DNA from: Candidatus Saccharibacteria bacterium oral taxon 488
GTDB lineage: Bacteria > Patescibacteriota > Saccharimonadia > Saccharimonadales > Saccharimonadaceae
Reading direction: 5' to 3'
NCBI GenBank assembly: GCA_013100805.1
Contig: CP040000.1
Location: forward strand, 372,001 to 436,000
DNA length: 64,000 nt
This document shows positions 1-64,000 of this stretch, in pieces. The notes beneath the pieces were generated by a model. That model was not told where the DNA came from, ran no database searches, and saw only the letters and a program-made list of their open reading frames with translations. The position numbers and the translations under genes were made by a program. Position 1 is the stretch's first letter; every line of letters begins with the position of its first letter.

Positions 1-1
1 T

Positions 2-214
2 ATATTCGTGAAAAATCGGCCCAAGAGCATGGCAGATGCCATCATTACGCTGCTCCGTTCACCGGCCCGCCGAACAAAGTTTGGCGCTGAGAGCAAAAAA
101 TTAGCGGCCACGTTCACCGAGCGCCGCCAGGTCCGCAAATTAGAGAAATTATACCGTCGGGTTATCGCCCAGAAAGCTGCCGCCGCGTCTCGCGATCTTG
201 ATCGCGACGCTTGA
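2..214 (+). CDS. C-terminal end of a GT4-type glycosyltransferase (partial)
   Basis: The reading frame is open to the left edge, so only about the last 70 residues are present and no start can be chosen. What is visible is the typical tail of a GT-B fold glycosyltransferase: a segment reading SMADAIITLLRSPARR, a basic linker, then a terminal helix ending in LEKLYRRVI. In GT4 enzymes this tail packs back against the N-terminal domain. The last 53 bases overlap the 3' end of the convergent smpB gene. The family call rests on the tail alone; the sugar donor and acceptor cannot be inferred. Confidence 0.6.
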   Translation: MFVKNRPKSMADAIITLLRSPARRTKFGAESKKLAATFTERRQVRKLEKLYRRVIAQKAAAASRDLDRDA

Positions 215-641
215 TGGTTTCGCGCTTGTCATAGATTTTTTTACCTCTGGCCAGAGCGATGACTACTTTAATGAATTTGTCGTTGGTTAATAATTTGGTC
301 GGTACAATAGTCATGCCCTGCTTTTTTGCTTCGGTAAAGCGCGCTAACTGGCGCTTGCTGACTAATAATTTCCGCGCCGAAGTGTCAATGCTGCGGGCGT
401 TGGCCTGGCCGCGAATGTTCAGCCGTAGCGAAAAACTCGCGTTATTTAGCCACAACTCACCATTTCGCATGCTAACAAACGCCCCCTTTAGCTGCACGTG
501 CCCTTCCCTGGCCGCGCGCACCTCCATGCCCGTCAGTACCAGCCCGGCCACAATCTCCTCGCCCAACTCATAGTCAAATCGCGCTCGGCGATTCACGACG
601 GCTTGAGTGGACGGCTTTTTGGTCTTGGTGGGCTTGGTCAC
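162..641 (-). CDS. smpB: SsrA-binding protein SmpB
   Basis: SmpB binds the tRNA-like domain of tmRNA and delivers it to stalled ribosomes for trans-translation. The 159-residue protein has the usual length and layout: a Lys/Thr-rich N-terminus, NRRARFDYELGEEIVAGLVL, the GMEVRAAREGHVQLKGAF core (family form G.EVKS.R.G...L...Y), WLNNASF, and a basic tail starting GKKIYDKRETIKRRD that is known to enter the mRNA channel. The start is a GTG lying six bases after a TACAAT -10 box (about 648-653 on the complement), so the message is probably leaderless. Its partner RNA may be the structured locus at 15.9-16.4 kb. The 3' end overlaps the convergent glycosyltransferase by 53 bases. Confidence 0.96.
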   Translation of the reverse strand: MTKPTKTKKPSTQAVVNRRARFDYELGEEIVAGLVLTGMEVRAAREGHVQLKGAFVSMRNGELWLNNASFSLRLNIRGQANARSIDTSARKLLVSKRQLARFTEAKKQGMTIVPTKLLTNDKFIKVVIALARGKKIYDKRETIKRRDQDRETRRQLSGR

Positions 642-715
642 GTGATTATTGTAGCATGTAGGCTGGAGCCTTAGCTAGAAGATGATTGGTCTGTCTAGAC
701 TGCGTCCCGTTACAT

Positions 716-1300
716 CTAATCTAGAGGCGAGAAAAGTCTTTCATTGGGATCTTCTGGCGCTGCAATTTCCTCTTTTGCTAGAATCATCATACTATTCTGT
801 AACTTATTCATGACGTCTGCGATTTCTCCCAGGGCTGCTTGCTTTTGTGACACATCTAATTCATCATCATGATATATGCTATCAACACGATCCAGAGACT
901 CGTAATATAATTGGCGAAGTAACCCTGACTTGTCTGATGTAAAAATAAGCGGAAGGGGGCCTGGAAGTCCTGCTTCATTTAACAACACTTGACGCGCTAA
1001 GCGATTCTTTCCTTCTGTATTGTCTAGTAGTCCAGCTAGCTCACTTTCGAGGATGTTTTGGATAGCTTCAATGACAATCTCTGCGTAAACGAGGCATAGC
1101 ATTGCCTGCTCAGGGTCTGGAGGGCTTAGAATTTGCTGCCTAATCACATCAAGTTTGTCTGGGGCGTTGACTATGTAAATTTCGTTTGGATTAACTATAT
1201 CAAGTTCGTGTTCAGACGGTGCGCCAACGTTAGTGCCGCTGGCTGGGTATCTTTTATCTGTTGGCTCTTGTGATGCTCGTGGTGCCGTCTCTATATTCAT
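716..1300 (-). CDS. Unknown 194-residue acidic protein
   Basis: I do not recognise this protein. The first 35 or so residues are polar and Pro/Ser/Thr-rich and look disordered. The rest is predicted mostly helical (LVYAEIVIEAIQNILESEL and DVMNKLQNSMMILAKEEI). There is no signal peptide, membrane segment or catalytic motif that I can see. The ATG follows a TATAAA box after only three bases, so the exact transcription start is unclear. It is the first of three consecutive AT-rich genes of unknown function on this strand between smpB and the ABC-F gene, all with a disordered N-terminus and a helical body. Confidence 0.6.
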   Translation of the reverse strand: MNIETAPRASQEPTDKRYPASGTNVGAPSEHELDIVNPNEIYIVNAPDKLDVIRQQILSPPDPEQAMLCLVYAEIVIEAIQNILESELAGLLDNTEGKNRLARQVLLNEAGLPGPLPLIFTSDKSGLLRQLYYESLDRVDSIYHDDELDVSQKQAALGEIADVMNKLQNSMMILAKEEIAAPEDPNERLFSPLD

Positions 1301-1336
1301 ACTTTTATACCAATAAATTCGATTTGATTATTAGCG

Positions 1337-1906
1337 CTAGCCTGCTAGTTTAGTTAATTCGTCCTCAACGTCGTTTACTTTTGCTAACAGCTTAGTCCTT
1401 TCTGCGAGTAACCTCGTTAGCTTACTACGGCGTTTTTCCATTTCTGCTTCTACCGCAGAAAATTCTTTAAATTGTTTTATAACGCTGTCATTATATTCGA
1501 GTTTCTTGGAGTAGTCATCCAGTGTTGTTAGTAGATACTCAAGGTTGCTGTCCAGTTTCTCTTTGGGGAGTCGTTCTCTAACTACAGCAATATAGGCAAA
1601 TACAGATGTGGCCGTATCTTGGATATCATTGTACAACTCTTCGCTGTATTTACCGGTAGCTACATTGAACTCTATAAGAGCGTTTTGTGCCGCCTCACGG
1701 TCGCCAGTTGCTGCCACTTTGGCAACGTAGCCAATAACATTGAGACTATCGGCAAAACTCAAGACGTAATTAGGGTCGTCTCTCTTGTCGACCTCTTTAC
1801 ACTTATCTCGTATGGCGTTAATTGTTGGGTGTGTTTGCCCCATGTCGTCAGTGAGACGAGGGATCTCCTGCATGCGTGCTGGGCGGTTTTTACTCATGGT
1901 TTCCAT
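1337..1906 (-). CDS. Unknown protein with C-terminal coiled coil
   Basis: A 189-residue soluble protein of unknown function. The C-terminal 45 residues (from about residue 145) are a heptad-like, strongly charged coiled coil containing AEMEKRRSKLTRLLAERTKL, suggesting oligomerisation. The middle is helical. The first ATG lies eight bases after a TATAGT box; a second ATG three codons later (1897) is equally possible. Base composition is visibly more AT-rich than the housekeeping genes nearby, which may point to later acquisition. No family could be named. Confidence 0.6.
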   Translation of the reverse strand: METMSKNRPARMQEIPRLTDDMGQTHPTINAIRDKCKEVDKRDDPNYVLSFADSLNVIGYVAKVAATGDREAAQNALIEFNVATGKYSEELYNDIQDTATSVFAYIAVVRERLPKEKLDSNLEYLLTTLDDYSKKLEYNDSVIKQFKEFSAVEAEMEKRRSKLTRLLAERTKLLAKVNDVEDELTKLAG

Positions 1907-2037
1907 AGTTTTTAACTATAACATAAAATAATTTAAAAAGCAATAACAACGTATGTATCGAGGCATGCCGTATGCTGCACTTTGTAGCTGAAAGCATCGG
2001 GTATTATGTAATTGGCGTACACGTGTCTACCGAATAT

Positions 2038-2517
2038 TTAGTGATCATCAACCGTCAAAGGTGGTTCATCCGTCAGAGCGCTGACTCGCACGGCGGCTAC
2101 CATTCCTAGTTGTTTGATATCATTTGACCACTGATCTTTCCAAGCACGATTCTTTCTATTCGTCCTGTCTTTGGCCTTATGTATATCAACAATCAGCTGC
2201 AGCATCGTGTTGTTGAGCGTACCTTCAATTAGCTCGCCATCATCATCACGATCACAAACGAAGCCCTCGATCGCCTCGTTCATATTCTTGGTAATTTCAT
2301 CCGTTGGGATGCGGTGTCTGGCGTACAGGATGAGAGCTGTCATGCGCTTTAGATTGTTTATCGTAACTTCTCGGGATTCATGCATTTCTGGATTATCTAG
2401 TACGGCATTGGCCTCAGTAAAGATACCATTGAGGCGCGACTCATATCCTTTCATGATGGTTTCTATCGCTTCCGGCGTTTTTGCCGTGTTTGTTGGCGGT
2501 TTGTCGTGTATACCCAT
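2038..2517 (-). CDS. Unknown 159-residue helical protein
   Basis: A soluble, highly charged protein that I do not recognise. It is predicted almost wholly helical, with TIMKGYESRLNGIFTEANAV and NNTMLQLIVDIHKAKDRTNR as the clearest amphipathic stretches. There is a single Cys and no obvious metal-binding or catalytic motif. It is divergent from the ABC-F gene; about 106 bases separate the two starts and must hold both promoters. Together with the two genes downstream it makes a run of three AT-rich unknown genes. Confidence 0.6.
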   Translation of the reverse strand: MGIHDKPPTNTAKTPEAIETIMKGYESRLNGIFTEANAVLDNPEMHESREVTINNLKRMTALILYARHRIPTDEITKNMNEAIEGFVCDRDDDGELIEGTLNNTMLQLIVDIHKAKDRTNRKNRAWKDQWSNDIKQLGMVAAVRVSALTDEPPLTVDDH

Positions 2518-2623
2518 AATGGTAGCATATCATATATCTGCGTTTGTGCCAGGTGCGGTCTTATCGTCAAAAAACAGCCAGCCGGCTCTGGTCATAAGGG
2601 TGATATGCTACAATATCCCAAGC

Positions 2624-4585
2624 ATGATAGCCGACATTCACATCACCGAGAAGAGTTTTGGCGACAAGACGTTGATGCGCGACGTCAAGTTTAGCGTGGA
2701 CGACGGCGAGAAAATTGGCGTGGTCGGTCGCAATGGCGTCGGCAAATCGACGCTGTTTGGCATCTTGGCGGGTACGGACACCGACTACACCGGCGAGGTA
2801 ATTTTTCGGCGCGGCATCACGGTGGCCAGTACGGCACAGGAGCATCACGGTTTGGGCGATCAGACGGTGCTGAGCTACATCTTGGCGGGGCTGCCAGAAT
2901 ATGCGAGCTTAAAGAAAATTATCGATGAATATCCTGAAACCATGGGCGATAATATGCGTAAGATTGAGGAGTATACGCAGGCGCTGGAGCGATTTGACCA
3001 GAAAGGCTTTTACCAGATTGAGGAGAAGATCGAGCGGGAGCTCAATAATTTTCAGCTGAGCGGGTGCAGTGAGCGGCCGCTTGGTTCCCTGTCGGGTGGT
3101 CAGAAGCGGCTGGTGGAGATTGTGAAGATTATGCATTCGGGGGCGCATTTGGCGCTGATTGACGAGCCGACCAACCACATGGATTATGTGGCCAAGCAGC
3201 AATTCATTGATTGGATGAGTTCGCAGCCGCGCCAGGCCATGCTGATCATCACGCACGACCGCGATGTGCTGGGCCGGGTGGATCGAATTATTGATCTCAA
3301 AGACGGCCGAGCGGTCAGCTACCGCGGTAATTATGACGCTTACCTCAAGCAGAATGCTCAGGCGACGGCGGCGGGCATGAATAATTTTGAGCAGATTGAG
3401 AAGCGGATGACTAACCTTCGGCAAAAGGTGTTGGATTATCAGCGGCTAAAGGAAAAGTCGCGCAACCCCGGCACCATCCAGAAGTTCAAGCGGCTGGAGA
3501 ATGAGGCGCGGGCCGAGCTAGCGGAATTATCAGAGATGGACAAGCCTACGTTTTGGATTGACAAGCAGTCGGCTGGGCAGCTCGATTATAAGTCAGCTGA
3601 GCGCTACGGTAAGTTCAAGGCGCGCAATATTCGGCTATCGATGAAGGATGCGGTCAGTCGCAGTCAGCATGTGCTGGTGCGAGTTGAGGATGCGGCAGTT
3701 GGGGTTGGCGAGCGGCTATTGTTTGAGGGCGTGAATATTGATCTGCGTGAGGGTGAAGCGGTGGAGCTGCGCGGCCGTAATGGCGCTGGTAAGACGACGC
3801 TGATTCGGATGCTGTTGGCAAGCGGTGATGTGGCTCGCCCGTCTCGCAAACATCTTTTTCCTCAGGCCGGCGCGCCGCTAACTGATTCAGTTGGCGCTCT
3901 TGGCGCACACTCGCCGGAAAGGCAAAGCCTTCGGAAAAAGAGTTTGACGAGCCAGCTTGAATACACTCAGAAGAAATCTGAGACACCGCTCGCGCCAGAT
4001 GCACCAGCAACAGCGACACCTCCTGCGCTGGAGGCTGTGAAACGTTCGCGAGGAGCGGACGTTTCAGCCGAACGCTCGCGTAGTATCTCCAGTAGAGATA
4101 CAAGCGAAAAGAGTACTCCAGCGCAGGAGCGTGGCGCAGTCGTCACCCCTATCCTCTACTCCGGTAATCTCTTCCTTGATCTGCAGGTGCGGGTGGGCGT
4201 GTATGAGCAAGAGATTGATGAGCGGTATTTGGCGGATCCGTTGGAGGCAGCGATTGAGAAGTTGTATCTTAGCCATGACCTGCCGATTTCTGATACGAAA
4301 ATTCGCCAATTACTAGCCGATTATCTGTTCACTGAAGCGGATCGGATGATGCCACTGGCGCGCCTGTCGGGTGGCCAGAAAGCTCGCTTTCAGATCATTG
4401 CTATGCTGGCGAATGACCCGCAGCTGCTGATTTTAGATGAGCCGACCAACCACCTTGACCTGCCGAGCATTGAGGAGTTAGAGACGGCACTGGCGAAATA
4501 TTCTGGCGCTATCCTGTACGTCAGCCACGACAATTATTTCCGTCAAGCAATTGGCGGTGAGGTGGTGCAAATCGGCGCAGCATAA
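2624..4585 (+). CDS. ABC-F family ATPase with a ~100-residue insertion
   Basis: Soluble twin-ATPase ABC-F proteins act on the ribosome (EttA/Uup type translation factors or antibiotic protection). Domain 1 has Walker A GRNGVGKST near residue 35, signature LSGGQKRLVEI and Walker B LALIDEPTNHMD. A charged linker helix pair follows. Domain 2 has Walker A GRNGAGKTT near residue 387, signature LSGGQKARFQ and LLILDEPTNHLD. There are no membrane segments. Between the second Walker A and the Q-loop strand (VRVGVYEQEI) lie about 105 extra residues (roughly 403-507), Pro/Ala/Ser/Arg-rich, encoded by palindrome-rich DNA related to the repeat family described separately. The ATG at 2624 fits the start of domain 1 and lies nine bases after TACAAT; a GTG at 2600 is in frame but less likely. 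The exact ABC-F subgroup is not clear. Confidence 0.9.
   Translation: MIADIHITEKSFGDKTLMRDVKFSVDDGEKIGVVGRNGVGKSTLFGILAGTDTDYTGEVIFRRGITVASTAQEHHGLGDQTVLSYILAGLPEYASLKKIIDEYPETMGDNMRKIEEYTQALERFDQKGFYQIEEKIERELNNFQLSGCSERPLGSLSGGQKRLVEIVKIMHSGAHLALIDEPTNHMDYVAKQQFIDWMSSQPRQAMLIITHDRDVLGRVDRIIDLKDGRAVSYRGNYDAYLKQNAQATAAGMNNFEQIEKRMTNLRQKVLDYQRLKEKSRNPGTIQKFKRLENEARAELAELSEMDKPTFWIDKQSAGQLDYKSAERYGKFKARNIRLSMKDAVSRSQHVLVRVEDAAVGVGERLLFEGVNIDLREGEAVELRGRNGAGKTTLIRMLLASGDVARPSRKHLFPQAGAPLTDSVGALGAHSPERQSLRKKSLTSQLEYTQKKSETPLAPDAPATATPPALEAVKRSRGADVSAERSRSISSRDTSEKSTPAQERGAVVTPILYSGNLFLDLQVRVGVYEQEIDERYLADPLEAAIEKLYLSHDLPISDTKIRQLLADYLFTEADRMMPLARLSGGQKARFQIIAMLANDPQLLILDEPTNHLDLPSIEELETALAKYSGAILYVSHDNYFRQAIGGEVVQIGAA
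3832..4146 (+). repeat. Palindrome-rich insertion inside the ABC-F gene
   Basis: This in-frame stretch has several near-perfect small hairpins: GAAACGTTCGC with GCGGACGTTTC around 4037-4063, and a TATCTC/GAGATA pair around a CAGT loop near 4082-4099, which is followed directly by AAGCGAAAAGAG. The last part recurs inside dus (TCTCCAGTGGAGA followed by AAGCGAAAAG on its coding strand). The encoded peptides share PLAPDAPA and an RSR.ISS.D.SEK pattern. The rest of the ABC-F family needs no residues here. Confidence 0.7.
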
Positions 4586-4598
4586 AGGGTGTACTAAT

Positions 4599-4640
4599 GA
4601 AAAACCTGCTGCCAGTAAGTTCCTAGGCAGCAGGTTTTTT
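4599..4640. terminator. Bidirectional intrinsic terminator
   Basis: An 11-base inverted repeat, AACCTGCTGCC (4603-4613) with GGCAGCAGGTT (4626-4636), is flanked by AAAA on the left and TTTTTT on the right. It can stop transcription from the ABC-F gene and from the convergent glutaredoxin gene. Confidence 0.9.
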
Positions 4641-4658
4641 GGCGTCAATCAGTGATAT

Positions 4659-4946
4659 TTACTCGCTTATCAAACCATTCTTCTTCAGCGCATCCTGAAG
4701 CTTCGGCCGGTCGAATCCCAGGATGACCTCGCCGCAAACATCAGTCACTGGTACGCCCTGGAAATTGCCGCCGTTCTTGCTGAGCAATTCTTCTTTGGCA
4801 CTTGGATCAGCCTCGATGTCCTTGGCGACAAAATCAATGCCGAGTTTTTTCAACCACTCCATCTCGGTGTGGCAGAATGCGCACCAGCTGGTGCTATAGA
4901 CAGTGACTTTAGCGTCTTGGTGATTGGCCGTGTTATCTTCGCTCAT
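4659..4946 (-). CDS. Glutaredoxin-like thiol oxidoreductase
   Basis: A 95-residue thioredoxin-fold protein. After about 14 polar residues comes VTVYSTSWCAFCHTEMEWL, with a CAFC redox pair at residues 22-25, then a cis-proline loop GVPVTD and a glycine pair region (EVILGFD) as in NrdH/Grx-like proteins. Glutaredoxins reduce disulfides or supply electrons to ribonucleotide reductase. The CAFC pair differs from the CPYC of classical glutaredoxin, so it could use a thioredoxin reductase instead of glutathione. A TACAAT box (about 4974-4979), a short leader and a GGAGGG ribosome site precede the ATG. It is a single-gene unit ending at a shared terminator. Confidence 0.85.
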   Translation of the reverse strand: MSEDNTANHQDAKVTVYSTSWCAFCHTEMEWLKKLGIDFVAKDIEADPSAKEELLSKNGGNFQGVPVTDVCGEVILGFDRPKLQDALKKNGLISE

Positions 4947-5009
4947 AACTTCCCTCCTTATGGCTTTTCTCTATTGTAGCATAAGCATCGGTGCCTCGGC
5001 AATGCCACC

Positions 5010-5246
5010 CTAGTCTCGGGACGCCCGACTCGTTAAGTGCCAGCCGTCACACCCTCGACAATAGTACACGTCTAACTCCAGCTTTGGTGACATCAGCTCC
5101 TGCGTATCAGCCGCTCGCCTGGCGATTTGCTCGGTGGCGAAGCGGCGCTTACGCCGGCACGTGTCGCGATCAGTAGTTGTTAACATCGGCTTGACTAATA
5201 CCCGGGCTGATTTTGGTTGATTTTTAGGATAATTTCGGCGTGGCAT
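5010..5246 (-). CDS. Small basic protein with a YYCRGCDGWHLT zinc-knuckle-like end
   Basis: This 78-residue Arg/Lys-rich protein ends with the pattern Y-C-x-x-C-x-x-W-H-L-T. It also has an upstream Cys in DRDTCRRKRRF followed by a helix (ATEQIARRAAD). Small proteins of this layout are common in bacteria and phages and probably bind one metal through Cys/His and contact nucleic acid. The role is unknown. The ATG is nine bases after TATACT, which is the mirror image of the promoter for the ATP synthase operon on the other strand. Confidence 0.7.
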   Translation of the reverse strand: MPRRNYPKNQPKSARVLVKPMLTTTDRDTCRRKRRFATEQIARRAADTQELMSPKLELDVYYCRGCDGWHLTSRASRD

Positions 5247-5255
5247 CTTGTCAAG

Positions 5256-5276
5256 AGTATAGCATGTTGCTATAGT
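5256..5276. promoter_or_regulatory. Symmetric bidirectional promoter of the atp operon and the small basic gene
   Basis: The palindrome TATAGCATGTTGCTATA (5259-5275) contains two opposed -10 boxes: TATAGT (5271-5276) reading right and TATACT (complement of 5256-5261) reading left. Each lies nine bases from the ATG of its gene (5286 and 5246). The spacing implies leaderless or nearly leaderless messages in both directions, and each polymerase footprint would cover the other start. Confidence 0.65.
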
Positions 5277-5285
5277 GACAGAGTA

Positions 5286-5558
5286 ATGGCTGAGAGACCA
5301 GATATTGAGAATGGCGTAACGACAGCGACGGAAGTGGCGGCGGCTCGGGTTATTCTCGGGACGATCGGCGACACAACGTGGCGGATGTTTGTGCCGAGTA
5401 TCGGCTGTACGCTGCTGGGTGTGTGGCTGGATAGTGTGTCTGGTTTGAAGCCGTGGCTGATGTTTACTGGCGTGGTAGTTGGTTTTTTGGGCGCGTATCT
5501 ACTGGTAAATAAGCAGCTGGGGCGTGTGAAACGAAAAAAGGAGCGTAAAAACATATGA
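5286..5558 (+). CDS. atpI: AtpI/AtpZ-like ATP synthase assembly membrane protein
   Basis: A 90-residue protein with a polar N-terminus, two hydrophobic segments (about residues 36-50 and 57-77) and a very basic tail (RVKRKKERK). This is the layout of the small AtpI/AtpZ proteins encoded at the head of many F1Fo operons, which help assemble the c-ring or transport cations. The start was placed at the ATG nine bases after TATAGT rather than further upstream, where the frame crosses the divergent gene. Its stop overlaps the atpB start by four bases (ATGA). Confidence 0.8.
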   Translation: MAERPDIENGVTTATEVAAARVILGTIGDTTWRMFVPSIGCTLLGVWLDSVSGLKPWLMFTGVVVGFLGAYLLVNKQLGRVKRKKERKNI

Positions 5559-6388
5559 TGCAACGATTTGCCAGTGCCGGTCCGCACATTTCAGTCAAAG
5601 CTGATGAAGTAGCGAATGTTATGGGCGTGTCAATTACTAATTCGCACATGCTCGGCGCGCTGGGGCTGATCGTTTTGGTGTGGTTGATGTTTCGGACGCG
5701 GGCGGCAGTGCTGGGCAAGAAAAAGCATAATTTTGCGACGCGGCTGGTACATTGGACATTTGATGGGCTGTACAATACGGTTTGCCAAGTCATCCCGGAC
5801 CAGACATGGGCGCGTCGAGTGGCGCCGCTGTGCATCACCATATTCTTTTTCGTGGTGGCGCAGTATTGGTTGGGGCTGCTACCGATCGTCGGGCCGATTA
5901 CTGTGGGTAGTCATGGTACGCCGCTGTTTCGTGGCGGTGTGGCTGATCTGAATATGACGTTTGGCCTCGCTATTGTGACAATTGTCGCTGCCCAAATTTA
6001 TGCCTTCAAATACCTTGGTTTTAAGGGTAATATGGGCCGTTACTTTGTTAATCCATTGCGCGATCCGATCATGGCGTTTGTCGGTATTTTGGAGTTGGTG
6101 GCGGAGTTTTCGCGCCTGCTTGGTCTGAGTTTCCGTTTGTTTGGCAACGTGTTGGCCGGTGAGGTGCTGCTGATTATGATTGCCTTTTTGACGCAGTTTA
6201 TTTCCCCGGCGGCGCTCCAGCCATTTTATCTGTTCGAGCTGTTCATCGGTGGTATTCAGGCGTACATTTTCTTTATGCTGTCAACGGTATTTATTTCGCT
6301 GGGGCTGGCTCACCACGACACACACGAGCCGACTGATCATGCTCATTCACCTGCTGATACGACGAAACTCGCGGCGGCGAATGATTAG
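5555..6388 (+). CDS. atpB: F1Fo ATP synthase subunit a
   Basis: Subunit a forms the proton half-channels that face the c-ring in the membrane. The 277-residue protein has five or six hydrophobic helices. The hallmark is LVAEFSRLLGLSFRLFGNVLAGE near residues 182-204, split here as LVAEFSRLLGLS and FRLFGNVLAGE; the Arg in SFRLFGN is the essential arginine. A final helix follows, with a His/Asp-rich tail (DTHEPTDHAHS). The start ATG overlaps the stop of the preceding gene and follows an AAAGGAGC ribosome site; the codon is followed at once by a second ATG. Confidence 0.96.
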   Translation: MMQRFASAGPHISVKADEVANVMGVSITNSHMLGALGLIVLVWLMFRTRAAVLGKKKHNFATRLVHWTFDGLYNTVCQVIPDQTWARRVAPLCITIFFFVVAQYWLGLLPIVGPITVGSHGTPLFRGGVADLNMTFGLAIVTIVAAQIYAFKYLGFKGNMGRYFVNPLRDPIMAFVGILELVAEFSRLLGLSFRLFGNVLAGEVLLIMIAFLTQFISPAALQPFYLFELFIGGIQAYIFFMLSTVFISLGLAHHDTHEPTDHAHSPADTTKLAAAND

Positions 6389-6420
6389 AAAAGTAAAGTA
6401 TTAAATAAAGGAGAAATTAT

Positions 6421-6633
6421 ATGAAAGAATTAGCATTTGCACTCACCTACGCCATCCCGGCTGCGCTGGCAGCGATCGGCGCTGGTATCGTCGGCGCGGC
6501 AGCGATGAACGCGGCTGGCCGCAACCCAGAGAAAATTAACGATTTACGCACCATGATGATCCTCGGTATTTCGTTCATCGACGCCCTGGCGATTATCGGT
6601 TTCGTGGCGGCTATCGTCGGCAAAGTTATGTAA
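6421..6633 (+). CDS. atpE: F1Fo ATP synthase subunit c
   Basis: This 70-residue hairpin of two membrane helices builds the rotating c-ring. The first helix is Gly/Ala-rich (AAIGAGIVGAAAM), the polar loop carries the invariant R34-N35-P36, and the second helix has the ion-carrying acid Asp54 in SFIDALAIIG. There is no Gln in helix 1 nor a Glu-Ser pair in helix 2, so the Na+-binding pattern is absent and proton coupling is the better guess. An AAAGGAG site precedes the ATG. Confidence 0.97.
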   Translation: MKELAFALTYAIPAALAAIGAGIVGAAAMNAAGRNPEKINDLRTMMILGISFIDALAIIGFVAAIVGKVM

Positions 6634-6648
6634 TTTGAGAGGTAAATT

Positions 6649-7197
6649 GTGGAGAGAATTTTGACACAATTTGCGAGTGCCGAAGCGCACGCGGCCGAGA
6701 AGGCTGATCTGTTCAGTTCGCTGGGCATTGACTGGAAGCTACTGATGTTACAAACGGCGGCGTTCTTGATCTTGCTGGTGATTCTCCGCAAGTGGGTGTA
6801 TCCGCCACTGGCAGCGATGCTCGACAAGCGCGAAAAAGACATGCGCACAGCCGAAAAGGCGGCGCAGTCGGCGCGTGATAACGCTGATAAAGCCGAAAAA
6901 ATGACCAACGAGTTGATGCGAAAAGCTCGGGCGGAGGCCAGTGATATCGTGGCGGCAGCGCGCGAGGAAGCAGCCTTGGTCGTCGAGCAGGCCGCCGCTA
7001 AGGCGACTGCCAAGTCCGAGACCATCGTCAGCGCGGCACAGGCGGAAATTGCTAAGGAAGTTGAGCAGGCTAAGAAAGCGCTACACAATGAAACGCTGGA
7101 ATTGGTGGCCGAGGCGACTGGCAAGGTTTTGCACGAGAAAGTTGATGCTAAGACAGACGCCAAGCTAATCGCGACTGCGGTCAAGGAGGTTGCCTAG
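6649..7197 (+). CDS. atpF: F1Fo ATP synthase subunit b
   Basis: Subunit b is the peripheral stalk that joins the membrane sector to F1. The protein has 182 residues: about 25 polar residues, one membrane helix (LLMLQTAAFLILLVIL), then PPLAAMLDKRE, and a long Ala/Glu/Lys-rich right-handed coiled coil to the end. The start codon is GTG, 15 bases after the atpE stop, with GAGAGG in front. Only one b-type gene is present, so the stalk should be a homodimer. Confidence 0.94.
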   Translation: MERILTQFASAEAHAAEKADLFSSLGIDWKLLMLQTAAFLILLVILRKWVYPPLAAMLDKREKDMRTAEKAAQSARDNADKAEKMTNELMRKARAEASDIVAAAREEAALVVEQAAAKATAKSETIVSAAQAEIAKEVEQAKKALHNETLELVAEATGKVLHEKVDAKTDAKLIATAVKEVA

Positions 7198-7199
7198 TC

Positions 7200-7736
7200 A
7201 TGGCGCGGACGCTTCGGCGAAAGTTGGCACGACACGCGGCCGAGCGGCTGCTGGCGGGCGACGCGGCGGTGATTGATGAACTGGCGGCACTGATCGTCCA
7301 CGAGCGGCGCGAGCGAGAGGTTGATCTGTTGGTGCAGGATATTGAGGCGGAATTGGCTGAGCGTGGGACGGTTGTGGCGACGGTGGAGAGTGCGACATCG
7401 CTGGACGAGGCGACAAAGGGTGCAATTAGAAAGCTACTATCGTCTGACTCGGGTATGGAGTCGCTGTCATCTGTGGAGGGTCGCTCTGCAGCCCGAGCGT
7501 CCAGAAAGGACGCCCGGAGCGAAGCCCGCGTACCCGAAACAGATGGTAGCGACCGTGCCACTCAGCATGTCGAACTTCCTGATACGGAAGTCCCGAGCGA
7601 CCGCATCGTTCAGGTGCGCCTGCGCGAAATCATCCGTTCCGAGTTGATCGGCGGGGTGAAGATTACCACGCCGACCCAAGTGATGGACGCGACAATTGCC
7701 AAGAAACTAAACGACTTGCGGGCGAAGAAAATCTAG
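7200..7736 (+). CDS. atpH: F1Fo ATP synthase subunit delta with internal insertion
   Basis: Position between atpF and atpA, three bases after atpF, identifies this as the delta (OSCP) subunit, which ties F1 to the b stalk. The N-terminal part is helical ([15 protein letters not shown]) and the C-terminus ([20 protein letters not shown] ... [12 protein letters not shown]) matches the end of delta proteins. Between them, about residues 80-135 are Ser/Arg/Asp-rich and unlike the family. The DNA of that stretch carries a copy of the palindromic repeat. Without it the protein would be only about 125 residues, shorter than the usual 170-180. Confidence 0.85.
7478..7530 (+). repeat. Palindromic repeat copy inside atpH
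   Basis: The core GCAGCCCGAGCGTCC (7489-7503), a short loop and GGACGCCCGGAGCGAAG (7507-7523) form a hairpin. The same words occur in the helicase gene and between rplJ and rplL. The flanks hold two further inverted pairs (CATCTGT/ACAGATG and GGTCGCT/AGCGACC) arranged in an interlocked rather than a nested order. Confidence 0.75.
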
Positions 7737-7744
7737 GAGGAAAA

Positions 7745-9271
<1,527 letters not shown>

Positions 9272-9274
9272 TCC

Positions 9275-10152
9275 ATGCCGAGTACTCGTGCGCTGAAAAA
9301 TCGCATTCGCTCGGTGGACTCGACCAAGCAGATCACCAAGGCGATGCAGTTGGTGGCCGCCAGTAAGATGCGCCGCGCCCAAGAGGCGGACAAGGCCTCG
9401 GCTCCCTACACCATGGCGGCGGAGGAGCTGCTGAGCTACCTGGCCAGTCAAGGTGCGACTGACAATCACCCACTGTTTAAGCGCCGCAAGATTAACAAGC
9501 GTTTGATCATTGTCATCGCCAGTGACAAGGGTTTGGCCGGTGCATACAACACTAACGTCTTGAAGAAATATCTGGAGCTGCTGAAGCGCGACGATGAACG
9601 CGGCATTGAGAATTTGACCTTGACCATTGGCCGCCGAGCTTCGCAATTCGCCTCGCGCCTGAAGGATACAAAGATTATCGGTACGTACGAAGATTTGCCA
9701 GATCAGCCGTCGGGACTCACCTTTCACACGATTCTGAATACCGCCATTAGTATGTTTGAGAATGGCGAGGTTGACGCGGTGACGTTGGTGTACACGCGGT
9801 TTGTCAATAGCATGGTGCAGACGGCGGAGTTGTCGCGCTTGCTGCCGGCGGGCACTAAAGCCTTAATTGATCCGAGCGAGGTCTCGAACACAGTTTCTGA
9901 CGCCAAGTATGAGCCAAACATTCCAGAGGTACTGGACGCCGTCGCCTACCGTTTGACGGGTGCGCGGCTGTTTCAGGCGCTATTGGATGCCCGCGCCAGT
10001 GAGCACTCTATGCGGATGATGGCTATGAAGAATGCGACGGATAATGCCAGTGATTTGGTGGATGATCTGACCTTGGCGATGAACAAAGCCCGCCAAGGCG
10101 CGATTACCCAAGAGCTGGCAGAAATTTCCGGCGGCGTGGAGGCGATGGAACA

Positions 10153-10156
<4 letters not shown>
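9275..10156 (+). CDS. atpG: F1 ATP synthase subunit gamma
   Basis: The central rotor shaft, 293 residues. The N-terminal helix (STRALKNRIRSVDSTKQITK, then AMQLVAASKMRRAQ) and the C-terminal helix (SEHSMRMMAMKNATDNASDL) are the two arms of the coiled coil and carry the family signature. The middle is the Rossmann-like domain (IIVIASDKGLAGAYN). It starts three bases after atpA. Its stop overlaps the start of a non-ATP-synthase gene (ATGA), which separates it from atpD. Confidence 0.97.
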
Positions 10157-12073
<1,917 letters not shown>

Positions 12074-12077
12074 CCTG

Positions 12078-12503
12078 ATGAATTTGAAGCTAGTAACGCT
12101 CGGTGGTGTCAAGCTGGATGAGGCGGTCTACTCGGTAACTATCCCGACGATTGACGGCGAGATTTCGGTGCTGCCGAGCCACGAGCCGCTGGTGACAGTG
12201 GCCAAGGACGGCGTGATCACCGTGCGCCGGCGCCAAGAAGATTCTGACAATCAGTTGGAGTATTTCGCAATTTCCGGCGGCGTGGTGAAAATTGATTATT
12301 CATCGGTGCAGATCCTGGTGGACGAAGCGGATCATGGCGACGACATCATCGAGGCGGAGACTCAGGCGGCACTAGAGCGTGCCATCAAAGCCCGCGACGA
12401 AGCCGGCGACCAAGTCGAACGCGAGAAAGCCAAACAGCTCATCGACCGGCACATGGTACGGCTAAAGGTTGCAGATTTGCATCGGCGCAAGCGACGACGC
12501 TAG
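12078..12503 (+). CDS. atpC: F1 ATP synthase subunit epsilon
   Basis: The small rotor subunit that couples gamma to the c-ring and can inhibit ATP hydrolysis. The 141-residue protein has the beta-sandwich signature (TIPTIDGEISVLPSHEPLV, then YFAISGGVVKI) and a C-terminal helical hairpin of about 50 residues ending in a strongly basic HRRKRRR. It is the last gene of the operon; a hairpin follows. Confidence 0.96.
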   Translation: MNLKLVTLGGVKLDEAVYSVTIPTIDGEISVLPSHEPLVTVAKDGVITVRRRQEDSDNQLEYFAISGGVVKIDYSSVQILVDEADHGDDIIEAETQAALERAIKARDEAGDQVEREKAKQLIDRHMVRLKVADLHRRKRRR

Positions 12504-12517
12504 GTTTGAAATGTAAG

Positions 12518-12553
12518 AGAATAAGATCTCCCGATGATAGGAGATCTTATTCT
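12518..12553. terminator. Hairpin between atpC and the convergent kinase-like gene
   Basis: A 14-base perfect inverted repeat: AGAATAAGATCTCC (12518-12531) with GGAGATCTTATTCT (12540-12553). The T-tracts are weak on both sides, but position between convergent genes fits a bidirectional terminator. Confidence 0.7.
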
Positions 12554-12596
12554 TATATCGAGCCAGGTGAGGATCGGAAGGTATTATTCTAATCGT

Positions 12597-13394
12597 TTAC
12601 AGACCTGCCAACAAATCATTAGTGATATGGTATATATTATTTTGTTGCTTTTTTGATAATGCGCCAGCAACTAGCGATAAGTATGGGTCAAAAAAATATG
12701 TCTTAATACACTCACTACTTGGCATTGAAGTAATATAATCAGGTAATGTTCCCATATACCAATCCATATCATCAATAATGCCGCGACAGCTTTTGTCGAA
12801 ATAAGAGGAAGTAAGGTCTATTGCTCGCACGTCCCCTGTCTTTGTATGAAATGCGGTATTTTTAATTTGTGCGTCACCGTGGGCAACTCCTGATTTATGT
12901 AGTTTCGCGAGTGTTGTTGCTCCTATGAGTAGGACGCGTTGTATTTTTTCAGGATCATCTGTACGATCCGTAATTGTGTCACAACTTACGACATCACCCT
13001 CAAACATTGATATTGTATGTATAGAATTCCTGTCTGGTAGAAATCCCAGCGGCTGATATGGCCTAATGTACCCTTCACTAGTAAGCCGCTGTGTAATACA
13101 GAATTCCGAGAGCGCAGAGGCGGCATTGCAGTGAGGCTTAAGAGCTACAGGTATGTCCGTATTACCTGTTGATATCTTTCCGAATCTGACACCACTCGTG
13201 GTGTCATGTCGTCCTATAGAATACTCTTCAATGGGAGTGAATGTCAATTTTTGACCACAGCTGACATTACTTAGCGGTGTATCATATGCTACAAGGAGTT
13301 GTCCGTTAGGTGTATTCTCTATCGCTGTACGCAGTTTTCGCTTTGGTTGACTTTGAGGGAGTGTGTCGTATACGCGTATCTCTGAAGGTAACAT
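12597..13394 (-). CDS. Protein-kinase-like fold protein
   Basis: A 265-residue protein with the order of motifs of a small protein-kinase-like (aminoglycoside/lipopolysaccharide kinase) fold: DIPVALKPHC as the ATP-lysine strand, SALSEFCITQRL as the partner Glu helix, GVAHGDAQIKN as the catalytic loop with Asp and Asn, and VRAIDLTSS as the metal-binding DFG-like site. The substrate is unknown. The ATG at 13394 lies six bases after TATAAT, a box located inside the end of the upstream dus gene, so the gene has its own leaderless message. It is AT-rich compared with its neighbours, which may indicate transfer. Confidence 0.7.
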   Translation of the reverse strand: MLPSEIRVYDTLPQSQPKRKLRTAIENTPNGQLLVAYDTPLSNVSCGQKLTFTPIEEYSIGRHDTTSGVRFGKISTGNTDIPVALKPHCNAASALSEFCITQRLTSEGYIRPYQPLGFLPDRNSIHTISMFEGDVVSCDTITDRTDDPEKIQRVLLIGATTLAKLHKSGVAHGDAQIKNTAFHTKTGDVRAIDLTSSYFDKSCRGIIDDMDWYMGTLPDYITSMPSSECIKTYFFDPYLSLVAGALSKKQQNNIYHITNDLLAGL

Positions 13395-13396
13395 TA

Positions 13397-14529
<1,133 letters not shown>

Positions 14530-14533
<4 letters not shown>

Positions 14534-15450
14534 GTCACCAGTCCTTTACTAAACAATATACTTTCCGCGATAAATAGACGCAGTGCGTCCAGCTCGCCGC
14601 GAACCTGCGCTCGTTCCAGATAGGTATAGTACGCTCGCTTACGCTCTTTGGCAACGAGGGGTGGCACCAACCCCAGTTGCAGGGCCTGGACAAAGAGCAA
14701 GAGTCGCCCGGTGCGACCGTTGCCATCGCTAAATGGATGGATTTTTTCAAATGTCGCATGAGTACGGGCTAGCCATTCTATTGGCTCTGTTTTGGGCAGC
14801 TCGTTCATTTCATCAATACACTCGGACATCGCTTCAGTGATGCGCAGATGATTTACTATTGTGACACGACTACCCATGATGCGCACACCGTGCCGGCGGT
14901 AGAGTCCGGCATCAGACACCAGCGTATTCATCAGCCGGACGTGCGTTTGTAAGATCAACTCTTCGCTCCACGTAAAATGCGTTCCTTCTTTGTGCAGGGC
15001 ATCCAGCAGAAAGTAGAGCGCAGTGCGGTGGTTACGGGCCTCTATCTGTTCGCGCGCTGTCTTGTTGGCGAGGACGCGATTATCATCGTTCAGCACCTCT
15101 GCGACGTCTGCTAGGGTCATTGTGCTACCCTCGATCGTGTTCGTGTGGTAGGTCAAGTGGAGCGTCAGGATGTCAAGTAGTTCCTGATTCGCGAGGAGTG
15201 TCCGGATCGTCATGCAGCTGGCATGGGCGGCACGTTCAGTAGCGAGGCGCTTCGCCTCGTCGATGGTGTCCCGCCCGATCATCTCTTGATGTAATAGCTG
15301 AATATTCGCCAGGTTTTTGGCACGCGGCGACATGTGTTGGTGTACCCAGGCGTTGAGCGTACGCACCGGCACATCTAGGCGACGCGCCAGTTGTTCTTGG
15401 GTGAGGCCTGTCCGCATCAGAATTTCTTGGAGTAATTGCGCAGCATTCAT
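14530..15450 (-). CDS. fic: Fic-domain protein with N-terminal helix-turn-helix
   Basis: Fic proteins transfer AMP or other nucleotide parts to target proteins. Residues 1-45 form an HTH (TGLTQEQLARRLDVPVRTLN). Near residue 108 is TNTIEGS, the S/T-x-x-x-E-G type inhibitory helix found in N-terminal self-inhibited Fic proteins. The catalytic motif is HPFSDGNGRTGR near residue 244, with all key residues. Upstream, a 16-base perfect palindrome lies exactly between the -35 and -10 boxes, so the HTH very likely represses its own gene. The ATG is six bases after TAATAT. dus follows with a four-base overlap. No separate antitoxin gene is present. Confidence 0.93.
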
Positions 15451-15500
15451 GTCGTGATATTACCAAAACATCATGATGTTTGTCAAATAACACGATGTTT
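15448..15500 (-). promoter_or_regulatory. fic promoter with embedded palindromic operator
   Basis: On the complement: TTGACA (15481-15486), an 18-base spacer and TAATAT (15457-15462), then six bases to the ATG. The palindrome AAACATCATGATGTTT (15466-15481) fills the spacer. A further half-site, CGATGTTT, lies at 15493-15500, on the far side of the -35 box. Confidence 0.85.
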
Positions 15501-15574
15501 TCTCGTAGTCTGATGGTATGGTGGCGAGGGTCTTTGGGATGTACAAGTGGCTACCCCTGCCCGACAATTACCCC

Positions 15575-15890
15575 CAAAAAGGTGAAATCCCCGCGTCATC
15601 GTTGACGCGGGGTAGTGGACTCAAGCGGTTCTGCTCGGAGCGGCCCGGAGGGCTGCTACTACGAGTGAATCTCGCGAGTCCGGGGGTTTAAGGCCCCGCG
15701 ACCAGGTGAATTGTTCGTTCTCCCGGAGTCGCTGGTCGCGGGGCGGAGGTCTACACTCCCATAGTGACCTCCTTTCTCCCCCTCTCGGGGGAATCCTTCC
15801 CGGGGCTCTCCCGGGAAGATTGAGGGTGGAGAACAACGTTGTTCTCACAACAGACTGACAGGCTGTGGGGGCTGTCAGTCTGCCATACGC
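15575..15890 (-). ncRNA. Array of perfect RNA hairpins downstream of the tmRNA-like RNA
   Basis: No plausible coding frame is seen. From right to left the stretch holds: an 11-base stem (CAGACTGACAG 15851-15861 with 15872-15882), the palindrome GAGAACAACGTTGTTCTC (15829-15846), CTTCCCGGG/CCCGGGAAG (15797-15819), a CCCCC/GGGGG hairpin near 15776-15790, GAGGTC/GACCTC (about 15746-15773), a perfect 13-base stem GCCCCGCGACCAG (15693-15705 with 15732-15744), and CCCCGCGTCA/TGACGCGGGG (15589-15612). The last is followed on the complement by a T-tract at 15576-15580 and so acts as a terminator. With no promoter seen inside, it is probably the 3' half of the transcript starting at 16409. The hallmark GAAAGTCC of RNase P RNA is absent. 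Confidence 0.55.
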
Positions 15891-15922
15891 CGCGCGCTAT
15901 TGAGCGACGCATGTACCCTCAG

Positions 15923-16409
15923 TGGATGTGGCGGGAGTCGAACCCGCGAGGCGCATCGGTTTTTAAGACCTTGCCTCTACCGCGACACACCCTGTGATTC
16001 TTTTCCAGATTACCGGCTGGGCGAATCATCCCAGGGGCGGACGGACACCCTACTGCTGACGCAAGGTCAGCGAGTTTCGGGGTCGCACAAACCCCGACCG
16101 CCACGTAATAATAATTAGTTCAGTTTGCCACAAGCGTAGCAAAGCCAGGGATTCCCCCCTGGTACCGAACTTATGTTATTTTTCTGGGAACAGTGCTTGC
16201 ATCGCACCCAGACCGGGTTCACCCAGCCTGACGCGCTGGGCGAACCCTTGTAGTAGCTAAACAAGGGGTTTCACCCCCTTCCTGCCGCAGTTGCGGCGCG
16301 TAGAAAAGAGCTAACTCCCCTGTCGAACCATGCTTTTGTGCGAAGTATGGTCAGGGCTTGGTGTCATTCGCGACACCTCACCGGAAGTTAGCTCCGTCGA
16401 ACAAAAGCA
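15923..16409 (-). ncRNA. Structured RNA, probable tmRNA (ssrA) or tmRNA-like
   Basis: A strong promoter drives this non-coding region. The 3' end has a perfect T-arm, GCGGG-TTCGACT-CCCGC, followed by CACATCC-A as for an acceptor end; it is preceded by CGCGGTAGAGGC (compare CGCGUAGAGGC before the T-arm in Thermus tmRNA) and by GTGTCCGTCCGC, which also occurs in the fourth pseudoknot of E. coli tmRNA. Near the 5' side is GGTTCGACAGGGG, like the tmRNA 5' signature. Against a plain tmRNA: the only partner for the acceptor strand is GGGTGTG at 15986-15992, and no clear tag frame ending in ALAA was found. The first 100 bases fold as a three-way junction (GAGCTAACT/AGTTAGCTC, GGTGTC/GACACC, CCCTGACCAT/ATGG...CAGGG), and GCTTTTGT at the 5' end is complementary to the loop ACAAAAGC. 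smpB is present in the window. CCA is not encoded. Confidence 0.55.
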
Positions 16410-16415
16410 AGTATA

Positions 16416-16444
16416 TTTATATCAATAAGATCAAGAAATGTCAA
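16416..16444 (-). promoter_or_regulatory. Strong promoter of the structured RNA locus
   Basis: On the complement: consensus TTGACA (16439-16444), a 17-base spacer, then TATAAA (16416-16421). Transcription should begin near 16409. It is one of the best matches to the housekeeping sigma consensus in the window. Confidence 0.85.
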
Positions 16445-16463
16445 TATCTTTTGGCATAATTCC

Positions 16464-19400
16464 CTACGCCGCCCCTGTTAACAAATCATTCTCAAACTGC
16501 ACCATCCCCTTATAGTCCGCTGGATACCCAGAAATATCCGGCAGTTCCAGCGTGGTGATTTTCCGCCAGACGACGCCGATGAGCCGGGCGAATTCAGCTA
16601 ATTCCTCCTCGGAGAACGTATCTTCCAAGCTGAGGATGTCGCCAGTTTTCATATCTGGCTCGACGAACTGCAGGCGGGCGCCGGTGAAGGTGAAATTGCC
16701 ATAATCGCGTGATGATGTGACCAAGAGTTGATAGAACATCAGCTGCTGGCGGTATTTGTGGAGCTTGATTTTTTCGTAATCAGACGTGCCCTTCCAGGAG
16801 TGCGATGGCTTGCCGGTCTTGTAATCGGTCACGAATATGGTTTTATTATGCTTATCAATGTCAGCGACGTCCAGCTTACCAGTCAGGCGCGCGCTGCCAA
16901 CGACGACGCCCTGATGAGCGAAATCGAGTTCCGCCAGCTCCGTGTCATGAAAATCGGACGATTTGGCGTCCAGAAACGCCGTCAGCGCCGCCGTGCCCTT
17001 GTCCAAATACAGTTCGAAATCGTCGGGCGGCAGGTGCTGGGTCTCGAGCGATGTGCGGAAATGTTGTAGGATGCGTTCGGCAGGCGGCAGGCGGTGGTCG
17101 GCGCGTAGCAGATTGTGCAGCTGCTGGAGGCTGGCGTGAATGGCGGTACCGTAGCTGGCGGCGGGACTTTTGGCGGACGGAAAGCGCAGCAGATTATTCA
17201 ACAAAAAGTTCTGCGGGCCGCCGCGCGAGATGTCGAGGAAATTATTGAGATGAGTGACGGAAAGTTTGTAGGTTTCTAAGGTCGGCGCCAGTACATCCTT
17301 GAGCTCCGCGGTAATCGGCGCGCTCAGCCGCGCGCTCCAGTCGGTTTGCGCCACGGTAATTTGCGTCGCGGGTGTGTTGGCAGCGGGGATAATCGTCGGT
17401 GTGTGGTCGGTCAGAAAGCTGGCGATCATGGTGTCGCCGCCGGCGTCGTTGGTCTGGGAATAGGTCATGGTCAGGGTGGTTTTGGCGCGGGTCATCGCCA
17501 CGAAGAATAGCCGCAGCCGTTCGTCGTAGCTGGTGCCGGCGGGCTGGAGCTGGAGGTTGGCGGGATAGCGAATCAGCCGCGAGCGCGAGCGGACTTTCTC
17601 GCCCCAAGCGCTGTCGATTGCCCCGATGACGAAGACGTGCGGGAATTCCAGGCCTTTGGATTTGTGGGCGGTCATCAGGTTGATGGCGCCGCCGAGGGCG
17701 CTGGCCTGGGGGCGGATGTGTGTCAGGCGGGTTTTGGTCGAGCGGTGCAGGTCGATGAATTCTAGGAAGTCCGCCAGTGTCGGGGTCGCGTCGGTAGTGC
17801 GGTCGCGTAATTTTTGGCGCAGCGTGCGCAGGCTCTCGAGCGTGGTTAGGTAGGCGTCGGGATTTTGGGCGAGGTTGTCGGGCGAGAAGTAGTGGTCGGC
17901 GAGAGAATTAAGCGAAGAGCCTTTACTAGGACTCCTCTTTTCGCGCCGGGCGTCTGAGGACGCTCGGGCTGCAATCGCTGTACGAAGTTCTGAGGAAAGC
18001 TCCTCGCCGGTTGATTGCAAGAGTTCCCTGCCAGAGTGAGCGCCGGAACTATCCCTATCGAATACTCTTTTCGCGCCGGGCGTCTGAGGGTTCTCAGGCG
18101 ATGTTCGCTGTACGGAGTCGATTGGAGTAATTCCGGCGTCTATCTCCAATCCCAACAACTTGTCCAACTGCTCCTCCAGCGGCAAATTTGGCACGTCCTT
18201 TGCTCGCTCTAGCAGCCACTCACCGAACGGCTGAAAGGTGCTGTTCGCCAACATACTCTCCAGCCACAGCTCTCGATTTTTATAAGCGTGGAGGCTTAAT
18301 CGCCAGATATCCAGCGCCGAAAAGCCGAACGCCGGATGGGCGATTACCTCTGGTAGTAAGCTGTTGGCGACGTCAAGATTATTCTGATGAATCGCCATGA
18401 CGACTCGCGCTAGCTTGTCCAGCGCCTGAATGATGTCCTGCTCTAAAATATCGTCGTGCCGCTCGTAATTAACCGTCAGGCTCTGGCGGTACAGGTATGG
18501 CAGCAGCTCGATCAGCTCCTTGTGATGGCGGGCGATGACGGTGATATGCGCTGGGTCTGCGCCACGTTTGATTAGTTCGGCAATTTGCTGGGCTACCCCT
18601 GCCCGCTCCTCGCTCACTGAGGTAAATTCCTGCACCTCAACCCGCGCGCCGCTACCAGACGCATGCGCGGTCAATTGCTTTGACAAGCCGTCAATGGTGT
18701 TCTCCAGGCGATCTGTTCCTTGGGTGATCACCCCCCGCGCCGCCGTTAAGATGTCGGCCACCGAGCGGTAATTGTCCGTCAGCACGATGATTTTCGGGTC
18801 GTGGTATTGCTGGCGGAAGCGCTGAATATTGCCAACGTCCGCGCCCTGAAAACTGAAAATTGCCTGGTCGTCGTCGCCGACCGCCATGATGTTGGGATTG
18901 TCCTCATCGCCAGTCAGGTCGAACAGTAGCCGCAGCTGCGCCAGGTTGGTGTCTTGAAATTCGTCGACCATGATGAATTGAAATTGCTCCTGGAGGTTGG
19001 CGCGCAGTTCCGGGTGGGCTTCGCAGGCTTGAATGATTGACAAAATCATGTCGTCGTAGTCAAACAGCGAGCGCTCGGCCAGCACGTTGCCGTATGCTTC
19101 GTAGACATCAATGGCGGCAGATAATTTCTCGCTGGCGGCAAAATCTTTCAGGACGAACTCGCCAGCGGCGTTCTTTTCGCACCACTTGTTTTTCCAGGCG
19201 GTTAGCGGTTTGGTGGAGTTGGCGTCGATGGCCTCTTGGGCCGCGTGAGCGATGCTGAGCGCCAGAACCTGAGCGTACGGGGTGATGGAGGATGGTAGCG
19301 CAGCGGACGGTTTGATATGGTGCGGCGCTGAGCTGGCGGCATTTTCAGAAAGCTCTGTAGCGCCTTCCTTGCTAGTTTTCGCAGCATTTTCCTCGCCGAT

Positions 19401-20033
19401 TCTCTCGGCAATCTTCTCTGCCAGCGGCGCAAATAATTCAATGGTTTTTTTAGAAATTTTGGTCGCAAATACCTGCTGAATGTCGGAGGCAATGTCAGCG
19501 ATGACGCGCTGATTATCTGCCATCACCAGCCGCAGTTCCGCCGGCGTGAGGCCGCTCTGCTTGAACTCGGAAATGACCCGGATTAACTCGCTGGCGTAGA
19601 CGAACTCGCCGTTGTTTTTAACGCTCAGCGGATTACGCCAGTCAAGCCCCTCGAGGATCCCCGTGACGATTTGGTGCTGCGTCAGCTCATCCGCCGGCTG
19701 GGCGTCAGCGCCGCGAAAAAAATACTGGCGGTGCTGATTGATAATCTCCGTGCCAAAGCTATGAAAGGTGTGAATGGCGATTTTATAGGCATCCTCGCCG
19801 ATAATCTGGCGCAGGCGTTGGCGCATGTTGGCAGCGCCGCTCTCGGTAAATGTCAGGCACAAAATACTATCCGGCAGCGTGTCGGTCTGGCGCAAAATCT
19901 GGGCGGTGCGCATGCTCAGTAGCTCGGTCTTGCCCGTGCCCGGCCCGGCGATCACCAGGAGCGAGCCGTGAATATAATCGACCGCTTGGCGCTGATTGGC
20001 GTTCAGTGTGGCGTAGCGAGTGTGAAAATCCAT
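16464..20033 (-). CDS. UvrD/Rep-family helicase fused to a PD-(D/E)XK nuclease
   Basis: A 1189-residue superfamily 1A helicase. Motifs: QRQAVDYIHGSLLVIAGPGTGKT (Q motif and Walker A, residues 13-36, split here as QRQAVDYIHG and GPGTGKT), VDEFQDTN (motif II, about 354), GDDDQAIFSFQGA (III), TDNYRS (IV), TAHKSKGLEFPHVFV (V) and FVAMTRAKTTL (VI). The last 250 residues form a RecB/AddB-like nuclease with VTDYKTGKPS as the catalytic D-x-K. Such fusions process DNA ends or unwind during repair; here it may replace RecBCD/AddAB. Two stretches, near residues 215-250 and especially 640-705, are low-complexity insertions; the second is encoded by two copies of the palindromic repeat. The ATG is six bases after TACAAT, so probably leaderless. 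Confidence 0.93.
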   Translation of the reverse strand: MDFHTRYATLNANQRQAVDYIHGSLLVIAGPGTGKTELLSMRTAQILRQTDTLPDSILCLTFTESGAANMRQRLRQIIGEDAYKIAIHTFHSFGTEIINQHRQYFFRGADAQPADELTQHQIVTGILEGLDWRNPLSVKNNGEFVYASELIRVISEFKQSGLTPAELRLVMADNQRVIADIASDIQQVFATKISKKTIELFAPLAEKIAERIGEENAAKTSKEGATELSENAASSAPHHIKPSAALPSSITPYAQVLALSIAHAAQEAIDANSTKPLTAWKNKWCEKNAAGEFVLKDFAASEKLSAAIDVYEAYGNVLAERSLFDYDDMILSIIQACEAHPELRANLQEQFQFIMVDEFQDTNLAQLRLLFDLTGDEDNPNIMAVGDDDQAIFSFQGADVGNIQRFRQQYHDPKIIVLTDNYRSVADILTAARGVITQGTDRLENTIDGLSKQLTAHASGSGARVEVQEFTSVSEERAGVAQQIAELIKRGADPAHITVIARHHKELIELLPYLYRQSLTVNYERHDDILEQDIIQALDKLARVVMAIHQNNLDVANSLLPEVIAHPAFGFSALDIWRLSLHAYKNRELWLESMLANSTFQPFGEWLLERAKDVPNLPLEEQLDKLLGLEIDAGITPIDSVQRTSPENPQTPGAKRVFDRDSSGAHSGRELLQSTGEELSSELRTAIAARASSDARREKRSPSKGSSLNSLADHYFSPDNLAQNPDAYLTTLESLRTLRQKLRDRTTDATPTLADFLEFIDLHRSTKTRLTHIRPQASALGGAINLMTAHKSKGLEFPHVFVIGAIDSAWGEKVRSRSRLIRYPANLQLQPAGTSYDERLRLFFVAMTRAKTTLTMTYSQTNDAGGDTMIASFLTDHTPTIIPAANTPATQITVAQTDWSARLSAPITAELKDVLAPTLETYKLSVTHLNNFLDISRGGPQNFLLNNLLRFPSAKSPAASYGTAIHASLQQLHNLLRADHRLPPAERILQHFRTSLETQHLPPDDFELYLDKGTAALTAFLDAKSSDFHDTELAELDFAHQGVVVGSARLTGKLDVADIDKHNKTIFVTDYKTGKPSHSWKGTSDYEKIKLHKYRQQLMFYQLLVTSSRDYGNFTFTGARLQFVEPDMKTGDILSLEDTFSEEELAEFARLIGVVWRKITTLELPDISGYPADYKGMVQFENDLLTGAA
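17935..17987 (-). repeat. Palindromic repeat copy 1 in the helicase gene
   Basis: On the + strand it begins CTCTTTTCGCGCCGGGCGTC, then TGAG, then GACGCTCGGGCTGCAATCGC and ends TGTACGAAG. Apart from the loop and a few bases this is the element found between rplJ and rplL. It is read in frame as part of an ARASSDARREKR-type peptide. Confidence 0.85.
18064..18119 (-). repeat. Palindromic repeat copy 2 in the helicase gene
   Basis: The + strand begins ACTCTTTTCGCGCCGGGCG, identical to copy 1 for the first 21 bases after the leading A, continues with a different loop (CTCAGGCGATG) and ends TTCGCTGTACGGAGTC. It lies about 75 bases from copy 1 in the same gene. Confidence 0.8.
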
Positions 20034-20088
20034 GAGTCAATTGTAGCACGCTGGCACAAGCGCTGGTAACAATGGTAAAATGGTAGAT

Positions 20089-20565
20089 ATGCACGATGAA
20101 CGGGCGCTCGCGGCGCTGATTGATGATCAGTTTGGACTGACGGTCAAAATCCAGTCGGTCGTGCTGCCGATGAGCGATGTCAGCCGCACGGCGCAGGCGA
20201 CGGTGGTGCTTGATAGGACGGGTGGATTGCTGGTTTACATCACGGCGCGGGCTATCATGACGCTGGGTGATGTCAAGCGGTTGGTGCGGCGAATGGGCCT
20301 GCGGCCAGAGCGGTTCGTGCCGCCAAAGCACCAGCCGAACTACTTTGACGACGTGGCGACCGAGAAGTTTCAGGCGGTTTTTCCGGGGATGAATGTGACT
20401 TCGCCGGATGACTTGATATATTATCGAACGCTGGTGCCGTATAATCCAGCCCTGGTCGTCATATCGGAGGTCAAGCGTGGCGAAATATACCAATTTGACC
20501 CGGACGCCCGCGGCGGCTATCGTGTCGGCGCGCGATTACATTACAAAAGGAGCGAGGCAATATAA
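20089..20565 (+). CDS. Unknown 158-residue protein upstream of the P-type ATPase
   Basis: I do not recognise the family. It is soluble, with an alternating alpha/beta character (LAALIDDQFGLTVKIQSVVL; GGLLVYITARAIMTLGDVKR) and a conserved-looking RFVPPKHQPNYFDDVA segment. There is no membrane helix. The ATG at 20089 is seven bases after TAAAAT; the earlier in-frame ATG at 20080 overlaps that box. It ends on the start codon of the P-type ATPase (TAATG), so the two are co-expressed and this could be a regulatory or accessory partner, but that is inference. Confidence 0.6.
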   Translation: MHDERALAALIDDQFGLTVKIQSVVLPMSDVSRTAQATVVLDRTGGLLVYITARAIMTLGDVKRLVRRMGLRPERFVPPKHQPNYFDDVATEKFQAVFPGMNVTSPDDLIYYRTLVPYNPALVVISEVKRGEIYQFDPDARGGYRVGARLHYKRSEAI

Positions 20566-23012
20566 TGCGAGATTATCTGGATATTATCAAGAGAAATTTA
20601 CTGTCGCCGATTGTGCTGGCGATTTTCCTGCTGGCCGGGGCGCTGATTTATGTGCGCGAGTACCGGGACGCTTGGTTTATTTCAGTGGTGATCGTGGTCA
20701 ATTCGCTGATCGGCATCGTTCAGGAAATTCGTGCCAAGCGGGTGCTGCACCGGCTGGAGCTGATGAGTGCGCCCAGGGCGCGGGTGCTGCGTGATGGCCA
20801 GGCGGTGGAGGTGCCGTATGATTCGCTGGTGGTGGGTGATGAGATTATCCTTAGGGCTGGTGATGAGCTGCCGGCGGACGCGGCAGTGACAGCGTCGAAG
20901 GGCCTGGAGCTGAATGAAAGTATGCTCACTGGCGAGTCGGCGGCGGTCGAGAAAGCGGTTGGCGACACGGTGCTGGCGGCAACTACGGTGCTGGCGGGCG
21001 AAGGTGCGGCGCGGGTCACGGCGGTCGGCGACCAGACGAAAGCCGGCGCTATCAGCCAAGTCCTCAAGCGCTACAAACCGGAATTGACACCGCTGCAGGT
21101 GGCGATTTGGCGGGCGATCACTTTCTTGACATACGGCGCGATTGTGTTGGCGACATTGATTTTTATAGTGTATTATTTCTCGGGCGATGATGTGGTGATT
21201 ATCTTAAAGACCATTACTTCGGCGGCGGTAACGGTGGTGCCGGAGGGGTTGCTGCTGGCCAGTTCCCTGCTGCTGGCGTTCGGCTCGCTGCGGCTGGCGC
21301 AGGCCAAGGTGTTGCCGCAGAAATTAGCGGCGATCGAGGCAATGGCCCTGCTGAATTTACTAGCGGTGGACAAGACTGGCACGCTGACCAGCGACGAGGT
21401 GACACTGGAGCGGGTGGTGGCGTTTGATGAGATGATACTGGCAAATTCGATCACGGATACCTCGGAAAAATCCGCAGCCCAAGCGGCCGCGGGCAGCCCA
21501 GAGCGTAGATTTTCGGAGATAAAACTATCTGAAGCTGCTTCGGACGTTGCCGAGCTGGCCGCCCTCATCGCCCATGAAACCAGCGGCGGCAATATCACCG
21601 GGCAAGCGATCCTAGCGGAAATCACGCCGCCCAAGCACGCAGATATCATCGAGGTGATGGCCTTTTCCTCGGCGCGCAAGATGGCGGGCGTCCGGGCGAA
21701 GATTGACGGGAAAACCAGGACATTGATGATGGGGGCGCCGGAGTTTGTGGCCAAGCTAGCGCCGGTTGACGCCATGCTCCAGCGCCAGCTGGACGAGTGG
21801 GCAGACAGCGGCCTACGGGTGCTGATGCTGGCGGAATTTGATGATGAAACGGCGAAGCTCAAGGATCTGCCAGACGGCTCTGGCCGGGCGATTGGCGCGG
21901 TGATCTTGCGTAATTCCCTGCGCGACGGCGTGATTGATACAGTCAAGTTCCTCCAGGAGCAAGGCGTGGTTATTCGCGTGATTTCTGGCGATAATCCGCG
22001 CACCGTTCAGCACATTGCGCGCCAGGCGGGCATCAACAATCCGGACAAGGCGATTCTCGGCTCGGCGCTAGCAGGTCTCAGCGATAAGGCCTTCGACAAG
22101 GCCGCTGATGAACACACGATTTTTGCCCGCGTGCTACCGGAGCAGAAGGAGCGGCTGATCGCTCATTTCAAGCAGTCCGGTAAGTTCACCGGCATGGTCG
22201 GCGACGGCGTTAACGATGCGCTGGCGCTGAAAAAATCTGACCTCGGTGTGGCGATGTACGCCGGTGCTCCGGCGTCGCGGCGGGTGGCGGACATAATTTT
22301 ACTCAACAATTCGTTCACATCCCTGCCGATCGGTATGAAGCTGGGCAATCGGATCATGCAAGCGATCGAAGTGATAGCCACCCTGTTCTTTCACAAGATT
22401 ATTTACGGCGTGGTGCTGCTACTCAGTACCATGCTGGTCGGGCTGAATTATCCGTACGCGCCGCGGCACATCACGTTTCTCAATATTTTCCTGGTGACCA
22501 TGCCGACGATCATGTGGACGCTGTTTCCGCCACGGCCGCGCCACCGGGTCAATCCGGCGCATTTCTGGCGCGACACCTTGCGGGCGGTGGCGCCAATTGC
22601 GCTGCTGACGGGCCTGACGGTGGCCTTTACCTATTGGTCGGGCGTGACGCTGCATCCAAATCAGGCGGCCGAGGCAGCGACGATGACGGTCCTCACAGCT
22701 ACGTTCTTCGGGGTTTATCTGGTGTTTTTGGTCGGTCCGATGCTCGGTGTGGTCCTGGATAAGCGGGCGCATCTGGCGCGGACGCTATATATGGCGGGTG
22801 TGCTGTTCGTCACTCTGGTGAGCTTTGGTATTGAGCCGCTCAGGCAGTTCTTTGACTTTACTATGCCAAATGTCACCCTGCTCTGGCCGGGCATCGCTGT
22901 AGTCGTTCCCGTCGCCTTGGCCCAGTGGTGGCTGGCTCGCCGCGCTGGTCGGAAGTTTGCTGATATGGTAGAGGTGGCTGATAAGCAGACTCAGACGAAC
23001 CACCCAGAATGA
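20565..23012 (+). CDS. P-type cation-transporting ATPase
   Basis: An 815-residue ion pump. The actuator domain has LTGES; the phosphorylation site is DKTGTLTSD near residue 269; the hinge is MVGDGVNDALALKKSDLGVAM. The core membrane helix reads VTVVPEGLLLASSLLL, a PEGL site as in P2-type (Ca2+, Mg2+ or Na+/K+-like) pumps rather than the CPC of heavy-metal pumps. Ten hydrophobic helices are suggested (2+2+6). The ion is not decided. Just after the phosphorylation site, residues about 298-330 (ITDTSEKSAAQAAAGSPERR) are a Ser/Ala-rich insertion encoded by a palindromic element. Its start overlaps the previous gene by one base. Confidence 0.92.
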   Translation: MRDYLDIIKRNLLSPIVLAIFLLAGALIYVREYRDAWFISVVIVVNSLIGIVQEIRAKRVLHRLELMSAPRARVLRDGQAVEVPYDSLVVGDEIILRAGDELPADAAVTASKGLELNESMLTGESAAVEKAVGDTVLAATTVLAGEGAARVTAVGDQTKAGAISQVLKRYKPELTPLQVAIWRAITFLTYGAIVLATLIFIVYYFSGDDVVIILKTITSAAVTVVPEGLLLASSLLLAFGSLRLAQAKVLPQKLAAIEAMALLNLLAVDKTGTLTSDEVTLERVVAFDEMILANSITDTSEKSAAQAAAGSPERRFSEIKLSEAASDVAELAALIAHETSGGNITGQAILAEITPPKHADIIEVMAFSSARKMAGVRAKIDGKTRTLMMGAPEFVAKLAPVDAMLQRQLDEWADSGLRVLMLAEFDDETAKLKDLPDGSGRAIGAVILRNSLRDGVIDTVKFLQEQGVVIRVISGDNPRTVQHIARQAGINNPDKAILGSALAGLSDKAFDKAADEHTIFARVLPEQKERLIAHFKQSGKFTGMVGDGVNDALALKKSDLGVAMYAGAPASRRVADIILLNNSFTSLPIGMKLGNRIMQAIEVIATLFFHKIIYGVVLLLSTMLVGLNYPYAPRHITFLNIFLVTMPTIMWTLFPPRPRHRVNPAHFWRDTLRAVAPIALLTGLTVAFTYWSGVTLHPNQAAEAATMTVLTATFFGVYLVFLVGPMLGVVLDKRAHLARTLYMAGVLFVTLVSFGIEPLRQFFDFTMPNVTLLWPGIAVVVPVALAQWWLARRAGRKFADMVEVADKQTQTNHPE
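21458..21528 (+). repeat. Divergent palindromic repeat in the P-type ATPase gene
   Basis: Outer arms CTCGGAAAAATC (about 21461) and GATTTTCGGAG (about 21515) are inverted. The middle contains GCAGCCCAAGCG, one base away from the GCAGCCCGAGCG of the atpH, helicase and rplJ-rplL copies. It is read in frame and encodes a DTSEKS peptide, also present in the ABC-F insertion. Confidence 0.6.
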
Positions 23013-23053
23013 GCGGGCGAATAGGTCTCTAATTAGTAACAACTATCTCCAAT

Positions 23054-23160
23054 GAAAATAGCCCACCGAATGAGCTCAAACCAGAACTGGATATATCTCA
23101 ACCCAGGAAATGCAAATGATGCATCTCAACCAGTTTGAGCCCAGTCGGTGAGCTATTTTC
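23054..23160. repeat. Long interrupted hairpin downstream of the Cys-rich gene
   Basis: Nested inverted pairs: GAAAATAGC (23054-23062) with GCTATTTTC (23152-23160), CACCGA with TCGGTG, and GCTCAAAC with GTTTGAGC. The whole can fold as one 107-base stem with internal loops. There is no T-tract, so it is not a classic terminator; it lies between the convergent P-type ATPase and Cys-rich genes. Confidence 0.7.
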
Positions 23161-23182
23161 GGTGGGCGGCCCTTGATTACGC

Positions 23183-23410
23183 TTACTTTTCCATGTGGTC
23201 GGCTACGATGTTCAACACCGTAACGATGATCCCGATGCCTCCCAGGATGATGCCAATCCATGCGGCGGAGCAGCTTTCGCTTTCAGCGCAGTTTTTGATC
23301 CCGATGCATTGATCAAGATCGGCACATGCGCCATTACAAAGCGACCACCATCCCCCCAAAATTCCGATGAGGGATACAACCACAAGGGGTATGAGTTCAC
23401 TCTTGGACAT
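23183..23410 (-). CDS. Small Cys-rich two-helix membrane protein
   Basis: A 75-residue protein: a short N-terminus, one membrane helix (ELIPLVVVSLIGILGGWW), a loop with five cysteines (CNGACADLDQC, IKNCAESESC), a second membrane helix (IGIILGGIGIIVTVLNIV) and a charged tail. The cysteine loop would be outside the cell if both ends are inside, and could form disulfides or bind metal. No family recognised. It has its own consensus promoter and a folded leader of about 75 bases, which is unusual in this window. Confidence 0.7.
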   Translation of the reverse strand: MSKSELIPLVVVSLIGILGGWWSLCNGACADLDQCIGIKNCAESESCSAAWIGIILGGIGIIVTVLNIVADHMEK

Positions 23411-23523
23411 ACCTTCTACCTTTCCTAGAGAAAGCTCAAAGCTAAAGGGCGACTTCCGCCCTTAGACTAAACTCTGAGCTGAAAGCTGATATATATATAT
23501 CACTAATAGAATAAAATGTCAAT
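23411..23523 (-). promoter_or_regulatory. Promoter and folded 5' leader of the Cys-rich gene
   Basis: On the complement, TTGACA (23518-23523) is followed after 17-18 bases by TATATA. The leader contains a 7-base hairpin AAGGGCG/CGCCCTT nested within AGCTCA/TGAGCT, then a ribosome site. The fold could be a control element or only stabilise the message. It matches no riboswitch I know. Confidence 0.6.
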
Positions 23524-23647
23524 GGATTTTGTCAAAAATGTGGTGTAATATTTCTCTCACCTCTGTTATGATTATAAATAAATTTGGGTAGCGATGATAG
23601 CTCGCATTCGCTATCGGTGGCCGCTTTCCGCGCTATGTATGCGAAAA

Positions 23648-24031
23648 TCACCGATCCAGCCTTTGCTTGGTCGCCGCTAAATAATACCGATAATAACTCT
23701 CTGGGTCTGGCACGAAAAAGCTGTTATCGATATCGTCGTTCGGACGAATTTCAATATGCTGGTTGTTGGCGTATGGCTTGATGAGGTAAGCGAACTCAAA
23801 CCCATATTCGCCAGAAATCTGCTTCAACTCCTCGCTCTGATAAAGCGGGTCGGGATAATCCGTCATTACCAGCGCGAAAAAGCCCCCATTTTTATCGTCA
23901 AACAAATGAAACGCCGTGTCGGGACAGAGTGGCACAAGCGACGCCAGCTGGCGAATATATGATGCGCCGTCGAGAATTGGGAATGCTTTGTTGACTATTT
24001 CCGGGAAGAGGATATTTGAATAATTGTTCAT
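23648..24031 (-). CDS. Unknown 127-residue acidic protein
   Basis: A soluble protein with many aromatic and acidic residues (AFHLFDDKNGGFFALVMTDY; PDPESYYRYYLAATK). No known family, signal peptide or membrane segment. A TATAAT box lies 12 bases before the ATG. The next gene on this strand starts more than 230 bases away, so it is a single-gene unit. The 240 bases on its 3' side hold only the promoter and leader of the Cys-rich gene. Confidence 0.6.
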   Translation of the reverse strand: MNNYSNILFPEIVNKAFPILDGASYIRQLASLVPLCPDTAFHLFDDKNGGFFALVMTDYPDPLYQSEELKQISGEYGFEFAYLIKPYANNQHIEIRPNDDIDNSFFVPDPESYYRYYLAATKQRLDR

Positions 24032-24092
24032 ATGGTAACCGTAATTATAGCAAGAAAAGTGGATAGTTTTGTGGCATGTTCATAAGGAATGA

Positions 24093-25079
24093 CTAGTTTT
24101 GCTCCGCTTCTCGCAAAGCCTTATCCACCGCCGTCACCAATTCCCGCACGACTTCGTCATATTCCTCGTACACGCGAAAACCAGCCGCGTACGGATGACC
24201 GCCGCCGCCGAAGTAGCCAGCCACGGTGTCGGCAATTGGTAAATTGCCGCGCAGGCGGGCGGTTAATTTGCCGTCGGGATAGGTTTTGATGACGCAGCTG
24301 AGCGCCACGCCTTCGACTAGCCGCAGTTCGTCGCCGATCAGCGCGCCGGGGTTATAGGCGTCGCTGTAGGCTTGAATTTCCTCAAACGGCACGTGTACGA
24401 GCGCCAATTGCCCGTCTAGTAAATATTCGATTCGCTCAATTAGCTTGCCTTTGTATGTTAAGATCTCCGGCGATTTCTTCATAAATTCGCGCCGCCGCTC
24501 CTCGATGTCGGCGTTGGAGGCGCCGAGCGCGGTCAATTCACCAGCCACGTGGAAGGTTGACGCGGTGGTATTTGGCGTGGTCAGGCCCAGGCTGTCGGAC
24601 ATGATGGCGATAAGCAGATTCTCCGCCGCTTGCTGGTTGATAGTCCAGCCAGCGTGGGTGAACAATTGGTAGAGCAATTCCCCAGTAGCTACTACGGTGT
24701 CAGAGAGCATGGTGTGCTCAAAACTCAGCGTCGACTCGGCGGTGTGATGGTCGATAACTAGTACCGGATGCGTTTCCAAAAAATGCCGCGCGCCGGGTGT
24801 TTCTAAGACTTTGCTAAGCAAAATATCAGCGCTGGTATCAACGATGATGGCGGCATCAGCGCGGGCTGGAAAATCGCCAACTACCCGGTCCCAGCCGCGG
24901 ATGTAACGCAGGTATTTGGGGATGTCGACTGGGCAATATAGCGTCACGGTTTTATTCAAATCACTCAGCACTTCCTCCAGCGCCAAGCTAGAACCCAGGC
25001 TGTCGCCGTCGGGGTTTTCGGCCTGGATGATAACGATGTTATTGGCAGATTGGATGAGTTGCTCGGCGATATCAAACAT
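24093..25079 (-). CDS. DHH/DHHA1 phosphoesterase (NrnA-like)
   Basis: NrnA-type enzymes degrade oligoribonucleotides or pAp and pAp-like nucleotides. The 328-residue protein has the metal-binding motifs of the DHH family: NPDGDSLGS near residue 22, IIVDTSA, VIDHHTAES near 113, and the DHHA1 substrate motif GGGGHPYAAGF near 300. Length and order fit NrnA. The ATG is six bases after TATAAT, so the message is probably leaderless. It is a stand-alone gene, upstream of the small unknown gene at 23648. Confidence 0.93.
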   Translation of the reverse strand: MFDIAEQLIQSANNIVIIQAENPDGDSLGSSLALEEVLSDLNKTVTLYCPVDIPKYLRYIRGWDRVVGDFPARADAAIIVDTSADILLSKVLETPGARHFLETHPVLVIDHHTAESTLSFEHTMLSDTVVATGELLYQLFTHAGWTINQQAAENLLIAIMSDSLGLTTPNTTASTFHVAGELTALGASNADIEERRREFMKKSPEILTYKGKLIERIEYLLDGQLALVHVPFEEIQAYSDAYNPGALIGDELRLVEGVALSCVIKTYPDGKLTARLRGNLPIADTVAGYFGGGGHPYAAGFRVYEEYDEVVRELVTAVDKALREAEQN

Positions 25080-25121
25080 AGTCTTATTATAGCAGATGGG
25101 AGTTTCGATGGGGTGACGGGG

Positions 25122-27095
25122 CTACTCGTCGCGCATATCCTTGATCGGGTTGCGGCGGGTGTTGCGGATGAGCGGTATCAGGCACGCCAGTACAGCAGCA
25201 GCGATGATACTGAGGGCGACCGCGCCGATAATTGCCCAGTCAATCGTCCAGAAATGGAAAGTTGTCGCCAAATCTTTCGGCGTCATGGCGATGCGCAGCG
25301 TCGCGGTGATTTGACTAGCGAACACATTGTCGGCGATATATACGACAATTAGTCCGGCGGCGATGCTAAACAGCGCGGTAAGCAGCGCCACGATCATGGT
25401 GTAAACGAAATAAATTTGGCTAATATCAAGCCGCGTTGCTCCGAGCGCTCGAAAAACTGCGGATTCTTTGCGGCTGTCGGCGATAGTGCGGGAGATGATA
25501 ATCAGCAAGATAAAGGCGGCGATGATCGTCACGCCGATGAATGTCCACATGATGATCGGCTTGAGGCGTTCCATGGCGTCGTAATTGACGAGCGAGTTGC
25601 TGCCGGTGGGCGACGCGAATACTACGTAGTGCGGCAGGCAGATTGACTTATTAGATTTTTGGGTTTTGGAAGCTTCAGCGGGTTCGGGTTGCGCGGATAA
25701 ATCGGTTATTTCCGTACCGCCAGAAGCTCCTTCGCCGCAAGAAGCGGCTGCCAGGTAGCTGCGAGCTTTATTGGGGTCGCTGAATTCATAGATAGCTAGT
25801 GTCTCGTCTCTATTGGCGCCGCCTTGATCATTGTTGGCGGTTTGAATAGTCGATTCAAATGCCGTTTGCGCTGCGGTAGTCATTGAGCCGCGCGGCATGA
25901 TCCAGGTGTATGACAGGCGGGTGCTTAAAAATTGCTGTAAGAAGCTGCCGATGTCGCTTTGGGTAGCCTTAATACCGTCTGGCATCAGGCCGACGACGCG
26001 GAAAGTAAATTTAGCCTGGGCGGGTTCGGGCTGGGCTGATCCGAAAGTCTGATCAAAATAGCGCTGGTTAGCTTCGGTACGCTTGGTTTCGGCTGAGCGA
26101 TTATCCTTAATGACGGTTGGCGCAGCGCAGGAATCAGCGGACGGCATGGCGTATTCGCGGTCTGGCTTGACATAATCGGCGGATGGTTTCTTGGCCTGAT
26201 TGGCGGCAGCTTGGATTTGCTGTTTGGCGGTTTGCAGTAACGCTCGCGAAGTCGGGTTGCGATAACAGGCGCTGAATGTCAGCTGCCCGGCTTTTTGGCG
26301 CAATTCTTTGAGTCGTGCTAGTTGCGTGTCATTGCTGGCATTTTTATCCAGCGGCTTGAGGCCAAGCAGCACTTCGGCGTCCTGGTAGCGGATAATCAGC
26401 GGGATCTCGCTGGGTTTGGCGCTGGCGCCAGCGAGCAAATATCCGCCCAGCAACGATTGGTCGATGGCGGTTATACTGCTGAATTGCTGTTTAAATTCTT
26501 CCAGCGGTGTCGGCTGGTTGTTTTGCTGGCGCTTGTCGTCAAACGACTCAATTCCTCGCTCCATATAATTTAGCATGCCATTGGTGGCGATTGATTGAAT
26601 ACTAAACTGTCGCACGGCACCGTGGGTGCGGGCAAATTGCCACTGCGCGTCCGCTGTGAGGCGCGGTAATTTGGCGGTCTCCTGGCGAATAAGCCGCTGG
26701 ACAATGACGCTCTGGTTGTTCGGGTACGGCTGGCTATCAGGAAACGACTGCATAATTGGTGGTTCGGATTTTGGGTCGTATGGCAGGCCGAGGCGGGCGG
26801 CCAGCGCCTGCTTGTCCTTGATCATTTGCGTACGTTCGGCTTCGGCGCGAGCAGTTAGATTTGAGGTAAATTCAATATTATTTGGCCGAATGGCAGTTTG
26901 CGCCACCAAATAGCGGCTATTCAGGCTGCCTCGATCAAACTCCTCGACGCTCTGCTGGGCGCCCATTAGCATAGTTAGTCCCGCCAGCAGCGCCGCGAAA
27001 AGCAGCCCGGACACGACTACGGTGATAGATAAGCGAATGCGCCGCACTCGGAGTTTGGTGCCAGCCAGCCGCAGCGAATCGGTGATTCTAAGCAT
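25122..27095 (-). CDS. FtsX/MacB-like ABC transporter permease
   Basis: A 657-residue membrane protein: one N-terminal helix (near residue 25-48), a large external domain of some 480 residues, and three C-terminal helices (about 535-560, 585-610, 625-650) in the FtsX-type fold, with ESAVFRALGATRLDI between helices as in MacB/LolC permeases. These systems use ATP to move lipoproteins, peptides or to transmit force through the envelope. The external domain is much longer than in FtsX and has Pro/Ala/Lys-rich patches. It overlaps the upstream ATPase gene by eight bases, giving a two-gene transporter. Confidence 0.9.
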   Translation of the reverse strand: MLRITDSLRLAGTKLRVRRIRLSITVVVSGLLFAALLAGLTMLMGAQQSVEEFDRGSLNSRYLVAQTAIRPNNIEFTSNLTARAEAERTQMIKDKQALAARLGLPYDPKSEPPIMQSFPDSQPYPNNQSVIVQRLIRQETAKLPRLTADAQWQFARTHGAVRQFSIQSIATNGMLNYMERGIESFDDKRQQNNQPTPLEEFKQQFSSITAIDQSLLGGYLLAGASAKPSEIPLIIRYQDAEVLLGLKPLDKNASNDTQLARLKELRQKAGQLTFSACYRNPTSRALLQTAKQQIQAAANQAKKPSADYVKPDREYAMPSADSCAAPTVIKDNRSAETKRTEANQRYFDQTFGSAQPEPAQAKFTFRVVGLMPDGIKATQSDIGSFLQQFLSTRLSYTWIMPRGSMTTAAQTAFESTIQTANNDQGGANRDETLAIYEFSDPNKARSYLAAASCGEGASGGTEITDLSAQPEPAEASKTQKSNKSICLPHYVVFASPTGSNSLVNYDAMERLKPIIMWTFIGVTIIAAFILLIIISRTIADSRKESAVFRALGATRLDISQIYFVYTMIVALLTALFSIAAGLIVVYIADNVFASQITATLRIAMTPKDLATTFHFWTIDWAIIGAVALSIIAAAVLACLIPLIRNTRRNPIKDMRDE

Positions 27096-27969
27096 CGGCT
27101 ATTCTCCCGTCCTTCAGGCGGATTTCACGATCGGCTGCTGCGGCGATGTCTGGATTATGCGTAACGATAACGACCGTGGTGCCGAGTTCGCGGCGAATTT
27201 GGTGAAATAGATCGATGATGCGGTCGGAATTGGCGCTGTCCAGATTGCCTGTCGGTTCGTCGGCGAGTAAAATATTCGGGCGATTGAATAAGGCGCGGGC
27301 GATGGCAGTGCGCTGAATTTGACCGCCGGAAAGTTCGCGCGGCAAATGGTGCATTCGGTCTGCTAGTCCGACCAATTCGGCGAGTTCCTGGGCGCGGGCG
27401 CGGCGCTGCTTGGGCTTGACGCGGGCAAACATGGCGGGTATTTCCAGATTGGCGGACAGAGTTAGGAATGGCTGCAGATAAAATGATTGAAAAACAAAGC
27501 CGATTTCACGCGATCGGAACCGCGACAGTTGCCGGTCGGACAAGCGGCTGAGCGGCTGGTCGTTAATGAGGATTTGACCGGTGGACGGCTTGTCGAGCCC
27601 GCCGATGAGCTGCAGTAAAGTACTTTTGCCCGAGCCGCTAGCGCCAGTGATGGCCACGAATTCGCCAGCGAAAATATCAAGGCTAACGCCGCCAAGCGCT
27701 GGAATGGTCTGGCGGCCGACGCGGTAAGATTTAGCGAGGTCGGTTACGGCGATGTGGCAGCGGCCGGAGCGTTCTGGCGCGGCAGCGGGCGGTGTCATAA
27801 CCTTGGCGGCTGGATCGGGTTTGGCGGTTGGAGGTAAGTCGACTAAGCCAGCTGAAACAGCCGGCTGGGCAAAGCTGCGGATTGCGTCGATTGCCTCCTC
27901 GACATCGTCAAATTTCGCTAAAAATGCCGCGATATCCTCAGCGCGCACCTTTCCCACCTCTGGTTTCAT
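27088..27969 (-). CDS. LolD/MacB-type ABC transporter ATPase
   Basis: A 293-residue ATPase partner of the following permease. Walker A GASGSGKST, Q-loop VFQSFYLQPFLTL, signature LSGGQIQRTAIARAL and Walker B ILLADEPTGNLD are intact. The first 75 or so residues are an extra segment (VRAEDIAAFLAKFDDVEEAI and a Pro/Ala linker) not found in LolD. The start was moved to the ATG at 27969, six bases after TACAAT (about 27976-27981); an earlier in-frame start would lie before that box. Confidence 0.92.
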   Translation of the reverse strand: MKPEVGKVRAEDIAAFLAKFDDVEEAIDAIRSFAQPAVSAGLVDLPPTAKPDPAAKVMTPPAAAPERSGRCHIAVTDLAKSYRVGRQTIPALGGVSLDIFAGEFVAITGASGSGKSTLLQLIGGLDKPSTGQILINDQPLSRLSDRQLSRFRSREIGFVFQSFYLQPFLTLSANLEIPAMFARVKPKQRRARAQELAELVGLADRMHHLPRELSGGQIQRTAIARALFNRPNILLADEPTGNLDSANSDRIIDLFHQIRRELGTTVVIVTHNPDIAAAADREIRLKDGRIADA

Positions 27970-28006
27970 GGTTGTATTGTAGCAAAAGCAGGAGGGCCTT
28001 AGCAAG

Positions 28007-28624
28007 CTATAATGTCCGCCGCCCCTCCAGCGCGTGCGTCAGCGTGATTTGGTCGGCGTATTCGAGGTCGACGCCGACGGGGATGCCGCGGGCCAGGCGT
28101 GAGATGGTGATAGTGAGGCCGGCCTCCTGGAGGTAGCGCTGCAAAAAGAGCGCGGTTGACTCACCCTCGACCGACGCGTTGGTGGCGATGATCAATTCCT
28201 CGGCGTCATCATGCTTGATCCGCTCAATGAGCTCGGGGATATGCAGCTGCTCCGGGCCGATGCCATCAATTGGCGAAATCGCGCCGCCCAGCACGTGATA
28301 GGTGCCGCTATATTGCCCCGTCCGCTCTAGCGCCACGATATCCAGTGGCTCTTCGACCACGCAAATCAAGCGTCGATTGCGCGACTCGTCTTGGTATAGC
28401 GGTGACACCTCTTGATCATGATCAATCAACGCGAACGTGACCGGACAGGTTTTGACGCGTGTGTGCAGCCGATCCAGCGCCCGCGCTAGCTGCTCGGCCC
28501 GTCTGGCGTCACGCCGAAGTACGGCATAGGCATAGCGTTCAGCGGTTCGCGGCCCAACCCCAGGCAGCCCGCCAAACTCATCAATCAGCGTCGTCAGCGC
28601 CGCCGGCAAAATCGTCGGTTTCAT
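28007..28624 (-). CDS. recR: Recombination protein RecR lacking the zinc finger
   Basis: RecR loads RecA with RecF/RecO during gap repair. The helix-hairpin-helix (DEFGGLPGVGPRTAERYA) and the Toprim domain (ICVVEEPLDIVALE; YHVLGGAISPIDGIGPE) are typical. The four-cysteine zinc finger between them is degraded: the only remaining Cys is in HTRVKTCPVT, and the second half reads SPLYQDESRNR where C-x-x-C is expected. Length (205) is otherwise normal. It follows ybaB with a one-base overlap. Confidence 0.93.
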   Translation of the reverse strand: MKPTILPAALTTLIDEFGGLPGVGPRTAERYAYAVLRRDARRAEQLARALDRLHTRVKTCPVTFALIDHDQEVSPLYQDESRNRRLICVVEEPLDIVALERTGQYSGTYHVLGGAISPIDGIGPEQLHIPELIERIKHDDAEELIIATNASVEGESTALFLQRYLQEAGLTITISRLARGIPVGVDLEYADQITLTHALEGRRTL

Positions 28625-28914
28625 TAGAACGGCAAGTTGCCCAGCCCGCCCATCAGCGGTTTCATCGTCTCGGCAGCAACTTCCTGTGCCTTAGCCAGGC
28701 CATCGCGAATTGCGATTTGGATCCAGTGCTCCAGCTGCTCGATATTATCGAGATCAACCATCTTTGGATTAATCTTGATCGACTTAATTTTTAGCTCGCC
28801 GGTGATCTGGACAATCACCGCACCGTCGCCGGCCTCTACTTCAATGATTTCCTTGCCGAGCTGTTTCTGGGCCTTGCGCAGTTGCTGCAACATCTTGACT
28901 TGGTCAAACGCCAT
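28624..28914 (-). CDS. YbaB/EbfC-family nucleoid-associated protein
   Basis: Small dimeric DNA-binding protein usually encoded beside recR. The 96-residue protein starts with the coiled-coil helix MLQQLRKAQKQLGKE, then the beta sheet (VEAGDGAVIVQITGELKIKS) and a final helix ending MGGLGNLPF. A TATAAT box at about 28957-28962 and an AGGAGG site precede it, so ybaB-recR form their own operon. Confidence 0.93.
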   Translation of the reverse strand: MAFDQVKMLQQLRKAQKQLGKEIIEVEAGDGAVIVQITGELKIKSIKINPKMVDLDNIEQLEHWIQIAIRDGLAKAQEVAAETMKPLMGGLGNLPF

Positions 28915-28954
28915 AATTATTAATTCCTCCTTGAATTTACTTTTTCATTATACG

Positions 28955-30415
28955 CTATTTTTTCGCCAATTTGTAGAGGTAAAAGCGGTCAGCCCGCTCG
29001 GCGTGGCTATTGGTGATGATGCGCTCGAGCGTCCAGCCGTCAGTGTTGGGGTGCGCCATTTGTTCAGCGCGGGTGATGACGAGTGTAGCGCTCTCCGTGG
29101 TTGGTTGATTGACGGCGAGTTTGTGCTTGCTATAGCGGGCGACGGTTTCGTAGAGCGGTGCCTCGTGCGGGTTAGCGACGAGAACGACGTTTTGCCGGCC
29201 GGCGATGGCTTTTTGTAGCAGTGGTAAGTCGGTGCTAAATTCATGCACTGCGCCCGAGAAATGGCGATACCCATTGGTAAAGCGGTCGAGACCCGAGAGC
29301 ACCATCACGCCGATGAGCGCCATCAGCATCAATAAGCCAGTGATGCGGGCGTAAGGATTGCGCGGAAATAGCGAATACCATTGATTGAGCAGTGCCTCGA
29401 CACCAACGGCCAGCAGGATAAATAGCGGCAAGATGATAATGCTGGTCATTGATGGCTGCAGCACCAGTAGCGGCAAACTCAACAGCAGCCAGACGCCGAT
29501 CATGTATGAACGCGCGGTGTGGTGGTGCTGGATAGTTTTGAAAATGCCAAGCATGATCAGAAACAGCGCCGAAAAGTCGAGCACTGGTGCGATCTGACCG
29601 CCGACAACGGTTGGCTTGACCCAGAGATAATGATACAGCAGCAATCGTAAATTATCGACCAACGCCCAGCTGAGACTGTGAATACCGACCAGTGATTTGA
29701 GTAGATCGTGATGTGTCGCGGCGAGGAAAATTGCCGGCGCGCTGGTGAGCGCGAGAACGATGATCGCTGGCAGCCATTTGAAGCGATTGCGTTTGGCGAG
29801 CAGCGCATAGCGTGTGTGTGGATGGATGAGCGCTACCAGAAGCAGCGTCAGGTGAATATACCAAAAATACGGCGTAAACAGGCTCAGGCCGACCGTCGCT
29901 GCTAGTAGCAGCCGCCACAAGGCCGAGCCTTTAGCGCGCTGAACGATTAGGCTAGCAAAGAGGAGGATGAGCGCAGCATAGGTGATGTAGAGGATGTGCG
30001 GCGTGAAGCTTTGGGCAAAGAAGATCAGCTGGCCGGTGACCGTCATGATGACGAGCGACAGGATGGTAACATTAGGCTTGAACCAGCGCCGCAGCAGGAA
30101 AAACACGGCGACGGCGGCGATGAACGACAGGATGAGCGACGGCAGCTTGATGGTATAGATGGTGACGCCAAATACGCTGAACAGACCGCGCTGCAGGAGG
30201 TGGAATGGCAAGTTGGTTTGCGCGAACGAGCCGAGATGGCTCGGCGAAATAGCGTTAGTGGTATTAAGCGCCTCAATTTCCGCCTCGGTCACGCCGCCCG
30301 GAGCATACAAACTAGCGGCGGTGATGGCCGCACAGAATAGCACGATCAGCGCCATGTAGCCCAGCCAATAGCGCCAGCGATAGACAGCCGAGTCGGCGAG
30401 TTTGTGCTTTTTCAT
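28955..30415 (-). CDS. Multi-pass membrane protein, GT-C/PMT-like glycosyltransferase
   Basis: A 486-residue protein with about 11 hydrophobic helices. Its first external loop (LYAPGGVTEAEIEALNTTNA) has acidic residues where PMT/ArnT-type (GT39, GT83) enzymes hold the catalytic Asp, and it is followed by PFHLLQRGLFSVFGVTIYTIK, resembling the conserved region before helix 3 of that fold (here cut as PFHLLQRGLF and GVTIYTIKLP). The last 110 residues form a soluble domain. It probably moves a sugar from a lipid carrier to the envelope. The ATG is eight bases after TATAAT. The exact function is inferred. Confidence 0.7.
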   Translation of the reverse strand: MKKHKLADSAVYRWRYWLGYMALIVLFCAAITAASLYAPGGVTEAEIEALNTTNAISPSHLGSFAQTNLPFHLLQRGLFSVFGVTIYTIKLPSLILSFIAAVAVFFLLRRWFKPNVTILSLVIMTVTGQLIFFAQSFTPHILYITYAALILLFASLIVQRAKGSALWRLLLAATVGLSLFTPYFWYIHLTLLLVALIHPHTRYALLAKRNRFKWLPAIIVLALTSAPAIFLAATHHDLLKSLVGIHSLSWALVDNLRLLLYHYLWVKPTVVGGQIAPVLDFSALFLIMLGIFKTIQHHHTARSYMIGVWLLLSLPLLVLQPSMTSIIILPLFILLAVGVEALLNQWYSLFPRNPYARITGLLMLMALIGVMVLSGLDRFTNGYRHFSGAVHEFSTDLPLLQKAIAGRQNVVLVANPHEAPLYETVARYSKHKLAVNQPTTESATLVITRAEQMAHPNTDGWTLERIITNSHAERADRFYLYKLAKK

Positions 30416-30437
30416 TGGTATTGATTATAGCACAATT

Positions 30438-31796
30438 CTAGTCATGCTTGCGATCGAGGCTCATGAAACGCAGGCGTTCTGGGTGGAAGTACAATTGGAC
30501 TTTGCCGACCGGACCATTACGGTGCTTGGCGATGATCAGGTCGGTGATATTTTGAACTTCTGGGTTGTCTGGTTCGTAGTAGCCTGGGCGGTAAATAAAG
30601 CTAACGATGTCGGCGTCCTGCTCGATGGAGCCGGACTCGCGTAGGTCGGCTAGCTGCGGAATTGGCGGCGTGCGCGACTCGACGGAACGGCTCAGCTGGC
30701 TCAGGGCGATCAGCGGCACGTTGAGTTCACGAGCGATCAGTTTGAGGCCGCGGGAAATTTCCGACACTTCCTGAACGCGGTTGCCGTTGTGATTGTTGGT
30801 GGCCTGCATCAGCTGCAGGTAGTCGACGATGATCAGGCCGATTTCGCCCTCGTGTGCCAAACGGCGAGCTTTGGTGCGCATCTCCAAAATACTGAGACCC
30901 GGCGTATCATCGATGTAAATCGGCGCTTCGGCCATCTCGCCCATGGCTTCGGACAGCTTCTCGAAATCATCGCCGCTTAGATTACCGGTACGAATATTCC
31001 AGCTATCAACGCCGGCCGCATCCGCCAGCATACGGTCGGTCAGCTGCTCCTTGCTCATCTCCAGGCTGAAAAACAGCACCGGCTTTTTCTCAATCGTCGC
31101 CACGTTGTACGCCAGGTTAGTCACCAGCGTGGTCTTACCCATGGCCGGCCGCGCCGCCAGGATAATCAAATCCGACTTTTGCAGCCCCGCCGTCATAGTG
31201 TCCAGATCGCGGTAGCCAGTTCGCATGCCGCGCAGGCTGCCCTTGTTGCGGTGAAGCTCCTCGATACGATCAAAGCTATCGGTCAAGATGCTTTCCAGGC
31301 TGACCAGATCCTGTTTCAATGATTGGTCGGAGACGCTGAATAATTCGGCCTCGGCTTTTTCTAATAATTCTTGGGTGGTGGTTGATTCATCGTAGCCAAG
31401 CTCGGTGATGCCACTGCTAGCCTTGATCAAGCGCCGCCGCACCGCTGTTTGCGCCACCATTTCGGCGTACGCCGCCGCGTGCGCTGCCGTCGGTACGTAG
31501 TTGGTGAGTTCTGTCAAATACGCCGAGCCGCCGATGAGTTCCAACTCATCCTTGCGCTTCAGTTCATCGGTCAAGGTCAACAGGTCAACTGGCTTGTGCT
31601 TTTCAAACAGCCGCATCATGCCACCAAAGATCAGCCCGTGGTTTTTATCGTAAAAGTCGTTAGGCTTGACGATTTCCGAGGCATCGGCTAGGACTTCCTC
31701 GTCGATGAGAATTGCGCCGAGCAGGCTTTTTTCGGCGTCCAAGTTTTGGGGCGGTAATTTGCCCGCCAGGGTATCAGCTTGTGTTTTTTCGCTCAT
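30438..31796 (-). CDS. dnaB: Replicative DNA helicase DnaB
   Basis: Hexameric helicase that unwinds the fork. The 452-residue protein has the N-terminal domain (PPQNLDAEKSLLGAILIDEE), the RecA-like domain with Walker A ARPAMGKT, SLEMSKEQL, IIVDYLQLM and the arginine finger region IPLIALSQLSRSVESR. There is no intein. It overlaps the upstream dnaX gene by four bases, which couples two replisome proteins. Confidence 0.97.
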   Translation of the reverse strand: MSEKTQADTLAGKLPPQNLDAEKSLLGAILIDEEVLADASEIVKPNDFYDKNHGLIFGGMMRLFEKHKPVDLLTLTDELKRKDELELIGGSAYLTELTNYVPTAAHAAAYAEMVAQTAVRRRLIKASSGITELGYDESTTTQELLEKAEAELFSVSDQSLKQDLVSLESILTDSFDRIEELHRNKGSLRGMRTGYRDLDTMTAGLQKSDLIILAARPAMGKTTLVTNLAYNVATIEKKPVLFFSLEMSKEQLTDRMLADAAGVDSWNIRTGNLSGDDFEKLSEAMGEMAEAPIYIDDTPGLSILEMRTKARRLAHEGEIGLIIVDYLQLMQATNNHNGNRVQEVSEISRGLKLIARELNVPLIALSQLSRSVESRTPPIPQLADLRESGSIEQDADIVSFIYRPGYYEPDNPEVQNITDLIIAKHRNGPVGKVQLYFHPERLRFMSLDRKHD

Positions 31797-33325
31797 GATA
31801 ATTCCTCCAGATTAACTTCTTCACCGCCGCCCATTAGCTCGGCAATTTCCGCGAGTTTGGCGTCTTTGGGCGGAGCTTTTTGTCCGATTGTCGCAATATC
31901 CAGTTCGGTGCCGGCAACTTGTTGCACAATTGTCGCAATAAGCGGGCGATTCTTCGCGTCGTCCAGCTTCTTTTTAGCAAAGGCATTGCCGGCATACAGG
32001 GTTAAGGTGTTGCCATCTCGCCGCCAACCGCACTGTTGCAACAATGTCGCAACAGCGAATGACTGCTCTTTAGCTAGAGCGATAATCTTATCCCAGTCGA
32101 TGTCTGTAGCGGAGCTTATCGGATTGTCTGATGCCGGCTGATTGTCTGCTGGGGTAGCGGTGTCTGTGGTTGTCTTGTCTGTAGAGTTATTAGTTTGCTG
32201 AGTTTTCAAAGCGGTCTTTGATGAATTTTCTGCCGGCTGCGCGGCTGGTGTTTCTGTATCAGATGCCGGCGGCTCCGCCTTATCCGCTGGCGATTTGGAA
32301 ATGGCTACTGGCGGCTTGACTGCAGCAGTCGGGCTCGCGGTCGACGTGGGTGCGACCTCGGGTGATTTATGAGCTATACCTCCAGCTCCATCCATAAATA
32401 TCGTCAATAATTTCAAATCCGGATGCGGATGGCGGTCAACTTCGATTAGCTGCTTGACCAATGTAATTAACTCTGGCCGCTGATGTAAGCGCGCTCGCAG
32501 CAGTGATAATAATTGACGGGACAGGACGACCGGATCGGTGCCAGTTTGCTCTAGTTCACTCAGCAAGCTCAGCGCCTCAGGCGCGTCACGCTGCTGATAC
32601 AGCTCAAGCAGGTTCTCCAGCGTCTCCGTGGTGCTTAGCCCCAGGTACTGGGCAACGTCCGATGCGCTCAGCGGCTTATCAGCGCTGGCTAACGCCGACA
32701 ATTGATCCAGCATGCTGATACCGTCGCGAAACCCGCCGCGTGAACGCTCAGCGATCAGCCGAGCGGCGTCCGCCTCGATGGCAAAGCCTTCTTTTTCGGC
32801 GATAGCCATCAGCTGGCGTGCCATGACATCGACTGAGATGGGATGAAAGAAAAATTGCTGGACGCGGCTGAGGATGGTAGCTGGCAACTTATCGGCGTCG
32901 GTGGTTGCCAAGATAAATACCACATGTGCTGGCGGCTCCTCCAACGTCTTTAATAGTGCGTTGAAGGCAGGCTTGGACAGCATGTGGACTTCGTCGATGA
33001 TGTAGATCTTTTTCGGTGCGGAAACGGGTGCGACTTGCGCTTTTTCGCGCAGGGCGCGGATGTCGTCGACACCGTTATTGCTGGCGGCATCAATTTCGAT
33101 GATGTCCAGGTGTGAGGCTTCCTCGTCGTACGGCAACTGATTGATCTCATGCGCCAAAATTCGTGCTACGCTGGTTTTCCCCACGCCGCGCGGACCCGTC
33201 AGCAAATATGCATGGGCGATTCTCCCCTGCTCCAACGCTCGGCGCAAAATGTTGGTCACGTGATCTTGCCCCAACACCTCGTCCAAGCTGCGACTGCGAT
33301 ATTTGCGGTACAGTGCCTGACTCAT
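31793..33325 (-). CDS. dnaX: DNA polymerase III subunit gamma/tau, no zinc module
   Basis: ATPase of the clamp loader, 510 residues. Walker A GPRGVGKTS, DEVHMLSKPAFNALLKTLEE (II), SRC-like SRVQQF and sensor motifs are present. The zinc module that normally follows the first helix is missing: between LAHEINQLPYDEEASH and LDIIEIDAASN there is no Cys. A Pro/Ala/Ser/Thr-rich linker (about residues 325-415) leads to a tau-like C-terminal domain. No frameshift site producing gamma was evident. A TATAAT box lies nine bases before the ATG. Confidence 0.96.
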   Translation of the reverse strand: MSQALYRKYRSRSLDEVLGQDHVTNILRRALEQGRIAHAYLLTGPRGVGKTSVARILAHEINQLPYDEEASHLDIIEIDAASNNGVDDIRALREKAQVAPVSAPKKIYIIDEVHMLSKPAFNALLKTLEEPPAHVVFILATTDADKLPATILSRVQQFFFHPISVDVMARQLMAIAEKEGFAIEADAARLIAERSRGGFRDGISMLDQLSALASADKPLSASDVAQYLGLSTTETLENLLELYQQRDAPEALSLLSELEQTGTDPVVLSRQLLSLLRARLHQRPELITLVKQLIEVDRHPHPDLKLLTIFMDGAGGIAHKSPEVAPTSTASPTAAVKPPVAISKSPADKAEPPASDTETPAAQPAENSSKTALKTQQTNNSTDKTTTDTATPADNQPASDNPISSATDIDWDKIIALAKEQSFAVATLLQQCGWRRDGNTLTLYAGNAFAKKKLDDAKNRPLIATIVQQVAGTELDIATIGQKAPPKDAKLAEIAELMGGGEEVNLEELS

Positions 33326-33405
33326 TACTTATGTATTATAGCGCAAAGTGCGGGATTAGTAAGCTGTTTGGTGGTTGATTTGGAGACGACCCGCCGCGAA
33401 CACAC

Positions 33406-34278
33406 TCAAAACAGCGCCAGCTGTGTGCTGGGTATTGCGATGTCAATGGCGCCGTCAACTGCCTGCGCTTGGTAGCCGATGAATTTTTTCACGTTGTATG
33501 CCAGTAGCTGCCCGTCATAGTCGGTGATGAGGATCGGGCCGATGATGCTGACGACTGTGCCGGCCATGGTATTGTTCCCTGTCATGTCAATCACACTACT
33601 AAGGTCGCGGCCATCCGTGTGAAAATAATCTTCGCACATGATGAGCGTCCGATGTGGAAAATCCAGCCCCAGCTTTTGCTGAATGCGCATCAGCGTGTTA
33701 GCTAGGGCCTGCTCCGCCGCCACAGCATCAAGCGTCCGCCTGATCAGCCCCGGCTTTTTGCTGGCGGCTACTGTTTCCATGATGCCACTTAGACTGGCAA
33801 CTTTTGCCTCATACTGCCGAGCAATCAAGGCCGAAGAAAACGTCTCCAGTTTCAACGCCAGCCGTGCTCCCTGTTCCAACAGTCGTCGAATACCGCGCTT
33901 TTCCTGCGAGATACCAACTTTAATAACTCCCGGCGCGAAATATGCCAGATAGACGAAGTGCGGGTTTTGATTAATCTTTTCTTGCTGCGCCGACACCGAA
34001 TCAGCGTGATAAAATGCTGGATTAAAACCAGTGCGATTGCGGCACTTCAGGCAATTCTCATATTTCTCATCAACTGTGGCGCCGTCAGGACAAGCCTGGC
34101 TGCAGTGATTGTCAAAATCCACCCAGCCCGTGCAGTATTTAGCAGAAAAATCAAACGCCAGTGACAACTCCTGCCCCAAAACATCACCACGCTCAGTCTT
34201 GCCGTCAACCTGCCACTCCAGAAATGGCCGGTTTTCGGTATCAAAGCTGGCGTAGCTTAGCAAAAACTCCCCAGACAT
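33406..34278 (-). CDS. DUF2797-family protein
   Basis: A 290-residue protein of a poorly known family. It has a cysteine cluster likely to bind zinc (YCTGWVDFDNHCSQACP, then NCLKCRN) followed by FVYLAYFAPGVIKVGISQ and RLLEQGARLAL, the GIY-YIG-like core shared by DUF2797 proteins. The function is unknown. The ATG is six bases after TATAAT. It is one of few proteins in the window that keeps a Cys metal site. Confidence 0.8.
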   Translation of the reverse strand: MSGEFLLSYASFDTENRPFLEWQVDGKTERGDVLGQELSLAFDFSAKYCTGWVDFDNHCSQACPDGATVDEKYENCLKCRNRTGFNPAFYHADSVSAQQEKINQNPHFVYLAYFAPGVIKVGISQEKRGIRRLLEQGARLALKLETFSSALIARQYEAKVASLSGIMETVAASKKPGLIRRTLDAVAAEQALANTLMRIQQKLGLDFPHRTLIMCEDYFHTDGRDLSSVIDMTGNNTMAGTVVSIIGPILITDYDGQLLAYNVKKFIGYQAQAVDGAIDIAIPSTQLALF

Positions 34279-34342
34279 AGCACCATTATATCAAAAGCCG
34301 CCTGGGTAACCACCCGGGACGGCCTCAAATGTCAAAAACGGT

Positions 34343-34858
34343 CTATAGCGGCGCTTCGACAGCTGCCCAGGTGGCGTCCGGATTGTCATCAGGGATGATG
34401 ATGGTAACTTGGTCGCCGACTTCGATGCGGAAGAACGTGACGCTGGCGAGCAGGATGCGGTATTCGCGGCCGTTGGCTTCGACGTAGTAGACGCCGTCGT
34501 GTTGGACGAGGGTACCGATGACTTGTTTGCGCGAGACCGGGCCGATTTGCTTGTAGATAAAACTGCCGTCCTCGGCGATGGTTAATTTCAAGATGTCGCC
34601 CTCGACGAGCTTGGACTTCGAGGCGTAGTTCGCCGGGATTGGATAATTCTTGCCATCAGGCCCCATCATCATCTGGCCGTCAAACACACCCTCGATCACC
34701 TTGCCAGCGACATCGTCCGACGAGGTTTTTGGCGTAACGACTTGCCCATCGTCACCAACGATGCTGATCAGCAGCTCCTTGGCCGCCGCTAAGTTGGTTT
34801 CTGCTTCTTGGATGAGCGTCCTGAGGCGCTTCACTTGCTTTTCCGGTAAATCAGACAT
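34343..34858 (-). CDS. Unknown protein with N-terminal coiled coil and beta domain
   Basis: The 171-residue protein starts with a helix (EKQVKRLRTLIQEAETNLAA), then a linker, then two or three beta-rich repeats (GKVIEGVFDGQMMMGPDGKN; RKQVIGTLVQHDGVYYVEAN) that look like an OB or SH3-like barrel. It is acidic and soluble. I cannot name a family; the shape suggests a nucleic-acid or ribosome-associated protein, and it lies next to rplL, but this is inference. A TATATT box precedes it, with a leader of about 40 bases. Confidence 0.6.
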   Translation of the reverse strand: MSDLPEKQVKRLRTLIQEAETNLAAAKELLISIVGDDGQVVTPKTSSDDVAGKVIEGVFDGQMMMGPDGKNYPIPANYASKSKLVEGDILKLTIAEDGSFIYKQIGPVSRKQVIGTLVQHDGVYYVEANGREYRILLASVTFFRIEVGDQVTIIIPDDNPDATWAAVEAPL

Positions 34859-35020
34859 ATGGCTCGCATTCCTTGTCTATTTTGATAGTACGTGAGAGTA
34901 ATATAGCACTAATTATGTGAGTGTGCAAGTCCCGCCAGTCGATTCGCATCGGCTAACGGCTCGTCTTTCCACAAGGACAACAGATAGCCAGGTAAAAATG
35001 TGGTAATTTTTACCCTTGCC

Positions 35021-35060
35021 AATAAAACACCGCCCGTGGTATAAGCTCCGGGCGGCATTT
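35021..35060 (-). terminator. rplJ-rplL terminator
   Basis: On the complement: CCGCCCG (35049-35055), a loop, CGGGCGG (35030-35036), then TGTTTTATT. A second hairpin GGTAAAAAT/ATTTTTACC lies at 34991-35014. Confidence 0.8.
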
Positions 35061-35094
35061 CTCTACGAAAACAATCGGTCGTTTCACGCAAAAA

Positions 35095-35472
35095 TTAGCT
35101 TAACTCAACGCTAGCGCCTGCGTCCTCGAGCGTCTTCTTGGCAGCTTCAGCTTCGTCCTTTGACACCTTTTCCTTGACTGGTGCTGGTGCGCCGTCGACG
35201 ATGGCCTTTGACTCACCGAGACCCAAGCCGGTGATTTCCTTGACTGCCTTGATGACAGCAACTTTTTGAGCGCCCGCGTCTTTCAGAGTGACGGTGAACT
35301 CAGTTTTCTCGTCTTCTGCGGCAGTCTCGCCACCAGCAGCCGGACCAGCAACAGCCACTGCAGCAGCAGCTGGCTCGATGCCGTACTCATCTTTCAGATG
35401 ATTTTTCAATTCGTTAACTTCTAGAACTGTCAACTTGGTCAGTTCTTCAGCCAATTTTTTAATATCAGCCAT
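35095..35472 (-). CDS. rplL: 50S ribosomal protein L7/L12
   Basis: The 125-residue stalk protein that recruits translation GTPases. The N-terminal dimer helices, the Ala/Pro/Gly-rich hinge ([14 protein letters not shown]) and the globular C-terminal domain ([35 protein letters not shown]) are all present. It is separated from rplJ by 155 bases that fold into a very long hairpin. Confidence 0.98.
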
Positions 35473-35498
35473 AGTATTCTCCTTAGATTATGATTATT

Positions 35499-35615
35499 AT
35501 CATCTCGAGTCATCCAATCTTCAACGTCTCCTCTTTTCGCGCCGGGCGCCTTTAGGGGCGCTCGGGCTGCAATCGCTACACGGAGACTTATGAAGATCAA
35601 ATGACTCGAGATGAT
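35499..35615 (-). repeat. Giant hairpin carrying a palindromic repeat between rplJ and rplL
   Basis: Nested arms: a perfect 15-base stem (35499-35513 with 35601-35615), a 7-base stem ATCTTCA/TGAAGAT (35517-35523 with 35591-35597), a 6-base stem GTCTCC/GGAGAC (35526-35531 with 35582-35587), and at the tip CCGGGCGCC-TTTA-GGGGCGCTCGG. The tip region 35531-35586 is a copy of the element in the helicase gene. It lies in the transcribed spacer. Confidence 0.9.
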
Positions 35616-35627
35616 TGATTGCTAAAC

Positions 35628-36152
35628 TTAAGCCGCAGCTTTGGCTTCGATGCCGTCTAGTAGACCGTGCAGGTTGCCGCCCAGCGCACCCACGGTGTCG
35701 TGGACTGGTGAGAGCAGCTGTGCCACCACTTCGGCGATAAGCTGGTCTTTGCTTGGTAGGCCCGCCAGCGCTTTGATGTCAGCTTCGTTGATGCTCAGAC
35801 CTTCGCCTGAGAAGCCGCCGGCCAACTGCAGTGCTGGATGCGTCTTTGCAAACGTGTCCAGAACTTTGGCTGGCATGACCTCGTCTTCGGCGCTAATGGC
35901 GTAGACCAATTGGCCGGCCAACAAGTCAGTGCCGGTTTCTTTGTAGGTATCAATGCCCTGCAATGCTACGCGCACCAAACGGTTTTTAACCACCTTGATG
36001 ACGACGTTTGCCTCGCGGGCAGCCTTGCGCAGCTCTTGCAATTCAGCCACGCTCAGCCCCTGGTACCGCGCAAATGCCGTACCTTTGGCGTCTTTCAGAA
36101 GCTCGGTTAGTTCAGCAACCAAAGTTTGTTTTTTATCGCGTGAAATTGCCAT
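35628..36152 (-). CDS. rplJ: 50S ribosomal protein L10
   Basis: The 174-residue base of the ribosomal stalk that anchors L12 dimers. Typical N-terminal SRDKKQTLVAELTELLKDAK, then FARYQGLSVAELQELRKAAR, and a C-terminal L12-binding helix. A ribosome site AAAGGA precedes the ATG. It has a leader of about 220 bases. Confidence 0.97.
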   Translation of the reverse strand: MAISRDKKQTLVAELTELLKDAKGTAFARYQGLSVAELQELRKAAREANVVIKVVKNRLVRVALQGIDTYKETGTDLLAGQLVYAISAEDEVMPAKVLDTFAKTHPALQLAGGFSGEGLSINEADIKALAGLPSKDQLIAEVVAQLLSPVHDTVGALGGNLHGLLDGIEAKAAA

Positions 36153-36372
36153 AAAAATCCTTTCTTTGATTGGTTCTTGTGTGATTCGACCGATTTGTTA
36201 ACGTGCGGTAATGGAAAATCTGGTTCTCGTTTTCTGGGCATTAGCCGAGCAAACAAAAACGTCTTTGATTCTCGCACTACCAAAGACGTCAAATAAAACT
36301 GTTCGTTTCATCCCTCGGCGGCATTTTTATACCTCAGTTCCCTTCGGTCGCGCGCTGTCTTTGGTAATGTTC
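36153..36372 (-). promoter_or_regulatory. rplJ leader with terminator-like attenuator
   Basis: Between the predicted start at about 36372 and rplJ lies ACGTCTTTG/CAAAGACGT (36259-36267 with 36281-36289), followed on the transcribed strand by TTTTTGTTT. This is an intrinsic-terminator shape inside the leader, so it may be an attenuator or an L10-binding autogenous site. Confidence 0.65.
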
Positions 36373-36378
36373 ATTAGA

Positions 36379-36407
36379 ATTGTAGCAGAAATGACAACGG
36401 GATGCAA
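36379..36407 (-). promoter_or_regulatory. rplJL promoter
   Basis: On the complement: TTGCAT (36402-36407), a 17-base spacer, TACAAT (36379-36384) in the frequent form TGCTACAAT. Confidence 0.8.
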
Positions 36408-36448
36408 GGGGTTTTGACGTTTTTGCTGCGAGTAGGCTTATCAAAACC
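36408..36448 (-). terminator. Stem-loop after the DUF4097 gene
   Basis: AGGGGTTTTGA (about 36408-36418) and TCAAAACCCCT (about 36438-36448) form an 11-base stem just downstream of the padR operon. There is no clear T-tract. Confidence 0.55.
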
Positions 36449-36469
36449 CCTAGGGAAATTCTCTCCCGG

Positions 36470-37219
36470 CTAATCGTTAAACGACAGCTGAATATCGCCG
36501 GTGGTGGTGTGTAACTTAAGTTCTTTGTTACCGCCAGCTTGATTGGTGATGTTGCTGCTACCAGTGCTGGTTTTTACCTCGGTGCGATAGTCGGACTGCT
36601 TGCCGGTCAGATTGCCGTCGATGTTGCCGGTGGTGGTTTTTGCGCTCAGCTCCTTATCGACTGTAAGTTTGTCAAAGCGCAGTGAACCGGTTGTTGACGT
36701 AAACGAAGCGCTATCTGCCATCGCCTGTTTGATAGTAATATCCCCTGTCGTACTCTTGGCGACAATTTCTTTGGTGGCCGTTACGTCATTGATGCGTAGT
36801 GACCCTGTGCTGCTGGTCAGGTCTATCTTTTTGAGTAACTTCTGTGGTACTTGTATGCGGACGGCGCGCTCATGGCTGAGCCAGCTAAAGTCGAACAAGA
36901 AAGAGAATCTCCATGGTTCATGTTTCGATTTGACTATGACACTGCCATCAGCGGCGGTTACCTCGAACTGGTGAGTTTTCGTTTCATAGTATGACACCGT
37001 GATCTCGTTTTTATCGGTGCCGGTGATTTCAACCTCGTCTGTCGCTACCTCAACCAGTAGATTTTTGATGTCAGCTGTTTGGAAGGTCGTTTGTTTTTCC
37101 TCGAACTTACTGTCCGTAGCCGTTTTACGCAGATCTCCGCCGATAAGGGCGTAGGCAACCCCGAGAATAATGAGGCCAACACCTAGTAGTCCAACACCAA
37201 TTGTCAATAATTTTTTCAT
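36470..37219 (-). CDS. DUF4097-type beta-helix membrane-anchored protein
   Basis: A 249-residue protein with an N-terminal membrane helix (LLTIGVGLLGVGLIILGVAYAL) and a repeated beta-strand region with several TTGDI or STGSL turns (STTGDITIKQ, TTTGNIDGNL, TTTGDIQLSF), typical of the DUF4097 fold. It should face the outside. The function of the family is unclear; it is often in envelope-stress operons. The ATG at 37219 overlaps the upstream stop by four bases and has a GGAGGAG site. Confidence 0.85.
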   Translation of the reverse strand: MKKLLTIGVGLLGVGLIILGVAYALIGGDLRKTATDSKFEEKQTTFQTADIKNLLVEVATDEVEITGTDKNEITVSYYETKTHQFEVTAADGSVIVKSKHEPWRFSFLFDFSWLSHERAVRIQVPQKLLKKIDLTSSTGSLRINDVTATKEIVAKSTTGDITIKQAMADSASFTSTTGSLRFDKLTVDKELSAKTTTGNIDGNLTGKQSDYRTEVKTSTGSSNITNQAGGNKELKLHTTTGDIQLSFND

Positions 37220-37755
37220 CGTTCTCCTCCTTGTTCTTGGTGAGAGAATTTCCTCCGTACTACCTTGCCAAGCTGAAGTATAGCCTGAAGTAAGATCAGC
37301 CCCAAGCCGATACAAATACAGCTCCAGCCTAGTTGCCAGAGGCCGACCGCCGGCTCACTGACGATATGGACGGCGCTGACCGCGAGAGCCAAAATACCTG
37401 CTGCCGTGAGAGCGATAGTGGTGATTAGGAGGCTGAGCGGTACAGCGATAAGGGTAACCCCGATTGCTAGCCACAGGGGCGAACCCACGATGATCAATGT
37501 CCATCCCCACGGCGTGATGTCCTTTGGTAGACCTAATTTACCCTTGACCTTGGTGAGTAGCGGTTCTTCTGACTTGATCTTCTCGGCGATATCACGAACA
37601 TTACCGAGATCGGCTATCGCCTCCTTTTCGCTCATGCCATCTTCGATCCGATCGTCGATCATTTCATCAAAGTAGCCAAGTGACTTTGCTATCTCATCCT
37701 CTGGTAAATCCTTGAGGTGTGACCGCAGTGCTTGATTGAATTGTTTTCTATCCAT
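37216..37755 (-). CDS. DUF1700/HAAS-domain membrane protein
   Basis: A 179-residue protein. The N-terminal 60 residues form a HAAS-like helical domain (FNQALRSHLKDLPEDEIAKS; MSEKEAIADLGN), followed by three or four membrane helices. In Firmicutes such proteins are encoded with PadR regulators and DUF4097 proteins and may sense the envelope. It overlaps padR by eight bases. Confidence 0.85.
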   Translation of the reverse strand: MDRKQFNQALRSHLKDLPEDEIAKSLGYFDEMIDDRIEDGMSEKEAIADLGNVRDIAEKIKSEEPLLTKVKGKLGLPKDITPWGWTLIIVGSPLWLAIGVTLIAVPLSLLITTIALTAAGILALAVSAVHIVSEPAVGLWQLGWSCICIGLGLILLQAILQLGKVVRRKFSHQEQGGER

Positions 37756-38065
37756 GAGCTTTCTCTCCTGCTATAAATTGAAATGCTTTTTCGACCATCG
37801 GCCAATCAGCGATAAAATCCGCAATCTGCTTGGCACCAGCTTGCGTGATATTATAATATTTGCGCAATCGGCTCTGGTGCTCCACGCTATACGCCGAGAG
37901 TTTGCCTGCTTTTTCTAGGCGCTTGAGAATCGGATATAATGTTGGCTCAGTGATGTCAATATATGGTGACAAGTCCTTGACGATCTTGTATCCATACGAA
38001 TCTTGGTCGCGAATGGCAGCCAAGACACAGACCTCTAGTAGACCGCGTTTTAATTGTGATTCCAT
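37748..38065 (-). CDS. PadR-family transcriptional regulator
   Basis: A 105-residue winged-helix repressor: KRGLLEVCVLAAIRDQDSYG, LYPILKRLEKAGKLSAYSV, RKYYNITQAGAKQI. PadR proteins bind inverted repeats and often repress their own operon. A palindrome lies over the promoter. It is first in a three-gene operon (padR, DUF1700, DUF4097). Confidence 0.93.
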   Translation of the reverse strand: MESQLKRGLLEVCVLAAIRDQDSYGYKIVKDLSPYIDITEPTLYPILKRLEKAGKLSAYSVEHQSRLRKYYNITQAGAKQIADFIADWPMVEKAFQFIAGEKAHG

Positions 38066-38085
38066 ATCGCTTGCTCCTTTCTGCC

Positions 38086-38117
38086 AATACTATATATCAC
38101 ATAGTATTATGTGTAAA
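38086..38117 (-). promoter_or_regulatory. padR promoter and operator
   Basis: AATACTAT (38086-38093) and ATAGTATT (38101-38108) form an 8-base palindrome with a 7-base centre. On the complement, TTTACA with a 17-base spacer to TATAGT makes the promoter; the palindrome covers the spacer and the -10 box, as expected for self-repression. Confidence 0.75.
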
Positions 38118-38150
38118 GAGGTGTAGCGTATAAATCTATGCTAACTATAA

Positions 38151-38178
38151 AATCCACCCCTTGTATCAGGGGTGGATT
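38151..38178 (-). terminator. rplA terminator
   Basis: AATCCACCCC (38151-38160) and GGGGTGGATT (38169-38178) form a 10-base stem followed on the complement by TTATAG. Confidence 0.8.
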
Positions 38179-38195
38179 TATACTCGACACTGTTT

Positions 38196-39215
38196 TTAGA
38201 GGCTGTTCTCAACCTTTACGCTCGGCCCCATGGTGGTGGCGATAGCGATAGATTTGACATAAATGCCCTTGAGGCTGGATGGCTTTTGGGCGTTCAGGCT
38301 GGCGAGGAAGGCGCGGGTGTTTTCCGCCAGTTTGTCGGCGCCAAACGAAACCTTGCCGATTGACAAGTGGACGATGGCCTGCTTGTCGACGCGGTACTCA
38401 ACCTTGCCGGCCTTGGCTTCGGACACGGCTTTGGCGACGTCGGTGGCAACGGTGCCGGACTTTGGATTTGGCATCAAGCCGCGCGGGCCGAGCAGCCGAG
38501 CGTATTTGCCAAGCTTTGGCATATATTGCGGTGTAGCGACCAAGATATCAAAGTTTAGTTCTTCCTTGTCCAGCTGCTTCAGGAATTCCTCATCGCCGAT
38601 GATGTCAGCACCAGCCTTCTTGGCAGCGGCATGATCTGACTCTGGCGCGAACACTGCCACGCGAACGTCCTTGCCGGTACCATGTGGTAGCGCTACGGTC
38701 GAGCGGATGTTTTGGTCGGCTTGGCGTGGATCGACGCCCAGGCGAACGTGGATTTCAACGCTAGCGTCGAACTTGACCGGGCTGGTCTCAGTCGCCAGTT
38801 TCAGCGCTTCATCAAGGCTGTACAATTTATTTTTCTCAATCTTCTTCGCAGCTTCCTGGTATTTTTTACCGCGGCGTTCCAGGCGCGGACGCGTGATTGG
38901 CTTCGGGCCTTTCTTAACATGCGCTTCGGCGTCGTCGGACTGCGGCGTGGTGTCGCCAACTTCTTTACGGGCCTCCTTTTCGGCTTTTTCGGCAGCTTCG
39001 TCGAGGGCTTTTTGGCTGCGCTTGCCAGCCTTAGCAACGACGGCTTCGCGCTCGGCGATCACGTCTTTATCTTTGACGTCGTGCGGCTTACTGCTCTCAG
39101 GGGCGCCTGACTCAGCTTCGGCAATCGCTGCCTCGATCTCAGCGATAGTATTATTCTCGCTGACCGTTAGTTGTAGTTCTGCTGCTTTCTCGAGCAGCTC
39201 GGCTTTCTTGGCCAT
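38196..39215 (-). CDS. rplA: 50S ribosomal protein L1 with a long N-terminal extension
   Basis: The L1 core (from about residue 113, [14 protein letters not shown] ... [11 protein letters not shown]) is complete: [49 protein letters not shown]. In front are some 110 extra residues. Residues 3-35 ([25 protein letters not shown]) look like a SAP/HeH-type helix-extension-helix nucleic-acid module; the rest is a Lys/Glu/Ala-rich helical linker. The ATG at 39215 has an AAAGGA site; the upstream part of the frame has no ribosome signal. L1 is not next to L11 here. Confidence 0.95.
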
Positions 39216-39333
39216 ACTAATCCTTTCTGTGGTACAAGCGGCGACTCGCGACCTCTCGGGCGAATCTGCCTCCCAGCATTGATTTGATGATAGTGAAATT
39301 ATACCTGAAATAATGCAGTAAAGCAACTATGGT

Positions 39334-40182
39334 TTATGCTGCGAGAGCATCTGTGTCGCCGCTGTTATGGTGCATTAACTTCGAGAGGAAACAACGGTCT
39401 GGGATAACATAAATAGTGCTATCGTCATCGTCCAGCGAAAGGGCAACCCGCGGAGCTGGCTCATCATTGGTGTGGTCGGTAATTACACTAAAGCCGGTGG
39501 ATCTCATGTCGTTAAATTTGCCATACGGAAGTCTAATCCCCTCACTTGTAAATGTAGACCCTTCACCGGAAAACGACCCACTCTTACAGAAATCTTCGCC
39601 CAATTGCTGAGTCAATGTTTGTACGCCCCAGGCGATTATCGCAGCACGGTCGGCGGGCGAGCCGGCATATTTGGCGGCATTTTCTATGTCGAGTATTGTC
39701 TCGTGTATCTCGGGATTCGTGGCTTGAGCCGAAAAATAATTCGCCAGCAAATCAGTTGGTAGATGGACATCAAACTGGAGAATATTGCCGACTGTTTCTT
39801 GGGAGAGCGGAAAATGATGCGTACCTTCCCAGGAACGAATAGCCAGTGCTGCCAGTGTTTGTGAGCGCTTATTGACTGTAAATGTTTTAGCCTCTGGTGG
39901 CAGGAGTTTTCCTCTCAGTTGATAAACAGCTAGTCCATTGCCTTCAGTAACGTTTGTAATAGTCACTGGCGAGCCGATGTAGTCGTCCGGGATGTGCGGG
40001 ATGATATGCTGTTTGATGATGTTTTCGGGATTCCTATTCGGCGGGAGGTGCTCTCCTCTCTTTGCTACTTCTGTCGTGACAGCGAACGCATGATTTGCCT
40101 CACTAACTCCTCGCTGAAAGTTTAGGCTACTTAGCACAGACAGCCCGTCGGCTATTGGCGAATAATGATGTCTTTCTCCCAT
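39334..40182 (-). CDS. Unknown 282-residue protein
   Basis: I do not recognise this soluble protein. It has a beta-rich middle (PVTITNVTEGNGLAVYQLRG), a helical part (LLANYFSAQATNPEIHETIL) and an acidic C-terminus (LSLDDDDSTIYVIPD). There is no signal peptide. DNA is moderately AT-rich. It lies between rplA and a broken gene, in a stretch that interrupts the usual ribosomal protein cluster, and is probably a single-gene unit. Confidence 0.6.
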   Translation of the reverse strand: MGERHHYSPIADGLSVLSSLNFQRGVSEANHAFAVTTEVAKRGEHLPPNRNPENIIKQHIIPHIPDDYIGSPVTITNVTEGNGLAVYQLRGKLLPPEAKTFTVNKRSQTLAALAIRSWEGTHHFPLSQETVGNILQFDVHLPTDLLANYFSAQATNPEIHETILDIENAAKYAGSPADRAAIIAWGVQTLTQQLGEDFCKSGSFSGEGSTFTSEGIRLPYGKFNDMRSTGFSVITDHTNDEPAPRVALSLDDDDSTIYVIPDRCFLSKLMHHNSGDTDALAA

Positions 40183-40227
40183 AATTAACTACAAGTGTAG
40201 ATGAGAACACATTATTTTGCAAGTAAT

Positions 40228-40256
40228 TTGACATACCTGCAACGTAGCGGTACAAT
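40228..40256 (+). promoter_or_regulatory. Promoter of the frameshifted gene
   Basis: TTGACA (40228-40233), a 17-base spacer and TACAAT (40251-40256), nine bases before an ATG at 40266. Both boxes are near consensus, so the locus should still be transcribed. Confidence 0.8.
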
Positions 40257-40265
40257 TATGTAACT

Positions 40266-40702
40266 ATGAGTAAGGCGGAATTTTTAGGTAGGTGCAAGGA
40301 CTGTCCGATTGCTGGACCGGCTTGCGAGAACGTGGAGAATAGACGGCGGGCTCTGCCCAAGAGGCTGCAGAGTTAGCTCTAAAGGGGCTGAGCAATAATC
40401 CAAATATTCAACTTTTTCGAGATGATGGCGTGCAGATTGATGTTGCAGATCTGGATCCTGAGGTCCTAGGAGAACTTAATAAAGATCTACGTAATCAAGC
40501 AGCGGACCGTTTTGATGAGATTGATAAATCTAGAAATTATGTACTGCAGTTTGCCGAGAAGTGTCCTGGTCCAACGACAGCTCGATTTCGGGCAAAGACG
40601 GGTCGCTTAGTAGAGGTGACGGTGTGTGATAGCGCTGCACTGCCTTGGCAAAGTAGCGGAGAGGGAAACATAGAGCCTGTACGAGTGAGGCGAAGGTCGT
40701 AA
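40266..40702 (+). pseudogene. Frameshifted small gene of unknown function
   Basis: The ATG at 40266 opens a 36-codon frame with Cys residues (GRCKDCPIAGPACENVEN) that ends at a TAG near 40375. In the -1 frame, an open stretch from about 40347 continues (GSAQEAAELALKGLSNNPN) through a second 90-codon frame to 40702. Joined by one -1 shift near 40347-40355, they give a protein of about 145 residues: an N-terminal Cys cluster and an acidic helical body. Either it is a recent pseudogene, a sequencing error, or uses frameshifting; no classical slippery heptamer is seen. The downstream half alone could also start at a GTG (40430). Confidence 0.6.
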
Positions 40703-40744
40703 CCTGCTTGCCCCTGCTCTTTCGTCTCTGCTACAATAGCAGGT

Positions 40745-42034
40745 ATGAACAATATCACAATCACAGACATTCACGCACGACAAATTTTAGATTCTCGGGG
40801 CAATCCGACGGTGGAGGCCGATGTTCGGCTGAGCGATGGCTCGTTCGGGCGGGCGGCGGTGCCGTCGGGCGCCAGCACTGGTTCGCACGAGGCGGTCGAG
40901 CTGCGTGACGGCGACTTGGCGTATGGTGGTAAGGGTGTGCTCAAGGCGGTCGAGCATGTCAACACCGAGATTGCGCGGGCGCTGCGCGGCATGGATCCAT
41001 TTGCGCAACATCGGGTTGACGAGCGGATGCGACAGCTGGACGGCACGCTGAATAAGGGGCGGCTTGGGGCGAATGCGATCCTGGCAGTCAGCCTAGCAGT
41101 TGCCAAGGCGGCGGCTGAGTCTAAGGGTATTGAATTTTTTATCTATGTCAATCAGCTGGCGAATGCTGGCACGATGAGCCTGCCGATGCCGATGATCAAT
41201 GTGATGAACGGCGGGCAGCACGCGCTTGGTGCTACTGATATTCAGGAATACATGATCATCCCGGTCGGCGCATCGACGTTCGAGGATGCGATGCGGATGA
41301 GCGCCGAGGTGTTTCATGCGCTGGCGAAGGTACTCAAGGCCGAGGGCTACCCGACGACTGTTGGTGACGAAGGCGGCTACGCACCACATGTGCGCGGCGG
41401 TAATATGGAGCCGGTCAAGCTGCTGGCACGGGCGATTCAGCAGGCTGGCTACAAGTTGGAGCAGGACTTTGCCTTTGCTCTTGACGTGGCCTCGAGCGAA
41501 TTCCATGAGGACGATGGCCAGTATCGGCTGGAGACGGAGCATCGCACGCTGGATGTCAATGGCATGATCAAGATGTACAAGCAGCTGCGGGCTGAGTATC
41601 CGGTGGTGTCGATCGAGGATGGACTGGACGAGGAGGCCTGGCACGACTGGCAGACGCTGACGACGGAGCTTGGCTCGACGACGCAGCTGGTCGGTGATGA
41701 TTTGTTAGTGACGAATGTGATGCGGCTAGACCGAGCGATCGCTGAAAAGGCCGGTAACGCGATTTTGATCAAGCCAAATCAAATCGGTACGCTGAGCGAG
41801 ACGATTCAGGCGGTGATGATGGCGAAAAAGGCCGGCTGGAATACGGTGATGAGCCACCGCTCGGGCGAGACCGAGGACGTGACAATTGCTCATCTGGCGG
41901 TCGGGCTCGGTACGGGCCAGATCAAGACCGGCTCGATGTCGCGTTCAGAGCGTATCGCCAAGTACAATGAACTGATGCGCATCGCCGAGATGCGACCAGA
42001 GCTAGAGCTAGTGCGGCCGTTCAAGCAGTTGTAG
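40745..42034 (+). CDS. eno: Enolase
   Basis: Converts 2-phosphoglycerate to phosphoenolpyruvate; 429 residues, normal length. Signatures: ARQILDSRGNPTVEADVRL, PSGASTGSHEAVELRDG, and ILIKPNQIGTLSETIQAV, followed by MSHRSGETEDVTIAHLAVG. Catalytic Glu, Lys and metal acids are intact. TACAAT (40732-40737) lies seven bases before the ATG with no ribosome site, so the message is probably leaderless. It is a single-gene unit convergent with the Sua5-type gene. Confidence 0.98.
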   Translation: MNNITITDIHARQILDSRGNPTVEADVRLSDGSFGRAAVPSGASTGSHEAVELRDGDLAYGGKGVLKAVEHVNTEIARALRGMDPFAQHRVDERMRQLDGTLNKGRLGANAILAVSLAVAKAAAESKGIEFFIYVNQLANAGTMSLPMPMINVMNGGQHALGATDIQEYMIIPVGASTFEDAMRMSAEVFHALAKVLKAEGYPTTVGDEGGYAPHVRGGNMEPVKLLARAIQQAGYKLEQDFAFALDVASSEFHEDDGQYRLETEHRTLDVNGMIKMYKQLRAEYPVVSIEDGLDEEAWHDWQTLTTELGSTTQLVGDDLLVTNVMRLDRAIAEKAGNAILIKPNQIGTLSETIQAVMMAKKAGWNTVMSHRSGETEDVTIAHLAVGLGTGQIKTGSMSRSERIAKYNELMRIAEMRPELELVRPFKQL

Positions 42035-42085
42035 TTCATAGGTTACGAGACAAGACGTCGGGCGCCTGGTTGGCTGTAGTGGAAA

Positions 42086-42646
42086 TTATTGCCGCAGGGT
42101 GATCACTTCGTCGCCGTCGGTAAATGTGATGATCCGTGAAGGCATTATCCCCTTGATTTTCCCGCCGTCAACGTAGACAGCCACCTCATCGCCAAAATAC
42201 GCGATCGCCTCGTTGATTGTGGCGGCTGGTGGCTGCCCCGCGGGGTTAGCACTTGGTGCGAGTAGTGGGCCAACACATTGAATTAGCTCGGATAATGCCG
42301 TCCCTGATGGCATGACGCGAAATGCCAAGGTCGCGTCAGTACGTACTAGGTGCGGCATAACGTCGGGGCTGACCCTGGCAGCGATAGTGGTCGGCCGTTC
42401 GCAGGACAGCTGGTCATAGATATGTCGCTGCTTGGTGGTGAGGCCAGTGATATCGTTGGCGCTGCCAAGCAGGATGATGCAGGATTTGGTGCGGTCGCGC
42501 TGGCGGACGCGGTACAGCTCATCAACTGCCCTCGGACTATCAGCTCGAGCGAGCAGACCATAAATAGTGTCCGTTGGCGCGACGACGAGCTTGTCAGCCC
42601 GCAGCGCCTCGATAACCGTAGTATCAAGTAAGTTTTTGGTAATCAT
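42086..42646 (-). CDS. tsaC: Sua5/YciO/YrdC-family threonylcarbamoyl-AMP synthase
   Basis: Makes threonylcarbamoyl-AMP for the t6A37 modification of tRNA. The 186-residue protein has VVAPTDTIYGLLARA, the Lys/Arg cluster RVRQRDRTKS that binds ATP, and GPLLAPSANPAGQPPA near the end, as in TsaC/YrdC. It lacks the extra Sua5 C-terminal domain. The ATG is six bases after TATAAT. tRNA-Thr genes in the window read ANN codons, the class that needs t6A. Confidence 0.9.
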   Translation of the reverse strand: MITKNLLDTTVIEALRADKLVVAPTDTIYGLLARADSPRAVDELYRVRQRDRTKSCIILLGSANDITGLTTKQRHIYDQLSCERPTTIAARVSPDVMPHLVRTDATLAFRVMPSGTALSELIQCVGPLLAPSANPAGQPPAATINEAIAYFGDEVAVYVDGGKIKGIMPSRIITFTDGDEVITLRQ

Positions 42647-42665
42647 CAGATGATTATATCACAAT

Positions 42666-42695
42666 AAAATTGCTCCCACGGCAGGGAGCAATTTT
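42666..42695. terminator. Terminator after rplK
   Basis: AAAATTGCTCCC (42666-42677) and GGGAGCAATTTT (42684-42695) form a perfect 12-base stem ending in T-tracts on both strands. It lies between the rplK end and the leaderless promoter of the tsaC-type gene. Confidence 0.85.
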
Positions 42696-42712
42696 GGATG
42701 AACAGGTGTAAA

Positions 42713-43138
42713 TTAGGCGGCGACCTCTACGCCCATTGAGCGAGCGGAACCAGCAACGACTTTCATCGCGCCTTCGATATCGATGGCGTTTAGCTGATCC
42801 ATTTTTGCTTCGGCAATTTCCTGAAGCTGTGCGCGAGTGATTGTGCCAACTTTCTCGGCGTGCGGCTTGCCTGAACCCTTTTGAATGCCGGCTTTTTCGC
42901 GGATCATATCATCGACTGGCTGGCCAAGCGATTTCCACGTAAAGGTGCGATCTTCAAACACCTGAATGTGGACGATAACGTCCTTGCCCATCATATCTTT
43001 GGTGGCGTCGTTGAACGGATTGATGAAATCCATCATGTTCAGCCCCCACTGACCGAGGGTTGAGCCGACTGGTGGTCCGGCGGTTGCTCGTCCGGCAGGG
43101 ATGCGTAGTTTTAGATTACCGATAACTTTCTTTGCCAT
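42713..43138 (-). CDS. rplK: 50S ribosomal protein L11
   Basis: The 141-residue protein of the GTPase-associated centre. PAGRATAGPPVGSTLGQWGLN and the C-terminal RNA-binding domain (KVGTITRAQLQEIAEAKM; GSARSMGVEV) are typical, with small substitutions. A TATAAT box, a leader of about 40 bases and AGAGGAAA precede the ATG. Unlike most bacteria, rplA does not follow. Confidence 0.97.
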   Translation of the reverse strand: MAKKVIGNLKLRIPAGRATAGPPVGSTLGQWGLNMMDFINPFNDATKDMMGKDVIVHIQVFEDRTFTWKSLGQPVDDMIREKAGIQKGSGKPHAEKVGTITRAQLQEIAEAKMDQLNAIDIEGAMKVVAGSARSMGVEVAA

Positions 43139-43203
43139 AGTTTCCTCTTATTTTTCCGTGCGTAACCACTGTATTATAACGAAAATTGTGCTAGAATACA
43201 AGC

Positions 43204-43773
43204 ATGAACGCTCGCAGCATCAAGCCAATTCGTCGCCTGATCAACATGTTTGGGGCGCTCGCTTACAGCCTGTTGATTTTCACTTATGCGGTTATCGTCG
43301 GTGCTGGGTTGTTGTGGCTGGCACGCAGTGGCCTACTTATGCAGCTCGGTGTATCGCCAGAGACAGTCCAGCCGGCACCCACCCCGCCCACTACGCCGAG
43401 CGATACGACGCCTCGTGCGGTACCGTTTCTCCTTCAGGTGGTGCAGCTGGTGCTGATGTCGGTAATGACGGTGGCGGTTTTGGGTGTGGTGGTGATGCTA
43501 CCGTATTGGCTGGGGCGCTGCGGCTCGTATCTATTGAAGCGCAGCATTCGATTATGTCACAGCCAAGTGACGCTGGCGACCCTATTGTTCGGCAAGATAT
43601 TGGCGTGCGGTATCGGGACGGTGCCAGTGCTGATCATGGCGATGTATGATGCTAGGCAGTGGCCGATCGCGGCGGTACTGCTGGGGACGATTACGGTGGC
43701 GCTGGTCCTCTTTGCCACACAACACTACCTCGCCAAAAGTAGCGAGGTAGTTGAAGCCAAAGATGTCTGGTAG
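43204..43773 (+). CDS. Unknown four-helix membrane protein
   Basis: A 189-residue protein with four hydrophobic helices (about 18-42, 75-98, 120-140, 150-170) and a Pro/Thr-rich loop (VQPAPTPPTTPSDTTP) after the first. No family recognised. The ATG is six bases after TAGAAT and so is probably leaderless. It is placed, on the opposite strand, between rplK and nusG, which are normally adjacent. A hairpin CTACCTCGC/GCGAGGTAG (43725-43750) lies inside its last codons and may end transcription. Confidence 0.65.
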   Translation: MNARSIKPIRRLINMFGALAYSLLIFTYAVIVGAGLLWLARSGLLMQLGVSPETVQPAPTPPTTPSDTTPRAVPFLLQVVQLVLMSVMTVAVLGVVVMLPYWLGRCGSYLLKRSIRLCHSQVTLATLLFGKILACGIGTVPVLIMAMYDARQWPIAAVLLGTITVALVLFATQHYLAKSSEVVEAKDVW

Positions 43774-43812
43774 CTTGGTGATGTATCGCCGCGCGGCCAG
43801 ATGATTAGGCAG

Positions 43813-44358
43813 CTAGACTTTCTTGACCTGCAGTGCGTCCAGCTCGACCGGCGTATCGCGGCCAAACATACTGACCATGACCTTGATCTTGCCCTTGATA
43901 GCGTCAATTTCTGCGATCGACCCATCAAAGCCCTTGAATGGCCCGTCAATGATGGAGACCACTTCGCCGACCGAGAAATCAATCTGATGCTTTGGCTCTT
44001 CGACGCCCATACGCTTTTTGATCTTGGTAATTTCTTTGTCGGACACCGGTGTTGGCGTGGTGTCGGCACCAACGAAGCCAGTCACGCCCGGTGTGTTGCG
44101 GACAATGTACCACGTCTCGTCGGTCAGCTTCATCTCGACCAACACGTAGCCCTGAAAGATCTTGGCATCGACAACCTTGCGTTTGCCGTTTTTGATCTGA
44201 ATTTGCTTTTCTTTCGGCACCATGACGTCAAAGATTTTGTCGGCCATGTCGACGCCGTTGATGCGCTGGCGGATGGATTCAGCAACCTTTTCCTCGTAGC
44301 CCGAGTAGGTGTGAATGGCGTACCACGAGCGAGTTGAATCGTAGCGATTTGATGACAT
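43813..44358 (-). CDS. nusG: Transcription antitermination factor NusG
   Basis: The 181-residue protein couples RNA polymerase with the ribosome or Rho. The NGN domain (WYAIHTYSGYEEKVAESIRQ; YVLVEMKLTDETWYIVRNTP; GVTGFVG) and the C-terminal KOW domain (FSVGEVVSIIDGPFKGFDGS) are complete. It starts 12 bases after secE and forms an operon with it. Confidence 0.97.
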   Translation of the reverse strand: MSSNRYDSTRSWYAIHTYSGYEEKVAESIRQRINGVDMADKIFDVMVPKEKQIQIKNGKRKVVDAKIFQGYVLVEMKLTDETWYIVRNTPGVTGFVGADTTPTPVSDKEITKIKKRMGVEEPKHQIDFSVGEVVSIIDGPFKGFDGSIAEIDAIKGKIKVMVSMFGRDTPVELDALQVKKV

Positions 44359-44370
44359 AAATTCCCTTTC

Positions 44371-44757
44371 CTATTTCAAAATTTGATTAAAGCCCCAGTT
44401 AAAGCCGGCGTCAAGCAGCAAGATCAGCACCACAAAGATCAACGTAAATACCAGTACTGCCGCCGTCATGCTCCAGGTTGCTGAGCGAGTCGGCCAGCGT
44501 ACCAGCTTGAGCTCCTGCCACGCGCCCTTGAAATAACCAACGTCGCCTGATTTTTTCAATGATTTTTTGGCCGTAGTTTTTGGCTGTTTTGGCGACGAGC
44601 CGGTCGCTGTCACCGTTTTTTTGGTGGTCTCACTGGTGGTTTTTTTGGTGGGTGCGGTTGCTTTTGGTTTAGTTGGTGACGGCTGCTTCGTCCCCTCATC
44701 TTTCGCGGTGATGCGGCGAACCCTCGTCTTTGATTCTGCTGCGTTTTTTTGAGCCAT
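44371..44757 (-). CDS. secE: Protein translocase subunit SecE
   Basis: SecE clamps SecY. The 128-residue protein has a long Lys/Thr/Pro-rich cytosolic N-terminus, then the conserved GAWQELKLVRWPTR amphipathic segment and a single membrane helix (AAVLVFTLIFVVLILLLDAGF). Position before nusG supports the call. The ATG at 44757 with GGGAG in front was preferred over an in-frame TTG four codons earlier. Confidence 0.93.
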   Translation of the reverse strand: MAQKNAAESKTRVRRITAKDEGTKQPSPTKPKATAPTKKTTSETTKKTVTATGSSPKQPKTTAKKSLKKSGDVGYFKGAWQELKLVRWPTRSATWSMTAAVLVFTLIFVVLILLLDAGFNWGFNQILK

Positions 44758-44841
44758 AGTTTCTCCCAATTTAAAAGTCTGCTTCTTAGCAGACTGTCAA
44801 GTCTATTGTAGCGTGTCCGGGCCGTGATTGCAAGGGCGGTC

Positions 44842-45972
44842 TCACGCGGACGTGGGCGGATCGGCCAGCTCAAAGCTAAACGTCGAGCCGTGATTGAGTC
44901 GGCTTTTGACAGAGATGGTGCAGCCGAGTTTGTGCGCCAATTTACCCGCAACATACAGCCCCAGTCCGGTGCCGCTGGTCTCGCGGGTACGATAATCCTC
45001 GGCCCGGTAAAACCGCTGGAAAATCTTTTTTTGGTCAGTCTTGCCGATGCCTATCCCGGTATCAATTACCGCAAATTGTACGACGCCGTTACGCCGGTGC
45101 ATCCGCAGCGTCACCCCGCCACGAGGCGTGTATTTGATGGCGTTGATGATGAAGTTTTGCAGTAGCTCGGTCAAGTACAGCCGCGAAACCTTGATCACGC
45201 CAATCTGCGCACTCACGTCAAGGTCAAACCGCAACCCCTTCTCGGCCGCTCGCGGCGCAAACTCACTGTGTAACGTGCTAGCCAGCTCCATCAGATTAAT
45301 CGTCTCCGTCTCATCCGCCGCTCCACGTTCAGCGCGCGATAGGGTGCCAAGATCGTTGATCATTTTAGCGAGGAACATCACTTGATCGTGCGCCGCCACC
45401 AGCGCCTCATGCACCTTTTGGGTGTAGCCTTTCTCGGCGAGCAGTCGAGCATTATCGAGTGCTCCCTCGGCAATGGCCACCGGTGTGCGCAGTTCGTGAC
45501 TAACAACGCTGATGAACTCATCACGCTCCTCTTCGAGGCTTTTTATCTTGGTGACGTCACGCAGAATCAACACGTAGCCATCAGTGCTGGAACTGCCGCC
45601 CAAAATCGGCGCAAAGGTCGCCTCCAGTCGCAAATGATCGCCATCGCTGAGTGGCATGATCAGGTCGTCACGGGTACGGATTGACGGCGACTTACTGAGC
45701 TCCTCAAACACGTCGATCGGTGTACCGCTGAGCGTCTGCAATTGAAATGTCTCGCTGATGTGATGACCGTGCAGCGTGGCGTTAGTGTCCAGCAGGCCGA
45801 TCATCGCCGCATTATAAATCGTGATCACGCCGTGAGCGTCAGTACTCAGCACCGCGTCGGTCAAGCTGTTTACCAGTGTCATCATCTGGCTATGCTCTGG
45901 CGCGGCTTTCGTCTCATCGCGTCCGCATTGCTGACTGCGCCCCATGCGCCACCTGCCCATCCCTTGTCTCAT
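44842..45972 (-). CDS. Orphan PAS-domain sensor histidine kinase
   Basis: A 376-residue cytosolic kinase. A PAS domain (about 30-140, VLSTDAHGVITIYNAA) leads to the HisKA dimer helix with phospho-site H in ISVVSHELRTPVAIA, then HATPase: N box LLQNFIINAIKYTP, G1 VIDTGIGIG, G2 GTGLGLYVAGKLAH. There is no membrane segment and no response regulator gene beside it, so its signal is probably cytosolic (PAS ligand or redox) and its partner is encoded elsewhere. A TATACT box lies eight bases before the ATG. Confidence 0.92.
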   Translation of the reverse strand: MRQGMGRWRMGRSQQCGRDETKAAPEHSQMMTLVNSLTDAVLSTDAHGVITIYNAAMIGLLDTNATLHGHHISETFQLQTLSGTPIDVFEELSKSPSIRTRDDLIMPLSDGDHLRLEATFAPILGGSSSTDGYVLILRDVTKIKSLEEERDEFISVVSHELRTPVAIAEGALDNARLLAEKGYTQKVHEALVAAHDQVMFLAKMINDLGTLSRAERGAADETETINLMELASTLHSEFAPRAAEKGLRFDLDVSAQIGVIKVSRLYLTELLQNFIINAIKYTPRGGVTLRMHRRNGVVQFAVIDTGIGIGKTDQKKIFQRFYRAEDYRTRETSGTGLGLYVAGKLAHKLGCTISVKSRLNHGSTFSFELADPPTSA

Positions 45973-45993
45973 ATGATTTTAGTATAGCACATG

Positions 45994-46692
45994 CTACACG
46001 TGCGGTGTATGGTTTTTCAGCGCCGCTCGGTGTGTTTTGTAGGCTGGGTCGATGGCCGCAACCTCTCGCCAAAACGCGTCGGAGTGATTCATCTGGCGGG
46101 TGTGAGCCAGTTCGTGAATCAATACATAATCAAGCAACTCAAACGGCAGGTTCATCAGTGCGATGTTCAGGCTAATCGTGCCGCGCGACGAGCAGCTGCC
46201 CCAACGGCTGGAGGCGTGCGTCAGCTTGACGGTTTGATAGGAAAAGTCGTGTTCCTCGGCCAGGAATTTCAGTCGCCGCGGCAGGTAGCTTTTGGCTTCT
46301 TTGCGTAGCGCTGTGATGATGACTTCGCGAATGCGCTGCTGGATGGCTGGAGTGGTGATGTTGGTGCCGGGCGGTAGCTTGACGAGGATGTGGGTGCCGG
46401 AGCGCTTGATAATGGGTTCAGTGAGCGTGGGCTGGGTCTCGATGATCAGGTGATGACTTTTACCAATTGATTGGTCGTGCGTGTAGTAGTGACCTTGCTG
46501 ATGCTCGCTCAGGAGTTTGCGAATACGCGGCCGGGATGACTTGATAAGCATTTTTGCGGCGAGCAGCGGTGCGTACGTCGGCAAGCTGATCCGCAGCTGC
46601 CCGTTTGGCGCGACTTTCAGTGACACCTGACGCGCCAAGTGCGAGCGCCTCACCGTGATTTCGCCAAATTCAGCGTCAGTAATGGTTGGCAT
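45994..46692 (-). CDS. YgjP-like zinc metallopeptidase domain protein
   Basis: A 232-residue member of the YgjP/DUF45 group. The C-terminal domain shows RWGSCSSRGTISLN and the zinc motif LIHELAHTRQMNHSDAFW (HExxH plus a downstream His). The N-terminal half is a beta-rich domain (VRRSHLARQVSLKV). The substrate is unknown. AGGAG precedes the ATG and it follows the P-loop kinase gene by nine bases. Confidence 0.88.
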   Translation of the reverse strand: MPTITDAEFGEITVRRSHLARQVSLKVAPNGQLRISLPTYAPLLAAKMLIKSSRPRIRKLLSEHQQGHYYTHDQSIGKSHHLIIETQPTLTEPIIKRSGTHILVKLPPGTNITTPAIQQRIREVIITALRKEAKSYLPRRLKFLAEEHDFSYQTVKLTHASSRWGSCSSRGTISLNIALMNLPFELLDYVLIHELAHTRQMNHSDAFWREVAAIDPAYKTHRAALKNHTPHV

Positions 46693-46701
46693 GTATAGCT
46701 C

Positions 46702-47295
46702 CTAGCTAACGCGAATACGACTGAACACTGGACGTTGCGGACGGTGTTTGGGAGTATCAGCCTGGGCGGCTTGCGGTTGGGTCGGAGCGGCTGTAGTATT
46801 CGGGCGCACGTCGGCCAGGCGCTTGAGCAAGGTGCGCGCTTGGGTGTTATAGGTGTGACGACCACTGATGACGACGCATGGCTCGCTGGGGTGCGGCGAT
46901 GAGAATTGTTTGATCTTGGCATCAAATGTTGCTTCGTCATTATCGTTGGCCTTGAGCCAGCGCATTTTGGCAGTCGCCAGGTCGGTTTGCACCCAGACAA
47001 AGAGAATCTTATAGCCAGCAGCACGGGCTGTCTTGGCAAGCTCAACGCGCCAAGCTCGCTTCTCCGTCGCCCCTTCAAACACGATGGTTTGATGGGTCTT
47101 CATCAATTCCTTGAGTAGTGCACCGCTCGCATAATTAACGGCCGCCTCATCATCGGATAATGCCGCTAAGATACCAGAGTCCAAATGCGGCGCATGAAAC
47201 ATCTCAGAAAACTCAGCCGCGAATTGCGACTTGCCCGCCCCCGGCACGCCCACCATGGCAATGATGTGAGGAGAAGAAAGTTGCAAAGGTTTCAT
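46702..47295 (-). CDS. P-loop nucleotide kinase-like protein
   Basis: A 197-residue soluble protein of the AAA_33/zeta-toxin-like kinase group: Walker A GVPGAGKSQFA near residue 20, then KTHQTIVFEGATEKRAWRVE and FVWVQTDLATAKMRW. The C-terminal 45 residues are a Pro/Thr/Gln-rich tail. The phosphate acceptor is unknown. The ATG at 47295 is seven bases after TATACT; the longer frame would begin before that box. It is the first gene of a two-gene operon with the YgjP-like gene. Confidence 0.8.
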   Translation of the reverse strand: MKPLQLSSPHIIAMVGVPGAGKSQFAAEFSEMFHAPHLDSGILAALSDDEAAVNYASGALLKELMKTHQTIVFEGATEKRAWRVELAKTARAAGYKILFVWVQTDLATAKMRWLKANDNDEATFDAKIKQFSSPHPSEPCVVISGRHTYNTQARTLLKRLADVRPNTTAAPTQPQAAQADTPKHRPQRPVFSRIRVS

Positions 47296-47311
47296 ATATA
47301 TTAGTATACAC

Positions 47312-47339
47312 AAAAAATCCCCCTTATCCAAGGGGGATT
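47312..47339 (-). terminator. Terminator of the surface-protein gene
   Basis: On the complement AATCCCCCTT, a 4-base loop and AAGGGGGATT are followed by TTTTTG. Confidence 0.9.
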
Positions 47340-47390
47340 CTCGCCTGAAACCTCGCGCTTCAGAATTAGATTCTCGGAGCGGTCAGTCTC

Positions 47391-48926
47391 TTACAGGTGG
47401 CGTCGGCTGGTGACGTATGCTAGAGCTGAGGTAACCAGTGCACCGAGGCCCAGACCACCGAGTACCATGTCGGTCATACCAGTTCGTGGTAGTGCGGTTG
47501 GTGTTGGTGGGGTTGGGGTGGTTGGCTTTGGATTACACTCTTCACTGTCGATACCGACGAACCGCTTGGTGTCTTCAGCTTCTTTCTTGGTAACTTCGCG
47601 GATTGTCTTGGTAGTGACGTCACAGACCTTGATCTTTTCACATTTACTCAGATCAGTGGTGTATGGTGGCGTGTCCTCTTTGCCCTTTTCGACTTTCTCG
47701 ATGACACCAGTCTGGACGTTACATGCTTCAACTTTTTCTGGTACATCGACGGTTGCGTTGTCACAGCTATCTTTGTCGCCAGGAATCTCTGGGGTGTCAA
47801 CGCAGGCGGTGTTGACGACTTTACCGGTAACTTGTTCTTTGATGGTTGCCGTGATGGTAAAGGTCTTTGAGGTACCCTTCTTGAGCTCAGGGATTGTTGC
47901 TTTCCAGGTATTGTTCTGGATGGTACCCTCAGATGCCCTCAGGAATGTGACACCTTGTGGCGCATTGTCAGTGACAACAGCGTTCTTTAGGTCAACGTTG
48001 CCGGTGTTGGTGACGGTTACCTGGTATGGGAATTCGTTGCCAACTTGGACGGTCTTGTGCTTGACGCCATCGACCTTTTTCTCAATTTTGATGCCAGGGT
48101 TAGCCTTTGGCGTTTCTGGCTGGATGGTGAACTGCTTGACACAGTCGTTGCTGGTGCGATCACCAAGGCTGGTTGTGACCTTGACGCGAGCGGTGTAAGT
48201 GCCCGCTTCCTTGATGGTAGCGCTGGTCTCGCTGGTCAGCGCTGAAGTAGTGTTGCTGCGTGAGAAGACTTCCTTGCCTGAAGCATCGGTGATACTAAAG
48301 GTGTATGACTTGACAGTTGCGCCGTTCTCGACTGTTGCGTGAGCCTTCAGGGCGACCGTGTTAGTCTGGCGATTAATAACTGGCTGGTCAAGTGCTTTAC
48401 AAGTAGCCACTGGCTGTGGTTTCGGTTTTGGTGGTACAACAACGTTGGTGGCGACAACTGGGTTACCACATGGCGTCATGATGGCGAACTTAAAGCGACC
48501 CTGTTCATCAAGCCGAATGAAAGCTTGCTGTGCACTGCTCATGCGGCTGGCTGGGACGACCTTGGCGTTGGTGCCTGAGATCGGTGTACCACCGCTAATA
48601 TTACGGATGGCTGTCCGGGCATTGGTGGCGACAACGGTGCCGTTATCGAGGCGAACCTCGCCGTTACGGTAGACTGCACCATTAACGTAGTTGCCGCTCA
48701 GCATCTCGTAGGAAATACCGAACGCACCGTAAATTGTTGATACGCCTTTGTTGAAATATCGTTCGCGCATCTCTTGTACCGACATGGTACCACAATACAC
48801 CACGGCGTACTTGTCACAGTCGCGGGTATTGTCAATTGTTTCTGCGTTGGCGTAGTAGACCAGTCCTGCTCCGAAAGCAGCGACCAGCGACAGCGCCACG
48901 ATCTTAAGCTTTGTACTTAATTTCAT
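47391..48926 (-). CDS. LPRTG-anchored surface protein with DUF11 domain
   Basis: A 511-residue secreted protein. Signal peptide: KLSTKLK, then a hydrophobic core and cleavage probably after ANA (residue 28). Residues about 30-160 form a Cys-containing unknown domain, followed by a PPKPKPQP linker, an Ig-like domain, a DUF11 domain (YQVTVTNTGNVDLKNAVVTD) and two Cys-rich repeats of the C-x-V-x-T type. The end is a sortase signal: LPRTG, a hydrophobic stretch and RRHL. The protein should be bound covalently to the cell wall or a host-facing polymer. The start has a GAGGAGG site and a consensus promoter, so it should be abundant. Confidence 0.92.
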   Translation of the reverse strand: MKLSTKLKIVALSLVAAFGAGLVYYANAETIDNTRDCDKYAVVYCGTMSVQEMRERYFNKGVSTIYGAFGISYEMLSGNYVNGAVYRNGEVRLDNGTVVATNARTAIRNISGGTPISGTNAKVVPASRMSSAQQAFIRLDEQGRFKFAIMTPCGNPVVATNVVVPPKPKPQPVATCKALDQPVINRQTNTVALKAHATVENGATVKSYTFSITDASGKEVFSRSNTTSALTSETSATIKEAGTYTARVKVTTSLGDRTSNDCVKQFTIQPETPKANPGIKIEKKVDGVKHKTVQVGNEFPYQVTVTNTGNVDLKNAVVTDNAPQGVTFLRASEGTIQNNTWKATIPELKKGTSKTFTITATIKEQVTGKVVNTACVDTPEIPGDKDSCDNATVDVPEKVEACNVQTGVIEKVEKGKEDTPPYTTDLSKCEKIKVCDVTTKTIREVTKKEAEDTKRFVGIDSEECNPKPTTPTPPTPTALPRTGMTDMVLGGLGLGALVTSALAYVTSRRHL

Positions 48927-48954
48927 AACATCCTCCTCACTGGTTGTTTCCCCA

Positions 48955-48983
48955 ATATTATCACACAAGCATTATTTTGTCAA
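48955..48983 (-). promoter_or_regulatory. Strong promoter of the surface-protein gene
   Basis: On the complement: TTGACA (48978-48983), a 17-base spacer and TAATAT (48955-48960), with a leader of about 25 bases including GAGGAGG. Confidence 0.85.
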
Positions 48984-49082
48984 TAACTTATATCATATTT
49001 TTTCAAAATGGTTAGTTTGGGTCAGTTTGCAGAATATTTTTTTCTGGTATAATAGATGAGCTAACCCGTTAGCGCGGGGTGT

Positions 49083-49157
49083 AGGGGCATAGTTCATCGG
49101 CTAGAATGGCGGTCTCCAAAACCGCAGAGGTAGGTTCGATTCCTACTGCCCCTGCCA
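49083..49157 (+). tRNA. tRNA-Trp (CCA)
   Basis: Acceptor AGGGGCA/TGCCCCT, D-arm with GGCTAGAAT, anticodon arm GCGGT-CTCCAAA-ACCGC giving CCA, T-arm TAGG-TTCGATT-CCTA, discriminator G and an encoded CCA end. The 160 bases to the next gene hold only its promoter. Confidence 0.96.
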
Positions 49158-49321
49158 CGATTGGTGGTCTGACGACTTGATGAAAGTCGTTTTTTAATGG
49201 CTTGCTGTAGAATTGACGGCGCATATCAATTCGTCTCTTGTGAAAATAATGCCTTGATCTCGTGAAAAAATTGCCAGATGTGCTTGAAAAAGCATAAGCG
49301 GCGGTCTATACTGTAAATAAG

Positions 49322-50533
49322 ATGAGAATTTTGATGCTAGGGTGGGAGCTTCCTCCGCACAATTGTGGCGGCCTCGGTGTGGCGTGTTACCAGATGTCAA
49401 AGGCGCTGGCAGCGCATGGTATTGCTATTGATTTTGTTGTGCCCTACTCGGCGGCGCATCCGAATATTACCCATATGAATATTCATGCGGCCTCGCCGCT
49501 GCCGCCGGGTTATCATGATCTCGGAGCGTATGATCACGGGGTGGCACCAGAAGTCGAGGATGCGGACGGGCACGGACTTGAACCGATGCGTCGGCTGCAG
49601 CGCCGCTATGGCAAGTTTGTCAGGCAGTTCGCTCGGATGTATCCACCGGACGCCATTCATGCTCACGACTGGCTGACGATGGAGGCCGGCATGATCGCCA
49701 AGGAGGTGTCGGGCGCACCGCTGATCGTTCATGTGCATGCTACTGAGTTTGATCGCTCGGGCGAACATTCGGGTAATCCCTTGGTGCATGAGATTGAGCA
49801 GCAGGGGCTGATGATGGCTGATCGAATTATCGCGGTTAGTCACATCACCAAGGACATGATTGTCAAGAATTATCACATACCGCCAGATAAAGTTGAGGTG
49901 GTATATAATGCGATCGACCTGGCTGACCTGCCGCCGCATGAGTACGACACGGCGACATATAAATACCTTGAGGATCTCAAGACTGATGGCTATACCATCG
50001 TTGGTGCGTTGACACGGCTGACGGTACAGAAAGGGCTGACCTACTTCGTGCGGGCGGCAGCTAGAGCGTTAGAGCGCTACGACAAGATCGCATTTTTGCT
50101 ATCGGGTGACGGCGAGCAGCGGGATGAATTGGTAGCCTTAGCCGCGCGGCTGGGTGTGAGCGACCGGGTAATTTTCACTGGTTTTGTTCGTGGCAAGCAG
50201 TGGCGCGATGCCTACTACCTGATCGATATATTCATCATGAGTTCGGTATCAGAACCGTTTGGGCTGACGGCGCTGGAGGCGGCACATCATGATACGGCGC
50301 TGCTCATTAGTAAGCAGTCGGGTGTTGGCGAGGTACTCCATAACATCATGCGGTTTGATTACTGGGATGTTGATAAGCTGGCGGATGAAATCGTCAATAT
50401 TGCGCGCTCGCCAGGCTTGCAATCGGCATTAAAGCGTAATGTCAAGGATGAATACGCTCGGCTGTCGTGGCGGGATGCAGCCGAGCGGTGTGTCGCGCTG
50501 TATCAAGCGTCGGCTGAAAGGAGGTGGGCATGA
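49322..50533 (+). CDS. GT4 glycosyltransferase, glycogen-synthase-like
   Basis: A 403-residue GT-B enzyme. The N-terminus MLGWELPPHNCGGLGVACY is the donor-site loop of starch/glycogen synthase-like GT4/GT5 enzymes (here with P-x-x-x-GGLG); later AHDWLT, VHATEFDRSG, YNAIDL and EPFGLTALEAAHH, with the catalytic E-x7-E pair. It heads a three-gene operon with GH57 and GH15 enzymes, so an alpha-glucan substrate is likely. Promoter: TTGAAA, 17 bases, TATACT, nine bases to the ATG. Confidence 0.9.
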   Translation: MRILMLGWELPPHNCGGLGVACYQMSKALAAHGIAIDFVVPYSAAHPNITHMNIHAASPLPPGYHDLGAYDHGVAPEVEDADGHGLEPMRRLQRRYGKFVRQFARMYPPDAIHAHDWLTMEAGMIAKEVSGAPLIVHVHATEFDRSGEHSGNPLVHEIEQQGLMMADRIIAVSHITKDMIVKNYHIPPDKVEVVYNAIDLADLPPHEYDTATYKYLEDLKTDGYTIVGALTRLTVQKGLTYFVRAAARALERYDKIAFLLSGDGEQRDELVALAARLGVSDRVIFTGFVRGKQWRDAYYLIDIFIMSSVSEPFGLTALEAAHHDTALLISKQSGVGEVLHNIMRFDYWDVDKLADEIVNIARSPGLQSALKRNVKDEYARLSWRDAAERCVALYQASAERRWA

Positions 50534-51741
50534 GCCGAGGTATCACCCTCTATCTTCACGTGCATCAGCCATGGCGGGTGCGGCGGTATAGTATTTTTGA
50601 TGTGGCGACGCGGCATGATTATTTCGAGACGAATGATCCAGCCCAAAACAACGAGTTAATTTTTCACAAAGTTGCCGAGAAGTCATATCTACGGATGAAT
50701 GCTCTATTGGAGGAGCTGCTCAGGCGGCATCATGATTTCAAGTTGTCGCTGAGCATCAGTGGTGTATTCCTCGAGCAAGCGGAGCGCTTTAACCCAGCGG
50801 TGATCGAGAGCTTTAAGCGGCTGGTTGCCACTGGTAAGGTCGAATTGGTATCAAGCCCCTATTATCACAGCCTGGCGTTCTTTTATTCGCGACCCGAGTT
50901 TGAGGAGCAAATTCGCCGTCACCAGCAGAAGCTGCGCCAGCTGTTTGGCGTCGAGACCACGGTACTCGCGAATACCGAACTGGCGTATAACAACGACCTC
51001 GCTAAGTGGGCGGAGAACGCTGGCTTTAGCGGTGTGCTGGCCGAAGGTTGGGACGACGTGCTGGAGTGGCGCAGTCCGAATTATGTGTATCGGCCGGTTG
51101 GTACGGAAACGATCGGGCTGCTGCTCAAGAACTATCGTCTGAGTGACGATATCGCCTTTCGGTTTAGCAATCGATCGTGGGCGGGTTGGCCGCTGACGGC
51201 AGAAAAATATCGGACGTGGCTGATGGAGGCGACGGCCGAGGCACCGCTGGTTAATTTGTTCATGGATTATGAAACCTTTGGCGAGCACCAGTGGTCGGAT
51301 AGCGGCATTTTTAGCTTTTTTGATCAGTTCGTTGCCTCGTGGCTCGAGGTTAGTGGTAATACGTTTTATACGGTGTCTGAGGCGCTGGCGGCGCATCGGC
51401 CGGTTGGTGATATCAGTATGCCAGAGACGGTGACTTGGGCGGATAGTGAGCGCGATTTGACAGCATGGAATGGCAATGACTTGCAGAAGGAGGCGCTGCG
51501 GTATCTGTACGAGCTGGAGGATGATGTACTGAGGAGTGGCGATGAGCAGCTGATCACTGACTGGCGGCGACTGCAGTCGTCTGATCATTTTTACTATATG
51601 TGCACCAAGTGGTTTACCGACGGCGACGTCCACGCCTATTTCAGCCCGTATGATTCGCCGTACGAGGCCTTCCTCTATTATGTCAACGCAATTCGCGATG
51701 TGCGCTGGCGGCTGAGCGCGCATCGGTACGAGAGGTTTTGA
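50530..51741 (+). CDS. GH57 family alpha-glucan hydrolase or transferase
   Basis: A 403-residue GH57 protein. Motif 1 HVHQPW, motif 2 region LSISGVFLEQ, motif 3 VLANTELAYNND with the nucleophile Glu, and motif 4 FMDYETFGEHQW with the catalytic Asp. GH57 members include amylases, 4-alpha-glucanotransferases and branching enzymes; which one is open. The ATG at 50530 overlaps the upstream stop (ATGA) and follows AAAGGAGGTG. Confidence 0.92.
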   Translation: MSRGITLYLHVHQPWRVRRYSIFDVATRHDYFETNDPAQNNELIFHKVAEKSYLRMNALLEELLRRHHDFKLSLSISGVFLEQAERFNPAVIESFKRLVATGKVELVSSPYYHSLAFFYSRPEFEEQIRRHQQKLRQLFGVETTVLANTELAYNNDLAKWAENAGFSGVLAEGWDDVLEWRSPNYVYRPVGTETIGLLLKNYRLSDDIAFRFSNRSWAGWPLTAEKYRTWLMEATAEAPLVNLFMDYETFGEHQWSDSGIFSFFDQFVASWLEVSGNTFYTVSEALAAHRPVGDISMPETVTWADSERDLTAWNGNDLQKEALRYLYELEDDVLRSGDEQLITDWRRLQSSDHFYYMCTKWFTDGDVHAYFSPYDSPYEAFLYYVNAIRDVRWRLSAHRYERF

Positions 51742-53468
51742 TGGCGGTGCTACTAGCAAATGGCAGGTTGGCGGTTAGGCTTGATCAGTTTGGTCGAGTG
51801 AGTTCACTGTCGTTCCCGCACGTTGGCCGCGAAGTTCAGAATCGACAATCCGTGCATCGGATCGGCGTGTGGGTAGACGGCGAATTTTCATGGATTGATG
51901 ATGGATCCTGGCGAGTGACGCTGCGGCTGCCGCAGGGAGCGCTGGTGGCGCACACGGTGCTCAAGCATGAGCGATTGGGACTGGTGCTGGAATGCGATGA
52001 TTTCGTTGATAGCAAGGTCAATGTATTTGGTCGTAATATTCACGTGGTCAATCTGCGAACTGAGACACGCCAGGTGCGGTTGTTTTTGCATCAGGCGTTC
52101 CGGCTGCACGACGATGGTCAAGCGATTGATACGGCGCAGTATGTCGAGGCCTCGCGGGCGCTGCTACATTATCGCGGGCGGCGGGCGTTTGCCGCTGGCC
52201 TACGGACATTTGCTGGGCGTGATTTCGATCGGTGGACGGTCGGGCGATTTGGTGCTGGGCTTGATGGCGCGTGGCGTGATGCGGAGGACGGTGAGCTGGC
52301 GGGCTGTCCGCATGAATATGGCATGACTGACTCGGTGCTGGGCTGCTCGCTGCGGCTGGCGGCGCTAGCGTCGGATCGCTGCACTTACTGGTTGGCGGCC
52401 GGGACGTCGATCAAGGAAGCGTTGGGGCTGCACGAAAAGACGCGCAGTGTCGGCTTGGTGCGGAGCTTGGCGCGGACAACGGATTTTTGGCACAAGTGGC
52501 TGAGCCCCGGTTTTCGCGCGGCCCAGAAATTACCGCTACCACACCGTAAGGCCTTTATTAATTCCCTGTTGACACTGCGAGCCCATGTGGATGAGCACGG
52601 GCTGATACTGACTGATGGTTCAGCCGGCAATTGTCGTCTGCACGACGCGGCGTTCGCGCTGTGGCCGCTGATTCGGCTGGGCTGTGGCAATGAGGCGGCG
52701 ATGTTTTTCGAAGCTTGCCGGCGGATATTTGAGACCGATGGTTACTTTGCGCCAGCATATTATACGGATGGTGAGCCGGTGGCAACCGATACCGCGTGGT
52801 GTCAAGACCGGCCGCCAATGCGCTTGAGGGACGCGGCGGCGGTACTATTTATCTTCTGTCAATTTGCGACGTCGCGAGTTGGCGCGGAACACTCGCGGCA
52901 GCTATATCAATCGGTGGCCACCAAGGTAGCGACATTTTTGACGGATAATTGGGATAATCCGGCGGCGGACGACGACGCGGCGTTCGTTTGGCGGTTGTCA
53001 CGCGCGGCGCTGGAGCAAGCGAGTGAACTCGCGCAGCAACATGACGACCCAGCCAATGCGGTGCAGTGGCGAACCTGCGCTGACGATATTAGCACGCAGC
53101 TGGCGGGGCGTGATGCTGATGAGATGACGATGGATACGGTGTATGCTGCCTATATGTTCGGTGTTGAGGGCGAGGCTGAGCAGACCAAGCAGCTGGTTAG
53201 TCGGGCGACACAAACATTAGCGGCAGTTGACGGTCTGTTCAAGCGACGGGCGGATGATCCAGATAGTAGCGTGGTTGCTAGTTTGTGGCTAGCGCAATAT
53301 TATATCGAGACGGGAGAGCTGGCGCGAGCAGAGCGAATCGTTGACTTGATCCGTGGTGAGCGGCGCATTACTAAAACTGGCGTGGTGAGTGAGCACAGCG
53401 CGTCGTCGGTGGTAGCTTCGGCTGAATATGTCAATACCTTGCTTGATATGATCGTGGCCCAGCGCTGA
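51741..53468 (+). CDS. GH15 family glucoamylase-like protein
   Basis: A 575-residue protein with a beta-sandwich N-terminal domain (about 1-250) and an (alpha/alpha)6 barrel, the GH15 layout. In the barrel, LPHRKAFINSLLTLRAHVDE, LHDAAFALWPLIRLG and later VSEHSASSVVASAEYVNTLL (the second catalytic Glu region) are visible. GH15 enzymes release glucose from alpha-glucan ends. There is no signal peptide, so it acts in the cytosol. The ATG overlaps the GH57 stop (TGATG). Confidence 0.88.
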   Translation: MAVLLANGRLAVRLDQFGRVSSLSFPHVGREVQNRQSVHRIGVWVDGEFSWIDDGSWRVTLRLPQGALVAHTVLKHERLGLVLECDDFVDSKVNVFGRNIHVVNLRTETRQVRLFLHQAFRLHDDGQAIDTAQYVEASRALLHYRGRRAFAAGLRTFAGRDFDRWTVGRFGAGLDGAWRDAEDGELAGCPHEYGMTDSVLGCSLRLAALASDRCTYWLAAGTSIKEALGLHEKTRSVGLVRSLARTTDFWHKWLSPGFRAAQKLPLPHRKAFINSLLTLRAHVDEHGLILTDGSAGNCRLHDAAFALWPLIRLGCGNEAAMFFEACRRIFETDGYFAPAYYTDGEPVATDTAWCQDRPPMRLRDAAAVLFIFCQFATSRVGAEHSRQLYQSVATKVATFLTDNWDNPAADDDAAFVWRLSRAALEQASELAQQHDDPANAVQWRTCADDISTQLAGRDADEMTMDTVYAAYMFGVEGEAEQTKQLVSRATQTLAAVDGLFKRRADDPDSSVVASLWLAQYYIETGELARAERIVDLIRGERRITKTGVVSEHSASSVVASAEYVNTLLDMIVAQR

Positions 53469-53520
53469 GGTCAGCGCATGAAAATTAAACCGGCCTGCTG
53501 ATTTGGTCGTTTGTCACAAA

Positions 53521-53550
53521 TAAAAACCACCCCTGTCTGAGGGGTGATTC
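53521..53550 (-). terminator. rpmG terminator
   Basis: On the complement CACCCC-TCAGACA-GGGGTG is followed by GTTTTTATT. Confidence 0.85.
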
Positions 53551-53563
53551 TCGCTTGATGTTA

Positions 53564-53785
53564 TTAGCCCTTACGCGGCTTGACCTCGTTGCGACCGAGG
53601 TTTTTCTTGGTCTCGGTGTAGGTTGCATGCTGGCGGGCCACTGGATCGTATTTTCGGAGCGTCAGCTTGTCCTGCCCTTTTGTGGTGCGGTTTTGGGTGT
53701 TGACCGTAGTGTAGTACGTGCGGTGGCCGCTCAAATTACTGACCAAACCAATCAACTTCCGCTTCGTGTTCTTCTTCTTTGCCAT
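53564..53785 (-). CDS. rpmG: 50S ribosomal protein L33 (zinc-free type)
   Basis: A 73-residue basic protein: LIGLVSNLSGHRTYYTTVN, LTLRKYDPVARQHATYTETK. It has no cysteine, so it is the C-minus form that does not bind zinc. It extends past the usual end with LGRNEVKPRKG. A TATAAT box and a leader of about 40 bases precede it. Confidence 0.93.
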   Translation of the reverse strand: MAKKKNTKRKLIGLVSNLSGHRTYYTTVNTQNRTTKGQDKLTLRKYDPVARQHATYTETKKNLGRNEVKPRKG

Positions 53786-53886
53786 CTCTTTACTCGTTAC
53801 GTTTATTTACAATCTTGACCGATTATAGCACAGATAATTAGGAAACGCTAGGGGCGCTGACAAGGAAAATTGCTCTTGCCCCCGCG

Positions 53887-54558
53887 CTAATACCAGCGTA
53901 CCATCTCATCAAGTGGCCGGCGGCTGCGCGGGTGTGGCCGGTCACTCCGGCTGGCGTAGCCGAGCGCCAGCATGAGAACCGGCAGATCTTTGGCTGGGTC
54001 AATGAGCTGGTGGGTTGTCAGTACCTCTGTCGCTTGATCAATCGAAAATCCCTCAATCGGACACGAGTCAATCCCCCGCTCCGCTGCCACCAGCATGGCA
54101 AAGCCGAGGGCGATGTACGCCTGGTGCGCTGACCACTGGTGCAGCCCGTCAGGCGTGTCCATCAGCTTGAAATCTTTCTTCGCCCACTGCTTCCAGAAGG
54201 TTTTATAGGCGGTGCGCTCGACCAGATTCATGCGCTTTACATCACGGAGTATGTGATCGATGTGGTCACTAAGCGCGTCGGCCGTCTTGGCGGTAAAAAT
54301 GAGGAAATGGCTGGCGTCAAAGCGCGGCTTGTTAATCGGTGCGCATTTTTTCAGACCCTGGCGCAACTGCTGATCTTGGGCGACGATGACGTCGAATTGC
54401 TCAAAACCGTACGAGGTTGGCGTGAGGCGAATTGCCTCAAGGATCAGCTCCATATCTTGGTCAGAGATCTTTTTATCAGCATCAAATTTCTTGCAGGCAT
54501 GGCGAAAATCCAGCGCCTTGGTAATGTCTGCTGCTGAAGTGGTTGGTTTGCTGGTCAT
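53887..54558 (-). CDS. NAD(P)H nitroreductase family flavoprotein
   Basis: A 223-residue FMN enzyme of the NfnB/NfsB type: ALDFRHACKKFDADKKI, LTPTSYGFEQFDVIV, and ERGIDSCPIEGFSIDQATEV, with GYASRSDRPHPRSRR near the end. It can reduce quinones or nitro groups using NAD(P)H. The ATG at 54558, with AGGAGGACG in front, is inside the end of the upstream gene; the two overlap by 77 bases. Confidence 0.9.
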   Translation of the reverse strand: MTSKPTTSAADITKALDFRHACKKFDADKKISDQDMELILEAIRLTPTSYGFEQFDVIVAQDQQLRQGLKKCAPINKPRFDASHFLIFTAKTADALSDHIDHILRDVKRMNLVERTAYKTFWKQWAKKDFKLMDTPDGLHQWSAHQAYIALGFAMLVAAERGIDSCPIEGFSIDQATEVLTTHQLIDPAKDLPVLMLALGYASRSDRPHPRSRRPLDEMVRWY

Positions 54559-55252
54559 TGGCGTCCTCCTTTTGTTGCCTAATGATACGTTGCTCTTCGG
54601 GTGTGAATCGTCGCGATTCGCGCATTTTTTGATAAGCTTTGTTGCGCGTCCAGGCGTCAATGTGTCCGTTTTCTAGTTCAGCCAGCGTCAGCTCAAAGAA
54701 GTGCACCGCCGCCGTTGCGTACAGCCAAGCTAGCCCCATCTTGACGTAATAGCCGTCGTGCCTGACGTTCCGCAGCGCCGCGAAAACCTGGCCAATATGT
54801 GCTTCATCCAAAAAATTAGTCATCAAAGAAATTACGCCGTAGCGCACTGTAAATTCAGCTTCGCTTTGTAGGCATTCTAGTGCAAAATCCCACCAAATTT
54901 CGCCGGCAAAGCGCCGCTTTTTCTCGATGAACACATCAATGTGCGCCCACGAATCAACGCGCGGCAAATAGTTTCGAGTCAGTTCAATCGCCGCCTGATC
55001 ATCGAGCCGAGCGTGCGTGATCAACAATCCGCACAGCAGCACGTAGTCAAATGATTTGTTCTTGGCCGTTAGCAATTTGCTAATGCCGGCTGCGCTCATA
55101 TCAGGCGCCAATTCCCGCGCCAACCGCCGCAAATCCGGCACGCGCACCCCGATGACCGGCATCTTGGTGTTGACGATACGCTGATTAAAGGCGGCGTAGG
55201 ATTCGTTGCCTTGGGCAAGCGTTTTGAGCTGGCGCGTGAGGTTGTGAAGCAT
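54482..55252 (-). CDS. AlkD-like DNA alkylation repair protein
   Basis: A 256-residue HEAT-repeat-like protein: MPVIGVRVPDLRRLARELA, WAHIDVFIEKKRRFAGEIWW, and VRHDGYYVKMGLAWLYATAA. This group removes alkylated bases without flipping. The last 25 residues overlap the nitroreductase start in another frame and differ from the family, so they may be an extension. It is the first gene of the pair. Confidence 0.88.
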   Translation of the reverse strand: MLHNLTRQLKTLAQGNESYAAFNQRIVNTKMPVIGVRVPDLRRLARELAPDMSAAGISKLLTAKNKSFDYVLLCGLLITHARLDDQAAIELTRNYLPRVDSWAHIDVFIEKKRRFAGEIWWDFALECLQSEAEFTVRYGVISLMTNFLDEAHIGQVFAALRNVRHDGYYVKMGLAWLYATAAVHFFELTLAELENGHIDAWTRNKAYQKMRESRRFTPEEQRIIRQQKEDANDQQTNHFSSRHYQGAGFSPCLQEI

Positions 55253-55266
55253 ATGTTTATTATAAC

Positions 55267-55785
55267 CTATAAGTGGCGCATTGCTAACGCTGCTCCCACT
55301 GTTTCGGCGAAACCTGGCATGAGCTTCATCTTGGGAATTTCTTTGAGATTAAACCAGGCAGCGGATTTATTTTCCCAATTAAGTCGTGGCGTAACGGTAC
55401 TTGCCAGTTCAACGAGGACTGCAACAACATGCCATTCACGATCTAACTGTTGATCAATCTGTACAAATGGTCGGCTGAGCTTCGTACGGATAATATGCTG
55501 CTTTGAAACGCCGACCTCTTCGGCTAGTTCACTATACGCGATGTCTTCAATACTAAGATTAGGGTTGTCGATAAAACCGGATATGCCATTAACCAGCTCC
55601 GGATAGGCGATAACGTCACTGCTGCGTTTAGTCAGTAAGACTTGATCGTCTGAGACAACGACACAATTTAACACAAAACACACACGTTCATCAGTATAGT
55701 TAACTCGTCCATCTTCAAAGCGTGGATAATCAGCCGTAAGGTCGCGAATGTGTTGCATGTAGGCGGCAGACGATTGCTTATCCAT
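55267..55785 (-). CDS. NUDIX hydrolase
   Basis: A 172-residue protein. The Nudix box is altered: GFIDNPNLSIEDIAYSELAEEVGV, quoted in parts as GFIDNPN and SELAEEVGV, has Ser in place of Arg and a longer first gap, but keeps the E-x-x-E-E core. The substrate is not known; similar proteins are IPP isomerase- or phosphohydrolase-like. The ATG at 55785 was chosen, since the longer frame runs into tRNA-Thr. A TATACT box lies only four bases upstream of it. Confidence 0.82.
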   Translation of the reverse strand: MDKQSSAAYMQHIRDLTADYPRFEDGRVNYTDERVCFVLNCVVVSDDQVLLTKRSSDVIAYPELVNGISGFIDNPNLSIEDIAYSELAEEVGVSKQHIIRTKLSRPFVQIDQQLDREWHVVAVLVELASTVTPRLNWENKSAAWFNLKEIPKMKLMPGFAETVGAALAMRHL

Positions 55786-55814
55786 GTTTAGTATAAATAA
55801 TCTAAAAATCAAAA

Positions 55815-55890
55815 TGGAGCCACGATCGGGGCTTGAACCCGAGACCTCATCCTTACCATGGATGCGCTCTACCAACTGAGCTATCGCGGC
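55815..55890 (-). tRNA. tRNA-Thr (GGT)
   Basis: Acceptor GCCGCGA/TCGTGGC with one G-U pair, anticodon arm CATCC-ATGGTAA-GGATG giving GGT, T-arm with GGTTCAAGCC, encoded CCA. Confidence 0.96.
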
Positions 55891-56040
55891 ATTACACCAT
55901 CGCCTGTGGCATGCGCTCTACGCATGTTTGCGTTTCACGCGTAGGGGCTACGCACCACACCGCTACTTTCGAAAACGGCGCGGCAACATTCGTATTGTAC
56001 CATATTCACGTGGCCGTGCAAAGACGATGGCGCTCTCAGA

Positions 56041-56637
56041 CTACTTCTCTGTCTCGATCTGATCTGGCTTGTCGGTGGCTTCAGGGGTGGTCGGCGCAGC
56101 TGTTTGTTTCGGCTCTTCTTTGTGCGCCGTCGGCTTGTTGGCTTTGTCTGAGTCAAACTCAGATTCAATTTCGCTAAGCACATAGCCCATAGCGGCGACC
56201 AGGGCGATGGCGACAACTCCGCTCGCAACGTCGTAGTAATGAGTGAAGAAGCTGAGGATAAAGGTGACAACGGTGGCAAAGAACGTAACGACAATGCCGG
56301 CGGTAGTAAAGAGCCAGCCTCGGGTTTGTTTGCGTCGTAGTGGTGAGACGGCCAGTCCGAAGAGGACGACTTCGGTGACGGCAAAGATTAGCGTGATGAT
56401 CTGCTGCAGGCGAATGAGAACGATGTTGGGTACAAAAATAGAAACGCCAAAGAGCGAGATGCGGTCAGCTTGCGACAGAAGTGATAGGGCTGAGGTTAGT
56501 GACAAGGCAGCTACCACCGCCAACATTGCAGCGACAATCCAGAGGTTGTCGGCGACCGCTTGGCGCGATTGCTTGGACATGCGTGGTAATGGTTTATAGA
56601 GTGCTTTGAGTGTTTTGGCAAATGGAAATCGTTTCAT
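56041..56637 (-). CDS. Unknown four-helix membrane protein
   Basis: A 198-residue protein with four hydrophobic segments (about 31-55, 66-95, 105-130, 135-153) and a charged C-terminus rich in Lys, Pro, Thr and Glu (EEPKQTAAPTTPEATDK). No family named. The ATG is six bases after TATTAT. It is adjacent to another small membrane protein gene with its own box. Confidence 0.65.
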   Translation of the reverse strand: MKRFPFAKTLKALYKPLPRMSKQSRQAVADNLWIVAAMLAVVAALSLTSALSLLSQADRISLFGVSIFVPNIVLIRLQQIITLIFAVTEVVLFGLAVSPLRRKQTRGWLFTTAGIVVTFFATVVTFILSFFTHYYDVASGVVAIALVAAMGYVLSEIESEFDSDKANKPTAHKEEPKQTAAPTTPEATDKPDQIETEK

Positions 56638-56673
56638 GATTTGATAATAGCATGTCGGGCGGCGGCGAGCAAC

Positions 56674-56973
56674 TTAGTGTGAAGTACGGGTGGATTTTGT
56701 GGTGCGCGCTCGGGTTGGTTTGGCTGACCGCGGCAAGCGCGGTGCAATGATGGCGTCCAGTACCGTCCAGGCGACGCTATTGACCAAGAAGACCACGCCG
56801 ACGATACCGGCGATTGAGGCAGCCAGGTGTGCAGCTGAATTACTGATCAGGATTAGCCCGCCGCCGATCGTTAAGCTGATAATGGCTAGGGCGACGTAGG
56901 CCTGCTGTAATTTGAGGCGCTGATTTTTCTGCTCGTTCCAGGTAATCAGTCCTCGCTTGATAAGCTCTAACAT
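56674..56973 (-). CDS. Unknown two-helix membrane protein
   Basis: A 99-residue protein: a helix with basic residues (LELIKRGLITWNEQ), two membrane segments (VALAIISLTIGGGLILI and IAGIVGVVFLVNSVAWTVL), and a basic tail (KPTRARTTKSTRT). The ATG at 56973 is seven bases after TATAAT; the longer frame begins upstream of that box. Confidence 0.65.
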   Translation of the reverse strand: MLELIKRGLITWNEQKNQRLKLQQAYVALAIISLTIGGGLILISNSAAHLAASIAGIVGVVFLVNSVAWTVLDAIIAPRLPRSAKPTRARTTKSTRTSH

Positions 56974-57024
56974 GCTCGAAATTATAGCATTGTTTATGAG
57001 TAAAGTCAACGTTACCTATAGTCG

Positions 57025-57408
57025 CTAGTTAGTCACCAGGCAAAACCTATTTCCATCAGGGTCTTGCATAACTACCCAGCGCCAGTTGCCTTCTGACTTT
57101 TCTTCTACGAGCTTTCCACCAAGGTCGATTATTTGTTGAATAGTCTCGTCAATATCATCGACAACAATATCGATATGCATCCCGAGAGATTCTTGATCGG
57201 GAACCTGTTGGATACTAATTGTTACCCCATCCTCATTATTAGTCGATGGTAGATCAATGTATGGCGGTGAGACATCACCCAGCTCTCTGCCGGTTACGGC
57301 GCTCCAGAACTTTGCCGATTTTTCACTATCTGTTGCATTTATAATAACGTATCCAAGCGCACCAATGGGTGCTGTTTTCTTCTCGGGTATTGTTCTTCCC
57401 TTCTCCAT
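57025..57408 (-). CDS. VOC/glyoxalase-like protein
   Basis: A 127-residue protein with the paired beta-alpha-beta-beta-beta fold of the VOC superfamily: LGYVIINATDSEKSAKFWSA, MHIDIVVDDIDETIQQI, WVVMQDPDGNRFCLV. A metal could be held by His and Glu, but not all classical ligands are obvious. The function is unknown. The ATG is seven bases after TATAAT. Confidence 0.85.
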   Translation of the reverse strand: MEKGRTIPEKKTAPIGALGYVIINATDSEKSAKFWSAVTGRELGDVSPPYIDLPSTNNEDGVTISIQQVPDQESLGMHIDIVVDDIDETIQQIIDLGGKLVEEKSEGNWRWVVMQDPDGNRFCLVTN

Positions 57409-57498
57409 AGTTTTTATTATAACAAAATACCCATGTTGCTCAGGTACAATTCAATTTAAAAAGAGCGTCGGCTAACGCTCTCTGTGACATAACTAATA

Positions 57499-57583
57499 TG
57501 GTGCCGGAAGTAGGACTCGAACCTACGAAGCCTGACGGCGGGAGATTTACAGTCTCCTGTGATTGCCACTACACGATTCCGGC
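57499..57583 (-). tRNA. tRNA-Tyr (GTA)
   Basis: Acceptor GCCGGAA/TTCCGGC, anticodon arm GGAGA-CTGTAAA-TCTCC giving GTA, a long variable arm (CGCCGTCAGGCTTCG), T-arm with GGTTCGAGTCC, discriminator A and an encoded CCA. Confidence 0.96.
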
Positions 57584-57646
57584 ATGGAACTTGCTGCACC
57601 GCGGCGCCCACATGTTTTTACACGCTTGGTGTGGGGGCGATGCAAA

Positions 57647-57723
57647 TGGAGCCGATTCAGGGATTCGAACCCAGGACCTGCTGTTTACAAAACAGCTGCT
57701 CTAACCAGCTGAGCTAAATCGGC
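57647..57723 (-). tRNA. tRNA-Thr (TGT)
   Basis: Acceptor GCCGATT/AATCGGC, D-arm GCTCAGCTGGTTAGAGC, anticodon arm GCTGT-TTTGTAA-ACAGC giving TGT, T-arm with GGTTCGAATCC, encoded CCA. A TACAAT box in TTGCTACAAT lies about 12 bases upstream. Confidence 0.96.
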
Positions 57724-57765
57724 ATCTTGAATGATTGTAGCAAGTTTTGCAGCCCAAGACAAGGT

Positions 57766-58464
57766 CTACATGATCACTTTTCGTGATTGTTGCCGCGGCT
57801 GGCGTGCCTGCTGAGGGTGAGCCGGGTGCTGCGAACGGCGCGGGACGGTGGCTGGCTTGTCAGGCGTGAGCATAGCCGCGGCGCGCTCGCGAAGTTTGGC
57901 GGCCAGTTCGGGCTGCTTGGCGCTGTCGTAGGCTTGGGCGAGCGTGTTCAAGGTGTGCGCTGTCGGCTCAAGCTCGGCGGCCTTTTCTAGCGCCGCCAGC
58001 ATCTTCTTCGTATTACCTAATTTCTCCTGAACCTTGGCGTAGGCGATGTGCCGGGCGGCATGACTGGCCTCCATATCAAGCGCCTGCTCAAATGCCAGCG
58101 CCGCCTTGACATAATCTTGCGTCTCGTAGTAAATGAGGCCGACATTGTGCAGGCTCGAGGCGCTCGGCTCGAGGCTCTGGGCGATCTCAAAGCACTCGAT
58201 GGCGTCCTTGTAGGCACGCTGCTTGGCATACAAAATCCCCAGGCGATTGTAGGCTGTGGCATTTTTCTCATCGACGCGCAGGATGGTTAGGAGTGCCTTT
58301 TCGGCACGCAGATATTTGTTTTCACGCAGCGACTCTTGAGCGATAGCCCAGAGCTTGTCAAGTTTCTCTGACAATTTAACTGGTAAGTTTTGTGCTTCGC
58401 CGACTGACGGCTGATACCAAACTGCCCACACCATAACCAGCAGGATAACTAATAATCCAGACAT
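57766..58464 (-). CDS. Membrane-anchored TPR protein
   Basis: A 232-residue protein with one N-terminal membrane helix (LLVILLVMVWAVWY) and four or five tetratricopeptide repeats (KNATAYNRLGILYAKQRAYK, LHNVGLIYYETQDYVKAALA, then AAELEPTAHTLNTLAQAYD). TPRs bind other proteins. The tail is Pro/Arg/Gln-rich. The ATG at 58464 is eight bases after TATAAT; an ATG two codons earlier is too close to that box. Confidence 0.85.
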   Translation of the reverse strand: MSGLLVILLVMVWAVWYQPSVGEAQNLPVKLSEKLDKLWAIAQESLRENKYLRAEKALLTILRVDEKNATAYNRLGILYAKQRAYKDAIECFEIAQSLEPSASSLHNVGLIYYETQDYVKAALAFEQALDMEASHAARHIAYAKVQEKLGNTKKMLAALEKAAELEPTAHTLNTLAQAYDSAKQPELAAKLRERAAAMLTPDKPATVPRRSQHPAHPQQARQPRQQSRKVIM

Positions 58465-58473
58465 ATGCATCCA

Positions 58474-59304
58474 TTATACCACAATATTGATCAGCGCCAG
58501 CCGCACGTTGCCATTGTGCATCAGCCGCGTCTCGGCGGTGATGATCCGATCAAGGAGGGTCTGGTGCGCGGGACTTGGCTGAGTCTTCATCTGAAACGCC
58601 ACCATGGTGAGGAGGATGTCGATCAATTGGAGGGCTTTTGCGCGGTCGGTGAAATAAGACGGCAGTGTGCGTAGTGCTTCGTATGAGCCCGGTGTAGAGA
58701 GGATGCATTTGGCGTCAGCGGCAATGGCCTGATATTCGGACAGCAGTTTCGGCGTGCGTGCTAGCTGGCGGATGAGTAGTGGCCGGCCGGCGGCCAGGAA
58801 CAGGATTTGGCGACGCTCGCTGGCAGTGAGCGAGGTGCTATCAAGTAGCGTCTCGTCCTGCGCCTGCGAGGTGCGGTGCAAGGTTAGCACTTGACAGCGC
58901 GAACGAATGGTGGCCAGCAGCTGCTGTTCGTTCTCGGTCACCAGCAAAAAATGTGTGTTGGCGTTCGGTTCCTCCAAGGATTTGAGAAGCGCGTTCTGGG
59001 CAGCCTCGCTCATCTGGTCGGCTGGATTGATAATGATGATGCGGCGAACCGTGGCATGCGTGCGCAGCATGGCGATCATAGTGCGGATCTGCTCAGTCGT
59101 AATCGTGGTTTTTGCCTCCAGTGGCTGTAGGCGAATCACCTCTGATGGCGTGAGGCTTGCCAGATATTCGGCGGCGCCAATGCCGTCCAGCCCACGCTCG
59201 GCGGTGATGATCACCGCCTGCGGCAGTCGCTCGGCAAGTTGGTGTAGTGTAGCGCGGTCGCGATGCGCTAGCATCGGCATGCGCGGTGGGTGCGGGTTAG
59301 TCAT
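58474..59304 (-). CDS. holB: DNA polymerase III delta' subunit-like protein
   Basis: A 276-residue clamp-loader protein. The region IIIINPADQMSEAAQNALLK, SLEEPNANTHFLLVTENE, LLATIRSRCQVLTL matches delta' and DnaX ATPase domains; Walker A is absent, as usual for delta', and there is no zinc module. It lies between the RluD-type and TPR genes and overlaps the former by eight bases. Confidence 0.88.
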   Translation of the reverse strand: MTNPHPPRMPMLAHRDRATLHQLAERLPQAVIITAERGLDGIGAAEYLASLTPSEVIRLQPLEAKTTITTEQIRTMIAMLRTHATVRRIIIINPADQMSEAAQNALLKSLEEPNANTHFLLVTENEQQLLATIRSRCQVLTLHRTSQAQDETLLDSTSLTASERRQILFLAAGRPLLIRQLARTPKLLSEYQAIAADAKCILSTPGSYEALRTLPSYFTDRAKALQLIDILLTMVAFQMKTQPSPAHQTLLDRIITAETRLMHNGNVRLALINIVV

Positions 59305-60475
59305 GAGTGGCCTCGCTCATCTCGTCCTGGGTTGCGGCAACTCTCGGGAATAATTGTTGAAACTCCTCCGGAACGGCCGCCTCAAAGGTTTTTCGTTCGC
59401 CCGATGGCAACGTGATTTCTAATTTGTGGGCGTGGAGCATCAGGCGGCTGGCATTGGGTTTACCATAAACGCGGTCGCCGAGAATTGGCGTGTTTAGGTG
59501 TGCCATATGGACACGCAGCTGGTGAGTGCGGCCGGTGGTGGGTTTGAGTTCAATTAGCGCCTGGGCGTCAGTCGCCGCCAGTACGCGGTAGGTTGTCTGG
59601 GCGGGTTTGCCATTCGGATCGACGCGGAAGGTGCTGGGCGCGGACGGATTGCGGCCAATTGGCAGGTCGATTTTTGCAGCGGCTAGTTTTGGTATGCCGT
59701 CGGTCACCGCGAGGTAGGTTTTTTTGGTGGTGCGCTGAGCGAATTGCCGCTGTAAGTGGGCGGCAGTGTCAGCGGTTTTAGCAATGATCAGTACACCCGA
59801 GGTGTCGCGGTCAAGCCGATGGACGATGCCCGGACGGTCGGTGTCAGAAGCAAATAAGGTTTTGGGGCGAATAATCTCTGCTACCGTCGGCTCAGTCGAT
59901 AGTCCGCCTTTGGCGTGTGTCAGGAGACCGCTGGGTTTATTCACCACTATCACGTCATCGTCTTCGTATAAAATCGGCAGTTCTGCACTAGCCTGCTCTT
60001 GTTCTGGTAACTTGACGGCGATCTCGTCAGTCTCATCCACCTCGAACCTTGGCGCCGTCACCACTCGCTGGTTGACCGAAATATGCCCGGCTTTGATGTA
60101 TTTTTGCCAGAGACTGCGCGAAATCGACGGGTCAAATGCCGTGGATAAGTGGACGTCCAGACGCTGCTTGGTTGGTGCGATATGGAACATGATGACAAAC
60201 TTGCCTTGAAATGGCGTTTCAATGCAGCTCGCATCAAGCGGGTTTGGCAAAATCTCAGCATTGGCTGGCTTACCAGGCCACAATTCGTCAATTGATTCTT
60301 CATCGACGATCGAGCCGTAGAGCACGGCGAAATGCTGCTTGTTCAGGATGAATTCTGCCAGCACGTGCGATTCATCGGTCTGAATCTTCAGGTGGCGCAA
60401 GGCTTTGACGGGCGTGTTGTCGTCTGCCAGCTGGTACAATCTGGCGATCTTGAGGATGGTGCGCGGCGAAATCTT
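59297..60475 (-). CDS. RluA/RluD-family 23S rRNA pseudouridine synthase with extra N-terminal domain
   Basis: The catalytic domain (about residues 160-390) carries ILYEDDDVIVVNKPSGLLTH and the Asp motif IVHRLDRDTSGVLIIAK, plus GRTHQLRVHMAH. An S4 domain (RLDVHLSTAF ... SRSLWQKYIKAGHISVN) precedes it. In front of these are about 95 residues (ISPRTILKIARLYQLADD; VLAEFILNKQHFAVLYGSIVD) absent from RluD proteins I know. A GTG at 60475, after a GGAG site, avoids overlap with trpS; a longer frame from 60520 would overlap it. Confidence 0.9.
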   Translation of the reverse strand, partial: KISPRTILKIARLYQLADDNTPVKALRHLKIQTDESHVLAEFILNKQHFAVLYGSIVDEESIDELWPGKPANAEILPNPLDASCIETPFQGKFVIMFHIAPTKQRLDVHLSTAFDPSISRSLWQKYIKAGHISVNQRVVTAPRFEVDETDEIAVKLPEQEQASAELPILYEDDDVIVVNKPSGLLTHAKGGLSTEPTVAEIIRPKTLFASDTDRPGIVHRLDRDTSGVLIIAKTADTAAHLQRQFAQRTTKKTYLAVTDGIPKLAAAKIDLPIGRNPSAPSTFRVDPNGKPAQTTYRVLAATDAQALIELKPTTGRTHQLRVHMAHLNTPILGDRVYGKPNASRLMLHAHKLEITLPSGERKTFEAAVPEEFQQLFPRVAATQDEMSEATHD

Positions 60476-60488
60476 CACGCGAGCGTTC

Positions 60489-61661
60489 CTATCTCCGCAG
60501 CCCCACGGCTGTCTGGACACGGTGCAAGGTTTCGTTAGCGACGATGTTCATGCCGCGCTCGCTGGATTCCAGTTTGCGTTCAATTGCCTGCTCGTCAACT
60601 GCCGCCAGGCGCGCTTGGAAATTCGCCAAGAATTCCGCTACTTCATCAGCCACGATTCGCTTAAAATCGCCGTAGCGCTCCATACCAGCGTATTCGCTGA
60701 TGGTTTGCTCCAAGCTCACGTCTTTTCCGGCGTCTTGGCGTACCAGGGTCAAAATCTCTAGCAGATTGGAAATGCCCGGTTGGTTTTCACGGTCGTATTG
60801 CACCTTACCTAGTGAGTCGGTGGTGGCGCTCATGATTTTTTTGTGTGCTACCCCTGGCTCGTCGCCAAGGAAAATGACGCCCTTGCCGCTGTCGTCGGAT
60901 TTGCTCATCTTTTTGGTCGGGTTCACCAGATCTTTGATCCTCAGACCTTGGTCTTTACCGAAGAATTGATGTTGCTGGGCGACTGGTTTGGGTACGACAA
61001 ACAGATCGCCAAATTTGCGGTTCATCCGCTCGGCAATGTCGCGCGTAAATTCTAAGTGCTGCGTTTGGTCGTCACCGACTGGTACGTAGGTGGCGCCGTA
61101 GAGTAAGATGTCGGCAGCCATCAGGACTGGGTAGTTGAAGAGGCCAACAGATGCATTATTGTAAGTGACCTTCTCTAAAGCCATTAGCATAGGAGAGTTT
61201 AATAAATGAGCAGAGGTATTGCTTTGGATAACTTCCAATATATTCCGATCATCTACCGTGGTATCCTCAGACATTTTACTATCAATAAATTTGCGCGATT
61301 TATCCTTAAACTGCGTCATTCGGCTCATCTCACCAAACCCCGTGAAGCAGTCCAAAATCCACGCCAGTTCGCTGTGGGCTGGGACGCGGCTTTGGCGGTA
61401 CAAGTGAATCGCCTCGTTATCTAGCGGCAACCCCGCCGCCGTGTAAATCCGGGCGTTGCTGAGAATGCTGTCATATAACTTGCTGTGGTCAATCGGCGTC
61501 GTGAAGCTGTGTAGATCGGGGATGAACAGATTGATATCAAAATCGGCTGAGCGGCGCTTTGCCATGTCGACAATTGGCAAAATGGCACCAAAATAATTGC
61601 CAATGTGAATATCGTTGTTGGCGCGCACGCCAGTGAGGATGACGGGTTTGGTTGGTTTCAT
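60489..61661 (-). CDS. trpS: Tryptophanyl-tRNA synthetase
   Basis: Charges tRNA-Trp. The 390-residue class I enzyme has the HIGH-like site GVRANNDIHIGNYFG, the KMSKS site TKKMSKSDDSGKG and DILLYGATYVPVGDDQTQHLE. It is longer than most TrpRS (330-350), mainly through FVVPKPVAQQHQFFGKDQG and the C-terminus. The ATG at 61661 is seven bases after TATAAT; the first ATG of the frame overlaps the box. Confidence 0.96.
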   Translation of the reverse strand: MKPTKPVILTGVRANNDIHIGNYFGAILPIVDMAKRRSADFDINLFIPDLHSFTTPIDHSKLYDSILSNARIYTAAGLPLDNEAIHLYRQSRVPAHSELAWILDCFTGFGEMSRMTQFKDKSRKFIDSKMSEDTTVDDRNILEVIQSNTSAHLLNSPMLMALEKVTYNNASVGLFNYPVLMAADILLYGATYVPVGDDQTQHLEFTRDIAERMNRKFGDLFVVPKPVAQQHQFFGKDQGLRIKDLVNPTKKMSKSDDSGKGVIFLGDEPGVAHKKIMSATTDSLGKVQYDRENQPGISNLLEILTLVRQDAGKDVSLEQTISEYAGMERYGDFKRIVADEVAEFLANFQARLAAVDEQAIERKLESSERGMNIVANETLHRVQTAVGLRR

Positions 61662-61694
61662 TGTATTCATTATAACACTCCTTTGGTTTTGAAA

Positions 61695-62351
61695 TTATTT
61701 ATCTGCTGACTGCGCTTGGTCTAGGATCTTTGACAGTTCGCTAATAAGTTCACGCAGTTGAGGATTGCGCAAGATTGCTCGGCGGGTGGCTGGCGTCCAA
61801 ATGAGCGTGCGGGAACGTAAGGTTTCTGCCAGCGTTTCGCCCGACGGCGTCAGTAGGCCCTCTTTATCCAATTGGAATAATTCAGGCAGCAGCGCATCGC
61901 AAAGCAGTGCCAGCGGCGCTTGCGATCGGGCAATGATTCGATCGTGTTTATCGACCGGCATAGAAATTGGGTTAAATCCTAATTGCTGCAAATGGCTGGC
62001 TGCCGCCTCGGCGTTTGGCTGGTCGCTGGCGACAACCGCGCGCTGGGCGCTATTCATTAGCAAATGGACAACGGCAGCTTTCTGGTCAAGCTGATCGTTA
62101 AATCGGCGGCTGGTATCCATAACGCTATCGTGTAAAATTATCAGCCCCCTCACGGGCGGTACGATAAAATTTTCCAAGGGCGCGCACACGTGGATAATTT
62201 CACAATCGGATAATTCTTCTGTGTTGGTGTGGCGGTCAGCTGTGTCAAATTCACGAACTAGAAAGCCGTACCTCTTAGCGCGCCGCACTAATTGCGAACC
62301 CAAATCGCCCAGCGAACCGATAACGCCGACAGTTTGTTTTGTGGATGTCAT
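61695..62351 (-). CDS. NAD(P)-binding Rossmann protein, prephenate-dehydrogenase-like
   Basis: A 218-residue protein: QTVGVIGSLGDLGSQLVRRA is a dinucleotide-binding turn, followed by CEIIHVCAPLENFI and GLIILHDSVMDTS, in the order found in prephenate dehydrogenase/TyrA N-terminal domains. The helical C-terminal domain is short. No other aromatic pathway gene is present and such organisms generally lack the pathway, so another 2-oxoacid or hydroxyacid substrate is possible. AAAGGAGG precedes the ATG. Confidence 0.7.
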   Translation of the reverse strand: MTSTKQTVGVIGSLGDLGSQLVRRAKRYGFLVREFDTADRHTNTEELSDCEIIHVCAPLENFIVPPVRGLIILHDSVMDTSRRFNDQLDQKAAVVHLLMNSAQRAVVASDQPNAEAAASHLQQLGFNPISMPVDKHDRIIARSQAPLALLCDALLPELFQLDKEGLLTPSGETLAETLRSRTLIWTPATRRAILRNPQLRELISELSKILDQAQSADK

Positions 62352-62465
62352 ACGGCCTCCTTTGATTTTACGGGGATGGTTATATTGTTAAGTATACGAT
62401 ATCTGGCGTCGCTATGCAGATTTTTGATACGATAGTCTGGGCTTGGACCCGATCTCAGTTATAGA

Positions 62466-63320
62466 TCATTTTCTTAATCTTTTTGTGCGACTCGTAGATT
62501 TTGACGGATACTCGCCCGTCAGATGCTGCTTGACTAGCCCAGACAAACGCTTGGCATATTTATCCGTTATTTCGTGCCTCTGCATGGTCATTGACCGATG
62601 GACGATGTTCTTATGCTCTTTGGCTAGTTTCTTCAAATTCCGTTCGACGATCAGTGGGTCGAGTTTGCCTGACAGAATAGTGATTGGCAGTTTCAATTGT
62701 GATATATCAGTCATCGTGGTTTGATTGATTATTGCAGTATTTAGAGCGGTCAGGAAGGATTTAGCAGTAATTTTATCAGCCGTAAATCCCGCGTCGGGCC
62801 ATATATTATGTCGGTCAGCGAACTGCAACAGGCGCTTCGAGCTCCTCGGATGCTTGTTGATAAGGCTATATAGGGTTCGTAATATTTTTTCTGGATGATG
62901 GATTTTCTCGTCAATCTTAGGGTGATATATTGGCGGGCTGCATAGGATTAGTGACTGAGCTAATTTTGGATATTTTTTAGCGAGTTCTACGGCGGCCAGC
63001 GATCCCATAGAATGGCCAATGACGATGTCAAGATGAGTGATTGATTCGTGGCGTAGCGTGGCGGTGATGCTGGTGGCCTGGTCGTGAGCGTTGTATGATT
63101 TCCAGTCGGGTTTTGGTGAATTGCCAAATCCTAGCATGTTAATGGCGATAACTTGCGTATCTCTGGGCAAATATGGTTCTAGCGGTTTCCAGGTACGCCA
63201 CGATGTGCCCAGCCCATGGATAAGTAGAATGGTAGATTTTGGGTTATCTGGGCGACAAAAATAATATACATTCAGGGTGTACGGGACGCGCAGCCAGCGG
63301 TGGATTAATCGATCAAACAT
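62466..63320 (-). CDS. Alpha/beta hydrolase
   Basis: A 284-residue hydrolase. Oxyanion-hole motif LLIHGLGTSWRTW, nucleophile elbow IGHSMGSLAAVELA with the catalytic Ser, Asp near ILSGKLDPLIV, and His in MQRHEITDKY. The basic C-terminus (PSKSTSRTKRLRK) is unusual. The substrate is unknown. The ATG at 63320 is seven bases after TATACT; the longer frame overlaps the rpsI terminator. Confidence 0.9.
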   Translation of the reverse strand: MFDRLIHRWLRVPYTLNVYYFCRPDNPKSTILLIHGLGTSWRTWKPLEPYLPRDTQVIAINMLGFGNSPKPDWKSYNAHDQATSITATLRHESITHLDIVIGHSMGSLAAVELAKKYPKLAQSLILCSPPIYHPKIDEKIHHPEKILRTLYSLINKHPRSSKRLLQFADRHNIWPDAGFTADKITAKSFLTALNTAIINQTTMTDISQLKLPITILSGKLDPLIVERNLKKLAKEHKNIVHRSMTMQRHEITDKYAKRLSGLVKQHLTGEYPSKSTSRTKRLRK

Positions 63321-63338
63321 TATATTAAGTATACTATG

Positions 63339-63370
63339 AAAACACTCCGCCTGCACATGAGACGGAGTAT
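63339..63370 (-). terminator. Terminator of rplM-rpsI
   Basis: On the complement ACTCCG (63363-63368), a loop, CGGAGT (63344-63349) then GTTTTC. Confidence 0.75.
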
Positions 63371-63396
63371 TCTCGAGAACCGGTTTCTCCTCTGTT

Positions 63397-63795
63397 TTAA
63401 CGCTTGGAGAATTGTTCGCGCTTGCGGGCAGAACGCAGACCGTATTTCTTGCGTTCTTTCTCGCGTGGGTCACGCTTGAGCAGCTCAGCCTTCTTCAAGA
63501 CTGGGCGCAGATCAGCGTGAGCAGCCGTCAATGCTTTGGCGATGCCAAGCTTGATGGCGTCAACTTGACCAGCGAGACCACCACCTTTCACCAAGATGGT
63601 AACATCGTATTCCTTTTGCTTGCTGACGATAGCCAGTGGGTCGGTTACTTCTGCCAGCAAGGTTTTGTTGCCATCCAAGTACTCAGCAGCTGCTTTGCCA
63701 TTGATGGTGATGGTACCCTTGCCAGGAAGCAAGCGAACACTTGCTGAAGCACTTTTGCGTCGTCCCAAGCCGTAGAAATAGGTATCAGTAGCCAT
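63397..63795 (-). CDS. rpsI: 30S ribosomal protein S9
   Basis: The 132-residue protein has YFYGLGRRKSASASVRLLPGKG at the start (here cut as YFYGLGRRKSASASVRL), VKGGGLAGQVDAIKLGIAKA and the basic end RKKYGLRSARKREQFSKR that touches the P-site tRNA. It begins one base after rplM. Confidence 0.97.
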   Translation of the reverse strand: MATDTYFYGLGRRKSASASVRLLPGKGTITINGKAAAEYLDGNKTLLAEVTDPLAIVSKQKEYDVTILVKGGGLAGQVDAIKLGIAKALTAAHADLRPVLKKAELLKRDPREKERKKYGLRSARKREQFSKR

Positions 63796-63796
63796 A

Positions 63797-64000
63797 TTAC
63801 TTTACCTCAACTTTCTCTGGGGTTTGTGCTGCGTGAGCATGCTCGCTGCCGGCAAATACGCGGAGGCGCTTGAGGCGCTCTGCTTGCAATTTGTTCTTTG
63901 GTAGCATACCTTTGACAGCTTCTTCAATAATTCGTTCTGGGTGGCGTTCACGCATTTCTTTGAACTGCGTTTCTTTGATGCCGCCCGGGAAACCGCTGTG
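63797..64000 (-). CDS. rplM: 50S ribosomal protein L13 (partial)
   Basis: Only the last 67 residues are inside the window; the 5' end is beyond the right edge. [36 protein letters not shown] and [20 protein letters not shown] are L13 signatures. It precedes rpsI as in most bacteria. Confidence 0.95.

Follow-up and report, generated by a model that had tools for sequence, protein, structure and literature searches.

Small palindromic elements within and between conserved genes of Saccharibacteria

The closest described systems are the Rickettsia palindromic elements (RPE), small palindromic elements of several families that, in excerpts of two published accounts, occur between genes as well as in frame in unrelated conserved genes and form long stem-loops (PMC10969869, PMC2229807). 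Part of the latter source lists a 12-bp terminal repeat for them, enters target duplication as unknown and carries, in the title of a reference, mention of counterparts in Wolbachia (PMC2229807). Sections of the same papers describe MITEs (ERIC, RUP, Correia/NEMIS) as short and non-autonomous, with inverted ends and some in-frame fusions (PMC10969869, PMC2229807), and most bacterial MITEs as having terminal TA and direct target duplications (PMC2229807). REPs are called extragenic in a partial text on these small palindromic repeats of many copies (PMC3733652), and PARCELs are presented, again in an excerpt, as coding palindromes believed to move from gene to gene, with tandem 25-residue amphipathic repeats in ORFs without assigned function (PMC2996958). 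Nothing like the elements reported here was found in the literature that we searched. REP and BIME elements are linked to RAYT transposases. The title of a 2002 paper by Ogata, cited in PMC2229807, describes protein-coding palindromes as unique to Rickettsia but recurrent there; Wolbachia was added later, and to our knowledge no mechanism of movement is known for either.

The window, i.e., the whole 64,000-nt stretch of Candidatus Saccharibacteria bacterium oral taxon 488 that was analysed, had been read from its letters alone as holding related DNA elements at seven places, possibly members of a mobile, protein-tolerated, RPE-like family. Extra palindromic DNA is present at all seven, six times in frame within genes and once between rplJ and rplL (Table 1), and at each place the window is longer than its relative G002 (genomes are denoted by such numbers); at dus, where G002 also carries an insert, the excess is therefore only ~60 nt. 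That the family is mobile and RPE-like is almost certain: the inserts are similar as DNA between unrelated loci, lie in frame and in both orientations, are missing from orthologues and are polymorphic among close homologues, including presence and absence within a set of proteins that are 89-93% identical. We propose, with a probability of roughly 0.6, that they are best explained as selfish palindromes of Saccharibacteria, about 60-145 bp in length and forming one superfamily, both intergenic and intragenic, which insert by fold-back. Similarly to RPE, they have a palindromic stem-loop unit, in-frame copies absent from orthologues and intergenic copies; unlike RPE, they belong to an unrelated phylum, and the likeness is drawn from descriptions rather than from RPE sequences.

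Table 1. Host genes, inserted elements and outer arms in the window
Feature	Coordinates	Strand	Remarks
EttA-like ABC-F ATPase gene, two adjacent inserts	2171..4585	+	ORF start may be after 2171
First palindromic insert in ABC-F gene	3834..3975	+	Fold of -53.5 kcal/mol, long arms; within stretch absent from G002
L-type element (three-way junction) in ABC-F gene	4014..4141	+	103.7 bits, E 4e-27 with model R2, which was built partly from this copy
atpH, F1 ATP synthase delta subunit	7200..7736	+	PF00213 on homologues
S-type element A in atpH, read as 16 residues	7479..7537	+	DNA similarity to B and C
dus, tRNA-dihydrouridine synthase, insertion hot spot	13397..14533	-	PF01207
Mosaic insert in dus	13658..13744	-	Partial L element (13661-13703) and 43-nt block
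UvrD-family helicase gene, two S elements in one linker	16464..20033	-	
S-type element B, read as LRTAIAARASSDARREKRS	17930..17988	-	DNA similarity to C and D
S-type element D, read in another frame as SPENPQTPGAKR	18060..18118	-	DNA similarity to B
P-type ATPase gene	20565..23012	+	PF00122 and TIGR01494
Divergent palindromic element in P-type ATPase gene	21458..21528	+	Match to orthologous site in relatives
Outer inverted-repeat arm of C	35499..35523	.	25 nt, 88% complementary to 35591-35615
Intergenic S-type element C (rplJ-rplL)	35528..35586	-	DNA similarity to B
Outer inverted-repeat arm of C	35591..35615	.	Complementary to 35499-35523

DNA similarity links copies from different loci and species (E down to 1e-16), and at E<=1e-3 there are 12 matches in the fetched relatives against one in reversed versions of those sequences, which copies no better than shuffled palindromes would not give. 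Within the window, B resembles C at 84% over 58 nt (E 4e-10 one way and 2e-10 the other) and D at 80% over 59 nt (E 4e-9), and the modules of the ABC-F gene and dus have 43 nt at 86% and 46 nt at 80% in common. The shared words named in the sequence-only reading stand where it placed them: TGCAGCCCGAGCG is exact at 7487, 17961 and 35559, GCCCGGCGCGAAAAGAG at 17935, 18065 and 35531 (3 matches, 0.44 expected), and AGCGAAAAGAG at 4103, with one mismatch at 13662, 17935, 18065 and 35531 (5 matches, 1.13 expected). At 21473, TGCAGCCCGAGCG has 2 mismatches and is weak by itself (43 matches with up to 3 mismatches vs 31 in shuffles). The closing word, claimed also for the atpH copy, is absent there, the copy reading GCGAAGCCC. 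Beyond that reading, the family comprises several related types, S (short), L (three-way junction) and T, and many copies lie outside conserved genes in other lineages.

Orthologues differ in the presence of inserts, rather than all relatives having the same extra residues without DNA similarity. In atpH the insert is not polymorphic near the window, which counts against generality: the best 120 of 744 AtpH homologues, the window's own included, all have 175-179 aa. Among atpH orthologues, the insert is absent in G009, G003 and G004, replaced by short different residues in G002 and related in G001.

The helicase inserts are missing in five of six orthologues, and the sixth carries one inverted copy; B matches G001 at 87% over 69 nt, in the opposite orientation in the orthologous gene. 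For helicase and Dus alike, inversion is known from proteins alone. Among 121 helicase proteins (the window and 120 listed homologues), scored at the protein level, 57 have both D and B, 22 only D and 10 only B; B is inverted without D in 9, D is inverted together with a partly inverted-like B in 15 and, by regex, without B in 2, one has neither and 5 were not parsed. The reverse-strand translation of the window copy of B is LLFSRRASEDARAAIAVRSSEESSSP, and homologue P0316 has LLFTRRASEDARAAIAVRSSEESSSP at that place. Some relatives carry an insert at the dus site and others do not, the extra segment measuring 26-113 aa among the homologues parsed; an inverted form is seen in 2/120 Dus proteins and a core-less form between similar flanks in 5/120, 30/120 not being parsed by regex. 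The window's dus insert combines the 43-nt block common to ABC-F 3977-4019 with a partial L element (26.7 bits with R2, model positions 57-99).

The ABC-F host protein scores 319 bits with NCBIfam ribo_prot_ABC_F (under the cut-off of 380) and matches Pfam ABC_tran; the insert is absent from 4/4 orthologues. Its L element matches two places in G001 (118 nt at 76-78%), and R2 does not match the 3834..3975 insert. Element C is absent in G002, G001 and G009, and with its outer arms folds at z -11.1; a small hairpin-like stretch is seen by eye between rplJ and rplL of G002. At the P-type ATPase site, related DNA is present in G001 (73% over 59 nt) and G009 (71% over 69 nt) and absent in G002, G006 and G004. 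The window copy here has weak arms of its own (score 7.0) and folds no better than shuffles (z -0.33). Pairing is stronger between the arms of G009 and those of G003 (22.5, 21.5) than within either copy (14.0), suggesting inversion in place, by which the native arm would be blurred at this site.

A covariance-model search of related genomes, as had been suggested, finds copies with the L model in 15 of the 294 genomes of the order. Of an initial 18 copies in relatives, 16 are traversed by a long reading frame and two, L6 and L7 of G005, by none; only 4 of 18 further copies from the L model are in a conserved gene and 14 in none, so that an intragenic location does not hold as a rule for every lineage. 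Two copies of G001, in the DnaX gene and the RNase HII-YraN gene, are identical over 144 nt. A long palindromic stem-loop unit is supported by fold and covariation, except in the window P-type copy: among 27 distinct L copies, pairing holds in 88.6% of cells (66.8% when shuffled), and both sides have changed in 252 cells, against 77.6 in shuffles, with 0 of 500 shuffles reaching 252; slid controls give 35-43% pairing and 46-78 both-side changes.

The outer arms differ from the core in being copy-specific and partly target-like, another feature that the sequence-only reading had not described, together with copies inverted in place. For 29 L copies (9 from G297, 11 from G141, 8 of the 9 found in G216 and one from G310, the carriers fetched), complementarity averages 19.8 within a copy vs 5.4 in 238 comparisons across copies of the same genome. 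The cores are 76% identical and the outer arms 38%, vs 35% for shuffled arms, i.e., conserved terminal inverted repeats were not found for the L type; of 119 arm pairs, 14 lie above the 95th percentile of shuffles. Arms are weak in 2/29 copies (8.0, 10.0) and pair over less than 25 nt in 5/29. T-type arms look common to copies, the arms of the G001 and G003 L copies are alike, and arms can travel with the element, as in the identical G001 pair. No direct target duplication was detected in the 29 copies (3.45 vs 3.44 in controls; at least 5 nt in 3/29 vs 12%).

It is quite likely that the arms are made from the target. In a comparison of 19 filled loci with orthologues, four of the loci being a single P-type site (a 20th, mtase of G003, was left out, its anchor not having been located), 6 fit one native arm, the right one, with the other as its inverted copy, and the rest tie or favour removal of both. 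The scores with the right arm kept, the left kept and both removed are 338/315/326.5 for dus (G002 vs G009), 399/377.5/374.5 for yraN and 491/478.5/475 for the helicase (both G001 vs G009; only the outer end of the helicase arm has a counterpart in G009), 267.5/259.5/249.5 and 286/276.5/272 for the P-type gene of G001 and G003, which are one site (vs G002), and 194/188/181.5 for tlyA (G297 vs G001). Weaker orthologues disagree in part (tlyA vs G016, 261/260.5/248; helicase of G001, 74/76/77, dus of G002, 187.5/184.5/188.5, and P-type of G003, 153/153/155, all vs G004). Removal of both arms fits best for dus of G001 and G003, topA of G003, the window P-type copy (all orthologues), fpg of G005 (both orthologues) and mtase of G005 (two of three, the third a tie). 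For mnmA and mtase of G297, one arm kept mostly beats none, with the side ambiguous; tsaD, P-type of G009 and the window helicase, ABC-F and atpH loci give ties or depend on the orthologue.

We infer that the elements probably move by fold-back copying. A growing DNA end would take up the conserved structured core, and a short inverted repeat at the core edges would let the new strand fold back on itself; polymerase would then copy 20-35 nt of neighbouring host DNA in reverse and return to the template. The expected product is a core with an inverted copy of one flank, in either orientation, with site-specific arms and no direct target duplication; the core between the arms could later flip or be lost, whole units with arms could also be copied (as in the 144-nt pair), and intragenic survivors would be copies whose peptide stays in frame and forms a hydrophilic linker. 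That the host polymerase rather than a dedicated enzyme folds back is slightly short of an even bet. Still more tentatively, this may be an enzyme-free, transposition-like process in which host replication or repair folds back a strand and the outer arm is an inverted target copy; if so, small mobile DNA could leave inverted, not direct, target duplications, flip and leave in place, and have housekeeping genes as a tolerated habitat.

A common mobiliser was not found among three families in 12 genomes: Y1 transposase is present in 1/12, reverse transcriptase in 2/12 and IS110 in 1/12. The genomes may be incomplete, and some other mobiliser may be present. A MITE- or REP-like family of conventional type, moved by a transposase in trans and having fast-diverged terminal repeats, would account for the terminal inverted repeats, the small size, the lack of an encoded protein, the four Y1 matches in G005 and the movement of whole units with their arms, but is unlikely given the lack of direct target duplication, the small similarity of arms between copies with similar cores and the rarity of Y1 and IS110, with no match in many-copy genomes (Y1 and IS110 in G297, IS110 only in G141 and G216). 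It is somewhat more doubtful that the core enters the loop of pre-existing hairpins, such as terminators or palindromic linkers, with arms older than the insertion. The core-less Dus proteins, compatible with palindromes having come first, the G002 hairpin-like stretch, and the C-terminal end of a conserved protein beside the element in 10 of 20 loci fetched from G141, G216 and G310 fit this scenario, against which stand single-arm counterparts at orthologous sites (dus, yraN and, for its outer end, the helicase in G009; tlyA in G016).

The three-way junction, strong covariation and conserved single-stranded letters would also be expected of a structured RNA copied back to DNA by reverse transcriptase. 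This is very unlikely, since that enzyme has no match in G141, G216, G297 or G001, the covariation equally fits single-stranded DNA, and no Rfam family was found at the elements looked at. Ordinary variable low-complexity linkers, some of which do vary without repeats, are hardly tenable as an explanation of copies identical over 144 nt, of DNA identity that crosses gene and species boundaries between unrelated genes, of compensatory pairing, and of presence, absence and inversion, and are already contradicted by these data.

Compared with the described systems, the present elements differ from RPE, as far as the excerpts go, in arms that are mostly copy-specific, one often target-like, and in inversion in place; from MITEs, in that direct duplication and conserved termini were not found for the L type; from REP and BIME, likewise small palindromic repeats in many copies, in the location of the first copies in long open frames and in a RAYT (Y1) transposase found in a single genome of 12; and from PARCEL, also palindromic coding DNA, in being single, non-tandem inserts in housekeeping genes (genes aligned). 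The arms hint at target duplication in inverted form, a signature that would be new among small mobile DNAs. Because close homologues in this unrelated lineage differ by presence, absence and inversion, the mechanism is testable by strain comparison. The elements also show a way in which small-genome bacteria acquire peptide linkers in housekeeping enzymes. Two further stretches whose membership in the family is not clear, 19296-19406 and 61157-61299, also differ in length between the window and G002; the former, a linker, varies without repeats, as does the DnaX linker in the window and G002.

The presence of insertions in conserved genes, proposed in the sequence-only reading, is borne out by comparison with G002, a related genome in a single contig (701,908 bp) that is collinear with the window in blocks from 181 to 61479, with gaps between them. 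Additional DNA, lacking in G002, is present in the window's ABC-F, atpH, dus, helicase and P-type ATPase genes and in the rplJ-rplL gap. Six window inserts used as queries gave 12 matches (E<=1e-3) in the fetched relatives and one in the same sequences reversed. The shared words and coordinates reported in that reading are correct, except that the closing word is absent from the atpH copy and that the word at 21473, taken alone, is at the level of chance. GCGAAAAGAG alone was rejected as a marker, given 45 matches as compared with 40 for a reversed control word and its presence in 17 of 21 relatives, and a word search for AGCGAAAAGAG found no match in G001.

A strict pattern derived from copies B (helicase gene) and C (between rplJ and rplL) of the short (S) element has a single match in a collection of 84,980 species genomes. 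This match, locus L001 of the Saccharibacteria MAG G001, is the orthologous helicase linker, in which the element is oriented opposite to the gene. Among 294 genomes of the order, the exact S hairpin pattern occurs in G001 only (2 matches); when up to three mismatches are allowed, 56 genomes are matched, a few with two mismatches and the others with three, and the reversed control word likewise matches many of the 294. No convincing S copy was found in G002 (best E 0.11).

The long (L) element, which folds as a three-way junction, and the third type (T) recur in relatives. L elements are present in the ABC-F gene of the window, in the DnaX and RNase HII-YraN genes of G001 (144 nt identical), in the TopA gene of G003, in the methyltransferase and Fpg genes of G005, and at two other G005 sites that lack a long frame; two genes of G009 contain shorter L matches. 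Elements of type T were detected in Dus and DnaX of G001, DnaX of G009, and Dus and the methyltransferase of G003. Across this first set, with the P-type ATPase and atpH relatives counted in, the long reading frame stays open through 16 of the 18 entries. In alignments, the TopA insert of G003 and the ABC-F insert of the window are, among others, clean insertions, each with all four orthologues compared empty, and the helicase inserts of the window are missing from five of six orthologues, the sixth containing an inverted copy. Furthermore, the element occupying a given site can vary with the species, as in dus (window, G001, G002 and G003) and in the methyltransferase gene (G003, G005 and G297).

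Variation of the same kind is seen among close homologues at the protein level. In 121 helicases (the window protein and the 120 listed, the best 120 of 7404, 89-93% identical), the linker elements B and D can each be present, absent or inverted, and several such combinations are observed. The inverted peptide of the homologue P0316 and the reverse-strand translation of the window's copy B agree in 25 of 26 residues; another homologue, P0317, is classified by the regular expression as D inverted with B absent, its peptide resembling the partly inverted class. Among the 120 listed Dus proteins (the best of 7999, the window's own counted in), the site is a mosaic hot spot: five proteins have the core-less site (RRAVELSSVEEAEDRL), four by regular expression, plus near variants, have the filled form, and two have the inverted form between similar flanks, with 30 of the 120 left unparsed and assigned to no class. 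AtpH is a counter-example, in that all 120 homologues listed are approximately as long as the filled form.

Seven L copies fold as a three-way junction; for 17 of its 40 pairs, at least one copy has both partners changed. In an alignment of 27 distinct L copies, which was fitted to the model and hence leans toward the structure, 88.6% of the cells pair as compared with 66.8% in shuffled alignments, and cells with two-sided changes number 252 as compared with 77.6; none of 500 shuffles reaches either value, and slid-structure controls yield 35-43% pairing and 46-78 two-sided changes. Such strong covariation within protein genes would not be expected from constraint on the encoded peptides. The elements do not appear to be intrinsic terminators, given that no T run is seen by eye, or known ribozymes, given that Rfam has no match: no family was found at the elements in the entire window at gathering thresholds, and a search of one 301-nt stretch of G001 with E up to 5 returned just two weak, unrelated matches.

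With the L model, copies are detected in 10 of 100 relatives at E<=0.1, and at E<=0.001 in 15 of the 294 genomes sampled from the order, the highest count per genome being 11; the model also takes in the inserts of G002 dus (37.3 bits) and G001 tsaD (32.7 bits). A conserved gene surrounds only 4 of 18 further copies (mnmA, tlyA, methyltransferase and tsaD; genomes G297, G331, G008, G027, G323, G016 and G001), and at 10 of 20 loci (L270-L289, in G141, G216 and G310) the L copy adjoins the C-terminal end of a conserved protein; in these three genomes the copies may preferentially occupy, or look like, hairpins at 3' ends. Thus, in-gene copies are common near the window, and the other lineages examined have mostly copies that lie outside genes.

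Most L copies sit centrally in their own inverted repeat. Pairing of the two arms within a copy has a mean score of 19.8 and a lowest of 8.0 (29 copies; G297, G141, G216 and G310) and extends over at least 25 nt in 24 of the 29, as compared with 5.4 for a 5' arm against the 3' arm of another copy in the same genome (95th percentile 7.0, maximum 20.5, 238 comparisons). Between copies, identity is 76% in the cores and 38% in the arms outside their innermost 12 nt, as compared with 35% for shuffled arms; some copies do share arms, since 14 of 119 arm pairs lie above the 95th percentile of the shuffled values. No direct repeat was found flanking the arms of L copies. When models of the pre-insertion site (retaining the right arm, retaining the left arm, or deleting both) were compared at 19 filled loci with orthologues, six loci, representing five sites, fit a native right arm (in gene orientation), the left arm is clearly favoured at none, and the remaining loci are ties or prefer removal of both. 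The right-arm-native case can be read by eye in dus of G002 (GAGTATAGCTCAACT) against G009 (GAGGATAGCTCAACT). In the tlyA-family gene of G297, compared with G016, the native left and right sequences join by eye without the left arm and core, the scores being nearly equal (right 261, left 260.5).

At the G297 loci L253 and L256, two pairs of adjacent, oppositely oriented L copies are separated by 19 and 8 nt and have arm words in common by eye. For the pair separated by 8 nt, a shared arm word would be expected if the later insertion had copied an arm from the earlier one. At the G141 loci L273 and L274 the left arm is common to both copies and the right arm is not, which looks like exchange between copies. 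At the DNA level, the arms of the P-type ATPase copies of G003 and G009 score higher when paired between the two genomes (21.5 and 22.5) than within a copy (14.0), the pattern predicted if one copy, arms included, were an inversion of the other.

Fold-back copying by a polymerase would be expected to add a core with an inverted copy of one flank and to leave no direct duplication. We propose that the new strand would take up the core and fold back at its short inverted edges, whereupon the polymerase would copy the strand just made. In-place flips and alleles lacking the core are consistent with a palindrome at which strands readily switch. The carriers have in common none of the three enzyme families searched for, each in 12 genomes (Y1 transposase in one genome, reverse transcriptase in two, IS110 in one).

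As far as the descriptions in PMC10969869 and PMC2229807 go, the main habits of Rickettsia palindromic elements (RPE) are common to the Saccharibacteria elements, which work alike. The L type differs from MITEs in having neither direct target duplication nor conserved terminal repeats. Together, these comparisons point to an RPE-like variant from an unrelated phylum, its unexpected feature being an arm that appears to derive from the target. Titles and abstract openings of the papers listed from the literature searched, with subscription journals and preprints mostly outside its scope, contained nothing on such elements in Saccharibacteria, Patescibacteria or Nanosynbacter and nothing matching on inverted target duplication or template switching in bacterial repeats, the one match concerning primates.

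Coordinates of further features in the window and in locus L189 of G001
Feature	Sequence	Position	Strand
Second helicase linker	window	19296-19406	
Gene with extra segment	window	60489-61670	-
Extra segment	window	61157-61299	
Ribosomal protein L10 leader (RF00557)	window	36245-36382	-
ORF with RNase HII and YraN-type domain	L189	1117-2283	-

The second helicase linker is highly variable, ~69 nt longer than in G002, and differs across many of the homologues examined without a clear repeat; the extra segment, ~129 nt relative to G002, is AT-rich by eye and weakly folded. Neither is palindromic enough to be accepted as a family member. The G001 ORF unites RNase HII with the YraN-type domain, and the corresponding ORFs in G009 and G002 likewise extend across this junction; among the three, the L element at the junction is present in G001 only. 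The L10 leader, upstream of rplJ, scores 47.8 bits, just above the threshold of 44.
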